From the NCBI RefSeq assembly GCF_004138125.1, contig NZ_RXHS01000015.1, positions 1 through 64,000 of the forward strand: a stretch of 64,000 nt of DNA. The letters run 5' to 3'. Positions 1 through 64,000 of this stretch are shown here, in pieces; within the stretch, counting starts at the first letter, position 1; each line of letters begins with the position of its first letter. This DNA is from Seramator thermalis (GTDB lineage Bacteria; Bacteroidota; Bacteroidia; Bacteroidales; Dysgonomonadaceae). Made by a program: the position numbers and the translations under genes. The notes under the pieces are model-generated. The model saw only the letters and a program-made list of their open reading frames with translations. It was not told the origin of the DNA and did no database searches.

Positions 1-1494
1 CTGCTTTTCTTCTTCCCCGTTAAGCATATACGCTTTAGTATCCATTACCCTTTTGATGGATTGATAGGTCAGAATATCGTTGTCCAGCGCATAGCGGCAT
101 ACCCGCTCAAAAATTACCGGATCTGTCTTTCGTTGAAGGCTTAACAGTCCATCGCATCTTTTATACTGCACCTCGGGTATCTCTGCCCTTTCAAAAATAA
201 CGGCAAACAGCTCAGCCAACAGCTCAGAGTGTTTCCCCGCTTGCCTGATATAGAACTCAGGGCTACGGTCATGATAGAAGTTGTGGCCGGAACCCATATG
301 CGCTTTGACGACAGTATATCCAAATCCGATAGTGCGTAGGTGGGTAGCCACATATACTCCCCGGATATAAATGCGAACCAAACTTCGGGTATAGATGACA
401 TCCGCCTCTTCCCCGATATGCGGATAAGGAACGGAATAATAATGTTTGTCACGGGCAAGATAGATGCAGTTGTTTTGAGCTACCCTGAGTTTCGCATAAT
501 ATTTTATCTCAAAATCTTTTTCCGGAAGTGCTTTCAATAAAGGTTTTTCTTCTGCCAGAAACTTCTCTTCCCGACAATATCCCTTTTGCTGCTGACGAGT
601 TTGATTGTGTTCACGCGTTTTATCGGCTAAAGCCCGGTTTATCTCTTCAAGAGAAAAGAAGGTATGATGGCGAAGCTTGGCATAAACGCGCCTGTACACA
701 ATTTTTACCTCGTTTTCAACAGAGGCCTTGTCCTGAGGTTTTCTCACTCGAGCGGGCAAAACTGCGAATCCGTAATGATTGGCAAAATCATCCATCACCC
801 TGTTCAGTTCGGGTTCATACCGGTCTGTTTTAATCACCGAAGCCTTCAGATTGTCTGTAACTACTATTTTGGGAGAGCCTCCCAGATGTTTTAAACAACA
901 GGAAAGAGCATAAAGAAAATCATCGGTGCTTTGCGAGGGAACGGCCATCACAAAAGCATAGTCTGAATATGGGAGACAGGCTACAAACACCTGCGTTTGT
1001 ATTACTTCTCCACTCTCTCGGTTGATATACGAGACAGTGTCTCCGGCAAAATCCACAAATAGTTTTTCACCCGCATGGTGCTGCAATATGCTTCCCGGTT
1101 TGCGTGCTTTGATAATCTGTCCTAAATGAAAACAGAACTGGGAATAACCGTAACCATCCGGATGGCTTTCCCTGTATTCCTCCCAAAGTAGATAGCGTGT
1201 CACATGCGGTTTTTTGAGCTCTTCTTCCCAGTAAGAAATCATGCCCTTAAACTCTTCGAAACGATCCTGCTTGTAAGCGGGATTGCCGGCGAAAAGCTTA
1301 CTCTCCAAAACCGGTTCATCCAGAGCCAATAGCTCTTCAATGCCGGATTCTTGCTCTTTAATCTTACGCACATAGGTATTGACTGTCCTCTTGTATAACC
1401 CCAAATCGCCGGCTATCTTTCGGTTCGAAACCCCTTGTGCGTGCAAGCGAAGTACTTGTTTTACCTTACTCATGTTAATTATTATTCCTGCCAT
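1..1494 (-). CDS. istA: IS21-family transposase IstA, 3' end beyond window
   Basis: An open frame of 498 codons runs without a stop to the left edge, so the C-terminus is missing. The N-terminus is a helix-turn-helix (KVKQVLRLHAQGVSNRKIAGDLG). The DDE catalytic core is visible: Asp in LFVDFAGD, Asp in VTDNLKA and Glu in ASVENEVK. The order and spacing fit IS21 IstA, which cuts and joins the element ends. The IstB ATPase should lie just left of the window. Two in-frame ATGs are possible, at 1494 and 1473; both precede the HTH. The frame has no lesion, so the element may be recent and active. Confidence 0.9.
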   Translation of the reverse strand, partial: MAGIIINMSKVKQVLRLHAQGVSNRKIAGDLGLYKRTVNTYVRKIKEQESGIEELLALDEPVLESKLFAGNPAYKQDRFEEFKGMISYWEEELKKPHVTRYLLWEEYRESHPDGYGYSQFCFHLGQIIKARKPGSILQHHAGEKLFVDFAGDTVSYINRESGEVIQTQVFVACLPYSDYAFVMAVPSQSTDDFLYALSCCLKHLGGSPKIVVTDNLKASVIKTDRYEPELNRVMDDFANHYGFAVLPARVRKPQDKASVENEVKIVYRRVYAKLRHHTFFSLEEINRALADKTREHNQTRQQQKGYCREEKFLAEEKPLLKALPEKDFEIKYYAKLRVAQNNCIYLARDKHYYSVPYPHIGEEADVIYTRSLVRIYIRGVYVATHLRTIGFGYTVVKAHMGSGHNFYHDRSPEFYIRQAGKHSELLAELFAVIFERAEIPEVQYKRCDGLLSLQRKTDPVIFERVCRYALDNDILTYQSIKRVMDTKAYMLNGEEEKQ

Positions 1495-1550
1495 ACGATT
1501 ATGTGATTAATTGAAATATCACACAATCTTATGAAAAAGAATCAACAAGC

Positions 1551-1872
1551 GGGTGGGTATGCGCCGGAATCGGCACGGAGCTGAAAAGGGAAAAAGAAAA
1601 AACGTAATATACTTTTTATAAGCATGTTATACTCGGGAAAATGGGTGCATATGCTCCGGAAAAGTATGTATTTTTCCACTACCTTGCATTGTTGGGTGCA
1701 TATGCGCCGGAATCGTTAGCTCGACGCCTTGTATTCCCTTTTTTTGCTCTCTTTTTTTACAATATGTAAGCCATTTATATGGGATATGTGACAAAATGGT
1801 TGATTATCGAAGAATTTTCTATCTTATTAAATCACCGGATTTTGTCCGAAAAGTGGGTGGGCATGCTCCGGA
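1551..1872. repeat. IS21-type multiple terminal repeats (four copies)
   Basis: Four near-identical copies of GGGTGSRYATGCKCCGGA lie at 1551-1568, 1643-1660, 1694-1711 and 1855-1872, between the istA start and the broken transposase. Repeated terminal sites of about 20 bp are typical of IS21 elements and bind the transposase. The outermost copy abuts the end of the interrupted gene, so the element boundary is at about 1872-1880. The istA promoter must also be in this stretch, but I cannot pinpoint it. Confidence 0.75.
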
Positions 1873-2589
1873 TTATCCAGTTGCTTGGTCGATATTAAAG
1901 TTTTGTTCTACGATGCTATAGCACAAGGTTGATTTTGCACGGGTAACGAAAAATGCTCCGGCGCTGTTTATTCGATATAATGCCTCAAAATCGACATAAG
2001 CCTTGTCCATCAGGTAAATGGCATCTGCATAAAACGGAATTTCATCCAACGCATTGCTGTCGTGATATTTACCGTCGGTAATCAGGATAAATTCCGGTAT
2101 ACTGCCACGCAAATCGAGCAGTGTGTGCATTTTTATGGCACCGCGTGAATATTTGCCTTCTGCCCAAGTAAAAAGATTGATGCTTATGGATATGGTCGTT
2201 GAGTCCAACGCAAATATCTCGTTGTCAATATCAATGCCCGGTACAGGAGAGTCGGCATAAAGAGGACGGACAAGGCGTATGAGGTAATTGCCGAAATCGG
2301 CAAAAATCCGCCAGTCACGCTGCTCGTTGGCTCGCGAAAGCGTTGTGTGGGCAACGTATTTCTTCATGCCCAAGTGATAAAGTTTGCCTTTGTGCGCTTT
2401 TAGACACAGACAGATTGAGCGAAGCGATTCCAAAGAGGTTAACTGTCCGAAAAAAAGTTGTACAAAGTGATTCCAGCAATCGAGTTCATGAATGTGGTAA
2501 TCCCCCTTGTAACGCTTGACGCATTTGTTGAATTCATATTTGCTCACAAACTCCAACACTTGTGAAAATACATATTTGCCTGAATACAT
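1873..2589 (-). pseudogene. IS4-type transposase (DUF4372 N-terminus), truncated by IS21
   Basis: The N-terminus (SGKYVFSQVLEFVSKYEF) matches the DUF4372 domain at the head of many Bacteroidota IS4-family transposases. The DDE domain begins normally, with Asp in FALDSTT and Asp in MDKAYVDF, but the frame stops at residue 238, before the catalytic Glu. Full-length relatives are about 380 residues. The stop codon lies at the junction with the IS21 terminal repeat, so IS21 insertion is the evident cause of truncation. Confidence 0.85.
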
Positions 2590-2733
2590 AATAATTTTGA
2601 GTTTAGATAATTAAAAACTGCAAAATTATTACTTTTCAAATCAAGTCGTAAAATCAAAAATCGCTTATAATGTATTTAATATTAATTACTTACAAAAATA
2701 TTTTGAAAATTAACGCACCAGCAGTATAAGCAG

Positions 2734-3783
2734 ATGAAAAAAATTACAACCTATTTATTAATCTTTCTGGGGTTATTGTCATGCTCAAAAAGTCATAATA
2801 CAATAAATGAAATATTTAAACACAATATATCCCTCCAACATAAAAAGATAATTTATGACGAAGACTACCTGATTGGTAGTTCCGGAAAAATGCTTATTAT
2901 TGATTCTATTTTGATTACTTTAGACTATAATAACGAACGAATGTTCCATGTATTTGATATAAAAAATAATAAATATATCAATAATCTCGGCGTGAAAGGA
3001 CAGGGTCCGAACGAATTTCTACACCCTTATTCTTTGATCTATCATTCCCATATTGACTTTCTGTCATACGATCTGTTAGATAATTCCCTAAAAAAAATAC
3101 GTATTGATTCGTTAATGAATGGAACAATATCTTACGAAAAAATGATTTCTTTTAACTCTATATCCAATTCGATAGTTATTCCTACAAAATACAACAACTA
3201 TATAGGATTCGGGCAATATGAGTCAAACATGTTTAAATTAATCGATTCGGATGGAAAAGATATTGGATTATTTATGGATTTTCCAACTGATAAAGAGACG
3301 AAAACAATCGATCACAGAAATATTGCTCTCGGTTATCAAGGATCACTTGCCATCAATATGGATAGAGATAAGCTTGTATATGCTTCTTTATATGGGACTA
3401 TCTTAGGCATTTACAATATAAAAGAGAACTCGATCAATCAGGAGTTTTTATTAGTTTATGATTATCCCCAATTTACAGTACAAAATGAAGGAGGAGGAAT
3501 GTCAAGTCCTATAACCAAAGATGGTATCTGCGCATTCAGGGACATCTATGCAACAGACAAGTATATCTATTCGTTATATTCCGGCAAAACAATTTCTAAG
3601 TTAGGGGAAAAGGCTTTTGAAGCCCAAAATATCTATGTTTTCGATTGGGAAGGAAACCCTGTCATACACTATCGTCTTGATGCCTCAATTAATAATATGG
3701 CTGTTCTTTCAAACAATAAAAGAATATATGCTATTTCTAACCTGCCGGAACCGACTTTAATCGAATTTGAGATCGATTTGTAA
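2734..3783 (+). CDS. BF3164-like lipoprotein, predicted six-bladed beta-propeller
   Basis: The protein has 349 residues and starts with a lipoprotein signal (MKKITTYLLIFLGLLSC, Cys17 as the lipidated residue). The segment GVKGQGPNEFLHPYSLI is characteristic of the BF3164/TolB-like propeller lipoproteins common in Bacteroidales, whose function is not established. It is probably anchored in the outer membrane. It stands alone between an IS4/IS21 wreck and an IS3 wreck, with no operon partner, so it may be a passenger or a survivor of local rearrangement. The frame is intact. Confidence 0.75.
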   Translation: MKKITTYLLIFLGLLSCSKSHNTINEIFKHNISLQHKKIIYDEDYLIGSSGKMLIIDSILITLDYNNERMFHVFDIKNNKYINNLGVKGQGPNEFLHPYSLIYHSHIDFLSYDLLDNSLKKIRIDSLMNGTISYEKMISFNSISNSIVIPTKYNNYIGFGQYESNMFKLIDSDGKDIGLFMDFPTDKETKTIDHRNIALGYQGSLAINMDRDKLVYASLYGTILGIYNIKENSINQEFLLVYDYPQFTVQNEGGGMSSPITKDGICAFRDIYATDKYIYSLYSGKTISKLGEKAFEAQNIYVFDWEGNPVIHYRLDASINNMAVLSNNKRIYAISNLPEPTLIEFEIDL

Positions 3784-3862
3784 TAGTATCTTCTAATAGT
3801 CTGGAATTACTAACTTTGCCGGGACAAAAAGTTAAGCATAAAAAGCTTATTTTTGTCAAGGT

Positions 3863-4177
3863 ATGAGACAACAAAGAACACATTATGACAAGACATTTAA
3901 AGATAATGCTGTCAAACTAAGTCTCGAGCGGAAGAATGTTTCCGGGCTCGCACTCGAATTGGGCATATCACCCACACTATTGTATCGCCGGCGCAAAAAG
4001 TACCAAGAGCGAGGGGAAAACAGTTTTCCCGGCAATGGAGTCCGTTCTCGTGAAGGAGAAGAAGCCGGAAGGGTTGTAGAGTTGGAAAGGCGTCTCAAAG
4101 AGGCTGAAACAGAACGTGACATATTAAAAAAAGCTTTAGGCATCATCTCCACGAGCGATCGTTGTCCCCGGGTTTAA
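3863..4177 (+). pseudogene. IS3-family transposase OrfA, element internally deleted
   Basis: This 104-residue frame contains the HTH_Tnp_1 domain (DKTFKDNAVKLSLERKNV... LALELGISPTLLYRRRKKY) and the leucine-zipper-like tail ending in DILKKALGII, all typical of IS3-family OrfA. The usual OrfB does not follow. Within about 20 bp the sequence jumps to the last part of OrfB, so most of the DDE integrase domain is deleted and the element cannot transpose on its own. Confidence 0.8.
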
Positions 4178-4310
4178 AGTTCAGCATGGACGGTAAAAGA
4201 GGAGCGATCGATAATATCTTCATTGAAAGATTCCGGCGAAACATCAAATACGAAAAAATCTATCTCGAACCGTCTGATCATGGTTTGGAATTATATCACA
4301 AATATACACG
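4165..4310 (+). pseudogene. IS3-family OrfB C-terminal remnant
   Basis: The segment reads SMDGKRGAIDNIFIERFRR followed by IKYEKIYLEP and GLELYHK. This is the C-terminal signature of IS3-family (IS150-like) OrfB, including the catalytic Glu region (FIERF). It is joined directly to the OrfA end in a shifted frame, so most of OrfB is gone. Its frame then runs into an IS481 relic, so the long open frame seen here (to 4434) is chimeric. Confidence 0.75.
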
Positions 4311-4677
4311 CCAAATTAAAGAAAGTTCTTTGACAAATTTTCAATTAGCCCAAACCTTTCATACTTCTCCTGCTACCATAGGGAAACGTGTAAAGACAAA
4401 AGCCCACGTCCTCATCAGATCGCATATGCTTTAAATGAACCGGAAGAAAGTTTGGCCGTCTTCATCAGGAAAACTACCCCGTTACCTTTGGATGAAGTAT
4501 GGGGGATGCTTTTCGTCTATAATCCGCAAATTGCAAGAAGTTCCGTTTATAGAACATTTTATAGAAACCATGTCAATCGGGTTCCGCCGGCAGGAAAGGG
4601 AAAAAGCCGAAAAGTTTAAGGAATATGAACCGGGCTGTCTTCACGTGGATGTGACCTATTTGCCTGCGTTCGCTTGA
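4311..4677 (+). pseudogene. IS481-type transposase N-terminal remnant, frameshifted
   Basis: Three frame segments reconstruct one protein: an HTH part (YTRQIKESSLTNFQLAQTF), then PHQIAYALNEPEESLAVFIR and YNPQIARSSVYRTFYRNHVN in the next frame, then KFKEYEPGCLHVDVTYLP. This is the N-terminal half of an IS481-type integrase, ending just after the first catalytic Asp (HVDVTYLP). Two frameshifts (near 4400 and 4610) and a missing C-terminal half make it dead. Confidence 0.7.
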
Positions 4678-4888
4678 TGGAAGACATGGCGGAGTGAGAA
4701 AAAGAACAGGGCGTAAAACTCCTTTTCGGGCCGTCGAAAAACCTGTGGTGAGCAAAGCCGAACCATGGTTCGTGTTAAAACATTAAATTTCTAAACAAAA
4801 TCCTTTCATATTTAAAAACAAAATTTTATATTTGCATCCGAATAAAAGTCCAAGTTTTCACAAACAACTTTGTGAAACTTGACAGGTA

Positions 4889-5257
4889 ATGGATAAATAT
4901 TTCCACACCGAAGATAACCGGAAGTGGGTATTTACCGAAACGGTTGCAGAAAACGGAAGCCGGAAAACCTTTACTTTAAGGAAACCGGCTGACATATCCA
5001 ATCACCCGCCATTTGAAAATCAAAATGGATGCAAATCCATTTGATGCCAAGAGGTATGAATATTTTGGAAAAAGGCAGTCTGCAAGACTGCGGTTTGCTC
5101 TCACGTAACGTGTAACTTTATCGGACAGAGGCTTGTAAAAGTCAACGAACCGGTTTAATTTCGTGAGAATTAAATTTTGTAACACTTGAACCGTATGCGG
5201 GGAAACTCGCACGTACAGTTCTTAAAGGGGAAAGCGGGGGTAACCCCGCTGACCTAC
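4889..5257 (+). mobile_element. Group II intron 3' remnant (maturase tail plus domains V/VI)
   Basis: The protein part reads MDKYFHTEDNRKWVFTETV, then RKTFTLRKPADI and, one base out of frame, ITRHLKIKMDANPFDAKRYE and YFGKRQSARL. This is the C-terminal end of a group II intron reverse transcriptase/maturase. About 80 bp further lies a 34-nt domain V and a GC-rich domain VI ending in GACCTAC, the expected 3' splice boundary. The reverse transcriptase domain and the 5' end of the intron are absent. The element is a dead 3' relic. Confidence 0.8.
5188..5257 (+). ncRNA. Group II intron domains V and VI
   Basis: Positions 5188-5221 form a 34-nt hairpin with the GGAAAC-type tetraloop region and the flanks typical of domain V. 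Positions 5222-5257 hold the domain VI-like hairpin (AGCGGGGG/CCCCGCT) and the terminal AC. The canonical AGC catalytic triad at nt 2-4 of domain V reads AAC here, and the facing strand has A where G is usual. That fits a ribozyme no longer under selection. Confidence 0.8.
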
Positions 5258-5279
5258 GTAATACAAATCAAGAAGAAAA

Positions 5280-5402
5280 GATTCAGCCGTCTTTAAAGCA
5301 GAGGTTGCATTAGCAGCAATTAAAGAACGGAAGATCCTATTTGAATTAAGTGCCCGTTATGGTATTTACCCCACTGTAATAGATCAGGGAACCAAGTTAT
5401 GA
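5280..5402 (+). pseudogene. IS3-family OrfA helix-turn-helix fragment
   Basis: The frame translates to FKAEVALAAIKERKILFEL then SARYGIYPTVIDQGTKL and a stop. It matches the first HTH of an IS3-family OrfA (usual form FKAKVALEAIK...ELASEYGVHP). It begins 23 bp after the intron 3' end, so it may be the downstream exon of a transposase gene that hosted the intron. The rest of the transposase is missing. Confidence 0.65.
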
Positions 5403-5420
5403 ATTTAAAACTACTGAACA

Positions 5421-5804
5421 ATGAAAGCAAGTAAATTATTATTATTAGGTTTTTTTATAAGTGCATTCGCAATGCTTTCTCTCTTTACTTCATGTACTGA
5501 TGATGAGTTTGAATCTTACAATGAAGTACTTGTAATTGCATCAGAAATAGTTGTAAAAAGTGATGGAAATGCATATTGGGTAAAAAGAAATGGAAGTGAC
5601 ACATGGGAAATGATGCATGCAGAGATTGCAAATTTCCACCATGAAAGAGGGAACGAATATGTAGTTGAAGTGAGCGTAAAAAAAATTAAGGATCCAGGAC
5701 CAGACCAATCTAATCACTATTATACTCTTATAAAAATCATATCAAAAGAAAAAAAGGATTCGGAAGTTCCTCTTTTTACAACAGATTTTTCATTTTTTCA
5801 ATGA
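5421..5804 (+). CDS. DUF4377-like lipoprotein
   Basis: The product is 127 residues with a lipoprotein signal (FAMLSLFTSC, Cys25). The remainder resembles DUF4377: a short beta-rich domain with the pattern WVKRNGSDTWEMMHAEI, FHHERGNEYVVEV and YTLIKIISKEK. Family function is unknown; members are cell-envelope lipoproteins. It lies intact between two transposase relics with no operon partner. Confidence 0.65.
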   Translation: MKASKLLLLGFFISAFAMLSLFTSCTDDEFESYNEVLVIASEIVVKSDGNAYWVKRNGSDTWEMMHAEIANFHHERGNEYVVEVSVKKIKDPGPDQSNHYYTLIKIISKEKKDSEVPLFTTDFSFFQ

Positions 5805-5811
5805 TCGTAGT

Positions 5812-6015
5812 CCGGCTGTAATTTATGTTGTCTTCTTTTAATCCTTTCCTGATGTAGTTGACAATTTGGTATGCCATTATTCCGAGCTAAATATGTGGCT
5901 CTATGTATTCATCCTTTTGATGGTGGATTGGACGTACTTTTAAATCGGTTTTTAAACATCTGAATACAGCCTCCACGCCTCTTGTCATGTTGTACACATC
6001 CCATACCTCTGAGTA
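5812..6015 (-). pseudogene. IS1634/IS4-like transposase C-terminal remnant
   Basis: The minus strand reads DVYNMTRGVEAVFRCLKTDL, KVRPIHHQKDEYIEPHI, an in-frame stop, then LGIMAYQIVNYIRKGLK. This is the C-terminal end of a DDE_Tnp_1 transposase (the E-A-F-R..K-x-D-L signature with the catalytic Glu). The N-terminal part is missing and the frame is interrupted, so it is a relic. Confidence 0.7.
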
Positions 6016-6018
6016 GGA

Positions 6019-6090
6019 ATGGCGGCCGGACCTTGGTGGGGGGCCTTAGTATCTGTCGGATTTTGGGCGGCATCAGAAATAATGTGTTGA
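6019..6090 (+). other. Short Gly/Trp-rich hydrophobic peptide frame, possible bacteriocin tail
   Basis: A 23-codon frame encodes a hydrophobic peptide containing AGPWWGALVSVGFWAA and ending in Cys before a stop. The composition (Gly, Ala, Trp, small residues) recalls the C-terminal core of class II bacteriocins. It ends 4 bp before a small three-helix membrane protein that could be an immunity protein. The upstream side is occupied by a transposase relic and a stop at 6010-6012, so a leader, if there was one, has been lost. The identification is speculative. Confidence 0.3.
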
Positions 6091-6094
6091 TATT

Positions 6095-6391
6095 ATGAAT
6101 AATATTCTCTATTCTATTATTTGGTTAGCAATCTCTTTGATTCCTCCGTTTATTGTATATTTCGTAACACGTAAGTCTAAAGGAAGACAAACATCGAATA
6201 AAACTACGAAAATATATCTGTTGATATTTATTTTTGCTATAATAGCATCAACTTTGATTTATTCATTGTTTGATACTCTTTACTTATCTTTAATCATACT
6301 GTTTATATTGGGAGTATTGGCTCTAATCTATCTAATTCATAATCAGAATAGTATTAAAGATGAACATCATGAGAGTGAAGATAAGGAATAG
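6095..6391 (+). CDS. Small membrane protein, unknown function
   Basis: The product is 98 residues with three predicted transmembrane helices (about 5-25, 41-60 and 64-84) and a charged C-terminal tail (NSIKDEHHESEDKE). No family is recognised. It starts 4 bp after a Gly/Trp-rich peptide frame. Size, topology and position would fit a bacteriocin immunity protein, but this is inference. It is AT-rich relative to the housekeeping genes, as are other accessory genes here. Confidence 0.5.
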   Translation: MNNILYSIIWLAISLIPPFIVYFVTRKSKGRQTSNKTTKIYLLIFIFAIIASTLIYSLFDTLYLSLIILFILGVLALIYLIHNQNSIKDEHHESEDKE

Positions 6392-6510
6392 AGGGGGTAT
6401 TGGTAGATACTGGTTCCCGCATCGATCCTCATCCCCTCAGACCTGCTAGCGAAGGCACCCATTTCAAGTATCTTTTCCTTGACCAGGTTCTTGCGTAACT
6501 TGACGCACAT

Positions 6511-6708
6511 GATCACCGGTTGCTTGCGCAGGAATTGGGTATAGCCCCCTTTCTGTTATATCTTTGGCGGAAAGAGTTCCGACAGAAAGGGGAATCCGAT
6601 TTCCCCGGAAATGGAGTCCGGTCACTGAGTGAAGATGCCAAAAGGATAATTGAGCCGGAAAAACATCCGGGAGAGGTTGAAACGGAGCGTCACATATTAA
6701 CTATGGGT
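6511..6708 (+). pseudogene. IS3-family OrfA remnant
   Basis: The translation (LAQELGIAPFLLYLWRKEF, RQKGESDFPGNGVRSL, EVETERHIL) is closely related to the OrfA at 3863-4177 and keeps the end of the HTH and the coiled-coil part. Both ends are cut: the start of the HTH is missing and the sequence changes at about 6708 into a minus-strand ABC ATPase tail. It is non-functional. Confidence 0.7.
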
Positions 6709-6960
6709 CTCTGTGTTGAAGATTGTTTTTACTTTGGAACGGGCTTCCTTTTGTATTTCTTGTCCGATAGCAGGCAATGATTCGGATTTCATGTAAGCCG
6801 TATTGTTTTCTATAACAGTCAGTGTATCGGATATCTTGATCAATTGATTAAGATCATGAGAAGAAATAAGAATAAAAGCATCCCTTTTTTTCCACTCGTT
6901 CAATAATTCTGAAAGGATAGCTGACGACGTGATATCCAGTCCGTTTTCGACAATTTCCCG
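6697..6960 (-). pseudogene. ABC transporter ATPase C-terminal fragment
   Basis: The minus strand reads ENGLDITSSAILSELLNEW, then RDAFILISSHDLNQL (D-loop and H-loop region with the switch His), then ISDTLTVIENNTAYM. These are the last 85 or so residues of a multidrug or bacteriocin-immunity type ABC ATPase. Walker A, signature and Walker B are absent. The fragment is trapped between an OrfA relic and a truncated nucleotidyltransferase. Confidence 0.7.
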
Positions 6961-6963
6961 AAT

Positions 6964-7227
6964 GTGGAAGAAGTCCTTATTTTCGGATCGAGAGCCACGG
7001 GAAATTATCGTGAGGGATCGGATATCGATTTGGCTATAATCGGTTCGAACATCACTTTCGACGAAATATTGGAGATTTCATCTCGAATCGACGATCTGGG
7101 ATTGCTTTACAACGTGGATGTATTGAATTACGATCAACAAAAGGGAACTTCAATAGGCAATGAAATAGACAAATACGGAAAAACCTTTTATCGAAAAAAA
7201 GCCAATCGGATCGCCATATCACGTTAA
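6964..7227 (+). pseudogene. MNT-type nucleotidyltransferase, N-terminally truncated
   Basis: The frame holds the minimal nucleotidyltransferase core: VEEVLIFGSRATGNYREGSD (GSRA motif) and SDIDLAI (two metal-binding Asp). Family members (MntA-like, often antitoxins or AMPylating partners of HEPN toxins) have about 15-20 more N-terminal residues. Here the frame joins an ABC ATPase relic just upstream, and only a GTG is available as start. No HEPN partner follows before 7433. It is probably a fragment, although the core is intact. Confidence 0.65.
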
Positions 7228-7432
7228 TCTTGATTCTTTTGACTCGTCGTTAAATGAATCAAATGTCGTTATCGCACAAGTGAGGGCATCATTGTTTTCT
7301 TCTCCTGAATGCGAGTCAAAAAATTATCATTAAACCTTCAAGATGCCTCCAACTCGATGGGTAACGACATACTTGCAATGGCTAAACCCAATCGGTTAAT
7401 TCTTTGCCGAATCGGCGCGAGCTTATACGAAA
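7228..7432. other. Intergenic, no recognised feature
   Basis: This gap separates the nucleotidyltransferase fragment from the 3' end of the minus-strand barrel gene. I see no complete reading frame and no convincing terminator. A partial frame near 7338-7430 gives a plausible but unrecognised peptide and may be another gene scrap. Confidence 0.4.
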
Positions 7433-8197
7433 TCAGAACCGATAACCTACCGAGAAAGAACCGCGAATGAAAGCCCACGGACCATCGATCTTTATATTTG
7501 CAGAATGTTCGTCTACGCTTACCTCGCTTTTAATCATTGGAATATCTTCCAGCCCATCTTCAATGTCCTGTTTTAGTGTTTGTTGATCTTCTGGCGAAAT
7601 AGTTTCGTCCGTTATGCCCGTAAAATCACCCGAACTTTTCCCGCCATGAACGCCCAGAATAGACCAATCCAGGACAATGTTCTTTTTGGAGCCCACCAAC
7701 CACTGACATCCCAGTAGGATTCCACCACTATGGGTATTGAGTGAGCCATCCACATCAATAGTGCGTTCGTCATCATTGTCATCGGTAAAAGTCGTCGAAA
7801 GTTGATAAAGTGTAAATCGTTCGTATCGGTAATAGGGCGCTATATAAAATCCGCCCCCATAGCCTGATGCCAAATAAAAACGAACTTCGGGAGTAAACGA
7901 AAATGTTCCCAATCGAATGCTTTTTGCAGATTCATCATCGGTGAATTGCCCGATATAGGGCACTCCTCCCTTTGGCATGACATTGTAACTCAAAAGCACA
8001 CTAACTCTTTTACTGAGGATTCGTTCGGCATAAAAGGAATAATTTCTAACGGCCGCTCCCAACAAATTGAACTTAACGATAGTTTGGCCATCCAGAAAAC
8101 CGTAAGACAAATAATCAGGTTTGAGTGACGTGCTGTTCTGCGAAAACAGGGAAAACGACAGAAATATCGTTAGCCCCAGGACAATACTTCTTTTCAT
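7433..8197 (-). CDS. Outer-membrane beta-barrel protein, DUF3575-like
   Basis: The product is 254 residues with a signal peptide (MKRSIVLGLTIFLSFSLFSQ). Alternating hydrophobic strands follow (NYSFYAERILSKRVSVLLSY, EVRFYLASGYGGGFYIAPYY), and the C-terminus ends in Phe (SFSVGYRF), as expected for a small barrel inserted by the BAM machinery. The N-SFYAERIL pattern resembles DUF3575 proteins. An acidic loop (about 135-150) and an acidic segment (about 195-220) face outward or to the periplasm. It appears to be transcribed alone; substrate and role are unknown. Confidence 0.7.
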   Translation of the reverse strand: MKRSIVLGLTIFLSFSLFSQNSTSLKPDYLSYGFLDGQTIVKFNLLGAAVRNYSFYAERILSKRVSVLLSYNVMPKGGVPYIGQFTDDESAKSIRLGTFSFTPEVRFYLASGYGGGFYIAPYYRYERFTLYQLSTTFTDDNDDERTIDVDGSLNTHSGGILLGCQWLVGSKKNIVLDWSILGVHGGKSSGDFTGITDETISPEDQQTLKQDIEDGLEDIPMIKSEVSVDEHSANIKIDGPWAFIRGSFSVGYRF

Positions 8198-8376
8198 AAG
8201 GCCTCGAATTTAGTTTTAATCCGAAGCAAATTTATATAATTTTTCTCAACAAAAAAATAAATTAGCATTTATTTATCGCATAGAGTAGAAATAAGTATGA
8301 TATTTAATAATTAACGTATTACAAATATTTCTTTCGTCGAACTTGGGGGAAATTTCAGACCTGAATTTTATGTTTA

Positions 8377-9912
8377 TTATAGTTTTATTTTTATTTTTTT
8401 TGCTCCCGACTCATTGTTAAAAGCATCCAGAGCCGTCACCACGTAAGTGTATTTTTTCTTCCCTCCTTCGTAAGGAAATAAATAAAAATTATCAGGGGTC
8501 ACTTTCACGATATTTTCGGCCCGACGGATATCGACCTTTTCGCCATCGCGAAAGCGATAAACGACATAATTCTTAGCCTTTTCGGGATTGGTGGGGTCAT
8601 TTTCGCGATCCCAAGCCAAAAAGTGCATGTCTTCGGTGTAAACTTCTTTCAGGTTTTTCACTTTTTTGGGTTTCCCGTCGAACATGTGTGTATAAGCCGG
8701 CAACAGCGCTTTGGCTCGATGTATTTCGGTTTTCAACAAACTTGTTACCCCATCGGCATTATCCAATATCAAATATCCATACCAATAGCAATTCCCGTTT
8801 ACAAACGACATTTCACGCGATTGACGAATTTTGGTTGGTAATTCGTTTTTGTCCATGCTTCGCTTTAAGTCCTGCCCGATGTATAATTGTTTGCCACTGT
8901 TGTTTGCATTCCACCAATGAAGCAAAGTGGTATAATCGGCCGCCCGATGTCCAATTTCCCAATAAAGTTGGGGCATGTTGTAGTCGATCCATCCTTTTTC
9001 TGCCCAAAGTTTGACGTCAGCATAAAGATCATCGTAATTCTGTAAGCCGTTGGTTTCGCTTCCCGAACCGTCGGGGGTACTTTTTTTGTTGCGGTAAATT
9101 CCAAACGGACTTACGCCAAATCGCACCCAAGGCTTAGTGGCGGCAATCGCGTATTTTATTTCTTGAATCAATAAATTCACATTGTTCCTGCGCCAATCAT
9201 CGCGCTGAGTAGCCGAAAATCCTTGCTTGGCCGCATACATCGAGAAACTTCGATCGTCCGGAAACGGCTGTCCGGCAATAGGATATGGATAAAAGTAGTC
9301 ATCCATGTGAATGGCATCTACATTATAGCGCGAAACGATGTCGCGCACAACATCGCAGATGAAAGCCCTGTTTTCGGGCAAACCTGGATCGAAAAACAAT
9401 TGCGTGCCATATTGAATAAATCGTTCGGGATATTTCCAATAAATATGATTGGGCGCAAGTTGTGTGCTCATGCTCGTTTTCACACGATAAGGATTAAGCC
9501 ATGCATGAAGCTCCATCCCTCGCTTGTGGCACTCTTCGATCATCACGGCAAGAGGGTCGAAAGAAGGATCGTCGGGTGCTTGTCCCTGACGTCCGGTAAG
9601 GAATCGGCTCCACGGCTCGAGATTCGATTTGTAAAAAGCATCGGCCTCCGGTCTCACCTGAAAAATTACGGCATTGATACCGGCCTCATCCAGTCTGCGA
9701 ACCATGTCGGCGATATATTGCTTCATGGCCGCGCTGTTCATCTGTTGATATCGAGTCTGGCCTACTGTTTGAATCCACGTGCCTCGAAATTCTCTTTTGG
9801 GAGTTGGATCGGCCACACGAACGAGAGTGGGCTTTTTTGACCCGCAAGCGGAGATAAAGGCCAGGAAAACGAAGATAACGACAAATCTAAAAACGGTACG
9901 TATTGAATTCAT
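8377..9912 (-). CDS. GHL10-type (DUF187) glycoside hydrolase-like lipoprotein
   Basis: From the chosen start (ATG at 9912) the protein has 511 residues and opens with a lipoprotein signal (VVIFVFLAFISAC). The body matches GHL10/DUF187: REFRGTWIQTVGQTRY, DEAGINAVIFQVRPEADAFY, RGMELHAWLNPYRV and DAIHMDDYFYPYPIAG, a TIM-barrel glycosidase-like fold. A fibronectin-like C-terminal part (about 425-511) follows. The substrate is not known. The longer reading frame from 9960 overlaps the antiporter gene and would bury the signal, so I reject it. It follows the antiporter gene by 16 bp. Confidence 0.85.
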   Translation of the reverse strand: MNSIRTVFRFVVIFVFLAFISACGSKKPTLVRVADPTPKREFRGTWIQTVGQTRYQQMNSAAMKQYIADMVRRLDEAGINAVIFQVRPEADAFYKSNLEPWSRFLTGRQGQAPDDPSFDPLAVMIEECHKRGMELHAWLNPYRVKTSMSTQLAPNHIYWKYPERFIQYGTQLFFDPGLPENRAFICDVVRDIVSRYNVDAIHMDDYFYPYPIAGQPFPDDRSFSMYAAKQGFSATQRDDWRRNNVNLLIQEIKYAIAATKPWVRFGVSPFGIYRNKKSTPDGSGSETNGLQNYDDLYADVKLWAEKGWIDYNMPQLYWEIGHRAADYTTLLHWWNANNSGKQLYIGQDLKRSMDKNELPTKIRQSREMSFVNGNCYWYGYLILDNADGVTSLLKTEIHRAKALLPAYTHMFDGKPKKVKNLKEVYTEDMHFLAWDRENDPTNPEKAKNYVVYRFRDGEKVDIRRAENIVKVTPDNFYLFPYEGGKKKYTYVVTALDAFNNESGAKKIKIKL

Positions 9913-9928
9913 TGCAATGAAATTACGA

Positions 9929-12010
9929 TTAAACGGGAGTGAAAATAGGATGCTCGTCATCCAGCAAATGCTCGGGCGTATATTGCTGAGGATAGATTAC
10001 CACTCTATTATAATTGGGAAAATTATTCTCGAGACGTGTTGGTAAATCGTCTAAAATGGAGAGATAAGATATATAGCCCGGATGAGCGGATACCACGATA
10101 AGCAAATCATCCGGCTTTATGAAACTCTTGCATTCCAGCGGATCGGCCCAATCGGTAAATGTCTGAAAAGTAAACAAATTTTTAATGTTTTTCTGGTTCG
10201 ATATTATTTTGTGCGTATTGGGGTGTCCGAGGTGAAGAACAGGTGCCGAAAGTTCTTGTGATAAAGTTGCGATTTTATTGACCCACACTTCAAACCCGTA
10301 TTCTCTTTCGGCAAGCGGTGGGGAAATTACCACAATCCGATTATGGGTTATTAACGGTTTTTCCAAATGACAAATAAACAAGTTTTTATCGAGCTTCTTT
10401 ATTGTCGTTTCTACTTTGTCTCCAATCCATCTTTCGAACAGTCCCATCTTACCCGGCCAACCCATAAACACAATATCGGCCATTGTTTCGCGAGCTGTTC
10501 GCACAATGCCGTCAGGAATATTATGATCAATTGTTGTAATGATGTCCACTTTTAATTCGGCCGCAATTGCCGAATTAACCGATTCCTGCAATTCTCTTCT
10601 AAAATTGATGATATTTTTTTCAGCTTCGATATTATTAGACACAACTCCGAGTAACGAAATGGGATTTTCCGACTTTTTATCCTTGATAAAAAAAGCAAAA
10701 TCGATTAAATGCCCTATATTGGGAGGATTGGCAATGGAAACCAATATTTTCTCCTGCGCAAATGTCCCCATAAATGATTTCGTAAGCTGACCATTATTTT
10801 GTTGCAATGCAATCTCGCGAGCCGCTTTTTGTGTTACTACCGAAGACACGACACATGTTAGCAAAATCAAGATAATGGTTCCGTTGAGTATGTAATCATC
10901 CAATATTCCGGCATGAAAACCCGTAATAATAATAGCCAGGGTGGCTGCAGCATGAGAGCTGCTCAGTCCGAAAATCAGGTTACGCTGGGAGGCCGAATAA
11001 TGAAATATTTTTTGAGTAAAAAAAGCCGCGACATACTTACCGATAAGCGCCACCAATGTTAATACCAGAGCCACCTTGATTGTGTTCCATCCATCCATTA
11101 CAACACTCAGATTCACGATCATGCCTACCGAAATAAGAAAGATAGGGATGAACAATGCATTGCCGAAAAAATCGATTCGATTCATCAAAGCAGAAGAGTG
11201 AGGTATAAGTTGATTCAATGCAAGACCGGCAGCAAACGCTCCGATAATGGCCTCCAAACCTCCCATTTCAGCCAAAAAGCCACAAAGAAAAAGTATGAAA
11301 AGAACGAAAATATAATGAGAATATTTATCGTCTCCGATTTTTTGAAAAAACCATCGGGCAAGCTTCGGAATAAATAAAAAAACAATTACCGAGAAAACCG
11401 CGAGTGAAACAATCAATCGCAGCCAAAAAGAAAATGGTAACCCGCTCTGTCCTCCGGTGGTGACAATTGTCAGAATAATTAAAACTACGACATCCGTAAA
11501 AATAGTCCCTCCAACGGTGATGGCAACCGCCTGATTTTTGGAAACTCCCATCCGACTAACGATAGGATAGGACAATAACGTATGTGTGGAAAACATGCTG
11601 GCCGTGAGAAAACTGGTCAAAGACTCGTATCCCAAACCAAATCTGCATACCGGATAGCCGATCAAAAGAGGAAACATAAAAGTTAGCGCCCCAAAAAGAA
11701 GACTTTTGTTTTGATGTATTCTGAAATCGTTAAAATCCAACTCCAATCCTGCCGTAAACATGATATACATCAGGCCGATAGTCGAAAACATCTGCATAGT
11801 TGCATCGTTGGATATTAAATTTAATCCGAATGGGCCGATAATGATACCCGCGAAAATCAATCCGATAATACTCGGTACGCGTATCCGGTTTAAAATGATG
11901 GTTACTAACAAAACAATGGTCAACAAAACCAGAAACACAATAACAGGATTGGATAATGGTAATGAAAATTCATGCGAAAAACTGCTTAGTAATATTGTTC
12001 CCATATCCAA
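9929..12010 (-). CDS. CPA2-family cation:proton antiporter with C-terminal Usp-like domain
   Basis: The 693-residue protein has about 12-13 transmembrane helices in the first 400 residues, with the CPA2 pattern (RVPSIIGLIFAGIIIGPFG, GLEAIIGAFAAGLALN). The cytoplasmic part (about 410-690) resembles tandem universal-stress-protein-like domains (ILVSIANPPNIGHLIDFAFF, ADIVFMGWPGKMG). It should exchange Na+ or K+ for protons at the inner membrane, with the Usp part perhaps sensing nucleotide. The GHL10 gene follows 16 bp downstream, so both may share a transcript. Confidence 0.85.
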   Translation of the reverse strand: MDMGTILLSSFSHEFSLPLSNPVIVFLVLLTIVLLVTIILNRIRVPSIIGLIFAGIIIGPFGLNLISNDATMQMFSTIGLMYIMFTAGLELDFNDFRIHQNKSLLFGALTFMFPLLIGYPVCRFGLGYESLTSFLTASMFSTHTLLSYPIVSRMGVSKNQAVAITVGGTIFTDVVVLIILTIVTTGGQSGLPFSFWLRLIVSLAVFSVIVFLFIPKLARWFFQKIGDDKYSHYIFVLFILFLCGFLAEMGGLEAIIGAFAAGLALNQLIPHSSALMNRIDFFGNALFIPIFLISVGMIVNLSVVMDGWNTIKVALVLTLVALIGKYVAAFFTQKIFHYSASQRNLIFGLSSSHAAATLAIIITGFHAGILDDYILNGTIILILLTCVVSSVVTQKAAREIALQQNNGQLTKSFMGTFAQEKILVSIANPPNIGHLIDFAFFIKDKKSENPISLLGVVSNNIEAEKNIINFRRELQESVNSAIAAELKVDIITTIDHNIPDGIVRTARETMADIVFMGWPGKMGLFERWIGDKVETTIKKLDKNLFICHLEKPLITHNRIVVISPPLAEREYGFEVWVNKIATLSQELSAPVLHLGHPNTHKIISNQKNIKNLFTFQTFTDWADPLECKSFIKPDDLLIVVSAHPGYISYLSILDDLPTRLENNFPNYNRVVIYPQQYTPEHLLDDEHPIFTPV

Positions 12011-12242
12011 TCAAAATTTGTGGCGATTATAATCTATAAAAGTATAAAAGGAAAATCTGCTTAACATGTTCACAAAAATAATTATTTTTTTGTTTTCATC
12101 CCGAAAGATGCTTCTTTAAAAGTCACCAAAACAGACAAAAACAAAATTGCCTCCTTTATTCAACTTTAGAATTAACCGAATAAACAGCTCAAAACCGTAT
12201 TTGATAAAAAATCATTACTTTTGCAAGTTATTTTCGCAGCTT
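12011..12242. promoter_or_regulatory. Intergenic region with uvrA -7 box at 12216-12223
   Basis: The segment separates the divergent antiporter gene and uvrA. TACTTTTG at 12216-12223 matches the Bacteroidota -7 element TAnnTTTG and lies 19 bp before the uvrA ATG at 12243. I see no LexA-like site that I would trust. Confidence 0.5.
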
Positions 12243-15041
12243 ATGAATTCCAATCAAATCGAAATAAAAGGTGCACGCGTCAACAACCTCAAAAATATTG
12301 ACGTAAACATCCCTCGCAATACACTCACCGTTATTACCGGCCTTTCGGGTTCCGGAAAATCTTCGCTCGCTTTCGATACTCTTTATGCAGAAGGTCAACG
12401 ACGTTATGTAGAAAGTCTCTCGGCTTATGCCCGACAGTTTCTCGGACGAATGAACAAACCCGAATGCGACTATATTCACGGCATTCCGCCGGCAATTGCC
12501 ATCGAACAAAAAGTTACCACCCGAAACCCGCGATCTACTGTTGGCACTTCAACAGAAATTTACGAATATCTCCGACTCCTTTTTGCACGCATCGGGAAAA
12601 CAATCTCACCGGTTTCCGGTGTCGAAGTCAAAAGACATTTCGTTTCCGACGTTGTGGACAAAATGCTCGAATATCGCCCGGGAACGCGAATGGCAGTTCT
12701 CTCGCCCATTCAGTTGCACAACAACCGAACGCTTGCCGAACAACTCGAAATCCTGATGAAAGAAGGCTTTTCGCGCGTAGATGTCGGAGAACAGTTTTAT
12801 CGTATTGACGAGCTTCTCGCGCAAAAGGAATTACCTTCCAAAGAAGATATTTTATTGGTTATCGATCGACTTTCGTGCTCATCGGACAAAGCAACCGTCA
12901 ACCGGCTTTCCGATTCGGTAGAAACTGCATTTCTTGAAGGCAATGGTGAATGTGTAGTCCGATTTTGGACCGAAAACGGCATCGAATCGTTCGTCTTTTC
13001 CAATCGCTTCGAAGCGGATGGCATGACGTTCGAAGAGCCTACCGATTTGATGTTCAATTTCAACAGCCCGATCGGGGCCTGCCCCAAGTGTGAAGGCTTT
13101 GGTAAGGTAATCGGCATCGACGAAAATCTGGTGATTCCCGACAAAAGCCTTTCGGTTCAGGAAGAATGCGTGCAATGCTGGAAAGGCGAAAAAATGAGCG
13201 AGTGGCAGAAAGAATTCGTCCGCAATGCCTACAAGGCCGATTTTCCGATTCACAGGGCATATTATGACCTCACCGATAGCGAGAAGGACATCCTGTGGAA
13301 TGGTCGGCACGACTTGGGCATCTATGGCATCAACGATTTTTTCGAAATGCTCGAGCAGAATCTTTACAAGATACAATATCGCGTCATGCTGGCCCGCTAT
13401 CGGGGGAAAACCGATTGTCCCGTGTGCAAAGGTTCGCGACTTAAGCCCGAAGCGCTTTACGTGAAAGTGGGCGGTCATTCCATTGCCGATTTGGTACTCA
13501 TGCCGGTAACCGAACTAAAGGAATTTTTCAACCATCTCGAATTGAGTGATACCGACAAAGCTATTGCGGAACGATTGCTGACGGAGATTCACAATCGTCT
13601 GCAGTTTTTAATCGACGTAGGATTAGGTTACCTCACGCTCAATCGTCTTTCCAATACCCTGTCGGGTGGCGAAAGCCAACGCATCAATTTGGCTTCGTCA
13701 CTGGGCAGCAGCCTGGTGGGATCACTCTATATTCTCGACGAGCCGAGCATCGGATTGCACTCACGGGATACTCATCTGCTGATCAACGTATTGCGCGATT
13801 TGCAACAATTGGGCAATACCGTAGTCGTGGTTGAGCACGACGAAGAAATCATTCGCGCAGCCGATTACATCATTGATATCGGGCCCCGAGCCGGACGATT
13901 GGGGGGTGAAATAATGTATCAGGGAAAAGTATCGGAAATCGAACGAAACACCGACAGCTACACCGTGAAATATCTGACTGGTGAAGAGCAAATCGAAGTG
14001 CCACACAATCGTCGCAAATGGAACAACTACATCGAAGTGCGTGGCGCACGTCAAAACAATTTGAAAAATATTACCGTTAAATTTCCACTGAATGTAATGA
14101 CCGTCGTTACCGGCGTCAGCGGTTCGGGAAAATCGTCGCTCGTAAACGATGTGTTATATAATGCCTTGCAATATCATTACAAGGGGACATCACTCGAGAA
14201 TGTAGAATTTAACGGAATCGGCGGCGATTTGAGGCTAATTAAAAATGTTGAATACGTCGATCAAAATCCCATCGGACGTTCTTCACGGTCGAATCCCGTA
14301 ACTTATATCAAAGCCTACGACGAAATCCGAAAACTATTCGCCGCACAGCCTCTTGCAAAACAGATGAATTTTTCGCCGGCCTATTTTTCTTTCAACGTCG
14401 AAGGCGGGCGGTGCGAAGAATGCAAAGGAGAAGGCACTATTACCGTAGAAATGCAGTTCATGGCCGATATCAAGCTCGAATGTGAATCGTGCCACGGAAA
14501 ACGATTTTCGCAGGAAGTGCTCGATGTGGAATATCATGGCGTTAACATCTACGATGTGCTGGAAATGACCGTAAATCAGGCTATCGAATTTTTTGGCGCA
14601 CAAAAAGGGGCTACCGAAAAGAAAATCGTAAAACGATTGAAGCCGCTGCAAGATGTCGGACTCGGATATATTAAGCTGGGACAATCGTCGTCAACTTTAT
14701 CGGGTGGCGAAAATCAGCGTGTGAAACTTGCCTATTACCTCGGGGAAGAAAAAAGTGAGGCAACTCTATTTATCTTCGATGAACCGACAACCGGCTTGCA
14801 CTTTCACGACATAAAAACGCTGCTTCGTGCTTTCAATGCACTTATCGAACGTGGCCATACCGTGCTCGTCATCGAACACAACATGGAAGTGATCAAATGT
14901 GCCGACCATATCATCGACATCGGCCCCGAAGGCGGAAAGGCCGGAGGTTATATCGTTTGTGAGGGAACGCCCGAAAGAGTTGCCTCCTGCCCCGAATCAT
15001 ATACCGGTCAGTTTCTCAAAGAGAAACTGTCGATAAAATGA
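12243..15041 (+). CDS. uvrA: Excinuclease ABC subunit A
   Basis: UvrA recognises bulky DNA lesions and loads UvrB in nucleotide excision repair. The 932-residue product has both ABC modules: Walker A GLSGSGKS (33-40) and GVSGSGKS, and signatures LSGGESQRI and LSGGENQRV. Zinc-finger Cys pairs are present ([24 protein letters not shown]...CESCHGK). ATG 12243 is chosen because it gives the usual N-terminus and follows a -7 box; the upstream frame extension to 12147 contains that promoter. The length is normal. It is transcribed alone. Confidence 0.97.
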
Positions 15042-15098
15042 TCGGAAAACACAAGCTACGTACTACCAAGAAATTTGATCGGATTCGGGAAATCCTTG

Positions 15099-15626
15099 TC
15101 AAAAACTAAACGTATTGGAGCCCGATTCGAAATCCGATAGCGAAAATAAACCTGCGCCCAATACCACAAAAAACAAAATAAAATAAAGAACCAAGATAAT
15201 GGCGGACCACAGCAGTGATGCTTTTGCCCAACTCACCTTATTCGGATTATGGTTGCCTTCGCTGAATGCCCAAATAAACAGAAAAACAATATTGACAACC
15301 GGAACGAGCATAATCAGGTAAGTGATGATCCAATCCTTCACTTTCATTACCGGAGCATTGTTCGACTCCTTTCCTCCTTCAGAATTCGAATTAACGGGTT
15401 GTTGGTACGCCGGTGCTGCCGTAGTTTCCTGCACTGTATTTGTCGCGGGATAACCCTGCTCTGCAAACAGAGATTGCAGCTCGGCCACCTCGTCGGCACG
15501 CATCCATTGTGTCATGCCCTGCGTCCACACAAGCGTTTCCTTGCGGATATGTTCATTTCGAAGCTCTTCGGGTGTGTAGGTTCCCTTTTGTTTGCCATCG
15601 ATGTCGATATAAAAGTAATGATTCAT
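15099..15626 (-). CDS. GYF_2-domain membrane protein
   Basis: The product is 175 residues. Residues 1-52 form a GYF_2 (DUF4339) domain (YFYIDIDGKQKGTYTPEEL, WTQGMTQWMRADE), a predicted peptide-binding module. A Gln/Ser/Asn-rich linker follows, then two hydrophobic segments (about 98-118 and 135-160) that should insert in the inner membrane. It lies 18 bp after the small lipoprotein gene upstream and is probably co-transcribed with it. The role is unknown. Confidence 0.75.
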   Translation of the reverse strand: MNHYFYIDIDGKQKGTYTPEELRNEHIRKETLVWTQGMTQWMRADEVAELQSLFAEQGYPATNTVQETTAAPAYQQPVNSNSEGGKESNNAPVMKVKDWIITYLIMLVPVVNIVFLFIWAFSEGNHNPNKVSWAKASLLWSAIILVLYFILFFVVLGAGLFSLSDFESGSNTFSF

Positions 15627-15644
15627 AATACGTTATATTAATTG

Positions 15645-16052
15645 TTATTTATATTGAGCAGGAGTAACCGTTATATCGTGAACGACATTTTGTAGGGAAT
15701 CCCTATAAAAATATCGAAGCGTAACATCATTATCCCGGAATATGCGCAAATCGGGACTTGATGCCACTTGTGAACGAATATTTTCAGAAATAGTCTGTTT
15801 CAGTTCTCTGAAAAGCGAATCGGCATTCGTGGTATTCAAAATAGTATAATAATAACAAAATTCGTTATCCTTTGTCACAGAAGCGCTGTCAAAACGCGTG
15901 AAGCGATCGAGCATCACAGGCGTTGAACCATTCAGATTCGAAGCCATTTCGTTCAGCTTATGGTTAAGCTCCCTGTTTTTGGAAGTACATCCCCAAAAAG
16001 AAATCAAATATGGCAGCGATATGAGGGAAAAAAGCAATAATAATCTTTTCAT
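15645..16052 (-). CDS. Small lipoprotein, unknown function
   Basis: The product is 135 residues with a lipoprotein signal (LPYLISFWGC, Cys22). The mature part carries LNHKLNEMASNLNGSTPVML and FYRDSLQNVVHDITVTP, a compact alpha/beta domain I cannot assign. It precedes the GYF-domain gene by 18 bp, so the two may form an operon at the cell envelope. Confidence 0.6.
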   Translation of the reverse strand: MKRLLLLFSLISLPYLISFWGCTSKNRELNHKLNEMASNLNGSTPVMLDRFTRFDSASVTKDNEFCYYYTILNTTNADSLFRELKQTISENIRSQVASSPDLRIFRDNDVTLRYFYRDSLQNVVHDITVTPAQYK

Positions 16053-16266
16053 AAGAATGCGAATAAGTTTACAAATTTAAAAAAGTTTTAAAAGCCAAAG
16101 AGGAAATATTCGGATTATTTTTCAAGGTTCTTTTTGAAATAGTGTGGGTAGATAAAAATAAAGGTTACTTCATAAATTACAGATGGCTCGCTTATTTCAA
16201 TATTTATTACTCAAATTCCGCTCTTCCTTTTCCATTATCCTTATCAATTCTCAATTCCCCTCATAA

Positions 16267-16322
16267 ACTGTCCCCTTAAGATAAGGGGACAAGTGCTGCC
16301 TGCAGGCAGTGCAGGGGTTATG
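16267..16322. repeat. Palindromic TCCCCTTAAGATAAGGGGA repeat element
   Basis: A near-perfect palindrome (CCCCTTA..TAAGGGG) is followed by GTGCTGCCTGCAGGCAG and GCAGGGGTTATG. The same composite appears in opposite orientation at about 39697-39750 and 39817-39870, with a variant at 39897-39946. It looks like a dispersed non-coding repeat family. Confidence 0.65.
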
Positions 16323-16490
16323 TATGATACTACACTTTAATTGCAAAAATCTAACTTCGCGTCTTAGTGTCTTCGTGGCAAATATTAGCCACTAAGGTTC
16401 AAAAAAATCAATGGATAATTGATAATGCACAATGGATAATTCCCCGATTCAATGATTCTCTGTAATTCGCAATTCGTAATTCCCATTTCT

Positions 16491-16569
16491 CTACTTCTCC
16501 ACTTCTTCCAAATTATCAATTGTTCGAATGGGACTATCGCCGTATTTGCGTCGTATTTGCGTCGTACTT
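16491..16569 (+). repeat. Dispersed repeat, inverted partner at 39582-39660
   Basis: About 78 bp starting CTTCTCCACTTCTTCCAAAT and including CGTATTTGCGTCGTATTTGC are the reverse complement of 39582-39660 with very few differences. The unit contains short tandem CGTATTTG words. No coding function is apparent. Confidence 0.7.
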
Positions 16570-16786
16570 CGCTCTTGTTGACCTTGTACAAACTCCAAAA
16601 AGAAAATTTTTCAAACTTGAAGCTGAAAAACAGTAAGTTGTTGCTTTCTACCATCCCACCTCCGGATCTAATAGATTTCAGTAACCGGCAATGAGCCCTT
16701 CCCATTTAGATTGACCAATATTGATGTGATGACACGTATTTTTACCGGTAACTCTTTATTGCCTGTAAATTGATTCACAAGCATTT

Positions 16787-16822
16787 AAAAAACATTGGCA
16801 GGATGTCTCACGACATTCTGCC
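16787..16822 (-). terminator. Probable dgt transcription terminator
   Basis: On the minus strand GGCAGAATGTC-GTGA-GACATCCTGCC forms an 11-bp stem with one G-U pair, followed by AATGTTTTTT. It lies about 135 bp after the dgt stop codon and faces the right way to end that transcript. Confidence 0.55.
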
Positions 16823-16957
16823 AAACTTGTTAACCTTAAATCTAATACTATTATGAAAAAACCACGATGCAAATATAAAAAAGAAATAAAAACGCAGCAA
16901 ATAATTTCAATAAAAAATAAATTTTTTTCGAAATATATCATTTTGTAAGTTGCGTGG

Positions 16958-18286
16958 CTAAATTGCAGGCAAACCCATACCCGTAATTTTACGATATAAA
17001 TCGAGAGCATAAACATCGGTCATACCGGAAACATAATCCACCATGGCCTGAATTTTTCCATACAGTGATGAGGCAGCAGTTTCGTATTGTTCCGGTATGC
17101 GGTCAAGCAAAATACGCGAATAGGCATGATTCGGAGTGAGTGCAGCATCGATAAATTTTTCAAGCAAAAAGCCGATGATTCGATATCCGGCAATTTCGAC
17201 GTCCAATACCTCTTTCGATCGGTAGATGGACGAGACGGCAAATTGCGAACATTCGGCATAAGCCTCTTTGGTTTTTGATGAGATCCGCTTAATAAGAGAG
17301 CCTTCGAATTCGCCGGATAGCAATAAATGTTCATTTTCGAGAAAAACATCCACACACTCATTCACCAATTCGCCGATAACGCTTGCCCGCAAATATGCAA
17401 TCTGCTCGTTGACGTCGCTCACGCGAGCCAGCGTCTGCATTCGCCTTTCTTTGCGAGGCTCATCAAAAAAATTCAGAAACAATTCGATCGCCTTCTCGGT
17501 AGTTACCAAATGCAGTTTGTGGGCATCCTCGATGTCCATCACCTGATAACAAATATCGTCAGCCGCTTCCACCAGAAAAACCAACGGGAAACGTGCAAAT
17601 TTAAGCGGCTGTTCATTCACTGTTGCAATGCCAAGATCGCCGGCAATAGTGCTATAATCGGATTCTTCGGAAGCAAAAAAACCGAATTTGTTTTTTCCGC
17701 CACTCAGTTCCGACGAAAAAGGATATTTAACTATGGATGCTATGGTAGAATAAGTGAGGGCAAATCCCCCTTCTCGCCGTCCTCTGAACTGATGAATGAG
17801 TAAACGCAAAGCGTTGGCATTGCCTTCGAAACACGTGAAATCCGACCAACGGCTACCTTCCTTTTCGATTTGCGCTTGCAATGACTTTCCTTTTCCTTCC
17901 GAAAAAAATGTGGATATCGCCTGCTCTCCCGAATGGCCAAAAGGAGGGTTTCCCAAATCGTGAGCCAAACAGGCAGCCGAAACAATCGAAGCAATTTCTT
18001 CGAAATGTGCAGGCGAATCGGGATATCTTCGGCGCAATTCTCGACCTACAATTTCGCCCAACGAACGTCCTACGCTCGAAACCTCCAAACTGTGCGTCAA
18101 TCTGTTGTGCACAAAAATACTACCCGGCAAGGGGAAAACCTGTGTTTTGTTTTGAAGGCGACGAAATGGCGACGAAAAAATCAATCGATCATAATCGCGC
18201 TGATATTCCGTGCGATCATGCGTCTTTTCGTCGTGGTACGATTCCATGCCGAAACGCTTAGTGGATAATAGCTGCTCCCAATTCAT
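16958..18286 (-). CDS. dgt: Deoxyguanosinetriphosphate triphosphohydrolase (HD family)
   Basis: The enzyme hydrolyses dGTP (or dNTPs) to the nucleoside and triphosphate, affecting dNTP pools. The 442-residue product has the N-terminal EYQRDYDRLIFSSPFRRLQN motif and the HD metal residues: His65 in NRLTHSLEV and His108-Asp109 in AHDLGNPPFGHSGE. ATG 18286 (MNWEQLLSTKRFGM) is chosen over the frame start at 18322 because it gives the family N-terminus. The gene stands alone, divergent from feoB. Confidence 0.93.
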   Translation of the reverse strand: MNWEQLLSTKRFGMESYHDEKTHDRTEYQRDYDRLIFSSPFRRLQNKTQVFPLPGSIFVHNRLTHSLEVSSVGRSLGEIVGRELRRRYPDSPAHFEEIASIVSAACLAHDLGNPPFGHSGEQAISTFFSEGKGKSLQAQIEKEGSRWSDFTCFEGNANALRLLIHQFRGRREGGFALTYSTIASIVKYPFSSELSGGKNKFGFFASEESDYSTIAGDLGIATVNEQPLKFARFPLVFLVEAADDICYQVMDIEDAHKLHLVTTEKAIELFLNFFDEPRKERRMQTLARVSDVNEQIAYLRASVIGELVNECVDVFLENEHLLLSGEFEGSLIKRISSKTKEAYAECSQFAVSSIYRSKEVLDVEIAGYRIIGFLLEKFIDAALTPNHAYSRILLDRIPEQYETAASSLYGKIQAMVDYVSGMTDVYALDLYRKITGMGLPAI

Positions 18287-18496
18287 CGTGTTGTTTTCTT
18301 CATTGTCGCAAATATACGACATTTAATTGGTGAATAATACTTTCGAAACAGCTTTCTATCTACTTGTTTAGCCGCTGCGTTATTTAAACTAATTATAAAT
18401 AATTGATCAAACAGGGAATGATTCTCGGAAAAAATATGCAACTTTGCATTTCGAAATAACAAAAGAGATTAACCACACATAAATCATATATAATAG

Positions 18497-21007
18497 ATGC
18501 GTCTTTCCGAACTACATACGGGAGAAACAGCATACATTCTGAAGGTTAATGGGAATGGTGCATTCCGAAAGCGTCTGCAGGAAATGGGATTTGTTCGTGG
18601 GCAAGAAGTCAAGGCGATTCTTAATGCCCCACTCAAAGATCCTATCAAATACGAAATCATGGATTATGAGGTTTCGCTTCGCAGAAGCGAAGCGGTCATG
18701 ATCGAAACAACCATGCTCCGGGAGGAAGTTGAGCAAAAGAAAAAACAATGGCAATCGGATGCGGAAATCGATACGGACGAAGGCTTTACATCCCGCACCG
18801 GCGAATCATCCGAATCGATTATCCAGGAAAATCGGCAGCATAAAGTGCCCAAAAACATTAAAGTTGCCCTGGTAGGCAATCCCAACAGCGGAAAAACGTC
18901 TATCTTCAATTTGGTCTCGGGAGCACACGAACATGTGGGCAACTATAGCGGAGTAACGGTAGATGCCAAAGAGGGCACACTGCACCATCAGGGATATACT
19001 TTCACATTGGTAGATTTGCCGGGAACGTATTCGCTTGCCGGCTACACGCCCGAAGAATTGTATGTGAGAAGATATATCGTGGAAGAACAACCCGACATTG
19101 TCATCAATGTGGTAGCTGCATCGGCAATCGAACGAAGTCTGTATCTCACCACCGAATTGATCGATATGGAAGTGCCAATGGTGATTGCGCTCAACATGTA
19201 CGACGAACTCGAACAAAGTGGTCGGAAATTCGACTACAGGTCGCTAGCCACAATGATCGGGACACCAATCATTCCCACCGTTGGTAAAAAGGGACTTGGA
19301 ATTCCTCAACTGCTCAACGAAGTGATTCGTTTTTTTGCCTCAACCCAACAGCAAAATGCATCTCATCCCCACATCCCCTACGGAAGAGTATTGGAACGTG
19401 CCATCGAAATTATGGAACGAGAGTTTCAGCACATCGATATCACTCCTTTCAGACTTCCCTTGCGATATATTTGCATCAAACTGCTTGAGGGAGATAGCGA
19501 AATCGAACGCATCATCCGCCAATTACCCAATCATCAGAATATTTTCGCACGTCGCGATAAGGAACGCGCCTATATAGAGAAATTACTGCATGAGGATGCC
19601 GAATCGGCATTCACCAATGCCCGATACGGATTTATTGCCGGAGGCCTTGAGGAAACTTTGAGCGAAAGGCGTTATTTTTCGGAAACTACCCGCAAAATCG
19701 ATGCGATTGTTACGAATAAATACTTGGGATTTCCGCTGTTTTTCCTCTTTATGTGGATCATGTTCGAGGCCACCTTCAAACTGGGAGAATATCCAATGCA
19801 GGGAATCGAATGGCTGGTGGAAATAATCGGCAATTTCGTGCGAAGGAATATGGCGGACGGACCATTGAAAGATCTCATTGTGGACGGAATTATCGGCGGT
19901 GTTGGGGGCGTAATCGTTTTCCTTCCGAATATTGTGATTCTCTATCTTTTTATCGCTTTCATGGAAGATTCGGGATACATGTCTCGCGCTTCCTTCATCA
20001 TGGATAAAGTGATGCACAAAATGGGATTGCACGGCAAGTCGTTCATCCCGCTCATCATGGGCTTTGGATGCAATGTGCCGGCCATTATGTCCACACGAAC
20101 CATCGAAAGCCGAAGCAGCCGAATGATCACGATGCTCATCGTGCCTTTCATGTCGTGCAGCGCACGTTTGCCGGTATATCTGGTTTTCGTCGGAATATTT
20201 TTCAGTAAATACGCGAGTCTTGTACTTTTAGGATTATATGTTACCGGGATTTTGCTGGCTGTTTTATCGGCACGTCTTTTCCGAAAAACGCTTTTCACGG
20301 AAGAGGATACGCCATTTGTAATGGAACTTCCACCCTATCGAATGCCCACGCTCAAATCCATTATCATCCACATGTGGGACAGGTCGAACCAATATCTTAA
20401 AAAAATGGGGGGGCCTATTCTTCTTGCTTCAATCGTTATCTGGTTTCTGGGTTATTTTCCACGAAACATGCAGCGCGAGGCAGCTTTCGATCTACAGATC
20501 GAAACAGTAAAAAGAAGTTTTACTCAAAACCGCATCGATGAACAAGCTAAAAACACGATGATTGCCGATATCGAACATATCCGAATGACCCAACATCAGG
20601 AGAATTCGCTCATCGGACAAATCGGCAAATTTATCGAACCGGTTATGCGCCCATTGGGATTCGATTGGAAAATTTCGGTAAGTCTGCTTTCGGGAATGGC
20701 AGCCAAAGAGATTGTCGTAAGCACGTTAGGCGTTCTTTACGCCGGCAACGATGATAATCAGACTTCATTGCAAGAGCGGTTAAAGGCCGAAACATATCCC
20801 GACGGTAGGCCTGTTTTCACTCCATTGGTAGTGATCGGATTTCTGCTCTTCGTGCTCATTTATTTTCCGTGCATCGCAACCATTGCCGCTATCAAAGAAG
20901 AATCGGGTTCGTGGAAATGGGCTGCATTCAGCATTTTCTATTCCACAGGCTTGGCTTGGATGGTGGCCCTGCTGGTGCATCAAATCGGATTGCTTGTGGC
21001 GTCATAA
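18497..21007 (+). CDS. feoB: Ferrous iron transporter, FeoA-FeoB fusion
   Basis: The 836-residue protein imports Fe2+ across the inner membrane. Residues 1-75 are an SH3-like FeoA domain (RLSELHTGETAYILKV), fused through a charged linker to FeoB. The G domain shows G1 GNPNSGKTS, switch NYSGVTVDAKEG and G3 LVDLPGTYSL. Gate-type membrane segments follow (GFGCNVPAIMSTRTIESRSS; SGMAAKEIVVSTLGVLYAG). The FeoA-FeoB fusion is usual in Bacteroidota. A small FeoB-associated Cys-rich gene follows 30 bp downstream. Confidence 0.95.
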   Translation: MRLSELHTGETAYILKVNGNGAFRKRLQEMGFVRGQEVKAILNAPLKDPIKYEIMDYEVSLRRSEAVMIETTMLREEVEQKKKQWQSDAEIDTDEGFTSRTGESSESIIQENRQHKVPKNIKVALVGNPNSGKTSIFNLVSGAHEHVGNYSGVTVDAKEGTLHHQGYTFTLVDLPGTYSLAGYTPEELYVRRYIVEEQPDIVINVVAASAIERSLYLTTELIDMEVPMVIALNMYDELEQSGRKFDYRSLATMIGTPIIPTVGKKGLGIPQLLNEVIRFFASTQQQNASHPHIPYGRVLERAIEIMEREFQHIDITPFRLPLRYICIKLLEGDSEIERIIRQLPNHQNIFARRDKERAYIEKLLHEDAESAFTNARYGFIAGGLEETLSERRYFSETTRKIDAIVTNKYLGFPLFFLFMWIMFEATFKLGEYPMQGIEWLVEIIGNFVRRNMADGPLKDLIVDGIIGGVGGVIVFLPNIVILYLFIAFMEDSGYMSRASFIMDKVMHKMGLHGKSFIPLIMGFGCNVPAIMSTRTIESRSSRMITMLIVPFMSCSARLPVYLVFVGIFFSKYASLVLLGLYVTGILLAVLSARLFRKTLFTEEDTPFVMELPPYRMPTLKSIIIHMWDRSNQYLKKMGGPILLASIVIWFLGYFPRNMQREAAFDLQIETVKRSFTQNRIDEQAKNTMIADIEHIRMTQHQENSLIGQIGKFIEPVMRPLGFDWKISVSLLSGMAAKEIVVSTLGVLYAGNDDNQTSLQERLKAETYPDGRPVFTPLVVIGFLLFVLIYFPCIATIAAIKEESGSWKWAAFSIFYSTGLAWMVALLVHQIGLLVAS

Positions 21008-21037
21008 ACTTTCAGAAAAAAAAATTGTTTTAGTAGC

Positions 21038-21193
21038 ATGGATATACAGTTGATTATTGTTTTCATTATCGGCATAGCCGTTGCAGTAAAATTGGGATAC
21101 GAAATCTATAAATTTTTCTTCGTGAAAAAAGACTCCCCCTATTGCAACGGATGCACCATGTGCAAAATACCTGATACAAAGACGAAAGCATAA
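21038..21193 (+). CDS. FeoB-associated Cys-rich membrane protein
   Basis: A 51-codon gene begins 30 bp after feoB. The product has one N-terminal membrane helix (IIVFIIGIAVAVKLGYEIYK) and a short tail with three Cys (YCNGCTMCKIP), the pattern of the FeoB_associated family. It probably sits beside FeoB at the inner membrane, possibly in a role analogous to FeoC. Start and stop are unambiguous. Confidence 0.85.
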   Translation: MDIQLIIVFIIGIAVAVKLGYEIYKFFFVKKDSPYCNGCTMCKIPDTKTKA

Positions 21194-21213
21194 AACTCCG
21201 GCTTCACGTCTGT

Positions 21214-23100
21214 TTATCGCATCAACTTCGTCAATACTTCGATATTTTTATCGGAATCAGGTTTTTTGCCTTCTACCGTGTATAAATAGGCAGTGCGCGA
21301 GGCATATTTTTCGTAAACTTTGTGTTTCACGATTTTCAAAGTCGAATTCACCATACCGTTATGCTCGGTAAAAGGTTCTTCCAAAACGGCAAAGGCCGAC
21401 GGAATCCAGCGTTCGGGAAAAATTCCACCGAATTTTCCATCCTTCAGATATTGGTCTATTTCATTTTCGATAATCCGTGCAGCTTCAATCGGATCATGCG
21501 TAATCTTCTTCAATTGTTCGACGTTGGGAACAACAAGCGCCGTAGTATAAGGACTTTGGTTGTTATAAAGCACAATCTGCTCTATATATGGCGATTGAGC
21601 CATAATGGATTCTTCGATACCCTCCGGCGAAAACTTCTCGCCATCACTCCCGATCAGCAGCGATTTGGTGCGTCCAAGTACAAACAGGAAGCCGTCTTCA
21701 TCCAGATATCCCATATCGCCCGTTCGCAACCATCCATTCACAATCGTTTCTTTGGTAGCTTCGGGATTTTTCCAGTAGCCTTTCATTACGTTTCCTCCGC
21801 GAATGACAATTTCGCCTCGCTCCCCGATAGGAAGTTCATGAAAATCATCGTCCACTATTTTGATATCCATGTGCGGCACGGGTTTGCCCGATGATCCCAT
21901 TTTGTGCTCGTACGGCGTGTTCGACGAAATCACTGGAGTAGCTTCCGACAAACCATATCCCTGATACATGGGAATGCCGATGGCATAAAAAAAACGCTGC
22001 AATTCGATATCGAGCAAAGCACCGCCTCCGATGAAGAAATCCATATTGCCGGCAAACGATGCGCGCACCTTCGAGAAGATGAGCTTGTCGTAGAACTTAA
22101 GCATCGGTTTTTGCCAAAAAGGCGCTCCTTCGCCCTTATTATATCCTTCCTTGTTGTATGCGTAAGCAAGTTTCAAAGCTCTTCTGAAAAGCTTTTCGGT
22201 GGTTGCTCCTTTTTTTTGGATTCCTGCTTCGATGCTTTTTCTGAAATTGGCAGCCAATGAAGGCACACTCAAAAGGATGTGCGGGTTGACAGCCTGAAGA
22301 CTTTTCGGAACATTTCGAAGCACTTCCATAGCCGTTTTCCCCATCGCAACCGATGCTACTGAAGCTCCACTTTTCATAAAAATATAAATTCCGGCTGTAT
22401 GGCCGAAAGAGTGATCCCATGGCAGGATGAGCAATGTCCGGTAATACGAAGGGATCCCGTGCAGCAGTTCCAACGACTGCTCCACATTGCAGGTATAATT
22501 TCCGTGCGACAGCATGATACCTTTCGGATTTGCGGTGGTGCCCGAAGTATAGGAAATATTGGCCAGCGTGTCGGAGGTTACCAATTTTGCCCGTTCCCTA
22601 ACTATATTCGGATTTTCCCGAAGATGTTCTCTTCCGGCCTCAACCACCTCATCGAAGAAAATCTCGTCCGATTCCAATTTATCAACGGGATCGAGAAGAA
22701 TATACCGTTTCACGGTTTGTAGCTTGTCTTTCAAAGGACGCAATTTCGCAATCTGCTGATCGGAAGCAAGCACCATACAACATTCCGAATGATTGATCCG
22801 AAAAGTGATATCCTGTTCCGTTTCGAGTTTCACCGAAAGAGGTACGCTTGTTGCAGCAGCCGAAAGTATTCCCAATTCGCCGATCACCCAATTATTTTTC
22901 CCTTCCGAAATCAATGCCACACGATCCTCCGGTTGCAAACCCATCGAAATAAGTCCGCCAGCAAAAAGCCGTACCTTCTCATGCACCTCGCTGTAGGTCA
23001 TCGAAATATAATCTACGCCCTTGCGCGCTTCATACAAATAAGGATTATTTCCGTATTTGGCAACGGCCTCATCGAACATTTGCAAAATCGTTTGGCTCAT
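21214..23100 (-). CDS. Long-chain acyl-CoA synthetase (AMP-binding)
   Basis: The 628-residue enzyme activates fatty acids to acyl-AMP and then acyl-CoA. The P-loop-like AMP-binding motif is SYTSGTTANPKGIMLSHGN, followed by GYGLSEATPVIS and the hinge/adenylation motif GWLRTGDMGYLDEDGFLFV. It resembles FadD15-type long-chain ligases. ATG 23100 (MSQTILQMFDEAVAKYG) fits the family better than the frame start at 23127. Its 3' end converges on the Feo transcript with a 20-bp gap. Confidence 0.88.
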   Translation of the reverse strand: MSQTILQMFDEAVAKYGNNPYLYEARKGVDYISMTYSEVHEKVRLFAGGLISMGLQPEDRVALISEGKNNWVIGELGILSAAATSVPLSVKLETEQDITFRINHSECCMVLASDQQIAKLRPLKDKLQTVKRYILLDPVDKLESDEIFFDEVVEAGREHLRENPNIVRERAKLVTSDTLANISYTSGTTANPKGIMLSHGNYTCNVEQSLELLHGIPSYYRTLLILPWDHSFGHTAGIYIFMKSGASVASVAMGKTAMEVLRNVPKSLQAVNPHILLSVPSLAANFRKSIEAGIQKKGATTEKLFRRALKLAYAYNKEGYNKGEGAPFWQKPMLKFYDKLIFSKVRASFAGNMDFFIGGGALLDIELQRFFYAIGIPMYQGYGLSEATPVISSNTPYEHKMGSSGKPVPHMDIKIVDDDFHELPIGERGEIVIRGGNVMKGYWKNPEATKETIVNGWLRTGDMGYLDEDGFLFVLGRTKSLLIGSDGEKFSPEGIEESIMAQSPYIEQIVLYNNQSPYTTALVVPNVEQLKKITHDPIEAARIIENEIDQYLKDGKFGGIFPERWIPSAFAVLEEPFTEHNGMVNSTLKIVKHKVYEKYASRTAYLYTVEGKKPDSDKNIEVLTKLMR

Positions 23101-23229
23101 AATTTTTGAAAAAATGATATTCGACAAAACTACAATTTTTTTTGAAATTATATGACGACGGCAAACATTCGAGTTTTATTCTTCACATTTTTTGTTGGTA
23201 AACCTTTTGAACTCGGCGTTTGTTATAGG

Positions 23230-23237
23230 TATCTTTG
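23230..23237 (+). promoter_or_regulatory. -7 promoter box of the MATE gene
   Basis: TATCTTTG matches the Bacteroidota -7 consensus TAnnTTTG, with a TTTG about 21 bp upstream (23205-23208). It lies 13 bp before ATG 23250, which favours that start over 23235. Confidence 0.5.
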
Positions 23238-23249
23238 CAGTCTGTTATT

Positions 23250-24698
23250 ATGAATATTGTAAGGAAAATCCGGCAAGACAACACCAATGATCCTCACCTT
23301 TTAGGCAAAGGCGACATCAAAAAACTACTTGTACAATACTCGCTTCCGGCCATTTTGGGAATGGTCATTACTTCCCTCTATCATATTGTTGACAGTATAT
23401 TTATAGGACACGGCATTGGAGCACTTGCATTATCGGGGCTTGCCGTAACTTTTCCTATAATGAACATTCTCGCTGCCTTTTCAACCCTCATCGGAGTGGG
23501 TGGAGCCACGCTTACCTCAATTCGACTCGGAGAGAGGGATGAAGCGGGAGCACGAAGTATTTTGGGCCATGTTACAATCCTGAATGCTGCAAACTCAATA
23601 TTGTTGTGTAGCATCACATACATTTTTCTCGATCCAATCCTCACCTTGTTTGGGGCTAATGATCTGTTGCTACCCTATGCTCGCGACTTCATGTCGGTAT
23701 ATTTGATTGGAACTCCGGTTGTTTTTGTGTTTATTGCGCTCAACAACATAATGCGAGTAACCGGATATCCACAAAAAGCAATGCTTTCGTCATTCATAAC
23801 AGTCATCGTGAATATTATTCTTGCACCTATATTCATATTCGTTCTAGGGTGGGGTATGAAAGGCACGGCTTTAGCCACTGTCCTATCACAACTAGTAGGG
23901 CTGATATGGGTTTTATCGCATTTTCTCAATAAAAAAAGCTTCATTCATTACACCAAACAATCTCATAAACTTTCTATCAAGACTATTTCGGCGATGCTTG
24001 CCATCGGACTTTCTCCGTTTCTCATCAATCTCACATCGAGCCTCATTGTTTCCATAATCAATATCGAATTGATGAGATACGGCGGTGAGATGGCAGTTGG
24101 AGCTTATGGAATCATCAATCGCGCCATCACATTGTTTATCATGATTGTTATCGGACTGACGATGGGTATGCAACCTTTGGTGGGGTATAACTTTGGCGCC
24201 GGCAAGATGGATCGCGTCTTTCGTACGTTAAAATATGCAGCCATAGGCGGTGCGGCCATCACTACGACAGGATTTCTGCTTTCCCAAATTATTCCGGCAT
24301 ATATAGTCCGATTATTTACCACCGATGAAGAATTACTAATGATTTCTACTCGCGGACTACAAATTATCACAGCCGTATTTCCGTTAGTTGGAGCACAAGT
24401 GGTTATCACCAATTTTTTTCAATCTGTAGGAAAAGCAAAAATTTCGGTATTTCTTTCCCTTACCCGACAATTGATATTCTTATTGCCATTCCTGCTTCTG
24501 CTCCCACCCGTTTTTGGGTTGGATGGTGTTTTCGGTAGTCTTCCCGCCGCTGACGTCGTGGCATTTGTAGTCACATTCTTTACATTTATCCATCAGACAA
24601 AGAAAATGGAAAAAGAATATGGCATCAAGGTATTGAGAAAAACAAAAGCCGATAAAAAATCGGATGATAAGAGGCAACAATCAATCGATGCATCATAA
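23250..24698 (+). CDS. MATE-family multidrug efflux transporter
   Basis: The 482-residue protein has about 12 transmembrane helices in two MatE repeats (LLVQYSLPAILGMVITSLYH; MLAIGLSPFLINLTSSLIVS). Conserved features include the first-helix Asp (IVDSIFIGHGIG) and VPLVGYNFGAG-type loop (MGMQPLVGYNFGAG). It should export cationic or aromatic compounds using Na+ or H+. The start is ATG 23250, after a -7 box. The gene ends just before a terminator hairpin shared with the opposing tRNA. Confidence 0.9.
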   Translation: MNIVRKIRQDNTNDPHLLGKGDIKKLLVQYSLPAILGMVITSLYHIVDSIFIGHGIGALALSGLAVTFPIMNILAAFSTLIGVGGATLTSIRLGERDEAGARSILGHVTILNAANSILLCSITYIFLDPILTLFGANDLLLPYARDFMSVYLIGTPVVFVFIALNNIMRVTGYPQKAMLSSFITVIVNIILAPIFIFVLGWGMKGTALATVLSQLVGLIWVLSHFLNKKSFIHYTKQSHKLSIKTISAMLAIGLSPFLINLTSSLIVSIINIELMRYGGEMAVGAYGIINRAITLFIMIVIGLTMGMQPLVGYNFGAGKMDRVFRTLKYAAIGGAAITTTGFLLSQIIPAYIVRLFTTDEELLMISTRGLQIITAVFPLVGAQVVITNFFQSVGKAKISVFLSLTRQLIFLLPFLLLLPPVFGLDGVFGSLPAADVVAFVVTFFTFIHQTKKMEKEYGIKVLRKTKADKKSDDKRQQSIDAS

Positions 24699-24730
24699 AA
24701 AAACCTCCCGGAAAAAATCAGGAAGGCATT
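24699..24730 (-). terminator. Terminator downstream of tRNA-Leu
   Basis: On the minus strand CCTTCCTG and CCGGGAGG form an imperfect stem around a T-rich loop, followed by seven Ts. It directly follows the tRNA gene. On the plus strand it sits at the end of the MATE gene and may act on both. Confidence 0.6.
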
Positions 24731-24737
24731 GATATGT

Positions 24738-24818
24738 GCGGCTGAAGGGACTCGAACCCCCACGACTTTCGTCACCAGATCCTAAGTCTGGCGCGGCTAC
24801 CAATTACGCCACAGCCGC
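24738..24818 (-). tRNA. tRNA-Leu (anticodon UAG)
   Basis: The minus strand folds as a class II tRNA: acceptor GCGGCTG/CAGCCGC with discriminator A, anticodon stem CCAGA/TCTGG with loop CTTAGGA (anticodon TAG, reads CUA and related Leu codons), a variable arm (TGACGAAAGTCG) and T-loop GTTCGAGTC. CCA is not encoded. Confidence 0.95.
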
Positions 24819-24900
24819 AAATGCAGATACAAAGTTAACACTTTATTTTATTCGACCTTAAATATCGAGCAAATTCTACAAAAAAACATTATCGCTCCCT

Positions 24901-25494
24901 TCATTTATTTTCATCATCCAAATGAAAACTACGCGTTATAACCTTTTCGATCACAGCAGGATAGAATTCATATTCGAGTTTGTGAACCTTTTCGGCAACT
25001 TCGTGATAAGTATCCTCCGGCGACAGCAAACACGTCGCCTGAAATATGATATCGCCCTCGTCGTAATTTTCATTTATATAATGTATGGTGATACCTGATT
25101 CTGTTTCACCCGATTCTATCACGGCCCGGTGCACCCGATCTCCGTACATACCTTTTCCTCCGTGTTTCGGCAAAAGAGCCGGATGAATATTCACAATTTT
25201 GTGAGGAAAAGCATCGAGCAGCAAAGGAGGAATTTTCAACATAAATCCGGCCAAAACGATGAAATCGATATTATATCGTCTGAGAAGTTCCAACACCGAA
25301 CAACCCTTTTCGAATTCCGACTTGGAGAAAGAAAACGATTCGATTCCAAAAGCTTTTGCCCGTTCGTGAACATAAGCATGTGGATTGTTTGATACTACCA
25401 CTCCAACTTCAATCGAAGGGTGATTCTTAAAATACCGAATAATATTTTCGGCATTTGACCCGTTTCCCGAAGCAAAAATAGCTATCCTAACCAT
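24901..25494 (-). CDS. purN: Phosphoribosylglycinamide formyltransferase
   Basis: PurN transfers a formyl group from 10-formyl-THF to GAR, the third step of purine synthesis. The 197-residue product shows the phosphate-binding SGNGSNAENII, the catalytic Asn/His region NIHPALLPKHGGKGMYG, and ESGITIHYINENYDEGDII with the catalytic Asp. ATG 25494 (MVRIAIFASGNGSN) is the family start; the longer frame from 25539 adds 15 unsupported residues. It is divergent from acpP. Confidence 0.95.
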   Translation of the reverse strand: MVRIAIFASGNGSNAENIIRYFKNHPSIEVGVVVSNNPHAYVHERAKAFGIESFSFSKSEFEKGCSVLELLRRYNIDFIVLAGFMLKIPPLLLDAFPHKIVNIHPALLPKHGGKGMYGDRVHRAVIESGETESGITIHYINENYDEGDIIFQATCLLSPEDTYHEVAEKVHKLEYEFYPAVIEKVITRSFHLDDENK

Positions 25495-25648
25495 TGAAAA
25501 AAAAGTCGTTTTATGCACAAAAAAATCAAAAATGTGCACTTTTTGCGAATTTAGTGGACAAAAGTTTGCGCATTTCCAGAAAATTTGACTTACTTTGCAC
25601 TCACAAAATTAAGCATAAATTTTTAATTCATTAATTAATAACAAAATT

Positions 25649-25885
25649 ATGTCTGAAGTATCACAAAGAGTAAAATCGATCATCGTCGACAAATTAGGTG
25701 TTGAAGAGTCAGAAGTAACTGAAAATGCAAGCTTCACCAACGATCTTGGAGCAGATTCTCTTGACACTGTGGAATTAATTATGGAATTCGAAAAAGAATT
25801 CAACATCTCAATTCCCGACGATCAAGCAGAAAAAATTTCTACTGTTGGCGATGCAATCGCTTACGTAGAACAACATGCGAAATAA
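25649..25885 (+). CDS. acpP: Acyl carrier protein
   Basis: ACP carries the growing acyl chain in fatty acid synthesis. The 78-residue acidic product has the phosphopantetheine site Ser37 in [12 protein letters not shown]. It is followed 17 bp later by fabF and then rnc, the conserved acpP-fabF-rnc order, so the three are very likely co-transcribed. Confidence 0.97.
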
Positions 25886-25902
25886 TCCATCGATACATGT
25901 TT

Positions 25903-27162
25903 ATGGAATTAAAGAGAGTAGTGGTAACGGGTCTGGGAGCCGTTACCCCACTTGGTAACGACGTGGAAACAACGTGGGAAAATGCCATAGCGGGGAAGAG
26001 CGGAGCCGGACCTATTACTCAGTTTGACGCATCGCTATTCAAAACCCAGTTCGCTTGCGAAGTGAAAAACTTCGATCCAAGCGAGTTATTCGACCGAAAA
26101 GAAGCGAGAAAATACGACCGTTACTCACAATTAGCCATCAAAGCAGCAAAAGAAGCGATGGAAGATTCGGAACTCGATCTCGAAAATGAAGATAAAGATC
26201 GTATCGGCGTTATTTTTTCGGCGGGAATAGGTGGAATAAAAACATTCGAAGAAGAAGTTGGAGCATATTATCTCGATAAAGAAAGAGGTCCTCGTTTTAA
26301 CCCGTTTTTCATTCCGAAAATGATAGCAGATATAGCCGCAGGGCATATTTCTATGATTTACGGACTGAGGGGGCCAAATTACGCCACTGTATCGGCTTGT
26401 GCTTCATCAACAAATGCAATAGCAGATGCCTGCAATCTCATACGTTTAGGAAAAGCGAATGTTATCGTTTCTGGTGGAGCCGAAGCGACAATCAGTCCAT
26501 CGGCGGTGGGCGGTTTTGGAGCCATGCACGCGCTATCCACCCGAAATGAATCTCCACAAACCGCATCTCGGCCATTCAGTGCCAGTCGCGATGGTTTTGT
26601 AATAGGCGAAGGAGGAGCCTGTCTTATTCTCGAAGAACTTAATCATGCACTGGCTCGAGGAGCACACATATACGCCGAAATCGCAGGGAGTGGTATGTCG
26701 GCTGACGCCTACCATCTCACGGCATCACATCCCGAAGGGTTGGGAGCGAAGCTTGTTATGCGAAATGCGCTGCAAGATGCAGAAATGCGGCCGGAAGACA
26801 TTGACTACATCAATGTACATGGCACTTCGACGCCAGTTGGAGATATCTCGGAGGTCAAAGCTATCCTTGATGTTTTTGGAGAACATGCTTATAAACTAAA
26901 TATTAGTTCAACAAAATCGATGACAGGTCACTTGCTCGGAGCAGCAGGAGCTATCGAAGCATTATTGACAATTCTTGCCATTCGCAATCAAATAGTTCCC
27001 CCGACCATCAATCACGAAGAAGGAGACAATGATCCCGAAATCGATTATAATCTTAATTTCACATTCAACAAAGCTCAAAAAAGAAAGATAAGAGCTGCGT
27101 TATCTAATACTTTTGGCTTTGGAGGGCACAATGCAAGTGTGATCCTCAAGCAATACGAATAA
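25903..27162 (+). CDS. fabF: Beta-ketoacyl-ACP synthase II
   Basis: FabF condenses malonyl-ACP with acyl-ACP to elongate fatty acids. The 419-residue product has the Cys-His-His triad: Cys166 (TVSACASSTNA), His306 (NVHGTSTPVGD) and His343 (KSMTGHLLGAAGA). The ATG at 25903 (MELKRVVVTGLG) is preferred; another in-frame ATG lies two codons upstream. It is flanked by acpP and, 6 bp downstream, rnc. Confidence 0.96.
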   Translation: MELKRVVVTGLGAVTPLGNDVETTWENAIAGKSGAGPITQFDASLFKTQFACEVKNFDPSELFDRKEARKYDRYSQLAIKAAKEAMEDSELDLENEDKDRIGVIFSAGIGGIKTFEEEVGAYYLDKERGPRFNPFFIPKMIADIAAGHISMIYGLRGPNYATVSACASSTNAIADACNLIRLGKANVIVSGGAEATISPSAVGGFGAMHALSTRNESPQTASRPFSASRDGFVIGEGGACLILEELNHALARGAHIYAEIAGSGMSADAYHLTASHPEGLGAKLVMRNALQDAEMRPEDIDYINVHGTSTPVGDISEVKAILDVFGEHAYKLNISSTKSMTGHLLGAAGAIEALLTILAIRNQIVPPTINHEEGDNDPEIDYNLNFTFNKAQKRKIRAALSNTFGFGGHNASVILKQYE

Positions 27163-27168
27163 AACAAA

Positions 27169-28029
27169 GTGTTAAGACGAACAATCAAAAGAATAAAGGT
27201 TCTTCCCTATAAAAAGAAAGAACCTTATCTTAGTTTTAGCAAAGTACTCGGCTTCTGTCCGGACCGAATCGAATTATATCAGGAAGCCGTGACTCACCGC
27301 TCGTCATCTGTTAGATCTTCCAAAGGACGTTGGGTTAACAACGAACGTCTCGAATTTCTGGGCGACGCGATTTTGGATGCAATCGTGGCGGATATTCTAT
27401 ATAAGGAATTCGAATACAAAAAAGAAGGCTTCTTGACGAGTATGCGTTCGAGAATTGTGCAACGCGAAACTTTGAATAAACTTGCGGTAGAGCTCGGATT
27501 GGACAAGTTGATCGTTTCATCGACACGAAACTTGGCACACAATACCAATATTTATGGAGATGCGCTCGAAGCTATCATCGGTGCAATTTATCTTGATCAG
27601 GGGTATCGGGTGGCTAAAAGTTTTGTGTTCGAAACTATGATCAAGCAACACCTAACGATGGAAAAAGTTATCAAACGCGAAGTAGATTTCAAGTCGCGAT
27701 TGATTGAATGGGGACAAAAAAACAAAATTGAAGTGAGCTTCAATCTCGTTGATTCTTTTTATGATGAACAGAATAACCCGATTTTCAAATCGACTGCCGT
27801 TGTGGGAGGTCTTGAAATTGGTAACGGTACAGGCTATTCGAAAAAAGAATCTCACCAGTTGGCGGCGAAAGAAGCAATCCAAAAAATGCGCGAAGATCGA
27901 TCCTTACAGCAAACTATTCTGGATAGTACCCGTAATTATCAAATACAAGGTAACAACCCATCAGGAAGTACCAACGAACCAAATTTCGACGAACTACAGG
28001 AAGAACAATACGCCGAAGAAAATATGTAA
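27169..28029 (+). CDS. rnc: Ribonuclease III
   Basis: RNase III cuts double-stranded RNA, including rRNA precursors. The 286-residue product has the signature NNERLEFLGDAILDAIVADI with catalytic Glu and Asp, a second acidic site (YGDALEAIIGAIYLD) and a C-terminal dsRBD (about 185-245). The start is GTG, 6 bp after the fabF stop. The last 35 residues (about 250-286) are a polar, Asn/Gln/Glu-rich tail. A long hairpin terminator follows. Confidence 0.94.
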   Translation: MLRRTIKRIKVLPYKKKEPYLSFSKVLGFCPDRIELYQEAVTHRSSSVRSSKGRWVNNERLEFLGDAILDAIVADILYKEFEYKKEGFLTSMRSRIVQRETLNKLAVELGLDKLIVSSTRNLAHNTNIYGDALEAIIGAIYLDQGYRVAKSFVFETMIKQHLTMEKVIKREVDFKSRLIEWGQKNKIEVSFNLVDSFYDEQNNPIFKSTAVVGGLEIGNGTGYSKKESHQLAAKEAIQKMREDRSLQQTILDSTRNYQIQGNNPSGSTNEPNFDELQEEQYAEENM

Positions 28030-28053
28030 TAACAACATCATCACGAAATAAAG

Positions 28054-28110
28054 AAAAACGTTTCAAACGCATATATCCATTTACGGTATGCATTATTTGA
28101 AACGTTTTTT
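28054..28110. terminator. Bidirectional terminator between rnc and pfkA
   Basis: AAAAACGTTTCAAA at 28054-28067 pairs with TTTGAAACGTTTTT at 28096-28109, and an inner GCATA/TATGC helix extends the stem. A-rich and T-rich flanks make it a plausible terminator for both converging genes. Confidence 0.8.
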
Positions 28111-28119
28111 GATGCAGTT

Positions 28120-29133
28120 TCAAATGCCAAAAGAAATCCCCATGCGTTGACCCTGCAGCACGAGTGGCGTATCGGGAGACACCAATCGAAGTTTTCCCGC
28201 GACATCTTTTAGCGCAACATCGGTAATTTTGTTATCGATTTTGGAAACCATCCTGCCAAATTTGCGCTCATATATCAAATCGGCAGCATGACCACCCAAC
28301 AACGTTCCCAAATTGCGGTCGTAGGACGTAGGTGAACCTCCCCTCTGTATATATCCGAGCACCGTTTCACGTGTTTCGAACCCTGTTACCTCCTCTATTT
28401 TCCGTGCAAAATATAATGCAGGACGCTCTTTGCCGGGCACTTCTATACCTTCGGCAACAGCAACAATGGAATATGCCTTGCCTGCTTCCATTCGTTGATT
28501 TATTTTCTCGATGACAACCTTCATATTGTAACCTAATTCGGGAAGCAAAATAATATCTGCTCCACCGGCCATTCCGGCGTAAAGAGTAATCCATCCGGCA
28601 TGATGCCCCATCAGTTCGATCACCATCACTCGACGATGAGAGCTTGCCGTAGAATGCAATCTGTCGATAGCTTCGGTGGCAATACTTACCGCCGAATCGA
28701 AACCGAATGTAACATCTGTCCCATACACATCATTATCGATGGTTTTAGGGACTCCGATTACATTCAATCCTATTTCCGAAAGCATCCATGAAGTACGTTG
28801 AGTTCCGTTTCCGCCTATACAGACAAGACAATCCAAACCCAACTCGTGGTATGCGTTTTTGATTTGCTGACGGTCTTTTTCGTCGGGAGACGAAACAAGT
28901 TTTCTGAAAGTTTTCTCTCGCGTTGTACCTAATATGGTTCCGCCTAAATTTAAAATTCCCGACAACGATTTATCACTCAAGGAAACAAAGTCTTTTTCGA
29001 GCAAACCGGTAAATCCGTTCAAAATGCCAATCACTTCCATATCATAATGATTGATGGCTGTTTTCCCAACACCACGAATAGTGGCATTGATACCGGGCGC
29101 GTCTCCTCCCGAAGTGAGAATTCCTATTTTCAT
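28120..29133 (-). CDS. pfkA: 6-phosphofructokinase, group III-like active site
   Basis: The enzyme phosphorylates fructose 6-phosphate in glycolysis. The 337-residue protein shows GILTSGGDAPGINATIRG, the catalytic loop PKTIDNDVYGTD (Asp133, Asp135) and MGHHAGWITLYAG. The phosphoryl-donor loop is GGNGTQ (Asn109-Gly110), where the E. coli ATP enzyme has GGDGS, and Lys130 replaces the Gly of ATP-type enzymes. Gly110 suggests ATP, while Lys130 is typical of PPi-type and group III enzymes. The donor is therefore uncertain. It is transcribed alone. Confidence 0.92.
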   Translation of the reverse strand: MKIGILTSGGDAPGINATIRGVGKTAINHYDMEVIGILNGFTGLLEKDFVSLSDKSLSGILNLGGTILGTTREKTFRKLVSSPDEKDRQQIKNAYHELGLDCLVCIGGNGTQRTSWMLSEIGLNVIGVPKTIDNDVYGTDVTFGFDSAVSIATEAIDRLHSTASSHRRVMVIELMGHHAGWITLYAGMAGGADIILLPELGYNMKVVIEKINQRMEAGKAYSIVAVAEGIEVPGKERPALYFARKIEEVTGFETRETVLGYIQRGGSPTSYDRNLGTLLGGHAADLIYERKFGRMVSKIDNKITDVALKDVAGKLRLVSPDTPLVLQGQRMGISFGI

Positions 29134-29205
29134 CCAAATGTATTTAATGAGTTATCGGATACAAAGAAAACAAAAATGTATTGAAACGACTGAAGATTTC
29201 AACAA

Positions 29206-30351
29206 TTATTTTTTTTCAGGCTTTTGTGTTATTTTCTGAAAAACATAAAAGGCAGCTCTATCCGAAGCACCCGGATCTCCCAAAATCTGACGCATTTCGG
29301 CATAGTTTTGGAGCATTGTGTTGCGGTATTGTTGAACATTGAGAAGGCGATGAAGTTCTTGGCGGATATTTGTCTCGGTGAAACGGACGGCAAACAATTC
29401 CTTAACAACTTCACGACCACAAATCAGATTGACGAGTGAAATAAAGGGAGTGTGAAGTACATGTTTAAATCCCCAATACGCGAGTTGAGGGACAGGTGTT
29501 CGATAACATACAATCTGTGGCACATTAAGCAGAGCCGTTTCAAGCGTGGCAGTACCCGACGTTACCAATGCTGCTTCGGATTGAGCAAGAATTCTGTATG
29601 TCTGACCAAATAAAACTTTCACCGGTTGATTTTCGATAAAAGTGTCGTAAAAAGTCGATTCTATTCCGGGCGCTCCGGCAATCAAAAACTGATAGCCCTC
29701 GAAACTTTTTACCGCTCTAAGCATCATCGGCAGATTGCCGGAAATCTCCTGTTTGCGACTTCCAGCCAACAAAACAATAATGGGCTTGCTCTCGAGCCGA
29801 TTAGCCTCAATAAATTCGGCAAATGTTTCGTTCTGATGATCACGTCCGGCAATTGCATCTACCGTGGGATTGCCCACATAATGTACGCGGTAATTATGTT
29901 TGCGAAAAAAGTCCACTTCAAAAGGCAGTATGCAAAGCATTTCATCGACATATTTTTTGAAAGACTTCACACGATACTCTTTCCAAGCCCAAACCTTAGG
30001 TGATATATAATAATGAACCGGTATTCGCAAGTGATCGTGAACATACTTGGCAATTTTCAGATTAAATCCCGGATAATCGACAAGAATCACTACATCGGGA
30101 CGAAATTCGGCAATATCTTTCTTGCACAACTCCATGTTTTTCATGATAACCGGAAGGTGTGTGATCACGGGAATAAAGCCCATATAAGCCAATTCGCGAT
30201 AATGCTTCACCGGCACGCCACCCTGAGCCTGCATCAAATCGCCTCCAAAAAACCGAAAATCGGCATTTGCATCAAGATTTTTAAGCGATTTCATCAGATT
30301 GGATGCATGCAAATCGCCCGATGCTTCACCGGCTATCAAATAGTATTTCAT
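29206..30351 (-). CDS. lpxB: Lipid-A-disaccharide synthase
   Basis: LpxB joins lipid X and UDP-diacylglucosamine to make the lipid A disaccharide, at the inner membrane. The 381-residue GT19 protein shows YYLIAGEASGDLHASNLM, DVVILVDYPGFNLKIAKYV, YYISPKVWAW and the donor-site SGTATLETAL. It follows surE by 32 bp; surE-lpxB linkage is common in this phylum and suggests one transcript. Confidence 0.95.
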   Translation of the reverse strand: MKYYLIAGEASGDLHASNLMKSLKNLDANADFRFFGGDLMQAQGGVPVKHYRELAYMGFIPVITHLPVIMKNMELCKKDIAEFRPDVVILVDYPGFNLKIAKYVHDHLRIPVHYYISPKVWAWKEYRVKSFKKYVDEMLCILPFEVDFFRKHNYRVHYVGNPTVDAIAGRDHQNETFAEFIEANRLESKPIIVLLAGSRKQEISGNLPMMLRAVKSFEGYQFLIAGAPGIESTFYDTFIENQPVKVLFGQTYRILAQSEAALVTSGTATLETALLNVPQIVCYRTPVPQLAYWGFKHVLHTPFISLVNLICGREVVKELFAVRFTETNIRQELHRLLNVQQYRNTMLQNYAEMRQILGDPGASDRAAFYVFQKITQKPEKK

Positions 30352-30383
30352 CCTTTAGTTATACTGAAATATCTGTAAAAGTA

Positions 30384-31151
30384 CTACCACTGCCATTTTT
30401 TTAATTCGGGAATGAAATCGTGAGCTGTCATATCTATTTTGACAGGTACTATGGCAGCATAACCATTTGCCAGTGCCCACTCATCAGAATTATCGTTGTC
30501 TTCTTCCCAGTTTTCAAAATTTCCTGTCATCCAGAACACATCGCGGCCTGAGCCGTCTTTACTTTTAAAATACTCATTTACCCATTTGCCCTGTGTTTGC
30601 GAAGTAATTTTTATTCCTTTCACGTTGCCTGCAGGGACATTTACGTTAAGACAAATACCTGAAGGTAGTCCTTCTATAAGTACTCTCTGTGCAATTTTTC
30701 GAGCAATTTCGCCGGCCTTAGAAAAATCGGAATCGGGTTGAAACTCGCAAAGTGAAACGGCAATGGAAGGTACCTGGAAAACACATCCTTCGATTGCAGC
30801 ACCTACAGTGCCGGAATACAGAACACTGATACCGGCATTCGAGCCGTGATTGATACCCGATACCACCAAATCGGGTTTTCGATCCAGAAATTCGTTGAGC
30901 GCAAGCTTAACACAGTCAACCGGTGTTCCGGTACAAATATATGCTTTCAAATCCTCCTCCTGTTTCACTAATCGGCAACGCAAAGCTGTACTCACGGTGA
31001 TGGCACTCGACATTCCCGACTGCGATTTATCGGGTGAAAAAACTACGATTTCGCCTAAGCCTTTCAATGAATCGACGAGCGATTGAATTCCTTTTGCATG
31101 ATAACCGTCGTCATTCGTCACAAGGATGAGCGGTTTTCGGGTTTCAGTCAT
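30384..31151 (-). CDS. surE: 5'/3'-nucleotidase SurE
   Basis: SurE dephosphorylates nucleoside monophosphates in stress survival. The 255-residue product has the metal-binding VTNDDGYHAKGI and the second motif SGINHGSNAGISVLYSGTV. ATG 31151 (MTETRKPLILVTNDDG) is chosen; the upstream in-frame extension to 31226 has no family support. It is upstream of lpxB on the same strand. Confidence 0.95.
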   Translation of the reverse strand: MTETRKPLILVTNDDGYHAKGIQSLVDSLKGLGEIVVFSPDKSQSGMSSAITVSTALRCRLVKQEEDLKAYICTGTPVDCVKLALNEFLDRKPDLVVSGINHGSNAGISVLYSGTVGAAIEGCVFQVPSIAVSLCEFQPDSDFSKAGEIARKIAQRVLIEGLPSGICLNVNVPAGNVKGIKITSQTQGKWVNEYFKSKDGSGRDVFWMTGNFENWEEDNDNSDEWALANGYAAIVPVKIDMTAHDFIPELKKWQW

Positions 31152-31306
31152 TAATTTATCGTTTTGATTGTATAAGCAACAAAAATAACAAAAATCGTTC
31201 ATTCGCTCGTTATCTTCGTTACACACAAAACGAGTTATTGCGAAAACTTAACCATAATTTAACAAGAAATGGTTATCTTTACGCGTTCTAAATAAGTATT
31301 GTTGTT

Positions 31307-32935
31307 ATGAAAAGATTAAGCATTCTCATTTGTGCCGTAGCACTCGGTTTTTTTGCAATGGGGCAAACGCCCAAACCGGTAAAAAACGTGATCGTCATGA
31401 TTCCTGATGGCACTTCCATCGGAGTATATTCTGCCGCTCGATGGTATAAGTTTTATACCCAAAACAATGGAAGTCTCAATATCGATCCGTTCGTTTCGGG
31501 TACTGTCACCACTTTTTCGTCAAATGCTCCTATTGGGGATTCGGCTCCTACAGGTTCGGCTTATGCGACAGGTATTCTGCAGCAGAGCGGCAACATCGCC
31601 ATTCATCCCGAAGTGAGCAAAAACGATTTATATCCGGTTGATCCGGAACGACAATTTCAACCGGCTGCAACTATTCTCGAAGCCTCGAAAATAGAAAAAG
31701 GAAAAGCCGTCGGGTTGGTGGTTACCTGCGAATTTCCGCATGCTACTCCTGCAGATTTTTCTGCACATTACTATGATCGTGGCAATTACAATGCAATTGC
31801 GCCACAAATAGCTTATCAAAATCTTGATGTAATGTTTGGCGGCGGTACAGGAATTTTGACTGACGACATCAAACAGCATTTTGCCGATAATGGCACTACT
31901 CTCATCCGGGACGATAAAAATGCACTATTGAATTATCAAGGCAATGGCAAAATATGGGCACTTTTCGGCAAAAAAGCGCTGCCCTACGACATCGATCGAA
32001 ATCCCGAAAAAATTCCCTCTCTTTCCGAAATGACAGGAAAAGCGCTCGAGGTACTTTCGAAAAACGAAAATGGATTTTTCCTTATGGTCGAGGGCAGTCA
32101 GGTAGATTGGGCCGCACACGCCAACGATCCGATCGCCATTATTACCGAATTCCTTGCTTTTGATGAAGCTGTGGGTAAAGTGATGGATTTTGCAAAGCAA
32201 AATGGAGAAACGGCCGTTGTCGTATTATCCGATCATGGCAACAGCGGGTTCACCATCGGAAGCTCACGCTGTCCGGGATACGACAAATTATCGATTGACA
32301 AGTTATTCTCTGCGGTTACAAAATATAAATTATCGGCTAACGGTTTGGAATCGATTCTTGTAAACACCAAACCGGCAAACATCAAATCGGAATTCAAGAA
32401 ATACACCGATATCGATCTCACGGACGAAGAAGTGGAAACATTGCTATCGTCGAAAAACTACAAAGAAAGTGATTATACCAAAGTTGGCTCGAGTGAAAAC
32501 ATGGTTCGTCATATCGTGGACATTCTCGTGTCCCGTACATGTTTCGGGTTTACGACCGGAGGACACACGGGTGAAGAAGTACTTCTTTCGAGTTATCATC
32601 CGCAGGGAGACATTCTGAAAGGACATGTGATGAATATCGACGTAAACAAATATCTACAGCAAGTAAGCGGATTGGACAAACCATTATCGGAGCTTACTGA
32701 TCAGCTCTTTGCAAAGCACACAGACGTATTCGCAGGCATGAAAGTTTCGATAGACAAAACGAACCCATCTTTTCCGATTCTGAAAGTAACCAAGGGGAAG
32801 AATACACTCGAGATAAAAGCATTTTCGTCGGTTGCCAAACTCAATGGTAAGCCACTCGACTTGAGATCTGTTGCGGTTTATATCGATAAAAACGATACAT
32901 TTTATCTCCCGAAAGATCTATCAAACAAGCTATAA
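31307..32935 (+). CDS. Periplasmic alkaline phosphatase (PhoA superfamily)
   Basis: The 542-residue protein has a signal peptide ending near MGQ (residue 20). Metal and nucleophile motifs are visible: Asp34 in VIVMIPDGTS, the nucleophile region GDSAPTGSAYATG (Asp78-Ser79), EGSQVDWAAHANDP and VLSDHGNSG, and a late His in TGGHTGEEV. It should release phosphate from monoesters in the periplasm. A clear terminator follows, and it is transcribed alone. Confidence 0.92.
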   Translation: MKRLSILICAVALGFFAMGQTPKPVKNVIVMIPDGTSIGVYSAARWYKFYTQNNGSLNIDPFVSGTVTTFSSNAPIGDSAPTGSAYATGILQQSGNIAIHPEVSKNDLYPVDPERQFQPAATILEASKIEKGKAVGLVVTCEFPHATPADFSAHYYDRGNYNAIAPQIAYQNLDVMFGGGTGILTDDIKQHFADNGTTLIRDDKNALLNYQGNGKIWALFGKKALPYDIDRNPEKIPSLSEMTGKALEVLSKNENGFFLMVEGSQVDWAAHANDPIAIITEFLAFDEAVGKVMDFAKQNGETAVVVLSDHGNSGFTIGSSRCPGYDKLSIDKLFSAVTKYKLSANGLESILVNTKPANIKSEFKKYTDIDLTDEEVETLLSSKNYKESDYTKVGSSENMVRHIVDILVSRTCFGFTTGGHTGEEVLLSSYHPQGDILKGHVMNIDVNKYLQQVSGLDKPLSELTDQLFAKHTDVFAGMKVSIDKTNPSFPILKVTKGKNTLEIKAFSSVAKLNGKPLDLRSVAVYIDKNDTFYLPKDLSNKL

Positions 32936-32970
32936 GACGAGAAGCTGTTTCAACAAACATGTCTCATCAT

Positions 32971-33000
32971 AAAGGCTGTCTCAAACGGGCAGCCTTTTTT
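32971..33000 (+). terminator. Rho-independent terminator of the phosphatase gene
   Basis: AAAGGCTG (32971-32978) and CAGCCTTT (32990-32997) form a stem with an 11-nt loop, followed by a T run, 35 bp after the stop codon. Confidence 0.85.
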
Positions 33001-33159
33001 AATTCGATATGAAGAACCACTATGTTAATCACATGTAGAACAAACAATGAGGATACCACTCCTGACAGTACCAAGCTTTACCGAAAATAAGGCTCAGAGA
33101 CGGTTTGTTCTCTTCTCGAAAAATGGTCAACCATCGTTACCGTTAAAAGAGAATTATTC

Positions 33160-33657
33160 CTACTCTTTCGAAATATTGCCCTGAAACGAAATCGGTTGAC
33201 GGTTTGGATCGGTAACATCGAGTTTTGCGGAACCATTGTCCCAGATATCGAAATTCAGCAAAATCTCTCGATCGGTATCCTTTGTTTTGATTTCAACCTG
33301 CCAATTTCCGTCTTTTTTCCCCTCTTTCACCCGATAATCGAATTTGGTGCTGGTGAAATTGATGCCGCCCCGGCTCGGATCCATCGGAGCTACGTAAGCA
33401 CGTCCGTAATAGGGCAGATACGCCTTTACCGTGTCCTGCGAAACTTTCACGGTGTAATACGGACTTAAATAAATGGACTTATACCCCATCGGATAGGCAT
33501 AGGTGGCATTAAACGTGAAATTGAAATCCTGAATTTGCTGTCTGATTTTGGCAGCAGCGGCCTCTTTTTGAGCAGCGTTTTGTGCACTCCCGCAACTTGC
33601 AAGAAAACCTGCAAATAAGATGATTGCAGTTATCATCAACTTAAATCTTCTCCTCAT
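33160..33657 (-). CDS. DUF4251 lipoprotein
   Basis: The product is 165 residues with a lipoprotein signal (AIILFAGFLASC) and the DUF4251 body (FNFTFNATYAYPMGYKSIYL, AYLPYYGRAYVAPMDPSRGG). The family is confined to Bacteroidota and its function is unknown. The start is ATG 33657 because GGAGGAG lies 7 nt upstream; a TTG two codons earlier is less likely. It is 62 bp downstream of the DUF6427-like gene. Confidence 0.85.
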   Translation of the reverse strand: MRRRFKLMITAIILFAGFLASCGSAQNAAQKEAAAAKIRQQIQDFNFTFNATYAYPMGYKSIYLSPYYTVKVSQDTVKAYLPYYGRAYVAPMDPSRGGINFTSTKFDYRVKEGKKDGNWQVEIKTKDTDREILLNFDIWDNGSAKLDVTDPNRQPISFQGNISKE

Positions 33658-33719
33658 AAGCAATCTCCTCCTTCAGTTTGTCCCTTATATCCGTAAAACG
33701 CTTGACATAAGTATTTTGT

Positions 33720-34736
33720 TTAGAAAGGAGAAAATTCGGTGAGGCAGTTTACGAGATAGTAGTAAATCAAAATCAAAAGGAGAACAAAAAAAGAAAAGAT
33801 CTCGCGATTGGACGTTGTGATGGAATAGAGATGCGAGAGGATCAGCGATTCGAAAGCAAGTATGATGTAAATCCACATGACTGACTGTTCGCCATACAGC
33901 GCAAGAAAAAGGAGCGACAGACCAATAACAACAAATATAAACGAGATGGTTTTTTGAGTGATAACCTTGTCATGCCTGATATATTTGAAATCCATTATCA
34001 GAAATGCAATCAAAAAAATCAGACTTGTGCCGATAAAACCCCATTGTGGTAAAGTAAATGCGGGAATAGTATGGAAATCGAACCGGGCAAAATAAAGGAA
34101 AGGAGCAATAAATCCCTGCAAATTGTCGCCAAAAACAAAAACCGCAAATACGATCCAATATACCAAAATCAATCCCCAAAGCGAAGCAAGCAACATTTTG
34201 AAATTGAATCCACCCATTCGAGAATATCCGATCCACCAAATAGGGATAAAAAACAACGTATATATTTCAAAAACACTTGCCAATGCAAGTAAAACAGTTC
34301 CCTGAAAAACAAAATTCCGAGAATTGGTACGCTGATGTGTTTCCAATAACGGAAAAAATGCCCATAAAACAAATATAGCGCCTATATAATAAGAGTTCAT
34401 CATCAAGAAGATCGGATGAACGCTAAAAAGGATGAGAGGAAACACAAACGGCAAAGCGGTTCGCGCTCGAATAACGCCGAAATGGAGATTGATTTGAGAA
34501 ATAAATCCCGCAATCAAAAACACACACACGGTAGATGAGATAAAAGAAACCCATTCATTCTCGAAGTAAGGAGCTAAGTATGACCAAACAAAACCGGTTT
34601 CTGCGAAACGATAATTGGGGATTCCCTTATAAGAAAAAAGAAGAAAACGAAAAACAATCACCAAGATCGACGCTATAAGGGGCGTAAATCGAGCTTCAAC
34701 AATATAGGACTTAAAGATTTTTTTAATCGTACTCAT
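33720..34736 (-). CDS. DUF6427-like polytopic membrane protein
   Basis: The 338-residue protein has about ten hydrophobic helices and few soluble loops ([36 protein letters not shown]). It resembles the DUF6427 inner-membrane family, often found next to purD-type genes in Bacteroidales; the role is unknown. Its start overlaps the end of purD by 14 bp, which indicates translational coupling. Confidence 0.7.
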
Positions 34737-36009
34737 ATCTGCTCAAATCCAAACCTATATCCTTGCGATAATATTTTTTTTCGAAATCGATAACGGCTGC
34801 ATTCGCGTAAGAGGCGGCAAGCGCCTGCTGCATCGTATCGCCCAACGACGTAATGGCAAGTACACGCCCTCCGGCGGTTACGATATTTTCGCCTTCACGT
34901 TTCGTGCCTGCATGAAAAACAATGCTGCCTTCTACGTCATTCAATCCGGTGATCACTTTTCCCTTTTCGTAGGAATCGGGGTAACCGCCCGAAGCCAAAA
35001 TGACCGTCGCAGCCCGACGGGGATCGATGTCGAGCGAGCAACGATCGAGTGTTTCGGTAGCAACGCCCTGCAGCAGCATCAACAAGTCCGATTTAATTCG
35101 CGGAATCACCACTTCCGTCTCCGGATCGCCCATGCGGCAGTTATACTCGATAACATAGGGTTCACCTTTGACATTGATCAGGCCCAAAAAGATAAATCCT
35201 TTATAATCGATTTTTTCGTTCTGCAATCCTCGAATCGTGGGGATAATCATGCGTTGCTCCACTTTTTGCATAAATACTTCGTCGGCAAAAGCAACCGGCG
35301 AAACAGCCCCCATGCCTCCGGTATTGGGGCCTGTATCTCCTTCGCCAATTCGTTTGTAATCTTTGGCTACAGGCAAAATTTTATACGATTTGCCATCCGT
35401 CAGCACAAAAACGGAGCATTCGATGCCCGTAAGAAATTCCTCGATTACCACCTTATGGCTTGCATCGCCAAATTTTCCCGTAAGCATCTCCCACAACAAT
35501 CGCTTGGCCTCGTTGAGATCGTCGATAATCAGTACGCCTTTGCCGGCAGCCAAACCATCCGCTTTGAGCACATAAGGCGACGACAACGATTCGAGAAAAC
35601 GATTGCCATCCTCGATATTTTCGAGGGTGACCGAACGATGACGCGCAGTGGGAATGCCATGACGAGCCATAAACTCCTTGGCAAAATCCTTGCTTCCTTC
35701 CAACTGCGCCCCTTTTCTCGAAGGCCCGATTACCGAAATGTGGCAAATATCTTCATCTTTGGCAAAATAGTCGTAAATTCCCTGAACCAAAGGATCTTCG
35801 GGGCCGACAACGACCATATCGATATCGTTTTCGAGCGAAAACTTTTTGATGGCTGCAAAATCTGTAACCGAAATCGGAACATTCTGTCCCACCGTAGCCG
35901 TACCGGCATTGCCCGGTGCAATATAGAGATGCGTAAGCTCCCTGCTCTGCCTGATTTTCCACGCAAGGGCGTGCTCTCTTCCTCCCGAACCCAAAAGCAA
36001 TACGTTCAT
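34723..36009 (-). CDS. purD: Phosphoribosylamine-glycine ligase
   Basis: PurD makes GAR from phosphoribosylamine, glycine and ATP, the step before PurN. The 428-residue ATP-grasp protein shows [44 protein letters not shown] and the metal-binding [13 protein letters not shown]. Length and start are normal. It overlaps the following membrane-protein gene by 14 bp. Confidence 0.97.
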
Positions 36010-36188
36010 ATCAATCGAATGTGGTTGTTGAGTTTAAAAACGAGCACAAAACTACGAAAAATAACCCGAAAAAGGATATTTTGAGGCAAAGAACTCGGCA
36101 AACCCTTAATTTCTTTATGCTTAAAATGGTTGTTCAGCCATTCAGAAATGAAGATTATTCAGGGGAAAAAGTTGTCCTATCGCCACAT

Positions 36189-36260
36189 CATTAAATCATT
36201 AAATCATTAAATCATTAAATCATTAAATCATTAAATCATTAAATCATTAAATCATTAAAT
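36189..36260 (+). repeat. Tandem repeat, nine copies of CATTAAAT
   Basis: Nine perfect copies of an 8-bp unit occupy 72 bp between purD and the nitronate monooxygenase-like gene, ending about 35 bp before a -7 box. Perfect short arrays of this kind change copy number by slippage and could tune spacing or local DNA curvature upstream of the promoter (inference). Confidence 0.9.
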
Positions 36261-36294
36261 CCTCCGATCCGCACGTCGATTGAAAATTATCATC

Positions 36295-36302
36295 TACATT
36301 TG
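36295..36302 (+). promoter_or_regulatory. -7 promoter box of the nitronate monooxygenase-like gene
   Basis: TACATTTG matches TAnnTTTG and lies 24 bp before ATG 36327. A start at 36300 would fall inside the promoter, so the shorter protein is preferred. Confidence 0.55.
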
Positions 36303-36326
36303 CAAAAAATAAACCCCAAAACAGTT

Positions 36327-37277
36327 ATGGCTGCAAACAGAATCACTTCTCTCTTTCGCATAAAATATCCGATCATTCAGGGCGGAATGGTATGGTGCAG
36401 CGGTTGGAGACTTGCCTCGGCCGTGAGTAACGCCGGAGGCTTGGGATTAATTGGTGCGGGATCGATGCATCCCGAAACACTGAGAGAACACATCGGCAAA
36501 TGCAAAAATGCCACCGACAAGCCTTTCGGTGTAAATATCCCGCTGATGTATCCCGAAATCGAAAAAATCATCGAAATCGTTATCGACGAAAAAGTTCCCA
36601 TCGTTTTCACCTCTGCCGGAAATCCAAAAACATGGACTGCAAAACTGAAATCGGAAGGAATAATTGTTGCACATGTAGTTTCGAGCAGCCTTTTTGCCCG
36701 GAAGTGCGCCGAAGCGGGGGTTGATGCCGTAGTGGCCGAAGGATTCGAAGCCGGCGGACATAACGGACGCGAGGAAACCACCACCATGACACTTGTACCG
36801 CAAGTGCGTTCGGCAGTGGATTTGCCGCTTATCGCGGCAGGAGGCATTGGTTCGGGAGCTGCTATGGCTGCCGCATTCGCACTCGGCGCCGAAGGCGTGC
36901 AGGTGGGAACACGCTTTGCCCTCACCGTCGAGAGTTCGGCAAGCGAAGCATTCAAACAAAAATGCATATCGATAAGCGAAGGCGACACGATGCTTGCCCT
37001 CAAAAAAATTGCCCCTACCCGATTGATCCGAAACGAATTTTACGAAAAGGTTAAGGAAATGGAAGATCGCGGAGCTTCGAAAGAGGAACTGCAAACCCTG
37101 TTGGGACACGGACGAGCAAAAAAAGGCATCTTCGAAGGCGATCTCGATGAAGGTGAGTTGGAAATCGGACAGATTGCTTCGAGCATTCGCCAAATTGTGC
37201 CGGCAGCACAGGTGGTAAGCGAAATGATCGAAGATTTTAATCGAACCGTCGAAAGACTCAAAAACCTGTCATTCTGA
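36327..37277 (+). CDS. Nitronate monooxygenase-like flavoprotein (NMO/FabK family)
   Basis: The 316-residue TIM-barrel FMN protein shows YPIIQGGMVWCSGWRLASA, SNAGGLGLIGAGSMHPETL, VVAEGFEAGGHNG and LIAAGGIGSGAAMAAAFALGA. The family includes nitronate monooxygenases and FabK enoyl-ACP reductases, and sequence alone does not separate them. The GHNG segment fits the NMO-type His region. A DPP-type peptidase gene follows 35 bp downstream. Confidence 0.82.
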   Translation: MAANRITSLFRIKYPIIQGGMVWCSGWRLASAVSNAGGLGLIGAGSMHPETLREHIGKCKNATDKPFGVNIPLMYPEIEKIIEIVIDEKVPIVFTSAGNPKTWTAKLKSEGIIVAHVVSSSLFARKCAEAGVDAVVAEGFEAGGHNGREETTTMTLVPQVRSAVDLPLIAAGGIGSGAAMAAAFALGAEGVQVGTRFALTVESSASEAFKQKCISISEGDTMLALKKIAPTRLIRNEFYEKVKEMEDRGASKEELQTLLGHGRAKKGIFEGDLDEGELEIGQIASSIRQIVPAAQVVSEMIEDFNRTVERLKNLSF

Positions 37278-37312
37278 TAGACATCCATACTACCGATAAT
37301 TCATACAACACA

Positions 37313-39475
37313 ATGAAAAGTATCTGCAACTATCTCGTTTGGGCGACAATTCTTTTGCTCGCCACTGCAAGCGCAAACGCACAAGAGACAAAACAATTCA
37401 CCCTCGAAGAATTAATTCCCGGTGGAAAAGATTTTTATAACTTTTACCCTCGCCTCCCGATGCACTATCAATGGCAAGGCGACAGGCTGATTTCCATCAA
37501 AAACGATTCGGTGTGGGTGACGGAAAATCCACAAAAACCGGGTAAACAATCATTCCTTTTCTCTTACGATCATCTTCAGCAGACACTTCCCAAAGAACAA
37601 CGGGGAGAGATATACCACGTAAACTTTCCCGAAACGCAGGAGCAGATTGTTACCTTCTACGGATCGAAAGGCATAGGACTGTATGACCTGAAAGACAAAA
37701 AGGCGGTCGGTTTTTTTGCCTTTCCCGAAAAGAGCGAAAATCATCAACTTTCGGTTTACAACACGTTTTTGGCCTACACCATCGACAACAATCTATATGT
37801 GCTCGATCGTACGGGTAAACAAACTGCCGTCTCCAACGAAACCGACAAAGGCATCGTTTACGGCCAAACCGTGCATCGCAACGAATTCGGCATCGACGAG
37901 GGCATTTTCTGGTCGCCAAAAGGCAACAAACTTGCCTTCTATCGCATGGACGAAACCATGGTTGCCAATTACCCGCTGGTGGATATTTCGGCACGCATCG
38001 CCCAACTCAAGAACATTAAATATCCGATGGCCGGCATGACGAGCCACGAAGTTACCATCGGTGTTTTCGACCCAAATACTCAAACCACCGTATATCTGAA
38101 CACGCGCGGCCCGAAAGATCACTATCTGACAAATGTCGCGTGGAACCCTGACGAGCAATTCATCTATGTAGCGGAACTCAATCGCGAACAAAATCACCTG
38201 CAACTCAACCGCTACAATGCAACGACAGGCGATTTCGACAAAACGCTTTTCGAAGAAACAGATTCGCGATATGTGGAACCACAACATCCGGTGATGTTTG
38301 TACCAAATCATCCCGACCGTTTCGTATGGCAAAGCCGACGCGACGGATACAACCACCTCTATCTCTATGATATTTCGGGCAAATTGCTCAAACAACTCAC
38401 TCATGGCGAATGGGAAGTTACCGAGGTAACAGGTTTTGATGCAAAAGGGGAAAATCTGTTTTTCGAATCTACCCGCCCCACTCCGATGGATCGTCATTTA
38501 TACGCCATCCATCTGAACAGCGGTCAAATGCAACAATTGACGACCGAATCGGGAATACACAGTGGCACAATCAGCATTTCGGGGAAATATCTCATCGACC
38601 GGTTTTCGTCAAGCAACAATCCCGGAAAGATTGCCTTGATCGATATTAAAAACAGCAAGACTACATTACTGAATTCGGTTAACAATCCTTTTCAAGATTA
38701 CAACATCCCTACGGTAGAGTCAGGAACAATAAAAGCTGCCGACAACGAAACCGACCTGTATTACCGCCTTGTCAAGCCTTACGATTTCGATCCGTCGAAA
38801 AAATATCCCACCATCATTTATGTGTACGGCGGGCCACATTCGCAAATGGTTCAAAACCGATGGCGATACGGATCGGGCGGATGGGAAATGTATATGGCAC
38901 AGCGGGGCTATCTGGTTTTTGTGATGGACAATCGGGGCACTTCCTATCGTGGCGACGAATTCGAAAAAGCAACTTTCCGGCATTTGGGCGTAGAGGAAGC
39001 CGAAGATCAGATGAAAGGGGTAGAATTTCTGAAATCGCTGCCTTATGTGGACACCAATCGCCTGGGTATTCACGGCTGGAGCTTCGGCGGATTCATGACG
39101 ATCAACATGCTGCTGCGCAATCCCGATGTGTTCAAGGCAGGTGTTGCCGGCGGACCGGTGATCGATTGGAAATATTACGAAGTGATGTACGGCGAACGCT
39201 ATATGGACACGCCGCAAGAAAATCCGGACGGATATCGCGAAAGCAGCCTGCTCAATAAAGCCGATCAACTGAAATCGCGTCTATTGATTATTCATGGCGA
39301 TGAAGACCCTACCGTTGTTTGGCAAAACAGCCTGCAGTTTCTGAAATCGTGCATCCAAAACGGCACGCATCCTGATTACTTCGTCTATCCCGGTCACGGG
39401 CACAACATGATGGGACACGACCGCGTTCATCTGCACGAACATATTACCCGATATTTTGACGATTTTTGCAAGTGA
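37313..39475 (+). CDS. Dipeptidyl-peptidase IV-type serine peptidase (S9)
   Basis: The 720-residue protein has a signal peptide ending near ANAQ (residue 24). An eight-bladed DPPIV_N propeller (about 90-480) is followed by the alpha/beta hydrolase domain. The catalytic triad is Ser at about 590 (GWSFGGF), Asp at about 665 (HGDEDPTV) and His at about 699 (PGHGHNM). It should remove N-terminal dipeptides, usually X-Pro, from periplasmic peptides. It lies 35 bp after the NMO-like gene. Confidence 0.93.
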   Translation: MKSICNYLVWATILLLATASANAQETKQFTLEELIPGGKDFYNFYPRLPMHYQWQGDRLISIKNDSVWVTENPQKPGKQSFLFSYDHLQQTLPKEQRGEIYHVNFPETQEQIVTFYGSKGIGLYDLKDKKAVGFFAFPEKSENHQLSVYNTFLAYTIDNNLYVLDRTGKQTAVSNETDKGIVYGQTVHRNEFGIDEGIFWSPKGNKLAFYRMDETMVANYPLVDISARIAQLKNIKYPMAGMTSHEVTIGVFDPNTQTTVYLNTRGPKDHYLTNVAWNPDEQFIYVAELNREQNHLQLNRYNATTGDFDKTLFEETDSRYVEPQHPVMFVPNHPDRFVWQSRRDGYNHLYLYDISGKLLKQLTHGEWEVTEVTGFDAKGENLFFESTRPTPMDRHLYAIHLNSGQMQQLTTESGIHSGTISISGKYLIDRFSSSNNPGKIALIDIKNSKTTLLNSVNNPFQDYNIPTVESGTIKAADNETDLYYRLVKPYDFDPSKKYPTIIYVYGGPHSQMVQNRWRYGSGGWEMYMAQRGYLVFVMDNRGTSYRGDEFEKATFRHLGVEEAEDQMKGVEFLKSLPYVDTNRLGIHGWSFGGFMTINMLLRNPDVFKAGVAGGPVIDWKYYEVMYGERYMDTPQENPDGYRESSLLNKADQLKSRLLIIHGDEDPTVVWQNSLQFLKSCIQNGTHPDYFVYPGHGHNMMGHDRVHLHEHITRYFDDFCK

Positions 39476-39581
39476 ATATTCAAATGCAAAGAGGCGAAAA
39501 AGGTCATTTCGAAATGATAGAAAAACGTGCAATCGATCGAACAAAACGAACAAAATATGGCTTAAATTTTATTCGAACCAT

Positions 39582-39660
39582 GTACGACGCAAATACGACG
39601 CAAATACGACGATAGTCCCTTTCGAACAATTGATAATTTGGAAGAAGTGGAGAAGTTAGA
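39582..39660 (-). repeat. Dispersed repeat, inverted partner of 16491-16569
   Basis: The reverse complement of this stretch matches 16491-16569 nearly base for base, including the tandem CGTATTTG words and TTGGAAGAAGTGGAGAAG. The two copies are about 23 kb apart in opposite orientation. Confidence 0.7.
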
Positions 39661-39994
39661 AGTTAGAAGTTAGAAGTCAGAAGTGAAGAAATATCATAAC
39701 CCCTGCATTGCCTGACGGCAGCGCTTGTCCCCTTATCTTAAGGGGACTGTTTGATGGTGTAATCCCATAATTGAGAATTTAAGAAAGAAGTGAAGAAGTC
39801 GGAAGTGAAGAAATATCATAACCCCTGTGCTGCCTGACGGCAGCACTTGTCCCCTTATCTTAAGGGGACGGTTAAGATGGGTGTGATCCCAAAACGACAC
39901 CCCTCTTAAGATAAGAGGGGTACTGCCGAAGGCGGGGAGGTGTTATGATGTGATGGAGAATTGAGAATTTAAGAAGTTAGAAATGGGAATTTTA

Positions 39995-40395
39995 AATTAC
40001 AAATTTTCGTCTTGTTTGTTCTTTTTTTGCCGGTATGGATATTCATTTGTACAGCGGCAATAGTTCTGCCTTTCAGGCAGAGAGATTGTAGGGACGTCTT
40101 CGTCCGCAGGTCGGTGACCTGCGGTTATGAATGTTTTTGCCTTTCAGGCAACGATGAGTTCGTGCATTGAAAACTTTTTGGGCTTGAAAAGCCGGATTTT
40201 CACAAGGAATTGCAGGTTACCGATTACGGAGAATTATCGAATCGGGAAATTATGCATTATACATTGTCAATTGAAGAAAGAAGTGAAGAAGTCGGAAGTG
40301 GAGGAATATCATAACCCCTGTGCTGCCTGACGGCACGCTCGCTGCGCAGATCGGGTGCCCCGATGAGGAGATGAGGTCGGGATAGTACCGGAGAA
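39995..40395 (+). repeat. Approx. 400-bp direct repeat, copy 1
   Basis: This stretch and 42055-42455 share the same order of blocks: TTGTTTGTTCTTTTT, TTTGTACAGCGGCAA, CTGCCTTTCAGGCAG, GACCTGCGGTTATGA, GGCTTGAAAAGCCG, CACAAGGAATTGCAGGTTAC and GCAGATCGGGTGCCCCGATG. Several blocks are self-complementary hairpins. No reading frame is conserved between the copies. Confidence 0.7.
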
Positions 40396-40597
40396 TGGTT
40401 AATGAGAAAAGAAATGAGGGAGGGAACGGGTTATCCGTGATTCATGATGCAACCTCAATTTTTATCTACCCACACTATTCACATAGAGCCGAATTTTTTT
40501 TCTCAAGCTATGCATAAATCGGAAATTATCACGTATATTTGAACCATATCATTTCATTGTAGAAATAGACCTCAATAACCATTTAATAAATCATTTT

Positions 40598-41134
40598 ATG
40601 AACCATCATCTGATTACTTCATCACACGGATCACTTCTCAGAGGTATTATTGCCCTGATTATTGGCGGATTGGCTGTTTTTATGCCGGATATTACCTTAC
40701 AGAGTTTCGTTATCTGCATCGGGATACTGATTTTGATCAGCGGATTGATTTCTCTTGTTTTTTCTATTCGCAGTGAAGAAAAAAGCGCTAAAAACATTCT
40801 CATGGCCGATGCCGTATTCAATCTCATTTTCGGATTACTGTTTGTACTGTTGCCAACAACAATGGTCAATATTTTTGTCATTGCCATGGGCATCGGATTT
40901 CTGTTAATCGGCATCATTCAACTCATCGGCACATTGAGCATCCGACGCGACTACGGCTGGTCGTGGATTTATTTCGCTATTTCCATGCTGATGATCATTG
41001 CAGGAATCATCCTGTTTACCAACCCTTTCACCAGCGCCGAGGCCATTCTCATCTTCATCGGCATATTTTTGCTGATCTATGGTGTCTCGGAAGTGTATAT
41101 GGCATGGAAATTAAGCAGAAAACCGACGGTCTGA
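40598..41134 (+). CDS. HdeD-family membrane protein (DUF308)
   Basis: The 178-residue protein has six predicted helices in three DUF308 pairs (LLRGIIALIIGGLAVFMPDI, DAVFNLIFGLLFVLLP, FAISMLMIIAGIILF). HdeD proteins are inner-membrane proteins linked with acid resistance in enterobacteria; the role in this phylum is not established. It is followed 57 bp later by a lipoprotein gene on the same strand. Confidence 0.88.
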   Translation: MNHHLITSSHGSLLRGIIALIIGGLAVFMPDITLQSFVICIGILILISGLISLVFSIRSEEKSAKNILMADAVFNLIFGLLFVLLPTTMVNIFVIAMGIGFLLIGIIQLIGTLSIRRDYGWSWIYFAISMLMIIAGIILFTNPFTSAEAILIFIGIFLLIYGVSEVYMAWKLSRKPTV

Positions 41135-41191
41135 GATGATAATCAAATCGAGTAAGGAAAAGCAAAGACAGCAATCAAAGCAATACAAACC

Positions 41192-41665
41192 ATGATAACG
41201 AACAAAATAATCGGAAAAATAAGAATCTCCGACGTCATTAAAGCCGCTCTTTTGCTGACCTTAATCGTCGGGGTTTCCTTAACCGGCTGCAAAACGGCCA
41301 GAAAAGCCGCAAGCCCGGCACAACAGCTGCCCAACGTAAAACTGGTGAAAAACAACGCCGAAGAAGAAAAAGATTCGGTGGAATACGAACTGATCGTGCT
41401 CGATCCGAAATTCGAATCGTGGTTGGCTACCCAACCTCCTGCGACTTTTTACTCGCAGCAATATTACGAAACCTGGAACCAACAGTACGTGACCGAATGG
41501 AATCACCGCCACAATAACCCGTTGCGCTACGGTAGTTTTTACGAAACGTATATCGACTATGATCCCCACATCGATTACGGCCTCGAACTCAACTACCGGT
41601 TGTATTCCTATTTCCGGTTCATAGAAGACGAATACGGCATCGTCCTCGTTCCGCGAGCCCGATAA
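41192..41665 (+). CDS. DUF6146-like lipoprotein
   Basis: The 157-residue product has a lipoprotein signal (LTLIVGVSLTGC, Cys33) followed by a disordered linker. A compact aromatic-rich domain follows (LDPKFESWLATQPPATFYSQ, YYETWNQQYVTEWNHR, GLELNYRLYSYFRFIEDEYG) that fits the DUF6146 family. The function is unknown. It is downstream of hdeD and likely co-transcribed. Confidence 0.7.
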   Translation: MITNKIIGKIRISDVIKAALLLTLIVGVSLTGCKTARKAASPAQQLPNVKLVKNNAEEEKDSVEYELIVLDPKFESWLATQPPATFYSQQYYETWNQQYVTEWNHRHNNPLRYGSFYETYIDYDPHIDYGLELNYRLYSYFRFIEDEYGIVLVPRAR

Positions 41666-41763
41666 TGAAAGTTTCTATTGATTCTTTGGATTTAGGATTT
41701 AATATGCATCGATTATGACGGCAAAACGTAAGGGTCAGACAAGAAGTATTCCGTTCAGATCAA

Positions 41764-41970
41764 TTAAACGTACTTATTTTAGATGATGAAAAACCTTTTA
41801 CGGAGGAACTGAATGAGTTTTTCCAACATTCGGGTTATAAATCCTTTAAAGCAAATACATGGGAAGAGGCGCAGAAAATTCCGGAAACGGAGAAAATTGA
41901 CTTGTTGATACGGGATGTACGGCTGCCCAAGGTTAACGGACTTGATGTATTAAAAGAAGTAAAGAGAAAT
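41764..41970 (+). pseudogene. Response-regulator receiver-domain fragment
   Basis: The translation LNVLILDDEKPFTEELNEFF, SGYKSFKANTWEEAQKI, then DLLIRDVRLPKVNGLDVLKEVK is the first two thirds of a receiver domain, with the acidic pocket (LDDE) and phosphoacceptor Asp (IRDVRLP). There is no in-frame start codon close to the domain. The frame runs on into GAAGTTAGAAATGGGAATT repeat text, so the gene has lost both ends. Confidence 0.75.
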
Positions 41971-42054
41971 TTAGAAGTTAGAAATGGGAATTATAAATTG
42001 AGAATTGCTAATTACAAAGAAATAGAGAAATGGGAAGTGGAGAAATAAGAATTT

Positions 42055-42455
42055 CAAATTACGAATTTTCGTTTTGTTTGTTCTTTTTTCTGCCGGTGTG
42101 GATATTTATTTGTACAGCGGCAAGAGTTCTGCCTTTCAGGCAGCAATGGTAGGGATGTCTTTGTCCGCAGGTCGTGACCTGCGGTTATGAAGGTTATTGC
42201 CTTTCAGGCAAAAGTGAGCCGGTGAATTGAAACTTCGACCGTGATGGATATTTCTGTATTCGAGGGTGTTTTTGGCTTGAAAAGCCGAGTTTTCACAAGG
42301 AATTGCAGGTTACCAATTTCGAATTACGAATTTCCATTCCGGTAGTTCTGGATGTAAGGTGGTAAATCGTCAAACAGAAAAATATCATAACCCCTGTGCT
42401 GCCCGGCGGCACGCTCTTTGCGCAGATCGGGTGCCCCGATGATGAGATGAGGTCG
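42055..42455 (+). repeat. Approx. 400-bp direct repeat, copy 2
   Basis: It matches 39995-40395 block by block with small insertions and substitutions. The two copies flank hdeD, the DUF6146-like gene and the receiver-domain fragment. The right end merges into the 3' part of the C39 fragment gene. Confidence 0.7.
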
Positions 42456-43013
42456 GGAAAGTAAGGGAGAAATTGATAAAATGCATAATGTAGAAGGGAT
42501 GAAAGGGAGGAGGCTCTGTAAAACGGCTTTTGCCACGATTTGCGAAAGCAAAGAGGGTAGTAAGTCGGCGACCGATTCGGAAAAAGCAGGCATTTGTTCG
42601 GAATTGAAATCCTCCATATCCTCAATATCCTCAGTTGAGGATATTGAGGATATGGCAGATTTTGGGACAGAGCCCCATTCGTTCAAGTTCAGCGTCATCG
42701 AACTTGGATGCAAGACCAAATACAGGGAACAAACTCCTGTAGTTTCCATCAGAAGTTTGCGAACATGCGTTAAGCAGGGCAGCAACGCTTTTTCTGCCGG
42801 TTTATCGAACGTGAGCCTTCCGCCGACCGTATGAAAGCCGATTTTCTCCGCCGCTTTACTGATTCCCAACATCGACACGCCTTCCCGCCCGATAAAACAG
42901 TCGTCGCGCAAATGCTCCAATGCGTATCGCTTGCCGTAATGCTCTGCAATCATGCAGATACATGCCGGGCCGCAGTCCATCGCGTCGGGTTGTAAAGTGA
43001 ATGGGAAGGGCAT
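42324..43013 (-). pseudogene. C39 peptidase 5' fragment A, followed by unrelated tail
   Basis: Residues 1-80 match the C39 domain of the complete exporter at 48428-50629, including the oxyanion Gln8 and catalytic Cys14 (QPDAMDCGPAC). The match ends after ALLPC, before the catalytic His and Asp and the whole transporter. The tail begins LTHVRKLLMETTGVCSLYLV, shared with fragment B, then runs into a palindrome and a dispersed repeat. It cannot be an active peptidase as it stands. It lies 41 bp after the TonB-type receptor gene, the same position the full C39 gene holds behind another barrel. Confidence 0.85.
42614..42655. repeat. Perfect 20-bp inverted repeat with 2-nt loop
   Basis: CCATATCCTCAATATCCTCA at 42614-42633 is exactly complementary to 42636-42655, with GT between. 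There is no T run, so it is not a standard terminator. It lies within the tail of C39 fragment A and may extrude as a cruciform. Confidence 0.9.
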
Positions 43014-43054
43014 AAGTGTTTTAAAAAGTTTAGGAACTTTTACCGATAATGAAT

Positions 43055-45679
43055 TTAGAAGTTTAAATTCATTTTTATCAGAACCTCACGGGGTCTCATG
43101 GTACGTATGGTACGTGATTTATAGAAATCTACGACATTCTCAAAAATATAATGAGTCTGATTTGTTATATTTCTTATTTCCACGCCGATATCCATCGTTT
43201 TAAATCTATATAAGACATTAAAATTCGCGAAATAGTAATTCAACTCTTTCGTACGAAAAAGGTCTTGTTTTATACCAACTTGTATATTTGAATAAGGAAA
43301 AATGTACATAGATAGCGAGTGTTGAAAATAGGATGTTGAGAAATTATTCGTTCCTTTATCGTTCCCTGCGAGTATACTATTTATATAGCTGAATTCATAT
43401 TCATTATTGAACCATTTTCGGGGTTGAATTGTCACGCGTAAATTTACTGAATAGGATTTATTGGAAAAATCAGTTTGCCGGTTTTGTACTATATACGTAT
43501 ACTTACTTCCTTTATAAAATCCATTCAGAAAGAGTTTTGTGTTCCACCAGCCAAACATCTTGGATCCGTTTATTCCAAACAGGGGAGAATACGTGTGATT
43601 TTTAGAAAACAGTGTTTCGTTTTGTTGGAACAAGTCGTCAATAAAAAAAGTTTTGTTTATTATCTGACGTTCCATGATGGAATAACCGGCTAACCCTTCC
43701 ATGAAAAAACCTTTTACAGGGTTTCTGTATGTAAGTGATAATACATATCTATGAGAAAGGCTTTGTGTTGGTTTTCCGGTGAAAGAGTTCAGGTTCCTGT
43801 AATTGATAAATATTGTTTGTGGATATAATGTTCGAATGTCTGCAATATTATCCGTCACTTGACCCTTTAAGGATAGCGTCAACCAATTCGAGGGGTAATA
43901 TTTTATCCCTGCAGATGGTAACAAATGAACGAAAGTGTACCCGCGGCGTAACGAATCCTTATTATCTATTGTTACAGATGAATGTTTTAGTAATAAATTG
44001 AAATAATAATCCATCTTATCGGATTTGTACCCTATTTGTGTTTCAACATACGAAGAGATGTTTTTGAAAGCCGCATAGTTTTCGTGATCCAAGATATCTA
44101 TTAATGCCGGTGGATGCAAGAGAGAGTTTAACCTCTGGGAGGTAAAATCAAGTCCTATATTATTTTTTATCTGATACTTGTTTCGTTGAAAGGTATATGA
44201 TACCTGATTGGAAGTAGTCATATTTTTAAATGCATATTCTTGTGTATAAGAATGCGTTTTAGATGCATCTCCTATCTGAAACGCTGCATCGTGCGATAAA
44301 ATAGCGAGCTGAGAAAGTGAGGTCGCTTCCAGACGTCCTTTTTTTCGAGGAACAACTATCCTAAAATCGTTTCGCAACAATTGCTGTGGTGAATTATATT
44401 TTTCATCAACTTCGTGACCAGAAGTAATAATTCGATTGTTTTGTACATTCCATAAAACAGTAGAAGACCATTTATTTCTCAAATAAAAGTTGTCTGCATT
44501 ATGTGTGTAAGAGAGCTCTCCGTCCAGCTTGTTTTGGGAACTATTATTCTTTTTTGATTCCTGAATAATCAATGTAGAATCTACATCCAGAACAGCTGAC
44601 TGTTCCGAATCCAACTGTTGCCTTTCTCTGTAATTCAAGTAACTAATTTGATACCTTATATTTTTATCTTCAGAAAGTTTCCATATCTGGTTGGATGTGA
44701 TAAGGTGCGAGGCATTCAATTGGTATTTCTTTTTATCCATAGGAAGAGAGGATATTATGCCTGGTTGAAACAATCCTCTCTCCACTTTTGGCATTCGTGC
44801 ATCTATGATAATCTCGGAAATAGTTGCCGGAGAAGAGAGTTCGGAAACTATATCCTCTCCGGTGTTATTGTTTTTGTACATGCTTAGATTTTGCGAATTT
44901 TTATCAAAAGACATAGCCATCAGCCTGTTATCCCAAAGAGTAAGTGGCAGTCCAATGCCAAAATCAGCCGAGAAAAGCCATCGCCGTTTTGCTTCTTCGT
45001 TTAGAACCAAGTTTATCGCAGCCTGTTCACTAAATGTTTTACCCCTCAAGCTTTTTACTGGTTCATGCTGTTGCAAAACCTCTACATTTTCCACATAATC
45101 AGCTTTCAGATTATTAGAAGCAAGTTTATATTTTTCATCAAGCAAGTCAACGCCTTCAATATAAAACTTGTTGATTGGCTCTCCTTGAAAATATATACTA
45201 CCATCATCAGTTACTCTGATACCCGGCATGTTGCGTAAAACATCGGCGATACTTCTATCTTGAGTCATTTTAAACCGGGCTACGTTATAGATTAGCGTAT
45301 CTCCCTGCTCCTTTATGGGGTGCGATACTATTTTCACTTCAGGTAATTGTATTTCGGTCGGTGTTAAAGTAACAATTGTATTTGATTTAAAGTCACGTAA
45401 TACCTGTTTTTGCTCCAAGTAGCCCAGAAAAGAAAATACGATGTATTGCCCTTCCACAATGCTTTTTTTCTTTAATTCAATGTTAAAAGTGCCTTTTTCA
45501 TCAGAATAAACATAATCTATGATGGCATCGTTTAAGTCAAGAATATATACAGATGCCCCGCTAATCCCTATTTTAGTGTTAGAATCAATAATCCGTCCTT
45601 TAAGATTTATAGTTTGGGACAAACATAAATTCAGAAAGGATAAATTGAAAAGGAGAAGTAACTCCCAACGTTTAGGCAT
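43055..45679 (-). CDS. TonB-dependent receptor-like outer-membrane protein
   Basis: The 874-residue protein has a signal peptide, a carboxypeptidase-regulatory-like domain (about 25-105: NLKGRIIDSNTKIGISGASV), a plug (about 125-215: MTQDRSIADVLRNMPGIRVT, GEPINKFYIEGVDLL) and a long barrel ending in Phe (KMNLNF). It fits the receptor-like proteins usually paired with GLPGLI proteins. The GLPGLI gene is 9 bp upstream, and a C39 fragment starts 41 bp downstream. It may import, or export, a peptide product; the substrate is unknown. Confidence 0.82.
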   Translation of the reverse strand: MPKRWELLLLFNLSFLNLCLSQTINLKGRIIDSNTKIGISGASVYILDLNDAIIDYVYSDEKGTFNIELKKKSIVEGQYIVFSFLGYLEQKQVLRDFKSNTIVTLTPTEIQLPEVKIVSHPIKEQGDTLIYNVARFKMTQDRSIADVLRNMPGIRVTDDGSIYFQGEPINKFYIEGVDLLDEKYKLASNNLKADYVENVEVLQQHEPVKSLRGKTFSEQAAINLVLNEEAKRRWLFSADFGIGLPLTLWDNRLMAMSFDKNSQNLSMYKNNNTGEDIVSELSSPATISEIIIDARMPKVERGLFQPGIISSLPMDKKKYQLNASHLITSNQIWKLSEDKNIRYQISYLNYRERQQLDSEQSAVLDVDSTLIIQESKKNNSSQNKLDGELSYTHNADNFYLRNKWSSTVLWNVQNNRIITSGHEVDEKYNSPQQLLRNDFRIVVPRKKGRLEATSLSQLAILSHDAAFQIGDASKTHSYTQEYAFKNMTTSNQVSYTFQRNKYQIKNNIGLDFTSQRLNSLLHPPALIDILDHENYAAFKNISSYVETQIGYKSDKMDYYFNLLLKHSSVTIDNKDSLRRGYTFVHLLPSAGIKYYPSNWLTLSLKGQVTDNIADIRTLYPQTIFINYRNLNSFTGKPTQSLSHRYVLSLTYRNPVKGFFMEGLAGYSIMERQIINKTFFIDDLFQQNETLFSKNHTYSPLFGINGSKMFGWWNTKLFLNGFYKGSKYTYIVQNRQTDFSNKSYSVNLRVTIQPRKWFNNEYEFSYINSILAGNDKGTNNFSTSYFQHSLSMYIFPYSNIQVGIKQDLFRTKELNYYFANFNVLYRFKTMDIGVEIRNITNQTHYIFENVVDFYKSRTIRTMRPREVLIKMNLNF

Positions 45680-45688
45680 AGATAAAAA

Positions 45689-46528
45689 CTATTTACTTAA
45701 CTCTATTGGAAGATAAGCATCTGAACGAATACCTTCTTTGCTTCTCTCCCCTGGCGTAGAAATGCCTTCAATTTTAACGCCAAGACTTTGGGCTATAAAA
45801 TTGAGAGGATCGGTTATGAAGGAGTATTGAATTTTCAGAAAATCATTTTTCGATATTTTTTGGAATCCTTTAACGTCGTAAATGATATTTTCGGGAGTCA
45901 ATAGTTGTTCAAATCCTGTAGCTTCAAAGACATAATGATTTTTTGTATCGTGTAACTTCAGGATCAGGCCTGGTAACCCACTAAATTTGTAGGGCCCATA
46001 CTTAATCGGGATCTCGGTTGTAAACCAAGCTTCGTAATTTCGTCCCATGTAAGAACATGTGGCTTTTTGGCAATTATATTTCAAAATCAACTTCTTTTCG
46101 GAAGTGATAGTCCATTGGATTGGCAATAAATCTTCTTCGTAATAATAGTTGTTTCTTCGTCCAACTAATTCATCCTGGTACGTTATCTTTCCATTTGGAT
46201 AATTCGTATACACCTTGTAGTTATTCACTCCTTTGGGAGATTCTTTAATTTTGTTCATATCGAAACTCCCGCTTTCCGTCATTTTTCTTGTATATGCATC
46301 TTTTTCATCTTTCCGTGAACTGTAAAAAACAACCGAATTTTCACCAATATCCAGATTCATAACGTCTGTAGATAAATAACTCATATCAAGTGTATCTTTT
46401 AAAGTTGTAGTTTTGTATTGGCATCGATACAAGGCTTTATCAATAACCTTTTGCGAGAAAACAGTTTGAGAAATCGGGGTTGTCACAACTATTATAGCAA
46501 TAGCTATATATAAATCATTTTTCTTCAT
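45689..46528 (-). CDS. GLPGLI family protein
   Basis: The 279-residue secreted protein has an N-terminal signal (IAIAIIVVTTPISQTVFSQ) and the family motif in KFSGLPGLILKLHDTKNHYV. GLPGLI proteins are a Bacteroidota family of unknown function that co-occur with TonB-type receptors and small peptide genes. Here the order is Cys peptide - hairpin - GLPGLI - receptor, with 9 bp between GLPGLI and receptor. The upstream hairpin probably reduces its transcription relative to the peptide. Confidence 0.9.
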   Translation of the reverse strand: MKKNDLYIAIAIIVVTTPISQTVFSQKVIDKALYRCQYKTTTLKDTLDMSYLSTDVMNLDIGENSVVFYSSRKDEKDAYTRKMTESGSFDMNKIKESPKGVNNYKVYTNYPNGKITYQDELVGRRNNYYYEEDLLPIQWTITSEKKLILKYNCQKATCSYMGRNYEAWFTTEIPIKYGPYKFSGLPGLILKLHDTKNHYVFEATGFEQLLTPENIIYDVKGFQKISKNDFLKIQYSFITDPLNFIAQSLGVKIEGISTPGERSKEGIRSDAYLPIELSK

Positions 46529-46565
46529 AATGATATAATATTAAATTAAATGAGTTGTATAAAGA

Positions 46566-46605
46566 AAGAAGGATAAGTTCTTAATTTATAAGCCTTATCC
46601 TTCTT
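46566..46605 (-). terminator. Hairpin between Cys peptide and GLPGLI genes
   Basis: On the minus strand AAGAAGGATAAG and CTTATCCTTCTT form a perfect 12-bp stem (arms 46594-46605 and 46566-46577, 16-nt loop), followed by TCTTTATA. It begins about 11 bp after the peptide stop codon and lies before the GLPGLI start. It is placed to act as a partial terminator or 3' stabiliser. Confidence 0.75.
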
Positions 46606-46615
46606 AAATATAAAA

Positions 46616-46792
46616 TTACGGGCAAAGACTTTCCAGCGCGTTTACGGTATTAATAACATCTTCCATTGTTTCACATCCTCCTACGTTATAAGTTGCTCCA
46701 CAAGAAGTTGTAACATAAAAAGCATTCGCAGCAAAAGCAATAAATGATAATGCTGCAATCAGAATCGTTTTCTTTATATTAAACTTTTTCAT
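46616..46792 (-). CDS. Small secreted Cys-containing peptide, NVEALA-like
   Basis: A 58-codon gene encodes a Sec-type signal (KKTILIAALSFIAFAANA) and a mature peptide of about 34 residues with Cys31, Cys40 and Cys57 (TTSCGATYNVGGCETMEDV, NALESLCP). Size and arrangement resemble NVEALA-type peptides of Bacteroidota, though the NVEALA motif itself is not evident. It is the first gene of a peptide-GLPGLI-receptor unit and is followed by a strong hairpin, so it is likely the most abundant product. Confidence 0.7.
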   Translation of the reverse strand: MKKFNIKKTILIAALSFIAFAANAFYVTTSCGATYNVGGCETMEDVINTVNALESLCP

Positions 46793-46861
46793 ACAATATA
46801 TGATATTATATTTTAAACATAATGAAATATTACAGTTTATTTTCTATACAGCTTAAAACTG

Positions 46862-47131
46862 CACCGCCATATTCGCTACTTTTTTACTTTCCGGCGGCTT
46901 CCGGTAAGATCCGTTATACCCAAACCCGTGGGCGTTTGAAATTACCGTGTTTTTGTTATCTTTGCAGCGCCTCTCAGTCCCTTCCGGGTTCTTCCGTCAA
47001 CCGACGGAAGTGAAGTTTCGATTCTGATGGATGGACTTGCTCCTTGCAAGGGAGGCTTCCACTCTTCCCCTCTCGTGTCCCCGGCACCGAGAGGGGAGAT
47101 GTGGATTACGGCACTGACTGCTTTCTTTCCT
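46862..47131 (+). repeat. Hairpin-bearing leader repeat, copy 1
   Basis: This element is repeated at 54755-55002 and, shortened, at 58262-58360. On the plus strand it has a TTTG (46935-46938), an 18-bp spacer and TATCTTTG (46957-46964), a good Bacteroidota promoter. Two hairpins follow: CTTCCGTC/GACGGAAG (46991-47010) and CCCCTCTCG/CGAGAGGGG (47067-47096). On the minus strand it sits just upstream of the Cys peptide gene. Compared with copy 2 it carries about 28 extra bp near 46914-46940. Confidence 0.75.
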
Positions 47132-47173
47132 TTTGGTTTCTATATTATTCTATTTAAAGACTCGCATACAGTC

Positions 47174-47551
47174 CTATTTTTCAAGCAATCCGTCATAAGT
47201 TCCGTTTTCCAACATAATGCACAAGGCATAACTGCCGGCAGGCAATATTGATAGGTCGAACATGCATGCACCCGAATTGTCTATTTGAAACGATTGTTGC
47301 ACAGACCCTCCTTGTCCTGTGACCTCAACCCATGCTATTCCCGAATAATTTTCGATTTCGATCGTCAAAAAACTATCGTCGACAAAGGCATTAACTATTG
47401 AAGCGGTGGCAGATCGCGTGCCTCCGGTTCTTTTCTCAAGTTCTATTTTGTGATTGGTGCTTGCCATGCTCCCGCCATCCAAGATAACAAATGAGCACAG
47501 TCCCGAAACGACGATAATAGAAAATGCGGTTAAAATAAAGTTTCGTTTCAT
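47174..47551 (-). CDS. DUF3244-type secreted protein
   Basis: The 125-residue product has a signal peptide (FSIIVVSGLCSFVIL) and a small beta-sandwich-like domain (LTIEIENYSGIAWVEVTGQG, AGSYALCIMLENGTYDGLLE) of the DUF3244 type, which is of unknown function. It follows the HlyD gene after 223 bp and has its own promoter. Position at the end of the exporter unit suggests a link with peptide export or host-surface roles, but nothing in the sequence proves it. Confidence 0.7.
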   Translation of the reverse strand: MKRNFILTAFSIIVVSGLCSFVILDGGSMASTNHKIELEKRTGGTRSATASIVNAFVDDSFLTIEIENYSGIAWVEVTGQGGSVQQSFQIDNSGACMFDLSILPAGSYALCIMLENGTYDGLLEK

Positions 47552-47580
47552 GCCATTCCTTTTTATTTGTTTTTCTCAAA

Positions 47581-47611
47581 CAAAGTAAAAGTAATTTCTG
47601 ATGCGCGTCAA
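47581..47611 (-). promoter_or_regulatory. Promoter of the DUF3244 gene
   Basis: On the minus strand TTG (47611-47609), a 20-bp spacer and TTACTTTG (47588-47581) resemble the Bacteroidota -33/-7 arrangement, about 30 bp before the DUF3244 start codon. Confidence 0.5.
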
Positions 47612-47774
47612 TACCTCGCAACAATTTTTACCTGTTTTGAGCCTTAAAACACTTAATATGTGCGCAGTAACCAAATCTATTTTTACCTCGAAAAGTGCCG
47701 AAAAAGCTATTTGAAAAGCGATATCAGGTTGTCGAAATGATCAAAAGAAGACTGACATTATCTATTTTTTCGTT

Positions 47775-48422
47775 TTATCTCCATCCGACCGATTGCAGGA
47801 ATTTGGTCACCAGCGGCACATCCGACAAAACGATTTTTCCTTGCAGTTCACTTTCGGGGATAAGTTTTTCCCATCGTGTTTTTTCATCAAAGGCGATACG
47901 GATTTTTCTCAAAGATGGATTGGATGAAAGAGGCAGCGGCCGAATTTCCGATACTCGACCCTGCATACTTCCCGCAACGGCATCGTCGATCAATACCTTA
48001 TCCCCTTCCTCTATTTTCGCCAAAGAAACGGCTGCAATTTCTGCTGTTCCATAAACCCGTGCCTGTTCCGGCAGGACGACAAAAAGCGTATCGCCCCTTT
48101 CTACATAATCATCGTTCTTTGCGTTCAGAATGATTTCTCCTCTGAACGCTTTCTCTGAATTTGTATTGACGGAATCAGACCATTCTTTTATCGAAACAAA
48201 CGTATTTTTGTCCGCCCGAACATATTCGGCTTGCGGAATCACTTTCACCCGGATGCGAACGGGGATTGTTTCCCGGTAAGGAATAAAAGTCGCAATCAAG
48301 AATAGAACCAACAGCGCTAACCCGATCATTAGCGTACCGTAGCGTATCCATACGGAAGGAATCTGTCCGATGATGTTCCTCACTTTCTCGCTGCGAAGCT
48401 CGATATTTTTCTTTTCTTCCAT
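47775..48422 (-). CDS. HlyD-family export adaptor, short form
   Basis: The 215-residue product carries the N-terminal segment IELRSEKVRNIIGQIP, characteristic of Bacteroidota bacteriocin-export HlyD proteins, one membrane helix (about 27-48) and a beta-rich part with a barrel-like end (FDEKTRWEKLIPESELQGKI). The lipoyl halves and the long coiled-coil hairpin of full HlyD proteins (about 400 residues) are missing or very short. ATG 48422 is chosen; it follows the exporter stop by 5 bp, so the two are coupled. It should bridge the inner-membrane exporter and an outer-membrane channel. Confidence 0.78.
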   Translation of the reverse strand: MEEKKNIELRSEKVRNIIGQIPSVWIRYGTLMIGLALLVLFLIATFIPYRETIPVRIRVKVIPQAEYVRADKNTFVSIKEWSDSVNTNSEKAFRGEIILNAKNDDYVERGDTLFVVLPEQARVYGTAEIAAVSLAKIEEGDKVLIDDAVAGSMQGRVSEIRPLPLSSNPSLRKIRIAFDEKTRWEKLIPESELQGKIVLSDVPLVTKFLQSVGWR

Positions 48423-48427
48423 CACGA

Positions 48428-50629
48428 TCAATTTCCCAGTTCAAGTTGATTTCTCACCAATTCGTAATACTTGCCTTTCCCCCTTGTCAGGTCGGTATGC
48501 GAACCGGTCTCGACAATTCTTCCGCCGTCGAGCACAACAATTTGATCGGCATTTTTTACTGTGCTTAATCGATGAGCCACCACAACAACCGTTTTTCCTT
48601 CATAAAAATCGGAAAGATTTTCTACGATGGCTTTTTCGTTGTTGGCATCCAACGAATTGGTTGCCTCGTCGAGAAGGACAATTCGCGGATTCTTATACAC
48701 AACGCGCGCAATGAGGATGCGTTGTCGTTGTCCCTGACTGATACCCTGTCCGTCCTGACCGATCTTCGTGTTGTATCCCAACGGAAGCTCCTCGATATAC
48801 TCCGCAATATTGGCTACACGGGCAGCATGGCGCAACTGTTTCAGATCGATTTCATCGTCCGATACGGCAATGTTGCGGGCAATCGTGTCCGAAAACAGAT
48901 ATCCTTCCTGCATTACCGCACCACACTGACTGCGCCACCACGACAAGCTGAACTCCGATAAATTTTCCTTCCCCACATAAATATTCCCTTCGTTGGGATT
49001 ATAGAAACCGAGTAACAATTTTATCAACGTGGTTTTTCCGCTGCCGCTGGCTCCCACAATTGCCGTTACCTTGTTCTGAGGAATCGTCAGATTGATGTTG
49101 TTCAGCACGTAGTCAGGTCGCGCTCCATCGTATTTGAAACAAAGATCTTGGATCCGTATCCCGCAATCGCCGTCCGAAAGCGTCGCTATATGGCGGTTTT
49201 CGTCTTCTTCGTTCTGTTGGGTATGGATTTCGTTCATGCGGTCGAGGCTGATGCTCACATCCTGCCATTGATAGATAAAACCCATAAGCTGTTCCACCGG
49301 ACTGTTCAATTGTCCGATGATATACTGAACGGACAACATCATGCCCAAAGTCAGATTGCCGTTGATTACGGCCGTAGCAGCGAGGACGGTTACCAGCATA
49401 TTTTTCAGCTCGTTGATGAAGATGCCGCCTGCTTCCTGGTTTTGCCGGAGATTGAGCGATTGCATGTTTACGTCGAACAGGTCGGCCTGCACATCTTCCC
49501 ATTCCCAGCGTTTGCGCTGTTCGCAGCCTTGCAGTTTGATTTCCTGCATGCCGGTAATCAGTTGATATACCACATTGCGGTTGAGACCTTGCTGCTCGAA
49601 CATCTTATAATCCAACACACGTCTTTTTTTCAGAAAGATCATGATCCATGCGCCATAGAGGATGCTGCCGACAATAAATACGAGGAAGATGGGAACGTTG
49701 TAGATAAACAGGACAATGGAGAAGATAATGAAGGTGAATACCGAAAAAATAACGGAAATCGTCTGGTTGGTCAGGAAATTTTCGATGCGACGATGGTCTT
49801 CGATACGTTGCAGCAAATCGCCCGTAAGTTTGGTGTCGAAAAATTTCATCGGCAGTTTCATCAGCTTGATGAAGAAATCGGATATGAGCGAAACATTGAT
49901 GCGGGTGCTGATGTGCAGCAGAATTTTGCGCCGGATGAAATCGATCGCCGTGCGGCTGAACAACAGCATCATCTCGGCAAGGAGCACCAGCCAGATAAAA
50001 TGAATATCTTTGCCGCTGATGCCGGTGTCCACGATGGCCTGTGTGAGAAACGGGAAAATAAGCTGCAGGATGCTGCCGATGAACAATCCCAATATCAACT
50101 GCCCGAAAAAACGCTTGTATTTCAACAGGTAACTACCGAGAAATTTTACGCGGTTTTTCGAGCGTAGTTGATCGCCTTCCTGTTCATAGAACAATTGGGT
50201 CGGTTCCAAAAGCAAAGCCACCCCTTTTTCTTCGCCACCCGTTTGTGTGCTGACCCAGTGGTCGCAGAACTCTTCCTGGGTATAGGTGATCAATCCTTTT
50301 CCGGGATCGGCAACATATACTTCATACCCTTTCCTTTTTTTCTTGATATCGTAAACCACCACAAAGTGATCCTGATTCCAATGCACGATGCAGGGCAGTA
50401 ATGCCTTCCCTGCCAGTTTATCGAATGTGAGCCTTCCGCCGACCGTATGAAAGCCGATTTTCTCCGCTGCTTTGCTAATCCCCAACATCGACACGCCTTC
50501 CCGCCCGATAAAACAGTTGTCGCGCAAATGCTCCAATGCGTATTGCTTGCCGTAATGCTCTGCAATCATGCAGAGGCATGCCGGACCGCAGTCCATCGCG
50601 TCAGGTTGTTTGGTGAATGGGAAGGACAT
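48428..50629 (-). CDS. C39 peptidase-containing ABC exporter (double-glycine peptide transporter)
   Basis: The 733-residue protein cleaves double-glycine leaders and exports the peptide. The C39 domain (1-140) has Gln8, Cys14 (MDCGPAC), His88 (NQDHFVVV) and Asp108 (VADPGKG). The membrane domain (about 165-440) has six helices. The ATPase (about 480-733) has Walker A GASGSGKTT, signature ISQGQRQRI, Walker B IVLLDEAT and the H-loop AHRLST. It is the only complete C39 gene in the window. A barrel gene ends 12 bp upstream and HlyD follows. Confidence 0.95.
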   Translation of the reverse strand: MSFPFTKQPDAMDCGPACLCMIAEHYGKQYALEHLRDNCFIGREGVSMLGISKAAEKIGFHTVGGRLTFDKLAGKALLPCIVHWNQDHFVVVYDIKKKRKGYEVYVADPGKGLITYTQEEFCDHWVSTQTGGEEKGVALLLEPTQLFYEQEGDQLRSKNRVKFLGSYLLKYKRFFGQLILGLFIGSILQLIFPFLTQAIVDTGISGKDIHFIWLVLLAEMMLLFSRTAIDFIRRKILLHISTRINVSLISDFFIKLMKLPMKFFDTKLTGDLLQRIEDHRRIENFLTNQTISVIFSVFTFIIFSIVLFIYNVPIFLVFIVGSILYGAWIMIFLKKRRVLDYKMFEQQGLNRNVVYQLITGMQEIKLQGCEQRKRWEWEDVQADLFDVNMQSLNLRQNQEAGGIFINELKNMLVTVLAATAVINGNLTLGMMLSVQYIIGQLNSPVEQLMGFIYQWQDVSISLDRMNEIHTQQNEEDENRHIATLSDGDCGIRIQDLCFKYDGARPDYVLNNINLTIPQNKVTAIVGASGSGKTTLIKLLLGFYNPNEGNIYVGKENLSEFSLSWWRSQCGAVMQEGYLFSDTIARNIAVSDDEIDLKQLRHAARVANIAEYIEELPLGYNTKIGQDGQGISQGQRQRILIARVVYKNPRIVLLDEATNSLDANNEKAIVENLSDFYEGKTVVVVAHRLSTVKNADQIVVLDGGRIVETGSHTDLTRGKGKYYELVRNQLELGN

Positions 50630-50641
50630 TATAAAATAAAT

Positions 50642-52942
50642 TTATTTCAAGCGATTTATTTCATCGCTTGCTTGTTGACCTTTGTATCTATTTTTCGTTG
50701 AATTGAAATTGTATGTTATTGTAATATAAGCAAGGCGTGAATGAATTGTTCTATCGTATTCCATACCGATATTACCATAATTCACATTCCATTTATCGCG
50801 ATTTGTCTTAAATATATCATTAGCAGCCAGCATTACATTCATTTCCTTATTAAAAAACTGTTTGGATAATTTAAGATTGACACCCCATGATGGTTCTAAA
50901 TATATAACTCCACTATGTCCGCTTGACTGATAATTTGCATCTAAACGAAAAGTCCAATCTGCAGGAAATAAGAAGGTATTATTCCATTTTGCCATAAAAA
51001 TGGGAGAGGAATAATTTTGAGGAATATTTTCAAAATGTAACCATTGTTTCATCCCCGTAACTTCAAATCTCGGTTTCCAAAGTCCCACAGTGGGAGCAAA
51101 CGAAATACCAATATTGGCTTCTTTGCTTGTAGACACATTTTCGTTTTTCAATAAAATAATCGATTTATCTTGAAACTGTGAAAAAACCAGTTGTATATCA
51201 TTCCTATTAAATGAATAGCTTGCCATTGTCTGCAAATCTTTCCATGAAAACATCGCGGTAATATTACTGGAAATCTCCGGCAACAAATATGGATTACCTG
51301 CTTCATAAATGAAAGGTGATGAATACTGAACATTGCTCCTCAACTGTGAATAAGTCGGATATTTAATTTTACGCTCATATCCAAGCATACCTTGAAAATT
51401 GTCATTTACATAAGAAAGCGAAAGGTTTGGGAAAAATTTACTGTAACTTTTTGATTGTTCTTTGTTCAACACTTCATTTTCAAAATAATTAAAACGAATA
51501 TTTTCGGCACGTACACCTACATTCATTTCATACTTTCCCTTTTGTATTTGATAGGTAGCAAATATGGCACTTCGGTTCTGTTTTAATTCATCGTTGGTAT
51601 TTGTTATGCCCAATTCAGGTTTATTGATGAAATATTTTTGAATGATACGGGTATGAGAATATTCTGAACCCATGGATAAAATTCCGGCCGGAAAACTGTA
51701 AGACAATATTCCTTTGACTGCAAATAATGAATAGTTACGAAGATTTTCATTGTGGATGATATCTTCGGGATTTTCCACAAGGTAAGAATCTTGCAGGTTT
51801 TTTTCGTCACCTTTTAAATAGTCCATATTTATATTAAGCGATAAGTTATCGCTTAATGAACCATCAAAATAACCATTAACTTGATGTGTATTCGGATGAC
51901 GAGTTACATGTGTGTTTTGAGCTATTTGTTCTGTCCCGAATGATTGAATATTTTCAATTTTATTATAAGCATTGCCGCTATAATTGTTATTTTTATACGT
52001 ATATCTCAATCCGGTCGAAATATTTTTATTGGGGTTGAAGGTGATTCCCACCATAGGATTGGTTATGATTGTTTTTCCATCTTCATTCTCTATAGTAATT
52101 TGTTCACTTCTGCCCTCTGTTTCACTTATAAATTGATCAGATAAAAAATTAGAGCTATATTTGTCATGTACATAATCTAATGAACCAAAAACATCAAAAC
52201 TTCCTTTTCGGTAGTTGAGTGAAAGGTATTCGTTGCCGAAAAAAACGTTTGAATATCCTTCTTTCATATAAATCATGCCGCTTATTCCTTCTCCAGCAGT
52301 TTTTTCCAAAGTAATTTTAATCACTGATTTTGCGGTAGCATCGTATTGAGCTCCTGGAGCGGTTATTATTTGAATGAATTTAATGTCTTTTGGCGAAAGC
52401 TGATTCAATTCATTTTCATCTCTTATCAATCTGTTATTAATATATATAAGAGGTTTACCCTTACCCAATATGGTAAAATTTTCATCTTTAACTGCAACAA
52501 AAGGTAATTGCGCAATTACTTCTTTACTTGTGGTAAGTGTTTCAAGAACAGTATTTTTTACGTCAACTCTAATCGCACCGTTTTCCATTTTTAAAATTTT
52601 TCTTCTGCCGGAAACTGTTACTTCATCCAACCACGTAGCTGATGGGTGCAATATAACCGTCTGCATCTGTTTCGTTTTCATGCTTTGGGGCTCATAGCCG
52701 ATCATTGAAACCCGTAAAAATGTGTCATCAATCCGGTCTGAAAAGATCAAGAAACTACCTAAACTATCCGTGACCGATCCGGCAATCAGTGAAGAATCGG
52801 GCAACGTATATAATGCTACGTTGGCCAATTCAATTGGAATATTATTCTCATCGATCACCTTCCCTTTTATCGTATTTTGAGCATATAAATCTGAATAACA
52901 AGCAAATGCTAATATTAATAGAGAAGTGTATAAATGTTTCAT
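50642..52942 (-). CDS. Outer-membrane barrel receptor, OMP_b-brl_3 type
   Basis: The 766-residue protein has a signal peptide, a carboxypeptidase-regulatory-like domain (about 22-95: TIKGKVIDENNIPIELANVA), a plug-like domain (about 125-215: NRLIRDENELNQLSPKDIKF) and an OMP_b-brl_3-type barrel. It lies between the radical SAM gene (15 bp upstream) and the C39 exporter (12 bp downstream), a single operon. It may form the outer-membrane route for the exported peptide or a receptor for it. Confidence 0.83.
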   Translation of the reverse strand: MKHLYTSLLILAFACYSDLYAQNTIKGKVIDENNIPIELANVALYTLPDSSLIAGSVTDSLGSFLIFSDRIDDTFLRVSMIGYEPQSMKTKQMQTVILHPSATWLDEVTVSGRRKILKMENGAIRVDVKNTVLETLTTSKEVIAQLPFVAVKDENFTILGKGKPLIYINNRLIRDENELNQLSPKDIKFIQIITAPGAQYDATAKSVIKITLEKTAGEGISGMIYMKEGYSNVFFGNEYLSLNYRKGSFDVFGSLDYVHDKYSSNFLSDQFISETEGRSEQITIENEDGKTIITNPMVGITFNPNKNISTGLRYTYKNNNYSGNAYNKIENIQSFGTEQIAQNTHVTRHPNTHQVNGYFDGSLSDNLSLNINMDYLKGDEKNLQDSYLVENPEDIIHNENLRNYSLFAVKGILSYSFPAGILSMGSEYSHTRIIQKYFINKPELGITNTNDELKQNRSAIFATYQIQKGKYEMNVGVRAENIRFNYFENEVLNKEQSKSYSKFFPNLSLSYVNDNFQGMLGYERKIKYPTYSQLRSNVQYSSPFIYEAGNPYLLPEISSNITAMFSWKDLQTMASYSFNRNDIQLVFSQFQDKSIILLKNENVSTSKEANIGISFAPTVGLWKPRFEVTGMKQWLHFENIPQNYSSPIFMAKWNNTFLFPADWTFRLDANYQSSGHSGVIYLEPSWGVNLKLSKQFFNKEMNVMLAANDIFKTNRDKWNVNYGNIGMEYDRTIHSRLAYITITYNFNSTKNRYKGQQASDEINRLK

Positions 52943-52957
52943 TGTTATACTTTGAAA

Positions 52958-54424
52958 TTATTCCATAGAAATATCTTTTAAAATCGGGGGAGCCAAAGGA
53001 CAAAATGGATCAGGGAAATCCCAATTGTTAGTGCCGTAAGCCAAAATTACATCTCTCCAACAAACATGTTTATATGAATGACAATCTTTGAAATCCTTGC
53101 ATATACTGCAAGGACTATCTTTTGATATATCTGATTGATTTAAATAAAAGAGCGAATGAGCTTTAGGCGAATTCCATATTTCTTCGATACTATTTAAATT
53201 TAAATCCCCTATAATGAAATGAGGATGCCAATATAATTCTTCACAAATTGTTACTTTTCCATCTGGTAAAATATACATTGAACTAACATTTCCTGAACAA
53301 GAAACGCGGCTATTGAAAATTCTACTTTTCTTTTCTTGATCTATTTTATTGTGATTTTTCACGATTTTGGGAATGTGAATTTTAAAAGAATCCATGCTCT
53401 TTGATAGATTTTCCAAATATGAAGCTATTTTTATAACATTCTCCTTTGAAGGTTTATAATAAGAATAATCATAAGGTAAATACATAGAACATTTTGCTGA
53501 ATCAACGAACCATTCTTGAAGAAATTTTCTATTAATTATGTGATCTTCAATAGATTTAATATCTTCAACAGTATCATTATACAAATTTAGTACAGTATGA
53601 ATTATATAGTTAACTTCATATTTTTCTAAAAGTTCTATGAAAGATATAATGTCATCTTTATATTGTTCTCCTTTTACATGTAGGATGCTTTGGATATTTT
53701 TAGGAATGAGAGTATCTAAAGAAATTTGCAAAGGTATTTTGTCGTCTAAAATTTCTTTAAGTTTACATACATCTTTTTCCTTTAGTGGATATTTTGTTGA
53801 TAAGCAAGGATTATAGCCATAAGATTTTAATTTCTCCAATATAATTTCCCATTCTTTATACTGAAAAATATCTCCGCCCATTAGTTTGAAACTTACCGCT
53901 CCCAAATTATATGCTTCATCAATAATATTACAAATTTTTTCAGGGGACATTTTATAATTTAAATGTCCATGTCTATCAGCATAACAATACATGCAATCAG
54001 TATAACATTTCATTGTGATATTACAAATGATATCAGCCGGGGCTTTTAATCTTGATAATTTTAAATTTAAATTAGAACACTGAAAATCATCAGGATTGTA
54101 TTTACGTCTTTCCATCCCTGACTTATATTCGATCAAAAAGTCTTTAGGGAATATCGATCCAAATCCTTTTATTATTTTTTTATTTTCAATAAGAGGAAGT
54201 ATTATATTCATAATTTCTTTTTCGCCAATTCCTAAATAGTTTGAAGCTTTTACAACTGCCTCTTTAATAGGACATCCATCAACAAAACATAAAATCATCG
54301 CGTAGATAGGATGCAAAACGCAAATCAATGTTGGAGAAACAGGATCAGGTTTCATTAAAAGGACAATCTTGTCCAACTCATTCCTTAGAATATATCTAGG
54401 ATTGATAATATATTGCTTTTCCAT
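52958..54424 (-). CDS. Radical SAM/SPASM peptide maturase
   Basis: The 488-residue enzyme has an N-terminal region (about 1-115) that could be an RRE-like leader-binding domain. The radical SAM motif is C140-x3-C144-x2-C147 (CYTDCMYC), with a glycine-rich KLMGGDIF. A C-terminal SPASM region has Cys376, 394, 439, 442, 448, 455 and 475, enough for auxiliary clusters. Such enzymes install thioether or C-C links in RiPP precursors. The precursor gene lies 61 bp upstream. ATG 54424 is preferred over 54451, which lies in the terminator hairpin. Confidence 0.9.
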   Translation of the reverse strand: MEKQYIINPRYILRNELDKIVLLMKPDPVSPTLICVLHPIYAMILCFVDGCPIKEAVVKASNYLGIGEKEIMNIILPLIENKKIIKGFGSIFPKDFLIEYKSGMERRKYNPDDFQCSNLNLKLSRLKAPADIICNITMKCYTDCMYCYADRHGHLNYKMSPEKICNIIDEAYNLGAVSFKLMGGDIFQYKEWEIILEKLKSYGYNPCLSTKYPLKEKDVCKLKEILDDKIPLQISLDTLIPKNIQSILHVKGEQYKDDIISFIELLEKYEVNYIIHTVLNLYNDTVEDIKSIEDHIINRKFLQEWFVDSAKCSMYLPYDYSYYKPSKENVIKIASYLENLSKSMDSFKIHIPKIVKNHNKIDQEKKSRIFNSRVSCSGNVSSMYILPDGKVTICEELYWHPHFIIGDLNLNSIEEIWNSPKAHSLFYLNQSDISKDSPCSICKDFKDCHSYKHVCWRDVILAYGTNNWDFPDPFCPLAPPILKDISME

Positions 54425-54429
54425 AAAAA

Positions 54430-54464
54430 AATATTTAAAAGTAACGGACAATATATCCGTTACT
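54430..54464 (-). terminator. Attenuating terminator between precursor and radical SAM gene
   Basis: On the minus strand AGTAACGGA and TCCGTTACT form a perfect 9-bp stem with a 7-nt loop (arms 54456-54464 and 54440-54448), followed by TTTAAATATTTTTTT. It sits between the precursor stop and the maturase start, so it should allow high precursor and low enzyme expression. Confidence 0.85.
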
Positions 54465-54485
54465 CACAATTAAAAATATCTCAAT

Positions 54486-54656
54486 TTAATCAACTTCTCG
54501 AGAAGCACTACCTCCTCCTAAAGCTAGCTGACAACATGATGCACATTTTTCTTCACTAAGTTGATCAGTCACTCCTCCTTTAATTTCTTCGAGTTGGAAT
54601 TCCTTAATCACTTCTAAGTCTTTTATAAAATCTTTGTTTTTAATATTTTCTTTCAT
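54486..54656 (-). CDS. RiPP precursor peptide with double-glycine leader and C-x2-C-C core
   Basis: The 56-residue peptide has a charged leader ending FQLEEIKGG (Gly27-Gly28), matching the GG-leader precursors of Bacteroidales and the specificity of C39 peptidases. The predicted 28-residue core carries Cys38, Cys41 and Cys42 (EEKCASCCQLALGGGSAS). The start at 54656 is chosen because the longer frame from 54722 adds a basic stretch atypical of leaders. It is followed by a terminator and then a radical SAM/SPASM enzyme, barrel, C39 exporter and HlyD. Confidence 0.8.
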   Translation of the reverse strand: MKENIKNKDFIKDLEVIKEFQLEEIKGGVTDQLSEEKCASCCQLALGGGSASREVD

Positions 54657-54754
54657 AATTATATTTATTAGAACATTTTCTACTCGTCTCGCTTTTCGAA
54701 TCCGCGTCCATTGTTCTTTCATACAGCAACCCGATGATCGGTTTCGGGGGAAAT

Positions 54755-55002
54755 TACTGCACCATCCTACCGGCTACTTTTCTTCACTTTCGGTGGCATC
54801 CGGTAAACAATTACCGTGTTTTTGTTATCTTTGCAGCGCCTCTCAGTCCCTTCCGGGTTCTTCCGTCAACCGACGGAAGTGAAGTTTCAATTCTGATGGA
54901 TGGGCTTGCTCCTTGCAAGGGAGGCTTCCACTCTCCCTCTCTCGTGTCCTCGGGCACCGAGAGGAGGGACGTGGATTTCGGCACTGACTGCTTTCTTTTT
55001 CT
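54755..55002 (+). repeat. Hairpin-bearing leader repeat, copy 2
   Basis: It matches copy 1 (46862-47131) over most of its length. TATCTTTG is kept (54826-54833) but the -33 TTTG is not. The first hairpin CTTCCGTC/GACGGAAG is perfect; the second keeps CTCTCG/CGAGAG with changes on both arms. On the minus strand it ends about 100 bp upstream of the C-x2-C-C precursor gene. Confidence 0.75.
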
Positions 55003-55072
55003 TAATTATTCCGTTTTTAATATTTCGGTTATTCTTACATAAAAATCGTTATTCAACGTTCTGTTAGGATGA

Positions 55073-55267
55073 TCACAGCGTCTTGATTTCCACGATTCGT
55101 CCACCGCTGTCTCTCCTTACCCAAACCGGCCTTCCGTCGATATAAATAAGTTCCCATTCCTCTTCATCGGCGTTCGCAGTCCCACCTTGCAACGCAGCCA
55201 TAGCTGTGTTTGTCATCAAATCCTGCTGCGGCTCAAACAGGTTGTCGGTGCATGTTGTCTTTTCCAT
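55073..55267 (-). CDS. Second double-glycine leader peptide
   Basis: The 64-residue peptide has a leader ending AALQGG (Gly28-Gly29) and a 35-residue acidic-then-basic core (ANADEEEWELIYIDGRPVWV, RRDSGGRIVEIKTL) without Cys. It fits a substrate of the C39 exporter. The single Cys6 is in the leader. ATG 55267 is chosen over 55303. A damaged copy lies at 61796-61991. A C39 fragment gene ends 81 bp upstream and a TCTAA repeat array lies in between. Confidence 0.7.
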   Translation of the reverse strand: MEKTTCTDNLFEPQQDLMTNTAMAALQGGTANADEEEWELIYIDGRPVWVRRDSGGRIVEIKTL

Positions 55268-55329
55268 ACGATTCGAAATTTTTTCAGGTTTATGTTGTGT
55301 CAAAATTGGGATGTTTTTCCGAGACAGTC

Positions 55330-55369
55330 TCTAACAAACGTCTAATATTTATCTAACCAATCTAACCAA
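55330..55369. promoter_or_regulatory. TCTAA direct-repeat array, candidate regulator site 1
   Basis: TCTAACAAA (55330), TCTAATATT (55341), TCTAACCAA (55352) and TCTAACCAA (55361) start at intervals of 11, 11 and 9 bp, close to one helical turn, as in direct-repeat sites of OmpR-type regulators. The array lies 63 bp upstream of the double-glycine peptide start. An identical arrangement precedes the two-component genes. Confidence 0.55.
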
Positions 55370-55774
55370 AACAGCTGAATTATGAAAATTTAACTGAAAA
55401 ATGAGGCGTTCAAATTTTAAGACCGGGAAAATTTTCCGCTCGTTCGAGTTCAGCGTCATCGAACTTGGATGCAAGACCAAATACAGGGAACAAACTCCTG
55501 TAGTTTCCATCAGAAGTTTGCGAACATGCGTTAAGCAGGGCAGCAACGCTTTTTCTGCCAGTTTATCGAATGTGAGCCTTCCGCCGACCGTATGAAAGCC
55601 GATTTTCTCCGCTGCTTTGCTAATCCCCAACATCGACACGCCTTCCCGCCCGATAAAACAGTTGTCGCGCAAATGCTCCAATGCGTATTGCTTGCCGTAA
55701 TGCTCCGCAATTATGCAGAGGCATGCCGGACCGCAGTCCATCGCGTCAGGTTGGTGGATAAATGGGAAGGACAT
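55349..55774 (-). pseudogene. C39 peptidase 5' fragment B
   Basis: Residues 1-80 match the complete C39 domain (QPDAMDCGPACLC, ending KALLPC), keeping Gln8 and Cys14. The frame then enters the same unrelated tail as fragment A (LTHVRKLLMETTGVCSLYLV). His, Asp and the transporter are missing. It starts 13 bp after a barrel gene, as the full C39 gene does at 50629. The shared junction shows that fragments A and B derive from one truncated ancestor. Confidence 0.85.
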
Positions 55775-55787
55775 TTGATAACTAATT

Positions 55788-58196
55788 TTATTTCATTCTT
55801 TCTTCAATGCTTTCAATACCTGTATTTCTTTTCCTCGATTGCTTCACTTTATCTGAACCTAAATTATAAGTAAAAGAAATTCTTAATATTCTCATATCCG
55901 GAATAATATGACTCGTTGCATCAATATTTTTGTATTTTAAGACAGATTTAAACTGATTCCATCTAAAAGGATCCTGAAGAGATATTGAAAGATTCCCTTT
56001 ACGGTTACATAATGTTTTTTGTAAAGTCAGATCCAAACTACCCATCCTATCTATTTTTGTAGCAATATTCCGATTTGAAGAAGACAAAAAGCCATTCAAT
56101 TCTAATTTTATGCCATTATTAATTATGAATTGATTATTGATCTGAAAACTTCCGTTAAAAAACGAAAGATTAAAATCATCTCCCATAAATCGGGACTTAT
56201 AATCTCTATAATAGCCATTCCCATTAAAATTTAAATTCCACCACTTTGAAATCCTAAAGGGTACATTTAATAAAACAGCATAAATTTTTGCTGATCCGAA
56301 GTTTTTATAGGTATAACTAAACTCTTGACTTTCATCATTCTGAAAAGGTTCCTGTATAAATAATCCGTCATATTCACTATATGATAATGTAACAAAGAAT
56401 CTGCGTTGATTATATTGTAATTGTATGTTATGCACATAGGAAGGACTAAGGTCCGGATTGCCCTCTGTATATGTATTTGGTGAAGTATAAAATTTAAATG
56501 GATTGAGCATACTGAAAGAAGGTCGATTAATTTTATACGTATAAGATAGTGATAAAAATTGGTTATTTTTGAACAGGTATTGCAAAGATGCCGAAGGGAA
56601 TACATCGAAATAGTGATGCGAAAAACTACTATCATTAGCCATTTGATACCCATTTTGATAAGTTTGTTCTCCACGTAAACCGATAGATGCGTTGAAATCC
56701 GTCCATTTTTTAGATAAGTTAAAATATAATGCGGCTATTTGTTCTTTGTAAGTAAAATTATTTGACATGGAATTTTGTTCTTCCCAGCTATCTTTATTTA
56801 AAACGAATTCCAAAAGATCATTATTTCTTTTTATTTGGCTAAATTGTGCTCCTGTTTCAATACGACCATTTCCTAAAAATGTACTTTCGTAATCCGTTTT
56901 TATAACCCAAGCGTCACTCTTTTGAAAGACATTATGTCCTTTCCCTTTTTGAGGATGTAAAATTTCATTGTTGGCGTCATAATAATTAAGAACCATCTTT
57001 TGCTCTTGAGAATGGTCTGCGTAAGAATAAACTATGTCCGAATTCAATACTTTATTAGAATCAATAATCCACTTATGATTCAAATCGAAAGAATACATTT
57101 TTGAATCAATATCCATATTTATGGGGGAAATAATACTCGAATCAATATCGGAAGACCCAATTTTTTTTATAAAAGTTGTAGAACGATTTGTATTGCCTCC
57201 ATTATATAAATTGGTGTTCGATAAAAAACCTATAGTATGGATAGGCGAAATAAAAAAATCAACACCAAATCTCGCATATTGATTGGTTCCACTTGGTTTG
57301 TATAAACTATGTTCGTCATATTCAATAGGAGGCGCTAGACTCATGAATTTTCTTTGCTCGGAAATTTTTTGTTCATACCGGCCATTGTTCAACCCATATA
57401 TACCATAGATATTAAATTTCTTGGATTGAAAATTCAAATTTACAGTCGGCATATAAACCAATCCCGTGCTTTTTATTCCTAATGCCATAGATAACGATCC
57501 GTTATATCCTAATGATTTGTCTTTTTTCAGCTTAATATCAATAATCGCACCGGAATATCCTGCATCGTAACGCGATGGCGGATTTGTAATAATTTCTATG
57601 CTCTCAATCCGATCTCCCGGCAAGTTATTTAAAATACCATTTACGCTCGTTCCTGTTATATCTGCCGGTTTTCCGTTTATATAAATAACAGCATCCTTAC
57701 CAATTACAGATATTTGATTGTCCAAAGTGACAACCACACCCGGAAGATATTTAATAATATCAAATGCTTTTTTCCCCACAGTAAGCATAAAAGAATTTAC
57801 GGCCACTATTATTCGATCAGATTTTTGCTGTATAGGCGGGAGCGTTCCTTCTACTACAATTTCTTGTAATTCAATATTATTTTCTTCTAACGGAATAATA
57901 CCCAGGTCTACATCTCTGTCTATTTTCAAAGTTAGATGTTTACTACGATATCCAACCATGCGAGCTTCTACCCTATAATCATCCGGCTGGATATCATTTA
58001 ACTTAAAGTTCCCATTTTTATCCGTTATGCAACCTTTAAGTAACGTTGAATCTGAATCATAGATAATTATAGTTACGAAATCTAAGGGCATTTTTGTTTT
58101 TTCCTCTATTACTTTTCCGGTTAAAGAATATTGACAGAGCAAATAGAAGGGGAAAAATAATAAATCAATGGATACCATTAAAAAAAACTTTCTCAT
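55788..58196 (-). CDS. Outer-membrane barrel receptor, OMP_b-brl_3 type
   Basis: The 802-residue protein begins with a signal peptide (SIDLLFFPFYLLCQ), then a carboxypeptidase-regulatory-like domain (about 25-100: SLTGKVIEEKTKMPLDFVTI), a plug (about 140-215: AFDIIKYLPGVVVTLDNQIS) and an OMP_b-brl_3-type barrel (FTYNLG near the end). It is 66 bp downstream of the truncated leader repeat, with no peptide gene in between, and 13 bp upstream of C39 fragment B. It is related to but clearly diverged from the other two barrels of this type. Confidence 0.82.
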   Translation of the reverse strand: MRKFFLMVSIDLLFFPFYLLCQYSLTGKVIEEKTKMPLDFVTIIIYDSDSTLLKGCITDKNGNFKLNDIQPDDYRVEARMVGYRSKHLTLKIDRDVDLGIIPLEENNIELQEIVVEGTLPPIQQKSDRIIVAVNSFMLTVGKKAFDIIKYLPGVVVTLDNQISVIGKDAVIYINGKPADITGTSVNGILNNLPGDRIESIEIITNPPSRYDAGYSGAIIDIKLKKDKSLGYNGSLSMALGIKSTGLVYMPTVNLNFQSKKFNIYGIYGLNNGRYEQKISEQRKFMSLAPPIEYDEHSLYKPSGTNQYARFGVDFFISPIHTIGFLSNTNLYNGGNTNRSTTFIKKIGSSDIDSSIISPINMDIDSKMYSFDLNHKWIIDSNKVLNSDIVYSYADHSQEQKMVLNYYDANNEILHPQKGKGHNVFQKSDAWVIKTDYESTFLGNGRIETGAQFSQIKRNNDLLEFVLNKDSWEEQNSMSNNFTYKEQIAALYFNLSKKWTDFNASIGLRGEQTYQNGYQMANDSSFSHHYFDVFPSASLQYLFKNNQFLSLSYTYKINRPSFSMLNPFKFYTSPNTYTEGNPDLSPSYVHNIQLQYNQRRFFVTLSYSEYDGLFIQEPFQNDESQEFSYTYKNFGSAKIYAVLLNVPFRISKWWNLNFNGNGYYRDYKSRFMGDDFNLSFFNGSFQINNQFIINNGIKLELNGFLSSSNRNIATKIDRMGSLDLTLQKTLCNRKGNLSISLQDPFRWNQFKSVLKYKNIDATSHIIPDMRILRISFTYNLGSDKVKQSRKRNTGIESIEERMK

Positions 58197-58261
58197 ATAG
58201 TTAAAAATTTACATTTGCATTATGTAATTGCAGGTATCTTATTACTTCATTCCTATTGTTT

Positions 58262-58360
58262 TCGTCATCTTTGCAGCGCCTCTCAATCCCTTCCGGATTT
58301 TTCCGCCAGCAGACGGAAGAAAAGTTTCAATTCTGATGGATGGGCTTGCTCCTTGCAAGG
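58262..58360 (+). repeat. Hairpin-bearing leader repeat, truncated copy 3
   Basis: It matches the first 100 bp after the -7 box in copies 1 and 2 (TTTGCAGCGCCTCTCA, GATGGATGGGCTTGCTCCTT). The -7 is degraded to CATCTTTG and the first hairpin is imperfect. At about 58360 it switches abruptly into C39 coding sequence, a recombination junction. Confidence 0.75.
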
Positions 58361-58564
58361 GAGCCTTCCGCCGACCGTATGAAAGCCGATTTTCTCCGCC
58401 GCTTTGCTAATCCCCAACATCGACACACCTTCCCGCCCGATGAAACAGTTGTCGCGCAAATGCTCCAAAGCGTATTGCTTGCCGTAATGCTCTGCAATCA
58501 TACAGACACATGCCGGACCGCAGTCCATCGCGTCGGGTTGATAAATGATAACAAATCTTCTCAT
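58283..58564 (-). pseudogene. C39 peptidase 5' fragment C, fused to leader repeat
   Basis: Residues 1-68 match the C39 domain (QPDAMDCGPACVC to VGGRL) with Gln and Cys present. The reading frame then runs antisense through the leader repeat and stops. No His or Asp is present. It starts 6 bp after the 58571-60904 barrel gene. The N-terminus (MRRFVIIY) differs from the other copies, so the 5' end is of different origin. Confidence 0.85.
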
Positions 58565-58570
58565 TGTTTA

Positions 58571-60904
58571 CTAAAAAGTAGCAGCATCCTTGTCCTCATT
58601 GATTAATGTACGGTTGACCTTGTAATCTTTGCCTTTGTTGAAATTCCAACTAAAGCCAATGACGAACATCGATTTATTATCCCGGATTTTGGTTTCTTTT
58701 CGATGATATACCAGGCTGCCGGGGACCGTTTCATTATGATAACGTGAAGGAGTAAACATCCAAAGCATACCTGCCGTGAGAGACCAGTTTTGATTGTGAT
58801 TATAGCGGGCAATAAAATGGGATTGATTTTCATCGCGTATCAAATACGCTCCTTGCAAACTCCTCGAAGTGAAGCGATATTGATAAGAAAGCATCCACTT
58901 TTTTGTTTGAATAATCGTTTCAACATCCACGGGTATATACCAGTTAAAGATATTCCCGACAAGATTACTTTTCACTTGCTCACGAAAAAATTGTGCGGAT
59001 GTTTTAATCGAAAATATATCCTTTCCGAAAGGTTTGAATTGTCCTGAAAGATAACCTCCATATTGCTTCCCATACGCAGCATTTTCTTTTGTGAGCGCGA
59101 TATAATTATTACCGCCGTCTTCTGTAAAATATTGATGGATGGGTTTGTCGGTATATGAATATAAAAGGGCAGCATTCAAGTTCAATAAACGATGGTTTAA
59201 CGTGTACATGAGTGCCGTAATAGTTTGAGTAGCATTCACCAATAAAGGATTGCCTTTCGAAATAATATCCGATGTGATTACTTGCGCATTATTACTCAAA
59301 TCGGAAACCGAAGGCAGTTCCGTGTCCCGAGTAAAAAGCAGACGAATCGTGTTGCGATCGTTGATTTGATAGCCTGCCAATATCTGAGGTGTAAAAACAA
59401 ATTGATTGTAATCGTTGGAATAACTTTTTTCCATCACATATTTTCCCCCTAAACTTAACCGATAAAGATATTTATTTTTCATCCCGGATATTTCACTATA
59501 TAGATAATGTTCGATATAATGCGACCGGTAATCAAAAGAACCCAACAAATTGTCGATATCCGAATCGAGCCAACCGGCATCCATTTTGTAGCCTGAATTC
59601 CAATTGGTGAAGTTCATTTTTTTAGTATAAGCTACTTCGCCGATAAGCGACCGTTTACGGTTTTCGAGATTCATTTTATCTTCCAGCGTTTGCAATAGGT
59701 CGGGTTGCAGATATTCGTATACCTTGTTATTCACAGATGTGCGAAACATCGTTCCTACCAGGTTTATAGATATTTCACCTCGCTCTTTCGACAGCCCTTT
59801 CCAAAAATACATATCGATTACCGGGCTGAAAATACGAGTTTTGTTATCATTCGTTCCGTAATACAATTCTTTATGATCACCGAACGTATTTGTTATGTCG
59901 GAATATCCATTTGAAAAGCGGTTTTCGAAATTCGGTTTGAAAGCAATCTGAAAAATATAGCGATCGATCATTTGATTGGTATATTTCAACCCTAGCGTAT
60001 TTGTTGCGTATCCGAATTTATCTTTTCGAAAATACTGACTCTCGCGAACTTCATCCTTCAGTGTATAACGATATAATTCGTTGCTTTCCCTTTTCCGGTA
60101 ATTCCGATAGTTGAGAGCGTATTCAATGGATAACTGATTGCGGCCCTTATTGTAGGCAAAATAAGCATTGTCGTTGGCAAATCCGGTGGTAAAGGCATGT
60201 GACAAATCCAATCCTACGCCATAGCCGTTGTTCAGCGAACGAGTAATGATATTGACGACGGCTCCAACACCCGCATAACGGGCAGGGGGAAAATCGTAAT
60301 ATTCTACCCGCAATACCTTGTCCGGAGGCAGCATTTTAAGTTCATTATCCGTTGCTGTGGCCCCATTTACAAGAATAAGCAAAGAACCTCCTTTCATCGA
60401 TTTAATCTTTTGCGATTGAGCATCTACCGTAAGTTCGGGAAGTTTAGCAAGTAAATCCTTCGAGTAACGGGCCGATTTTATATCCTGCATCGTAAAAGTA
60501 TAGCTTGCATGATCAATATATTGATGACGAAACTGTCCTTCGACAACCACTTCCGAAAGCTGTTTGCTGTCGGGTTCCAAGGTATAATTTCTAATCAGCA
60601 TATCTCCACTCGACGGCATCACAATGCGAATCGGCTGCGATAAAGTTTTGTACCCGATGCATGAAATCACGATCCGATAACTTCCCGTTTCCAAGTGTCC
60701 GAACAGGTAATTGCCTTTTAAATCGCTTACCGTACCGGCAATCATTTCTGTGGAGTCTGCTTCACTGTAAAGCACGATGTTGGCAAATTCGATAGGAACG
60801 GTTTTGCCATTATTTGATGAAGAAATTATGCCTTGCAGCTGTACCTGCGAAAATATATTTTCAACCATGGTAAAGAACAATGCGAGTATATAAAGATGTT
60901 TCAC
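58571..60904 (-). CDS. Outer-membrane barrel receptor, OMP_b-brl_3 type
   Basis: The 777-residue protein has a signal peptide, a carboxypeptidase-regulatory-like domain (about 24-110: QLQGIISSSNNGKTVPIEFA), a plug-like domain (about 140-220: DLLAKLPELTVDAQSQKI, PPARYAGVGAVVNI) and a barrel (FVIGFSWNFNKG near the C-terminus). It follows a separate plug-only gene by 54 bp and precedes C39 fragment C by 6 bp. It is probably the channel or receptor of a further peptide unit. Confidence 0.82.
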   Translation of the reverse strand: MKHLYILALFFTMVENIFSQVQLQGIISSSNNGKTVPIEFANIVLYSEADSTEMIAGTVSDLKGNYLFGHLETGSYRIVISCIGYKTLSQPIRIVMPSSGDMLIRNYTLEPDSKQLSEVVVEGQFRHQYIDHASYTFTMQDIKSARYSKDLLAKLPELTVDAQSQKIKSMKGGSLLILVNGATATDNELKMLPPDKVLRVEYYDFPPARYAGVGAVVNIITRSLNNGYGVGLDLSHAFTTGFANDNAYFAYNKGRNQLSIEYALNYRNYRKRESNELYRYTLKDEVRESQYFRKDKFGYATNTLGLKYTNQMIDRYIFQIAFKPNFENRFSNGYSDITNTFGDHKELYYGTNDNKTRIFSPVIDMYFWKGLSKERGEISINLVGTMFRTSVNNKVYEYLQPDLLQTLEDKMNLENRKRSLIGEVAYTKKMNFTNWNSGYKMDAGWLDSDIDNLLGSFDYRSHYIEHYLYSEISGMKNKYLYRLSLGGKYVMEKSYSNDYNQFVFTPQILAGYQINDRNTIRLLFTRDTELPSVSDLSNNAQVITSDIISKGNPLLVNATQTITALMYTLNHRLLNLNAALLYSYTDKPIHQYFTEDGGNNYIALTKENAAYGKQYGGYLSGQFKPFGKDIFSIKTSAQFFREQVKSNLVGNIFNWYIPVDVETIIQTKKWMLSYQYRFTSRSLQGAYLIRDENQSHFIARYNHNQNWSLTAGMLWMFTPSRYHNETVPGSLVYHRKETKIRDNKSMFVIGFSWNFNKGKDYKVNRTLINEDKDAATF

Positions 60905-60958
60905 GAAATGGCTGTTTTTTGTGTTAGAATGAATGCAATTTATTTGTCGACAAGTGTT

Positions 60959-61693
60959 TTATTTCTTATAAGGTTTCAAACTGATGAGTTTATAGTCGGG
61001 GGCAATTGCTTCTTTTCCTTTCAAAAGCCGAATATTCACCACACCATCGTACGCCGAATCGTCGAAGCAGGACAAATCGTAATAATCTATGCTTCTCACC
61101 ACGCCTGCAACCGGATATCCTTTCAACTTCGCAAAAGCAGAGCCATCAATGTTCATACCGTTTATCATCAGGCGTACCGAACCACCATTTTTGGTCATAA
61201 TATCGTTGTCGACAATCTCCAAATTCGGCAATTTTTGAATCATCCTTTCAATGGTCATATTTTTTTCACCAGAGATACTTTCGGGCGAGAACGACTGTTT
61301 TTTCACCGGATTGTTGTAATTCTTATCCACTTGCAATCGTGTGTGCGTACTCAGGTTTCCACTCTTTACGCGTCCATTGTTCGGACGTGTAATAAAGGAT
61401 TGTTCTTCGATGCCCGGAGCTTTAACTTTCACGATGTAAGTGTTATCGGTACTGAATCCTTTCAAATCGAAACTCCCGTCCAATGCCGAAATTCGCGTGG
61501 CAAGGGTTTTCGAAGGATTATTAACGTCATAAAATCGCACCGTTGCAAACGGTATCATAGTTTGCTTACCGGTATTGTCATCTTCGATATATACATGTCC
61601 GGCAAAAAATATGGAATTTTGGGCATATGTGGTCCAGGTTGTTAAAACGAATATTAGCAGAGCTAAAGAGATAGTTATTTTTCTCATATTCAT
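60959..61693 (-). CDS. Plug-only, barrel-less receptor-like protein
   Basis: The 244-residue secreted protein has a signal peptide (ISLALLIFVLTTWTTYAQ), a carboxypeptidase-regulatory-like domain (about 30-115: IPFATVRFYDVNNPSKTLAT) and a plug-like domain (about 140-230: MIQKLPNLEIVDNDIMTKNG, NGMNIDGSAFAKLKG), then stops where the barrel would start. No frameshift remnant of a barrel is seen in the 54 bp before the next gene. It may be a soluble accessory plug or a truncated receptor. Confidence 0.65.
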   Translation of the reverse strand: MNMRKITISLALLIFVLTTWTTYAQNSIFFAGHVYIEDDNTGKQTMIPFATVRFYDVNNPSKTLATRISALDGSFDLKGFSTDNTYIVKVKAPGIEEQSFITRPNNGRVKSGNLSTHTRLQVDKNYNNPVKKQSFSPESISGEKNMTIERMIQKLPNLEIVDNDIMTKNGGSVRLMINGMNIDGSAFAKLKGYPVAGVVRSIDYYDLSCFDDSAYDGVVNIRLLKGKEAIAPDYKLISLKPYKK

Positions 61694-61795
61694 TTACATT
61701 ATAATGATTCTTTAATTTTTGCCTCGAATAAGTTTGCAAATCCAATTTCGGTTATTCTTACATAAAAGACGTTATTCAACGTTCTGTTAGGATGA

Positions 61796-61991
61796 TCACA
61801 GCGTCTTGATTTCCACGATTCGTCCACCGCTGTCTCTCCTTAACCCAAACCGGCCTTCCGTCGATATAAATAAGTTTTCATTCCTCTTCATCGGCGTTCG
61901 CAGTCCCACCTTTCACCGCAGCCGTAGCTGTGTTTGTCATCAAATCCTGCTCCGGTTCGAACAGGTTGTCGGTGCATGTTGTCTTTTCCAT
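61796..61991 (-). pseudogene. Double-glycine peptide pseudogene
   Basis: This copy of the 55073-55267 peptide starts MEKTTCTDNLFEPEQDLM and keeps a Gly-Gly (AAVKGGTANADEEE). The Trp codon after DEEE is a TGA stop, and an extra A further on shifts the frame, so the core is lost. A leader peptide ending just after the GG could still be translated. Confidence 0.8.
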
Positions 61992-62053
61992 ACGATTCGA
62001 AATTTTTTCCGGTTTACAAGGGGTCAAAGTTGGGGCTTTTATTTGAAACCCTT

Positions 62054-62093
62054 TCTAACAAACGTCTAATATTTGTCTAACCAATCTAACCAA
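62054..62093. promoter_or_regulatory. TCTAA direct-repeat array, candidate regulator site 2
   Basis: TCTAA words start at 62054, 62065, 62076 and 62085, the same 11-11-9 spacing as at 55330-55369. The array lies between the peptide pseudogene and the divergent histidine kinase, about 115 bp upstream of the kinase -7 box, where an autoregulated response regulator might bind. Confidence 0.55.
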
Positions 62094-62206
62094 AACGGCT
62101 GAATTACGAATATTTAACTAAAAATTGATATCTTTCCTCATTTCAAAAACAGGGAAAAAATTCAATTAATCCATCATACATGAAACGCTTTTCGGTTTTT
62201 TCTTCC

Positions 62207-62214
62207 TATTTTTG
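62207..62214 (+). promoter_or_regulatory. -7 promoter box of the two-component operon
   Basis: TATTTTTG matches TAnnTTTG and lies 19 bp before ATG 62234. It excludes the longer reading frame from 62180, which would start upstream of the promoter. Confidence 0.6.
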
Positions 62215-62233
62215 CATTACCAGATGCTTCATC

Positions 62234-63622
62234 ATGAAACGGAATATACTGATCCTGTTTTCTGCGGCGGCCATTGCTCTACTGATCGTTTCACAAATCG
62301 TATGGGTGCAACAATTGGTGGAACGCGACAAACAGCGTCTCGAAACAGAGTTGAAGCAAACCCTTGAAAGTATTGTGGCGTTTTGTCTCTCGAAGCAAGT
62401 TTCTGGAAATCTGGACAACCTAAATTTCGAGATGAAACCTGCTGATCCCGGCACAATTCCTCAAAATGCCGTCATCAAAGGTTCGTTTGATACCAAAGAA
62501 TATTCTTCGGATAAAAATCTGGGCAATTTTTTGGTAGGTGTATTTGCCGAAGACCTTTTGCAGGAAAACAAGATTCCGCTCGAACCTATCGACTCGCTTT
62601 TCAGAAAAGAATTTGCGTTCTATCCCGAAATTGCCGCCTATTCCATGAGCATCGAAAAAAACGATTCGACGATGCGCGACAGGTACGTGGGACAACATGC
62701 ACGGACTGTTTTAAAGGACACTGCCAACGGTGTGAATATACTAATTCCGATAGGGAAAACCGGAAAGTATCGATACCATGCGCAGGTAGTGTTTCGACCA
62801 ACCATTTTCACGCAACGTCTGCGTTCGACAGTAGCCTTTTCGGCCATTGCCATCATTCTGATTTCCATCCTATTGATTTATCAATTAGCCGGCTTAAAAC
62901 GGCAAGCCAACGAATTGGAGGCGCACAAACACGCAGTAACCGGCATCGTTCACGACCTGAAATCGCCACTTGCGTATGTATATACGCTGTTGAGCGTTTT
63001 TGAAAAAAACGAACCGGGCGATCAGAAGAAAGAAATGTTTTCAAGGGCGAAAGCTCGTGTAAAATATTTGTCGAATAAGATTGAGGTTCTTTTATCGGCA
63101 ATGAAGAGCAAGGATCAGTCCCTTCGGATATGTCGCGAGCCATATAATTTTACCTCGCGGTGCAGAGAAATCATAGAAGAACTTCGCGTGATTTACAACG
63201 GAAAAGACATTGCGTATAGCATTGAACCTCAGGAAGAGGTTATACTTTCGGCAGATCCGGTGTATTTCGATGCCTGCGTGCGAAATCTGCTGGACAATGC
63301 CGTGAAGTATTCGGGCGACAAACCATACATAAGAATTTCGGCCGTTGGCGACGACAGGTATATCTATCTTTCTTTTGCCGACAACGGGAAGGGAATAGCA
63401 AAAAAGGATCAAAAAAAGATATTTCGCGAATTCTATTGCGCCGATAAAAGTTCATCGTTGAAAAATCACGGTATAGGTCTTGCCTTTACCCGACGGATCG
63501 TTCAGGCACATTCCGGAAAAATAACTGTAGAAAGCAGTGTGGGCGAAGGAAGTGTTTTCACCATCCTTCTTCCCAAAAAAATTTCAGAAAAATATGGAAC
63601 AGACAAAAGTATTATTGGTTGA
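62234..63622 (+). CDS. Sensor histidine kinase
   Basis: The 462-residue inner-membrane kinase has two helices (about 4-26 and 197-218) enclosing a periplasmic sensor of about 170 residues. HisKA has His240 in VTGIVHDLKSPL. The HATPase_c domain shows the N box (CVRNLLDNAVKYSG), G1 (FADNGKGIAKKD) and G2 (NHGIGLAFTRRIVQ). The architecture resembles the RprX-type kinases of Bacteroidales. Its end overlaps the response-regulator gene by 29 bp. It is divergent from the peptide locus. Confidence 0.92.
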   Translation: MKRNILILFSAAAIALLIVSQIVWVQQLVERDKQRLETELKQTLESIVAFCLSKQVSGNLDNLNFEMKPADPGTIPQNAVIKGSFDTKEYSSDKNLGNFLVGVFAEDLLQENKIPLEPIDSLFRKEFAFYPEIAAYSMSIEKNDSTMRDRYVGQHARTVLKDTANGVNILIPIGKTGKYRYHAQVVFRPTIFTQRLRSTVAFSAIAIILISILLIYQLAGLKRQANELEAHKHAVTGIVHDLKSPLAYVYTLLSVFEKNEPGDQKKEMFSRAKARVKYLSNKIEVLLSAMKSKDQSLRICREPYNFTSRCREIIEELRVIYNGKDIAYSIEPQEEVILSADPVYFDACVRNLLDNAVKYSGDKPYIRISAVGDDRYIYLSFADNGKGIAKKDQKKIFREFYCADKSSSLKNHGIGLAFTRRIVQAHSGKITVESSVGEGSVFTILLPKKISEKYGTDKSIIG

Positions 63623-64000
63623 TGACGACATCGATTTGGGTAACCTGATCAGCATGATACTTACGGCCGACGGCTATCGAGTGCATTATCAGAACTCGTT
63701 GGCGGGAATCGAGGGCATTATTCGGGAATTCAAGCCTTCCATCGCCGTGCTGGATGTTGAAGTGGGCGAAGACGACGGTATTGAAAAAGCCAAGGAAATG
63801 ATTCAAACCCATCCGTCGTTGCCGATCTTGTTCATTTCTTCGCATACCGATATGGATAGTATCCGCCGCGGCATTGGTAGCGGTGGTGTTCATTATTTTC
63901 GCAAACCGTTCGATATACAGGAACTGAAAATATATATCGATCGCTTCACTCATCCCGAAAGAGAGAAAGAAACTTTCGCCGGGATCGGTTGTTATTCGCT
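63594..64000 (+). CDS. Response regulator, 3' end beyond window
   Basis: The visible 135 codons hold a receiver domain: acidic pocket LVDDDIDLG (Asp10-12), phosphoacceptor Asp54 (AVLDVEVG), Ser/Thr switch (FISSHTD) and Lys104 (FRKPF). The sequence after residue 120 is probably the linker to an output domain not in the window, so the DNA-binding class is unknown. It overlaps the kinase by 29 bp and is translationally coupled. Confidence 0.9.
   Translation, partial: MEQTKVLLVDDDIDLGNLISMILTADGYRVHYQNSLAGIEGIIREFKPSIAVLDVEVGEDDGIEKAKEMIQTHPSLPILFISSHTDMDSIRRGIGSGGVHYFRKPFDIQELKIYIDRFTHPEREKETFAGIGCYS

Follow-up and report, generated by a model that had tools for sequence, protein, structure and literature searches.

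In integrons, portable cassettes are lined up in order beside an anchor that stays fixed. In the Rhs/CDI systems, going by the available part of the source, orphan toxin modules carry a 522 bp repeat of 95% identity, which allows recombination to switch the expressed module (PMC3967940). For the pneumococcal blp region, recombination at short shared sequences has been proposed and the exporter genes are often not full length, according to the accessible portion of the paper (PMC4860687). TonB-receptor-related proteins have been predicted, in the accessible text of a further study, to export graspetides (PMC8939145). Here, we describe a locus of Seramator thermalis (contig NZ_RXHS01000015.1) that is probably a peptide-export block, the variable part of which is exchanged as cassettes at the 5' end of its C39 exporter gene. 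The window, i.e., the whole stretch of DNA analysed, comprised 64,000 nucleotides, and the coordinates refer to it.

Results

Organisation of the locus

The complete exporter gene (48428–50629, minus strand) encodes a C39 peptidase/ABC exporter of 733 amino acids with the Pfam domains C39, ABC_membrane and ABC_tran. PF03412, PF00664 and PF00005 were over the cut-off in one chain, which is the domain criterion for a PCAT, and the protein is predicted to export and cleave GG-leader peptides. The exporter stop is overlapped by the gene of a short HlyD-type adaptor (47775–48431, minus strand; PF13437), and an HlyD-type neighbour was present in many relatives. A search of the 2.98 Mb assembly with Pfam Peptidase_C39 (E ≤ 0.001) identified four places: a frame of 737 aa, which alone is full-length, and frames of 94, 147 and 253 aa. 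The original prediction of a single complete C39 gene was thus borne out, the remaining three being 5' stumps. The four barrel genes, each said to lie 6–41 bp before a C39 start, were confirmed on the minus strand; the gap between the barrel stop and the C39 ATG is 41 bp for barrel D, 12 bp for barrel C (before the full gene), 13 bp for barrel B and 6 bp for barrel A. The accessory genes also differ by unit as proposed: radical SAM/SPASM in unit C, GLPGLI in unit D, none in unit B and a plug-only protein in unit A.

The features that follow are on the minus strand, except for the histidine kinase gene. The exporter-proximal unit C comprises barrel C (50642–52942; OMP_b-brl_3), a radical SAM/SPASM peptide maturase (52958–54451; PF04055 and PF13186) and a GG-leader precursor peptide (54486–54722), an open frame with a shared leader sequence and a GG motif, LEEIKGG, seen by eye. 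The peptide probably starts at the ATG at 54656, because the codons upstream also occur in an unrelated ORF on contig 5. The upstream edge of the unit is copy b of a leader element (54807–54926; 151 bits with the covariance model R1, of which it is a source sequence). Next comes the intact copy of pepX, a conserved GG peptide of the locus head recognised by its frame and its relatives (55073–55303), then stump 3 (55349–55774; C39 homology ~55535–55774, then a foreign tail also present in stump 1) and barrel B (55788–58196; OMP_b-brl_3), which is left with neither peptide nor modifier. Leader copy c (58247–58366; R1, 134 bits, also a model source sequence) is joined straight to stump 4 (58283–58564; C39 homology ~58366–58564), which runs into it at 58366. 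At higher coordinates than stump 4 lie barrel A (58571–60904; OMP_b-brl_3), its plug-only partner (60959–61693; no Pfam match, weak likeness to the barrel A N-terminus) and a broken second copy of the pepX block (61745–62125; 91% identical to 55022–55402). A divergent histidine kinase gene (62180–63622, plus strand; PF02518, 84 bits) stands at the locus head. Divergent kinase/regulator genes at the locus head were also identified in L052 by Pfam and in L049 and L076 by eye, and pepX relatives adjoin them in all three.

Unit D is located downstream of the exporter and the HlyD gene, with its own DUF3244-plus-leader head, a position not given by a simple 'insert in front' model. The unit includes a DUF3244 protein (47174–47551; PF11589; 94% identical to a paralogue on contig 5), leader copy a as its upstream edge (46938–47057; R1, 148 bits, a model source sequence), a small peptide (46616–46792), a GLPGLI protein (45689–46528; TIGR01200, 195 bits, cut-off 50) and barrel D (43055–45679), for which CarbopepD_reg_2 (31.5 bits) and Plug (20.0 bits) were both below the Pfam cut-offs. 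Stump 1 follows (42324–43013; C39 homology ~42774–43013, then foreign tail).

Peptides, modifiers and barrels

The proposed unit of peptide, accessory gene, barrel and C39 start held as an arrangement, but an intact peptide is missing from units A and B, and the displaced units may for this reason be partly dead. By eye, the unit D peptide is a Sec-type precursor, not of the GG-leader type. The window peptides 54486–54722, 46616–46792 and 55073–55303 gave no match to TIGR04149 (GG-Bacteroidales rSAM RiPP precursors); among six peptides of relatives, three scored 17–22 bits (cut-off 25) and three had no match. The graspetide maturases TIGR04192 and TIGR04193 were absent from the window, and scored over the cut-offs in relatives (L202, 287 and 260 bits, respectively; L203, TIGR04192, 258 bits).

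The AlphaFold2 model of barrel B (pLDDT 82) had PhuR as its best PDB match (E = 6e-22; TM-score 0.56 by query length), and the protein is modelled as a TonB-dependent transporter fold, a plugged beta-barrel. The model of the plug-only protein was of low confidence. The displaced barrels are open frames with pairwise dN/dS of 0.14–0.20, with HlyD at 0.15. Relatives of barrel B lie next to a full exporter gene in L076 and L072, and a relative of barrel D (27% identity) stands before a full C39 gene in L077. Barrel A shares 52–53% identity with barrels that precede C39 in L069 and L079, where the plug-only protein is kept beside them; the L069 C39 is read in two frames and that of L079 is cut by the contig end. 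In G098, the unit A relative, including its plug-only protein, is frameshifted.

The C39 stumps

The stumps were 91–96% identical to the full C39 gene over shared blocks of 180–262 bp. When the C39 starts were aligned, as had been suggested with the original prediction, they were 87–97% identical to the full gene over the first 170 bp (91.8, 96.5 and 87.1%); one row (G044_full) was not C39 and was left out of this comparison. The catalytic triad of C39 peptidases is formed by the residues of the Cys, His and Asp motifs. All three stumps retain the Cys motif and stop short of the His and Asp motifs. That whole units were duplicated and then diverged was excluded, as barrels B and C share 22% identity, against 87–97% for the C39 starts.

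In stumps 1 and 3, the long frames continue into foreign sequence, with the C39 homology ending near bp 240. Because the two share this truncation point and a foreign tail of ~100 bp, alike at 96/100 bases, they are copies of a single truncation event, contrary to the earlier claim that each cassette left its own stump. Stump 3 is a mosaic, with no differences from the full gene at bp 70–220 and equality with stump 1 at bp 221–240 (runs test, P = 1e-4), as recombination predicts. A similar signal in the stump of L055 was weak (P = 0.012).

Exchange of cassettes among relatives

The comparison set consisted of species representatives. Within Tannerella, barrel P is next to the full exporter in ATCC 43037 and next to a stump in OH1426; barrels X-Y are next to the full exporter in OH1426 and next to a stump in S17M, in which barrel Q adjoins the full exporter instead. 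ATCC 43037 8562–11775 corresponds to OH1426 74–3287 at 96.4%, with homology ending 63 bp into C39, and OH1426 3432–8270 corresponds to S17M 568–5405 at 95.0%, ending 74 bp into C39. The exporter and its downstream flank match at 91–95% among all three genomes. A contig binned as Petrimonas (L055) matches window 41005–43013, with a 97% flank, the same stump 1 and tail, and another barrel; it is probably mis-binned, since the DPP-like protein of G040 is 69% identical, against 97% for the flank. The exporter-adjacent barrel thus differs among the Tannerella genomes, and the barrel at stump 1 differs between the window and L055, in keeping with the original prediction. The swap occurs at the exporter: barrels differ between close relatives while the flanks match, and homology extends from the barrel into the start of C39, where it ends. 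The same genome pairs would result from insertion and from deletion between a stump and the full gene.

These arrays could also descend from tandem, complete peptide/barrel/exporter units whose redundant exporters decayed by deletion, with recombination keeping the C39 starts alike, an origin that we consider unlikely. It would agree with the likeness of the C39 starts within one genome, with a second C39 gene near the first in L119 (frame of 330 aa), with several long C39 frames at separate places in G103, and with true C39 decay by internal deletion, in which a C39 start is joined to an internal piece (ATCC 43037 contig C81, L168; G043:C38, L059). However, what is left of C39 is its 5' end: a start beyond residue 8 was seen in one C39 row (G043:C4, which lies within 270 bases of where its contig begins), and one such row in a second C39 listing (G522) is cut by the contig end. 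Furthermore, truncation point and tail recur among the stumps of a single genome (those numbered 1 and 3 in the window, X52 and STCSWMC_109), and the Tannerella pairs differ by clean cassettes.

Unit D was found at another location in two genomes of another genus (G080 and G077), at 87.9% identity over 3,947 columns (peptide 93%, barrel D 86%), whereas the DPP-like protein is 61–63% identical between these genomes and the host. The edges of this copy are sharp, one within the leader and the other 20 bp after the barrel stop. A family-wide search with the DNA of unit C and of units A and B identified no near-identical copy in another genus; the best matches, with two candidates scored per genome, were 70% over 305 bases and 69% over 2.3 kb. 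When the site was sought in the host genus's second genome (G001, 83% complete), no C39 and only distant kinases were found. Cassettes of relatives include an ATP-grasp modifier, and junction repeats of ~340–560 bp lie between cassettes in L045, L104, L202 and L203. The viral contigs searched contained no relative of the locus. Genes for GLPGLI and barrel D-like proteins, but no C39, are present on small Rep-encoding plasmids of Prevotella corporis. In Phocaeicola massiliensis, a 'circular plasmid' of 5.67 kb (DUF3244-like ORF, peptide and C39 fragment) was rejected as an excised circle; an assembly break is as likely, because a 98 kb record from that species begins within a 97% copy of the C39 fragment.

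The leader element

The conserved leader of ~120 bp is located just 5' of the first cassette gene in this host and several relatives, and forms the upstream cassette edge in part of these lineages only. The leader was not found with R1, which was built with window copies a, b and c among its source sequences, in the Tannerella, L090, L202 and L203 loci; three further matches (L057, L077 and L204; E 0.4–0.69) were left uncounted. Rfam gave no match at gathering, only chance-level ones (E 0.17 and 0.69). One pair of the outer helix was changed on both sides in 4/11 rows and the inner helices were present in 5/11, so that an RNA structure of the leader is partly supported. A candidate in L208, a 15-base match just before a group II intron, was left out of R1.

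The leader or the C39 Cys-motif region might instead serve as the attachment site of an unseen recombinase, in site-specific or transposon-like, integron-like insertion. The sharp edges of unit D, the partly supported closing helix and the location of both Tannerella differences at the exporter-proximal end would suit such a process, which we nevertheless regard as improbable, given that truncation points vary by lineage from ~60 to 390 bp, that the mosaic stump 3 fits homologous recombination, and that neither a recombinase among the named genes of the 20-kb block nor an integrase in the block was noticed by eye.

Survey of stumps

The neighbourhood of 71 loci whose C39 frame reached 400 aa or more was searched for further copies of the initial 300 bp of C39. 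Such copies lay upstream on the same strand in 8/71 loci, and neither downstream nor antisense in any, so the barrel/stump arrangement is beyond chance; the C39 3' end was repeated near the exporter in none. The firm upstream count is six (L065, L067, L071, L072, L090 and L091), the L119 repeat belonging to a second exporter and that of L117 being a remnant of 36 bp. Stumps recurred in 14 assemblies with at least five family labels. Frames cut by a contig end (G052:C7, G052:C15, G043:C38, G043:C4, G040:C320, L079 and G522) and frameshifted full or near-full genes (G018:C23, G306, G012:C56 and G005:C179) were dropped before the stump count. Short C39 frames that were decayed, distant or unclear were left uncounted (L165, i.e., G101:C214, L168, L169, L171, L172, L173, L206 and L111), as were those of two further lists (G466, G315, G487 and G269; G502:C243, G505, G507, G515, G517:C151, G517:C152, G524:C265 and G101:C147) and the cut frame of G090:C90. 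Decay of C39 genes is also seen in G316 and L069, whose exporters are read in several frames. Ordinary gene decay in a chance neighbourhood of TonB-type barrels and C39 genes, to which the incomplete units A and B, the broken pepX copy and the frameshifted unit A of G098 might be put down, is highly improbable, being contradicted by the one-sided control, the recurrence across assemblies and the constraint on the displaced barrels.

Discussion

Judged by its sequence, the locus appears to be an orphan-module array formed by homologous recombination, with displaced modules that carry homology arms to the active gene. The cassette would combine a small precursor with its modifier (radical SAM or GLPGLI, and in relatives ATP-grasp); most cassettes would also have a TonB-receptor-like barrel that ends almost at the start of the exporter gene. 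The right-hand arm would be the first 60–240 bp of the C39 gene, longer in some relatives, and the left-hand arm, in this host and several relatives, the leader. DNA of a relative may recombine homologously with the C39 5' end, or with copies of stump and leader, and so enter the locus, pushing the earlier exporter-proximal unit upstream and leaving the old C39 start as a stump; the same repeats would later permit deletion or exchange. Displaced units may remain useful, through export via the one intact exporter or through protection of the cell, and the peptides may act against, or signal to, other bacteria. We infer the gain as against the loss of cassettes, the shared export and the peptide activity. 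Of the original proposal that cassettes were inserted one after another in front of one exporter, the joining of interchangeable cassettes to its C39 5' end stands; the serial order does not, as unit D lies behind the exporter and the order is unpolarised.

More tentatively, undescribed exporter-anchored cassette arrays may occur Bacteroidales-wide, with the C39 5' end as the entry point and, in some, a leader arm; new peptide weapons or signals would be added next to the exporter, and older ones would form an ordered upstream archive, exportable in trans and recallable by recombination. The locus would show how Bacteroidales can change the peptides they secrete without replacing the exporter. 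A C39 5' stump standing behind a barrel or another cassette gene offers a simple sequence mark for finding such arrays, and stumps and leader point to precursors and modifiers that may be overlooked or divided by cluster-mining tools. As the barrel moves together with the peptide and the exporter remains in place, the role of the barrel as exit, receptor or immunity factor becomes testable.

Where integrons have an integrase and a common att site, neither was noticed by eye in the block, and its breakpoints vary. To our knowledge, the pneumococcal blp region has no barrels. The locus resembles blp, in which variable bacteriocin sets lie beside a GG-leader exporter and a quorum signal with its kinase; a row of 5' exporter stumps, with one for each set, does not appear in the accessible account of blp (PMC4860687). 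For such stumps, no description was found in the available text of the literature searched, which lay mostly outside subscription journals. With the Bacteroidales rSAM RiPP, graspetide and bacteroidetocin clusters, the locus shares GG-leader peptides, SPASM or ATP-grasp maturases and C39-type exporters, whereas exporter stumps, cassette displacement and a leader are not mentioned in the available parts of those papers (PMC10352776, PMC8939145, PMC6671954). As in Rhs/CDI, one intact delivery gene is accompanied by displaced fragments, each with a short part of that gene; there, in the accessible description, the displaced part is the 3' toxin end and lies downstream, whereas here it is the 5' exporter end, mostly upstream, and the cargo is a separate peptide with its modifier and barrel (PMC3967940).

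Organisation of the export locus

At the locus head, a divergent histidine kinase was encoded from 62180 on the plus strand, and all four units lay on the minus strand. In transcription order, the unit A stretch comprised a broken pepX block, plug A (the plug-only partner of barrel A), barrel A and C39 stump 4, a stump being a 5' fragment of the C39 peptidase/ABC exporter gene. The unit B stretch comprised leader c, barrel B, C39 stump 3 and pepX; the unit C stretch, leader b, a GG peptide, a radical SAM/SPASM (rSAM) gene, barrel C, the full C39 exporter and a short HlyD; and the unit D stretch, DUF3244, leader a, a small peptide, GLPGLI, barrel D and C39 stump 1. The window covers bases 1-64000 of contig 4. 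A C39 search of the 2.98 Mb host assembly gave no fifth C39 place. The family of this host takes in Proteiniphilum, Petrimonas and Dysgonomonas.

No family model matched plug A, pepX or the small peptides; the other protein parts were members of known families. The predicted structure of barrel B had a TonB-dependent transporter fold, and candidate roles for the barrels are peptide exit, uptake or protection. PepX (55073-55303, minus strand), the conserved GG peptide of the locus head, is a candidate pheromone for the divergent histidine kinase. Its relatives (loci L049:13680-13874, L052:5210-5404 and L076:2602-2790) adjoin a divergent histidine kinase and a response regulator. Dispersed intergenic repeats were present at 39659-42471, into which the tail of stump 1 extends, and on contig 5. 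An Rfam group II intron match was located at 5186-5259 (plus strand).

Truncated copies of the exporter gene

The spacing from barrel stop to C39 start was 6-41 bp for the stumps and 12 bp for the full gene, as the original prediction had it. Alignment of the C39 starts placed the four window copies and the stump of L055, a locus in another assembly, in one group (tree support of 0.994, with the G044_full row disregarded). Stump 3 showed zero differences from the full gene over bp 70-220 and equalled stump 1 from bp 221, a mosaic of 20 informative sites in two runs (P=1.1e-4). The L055 stump was likewise mixed, more weakly (21 sites, six runs, P=0.012). Beyond bp 240, stumps 1 and 3 had a common foreign tail (96/100 bases), and thus stem from one truncation. 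Real decay of the C39 gene was seen in L168 and L059, where its beginning abuts a segment from further inside the gene; such true decay remnants were counted against the cassette-exchange reading.

Internal 5' stumps were present in 14 assemblies, counting the window's own, with at least five family labels; this tally is pooled from several searches and is not a rate, and counts G452 as OH1426 (identical place). The other carriers were Proteiniphilum sp. X52 (two contigs), UBA5382, G048, G044, L055, three Tannerella, STCSWMC_109 (two stumps, one tail), L090, G352, G183 and G316. The gene preceding the stump was not a recognised barrel in G352, G183 and G316, the last a single-contig genome whose exporter reads in three frames. 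The longer stumps in L090, G104 and G316 retained the His motif, and that in G352 the Asp motif as well.

For a controlled count, 80 loci were picked by C39-domain likeness, 71 of which carried a frame of 400 aa or longer. The opening 300 bp of C39 were repeated upstream on the same strand in 8/71, downstream in 0 and antisense in 0, with at least 5 kb of upstream sequence present in just 52 loci of the count. The middle piece was repeated in one of the same 71 loci, L119, and no locus had a repeat of the 3' piece. True stumps among the eight were L065, L067, L071, L072, L090 and L091 (internal stop), and L117 was a 36-bp remnant. L119 was excluded as a stump, being a second exporter gene.

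Exchange of barrels between relatives

That relatives would differ in the barrel adjoining the full exporter was borne out in Tannerella, and in L055 another barrel stood beside the stump. The gene order was stump, peptide, rSAM, barrel P and full C39 in ATCC 43037, where the gene before the first stump is not a barrel; rSAM, barrel P, stump, barrel X, barrel Y and full C39 in OH1426; and barrel X, barrel Y, stump, peptide, rSAM, barrel Q and full C39 in S17M_Sa_42. The homology spanned the barrel plus 63 or 74 bp of C39 and ended there; the exporter and flank showed 91-95% identity between genomes. Barrel Q was 50% identical to barrel B of the window.

L055, on the same contig as L096 and binned as Petrimonas sp. 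STE_125, matched the window at 97.0% (41005-42295) and 90.9% (41996-43013), reaching the stump ATG. The next gene, which the contig end interrupts, was of barrel C type (29% to barrel C) in place of barrel D. Since the DPP-like protein of that assembly has just 69% identity to its window counterpart (at 37313; DPP-like by eye), the contig is probably mis-binned and derived from a near relative of the host studied here. Despite this, the comparison stands.

Unit D (43035-46972) aligned at 87.9% over 3,947 columns with G080 and G077, assemblies of a different genus by computed kinship. The edges of the match lay inside the leader and 20 bp past the barrel stop, short of the stump. Their orthologue of the DPP-like protein was 61-63% identical, and neither was among the 47/101 genomes with a C39 N-terminus (E <= 1e-12). 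No near-identical copy of unit C or units A+B was found elsewhere in the family. Unit A in G098 was frameshifted, its barrel having 67-69% protein identity. Barrel A was 52-53% identical to barrels preceding C39 in Balneicella halophila and in a contig binned as Tenacibaculum; C39 is split over two frames in the former and runs off the contig end in the latter.

The leader element

The leader is a conserved element of roughly 120 nt that precedes cassettes in several genera. Copies were located on the minus strand at 46938-47057, 54807-54926 and 58247-58366, and on contig 5 of the same genome (L042:9487-9606, minus strand). A model built from these four copies and L076 was searched in 44 sources. 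Further copies (E <= 0.006) were found in L050, L044, L052 (=L066), L049, L104 and L045, all on the cassette strand and upstream of the cassette's first gene; none was found at this threshold in the Tannerella, L090, L202 and L203 loci. The leader had no Rfam match. One pair of its outer helix was changed on both sides in 4/11 rows. A 20-base core pattern, which the copies in the window fail to match by a single base, occurred 12 times in 101 genomes (0 reversed), some at places of model matches. Eight sites preceded a peptide gene, one rSAM and one GLPGLI, and two lay within other genes.

On contig 5, the leader has a DUF3244 paralogue (94%) upstream and, downstream, an ORF that scores 28.4 bits (cut-off 21.5) for a MACPF domain; the stretch (L042:7805-11969) also holds a TPR-like protein. 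The MACPF domain occurs in Bacteroidales secreted antimicrobial proteins. Given its sites before peptide, rSAM, GLPGLI and MACPF genes, the leader is the mark of a group of genes for secreted products; it is also one end of the homology shared by unit D.

Condition of the displaced units

The frames were open, and pairwise dN/dS between adjoining and displaced copies was 0.14 for P, 0.17 for X and 0.20 for Y, compared with 0.15 for HlyD and 0.04-0.06 for C39. These values speak against long neutral drift, but the barrels may have been displaced only recently. An intact peptide was absent from units A and B (sequence read by eye) and the unit D peptide appears to carry a Sec-type signal, leaving unit C as the only complete GG-peptide cassette beside the exporter. 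Speculatively, a role in immunity or as receptors would account for barrels kept in units that lack a peptide.

Observations in related loci

One 930-aa frame at L050:5081-7873 had reverse transcriptase, group II maturase and radical SAM domains, and is probably an intron inserted in an rSAM gene. Within a GLPGLI/barrel D-type unit, L051:413-2056 encoded a protein of 547 aa that combines a C39-like domain with a vitamin K epoxide reductase domain. Two small plasmids of Prevotella corporis (L267, NZ_CP118017.1; L268, NZ_CP118018.1) encoded Rep and a mobilization protein; they also bore GLPGLI and barrel D-like genes, and are possible carriers of cassettes. A 5.67 kb circular record (L269, OY726044.1) comprised a DUF3244-like ORF, a peptide and a C39 fragment, and the 98 kb record OY725986.1 began within a 97% copy of that fragment. 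L172 (G073:C110), of a more distant C39 class, had two short N-terminal frames (9762-10025 and, by eye, 12890-13282).

Discussion

Swapped barrels, the homology edges, the mosaic stump and the transfer of unit D form the observed basis for exchange. It is likely that cassettes are exchanged by homologous recombination with the DNA of relatives, which would enter at the C39 5' end, and also at the leader where present. A route and order of exchange, export in trans and a function for the peptides we infer. No description of serial exporter 5' stumps or of the leader was found in the literature searched. Rhs loci are a known case of displaced modules that carry homology arms (PMC3967940), and in pneumococcus, variable bacteriocin sets adjoin a GG-leader exporter (PMC4860687).
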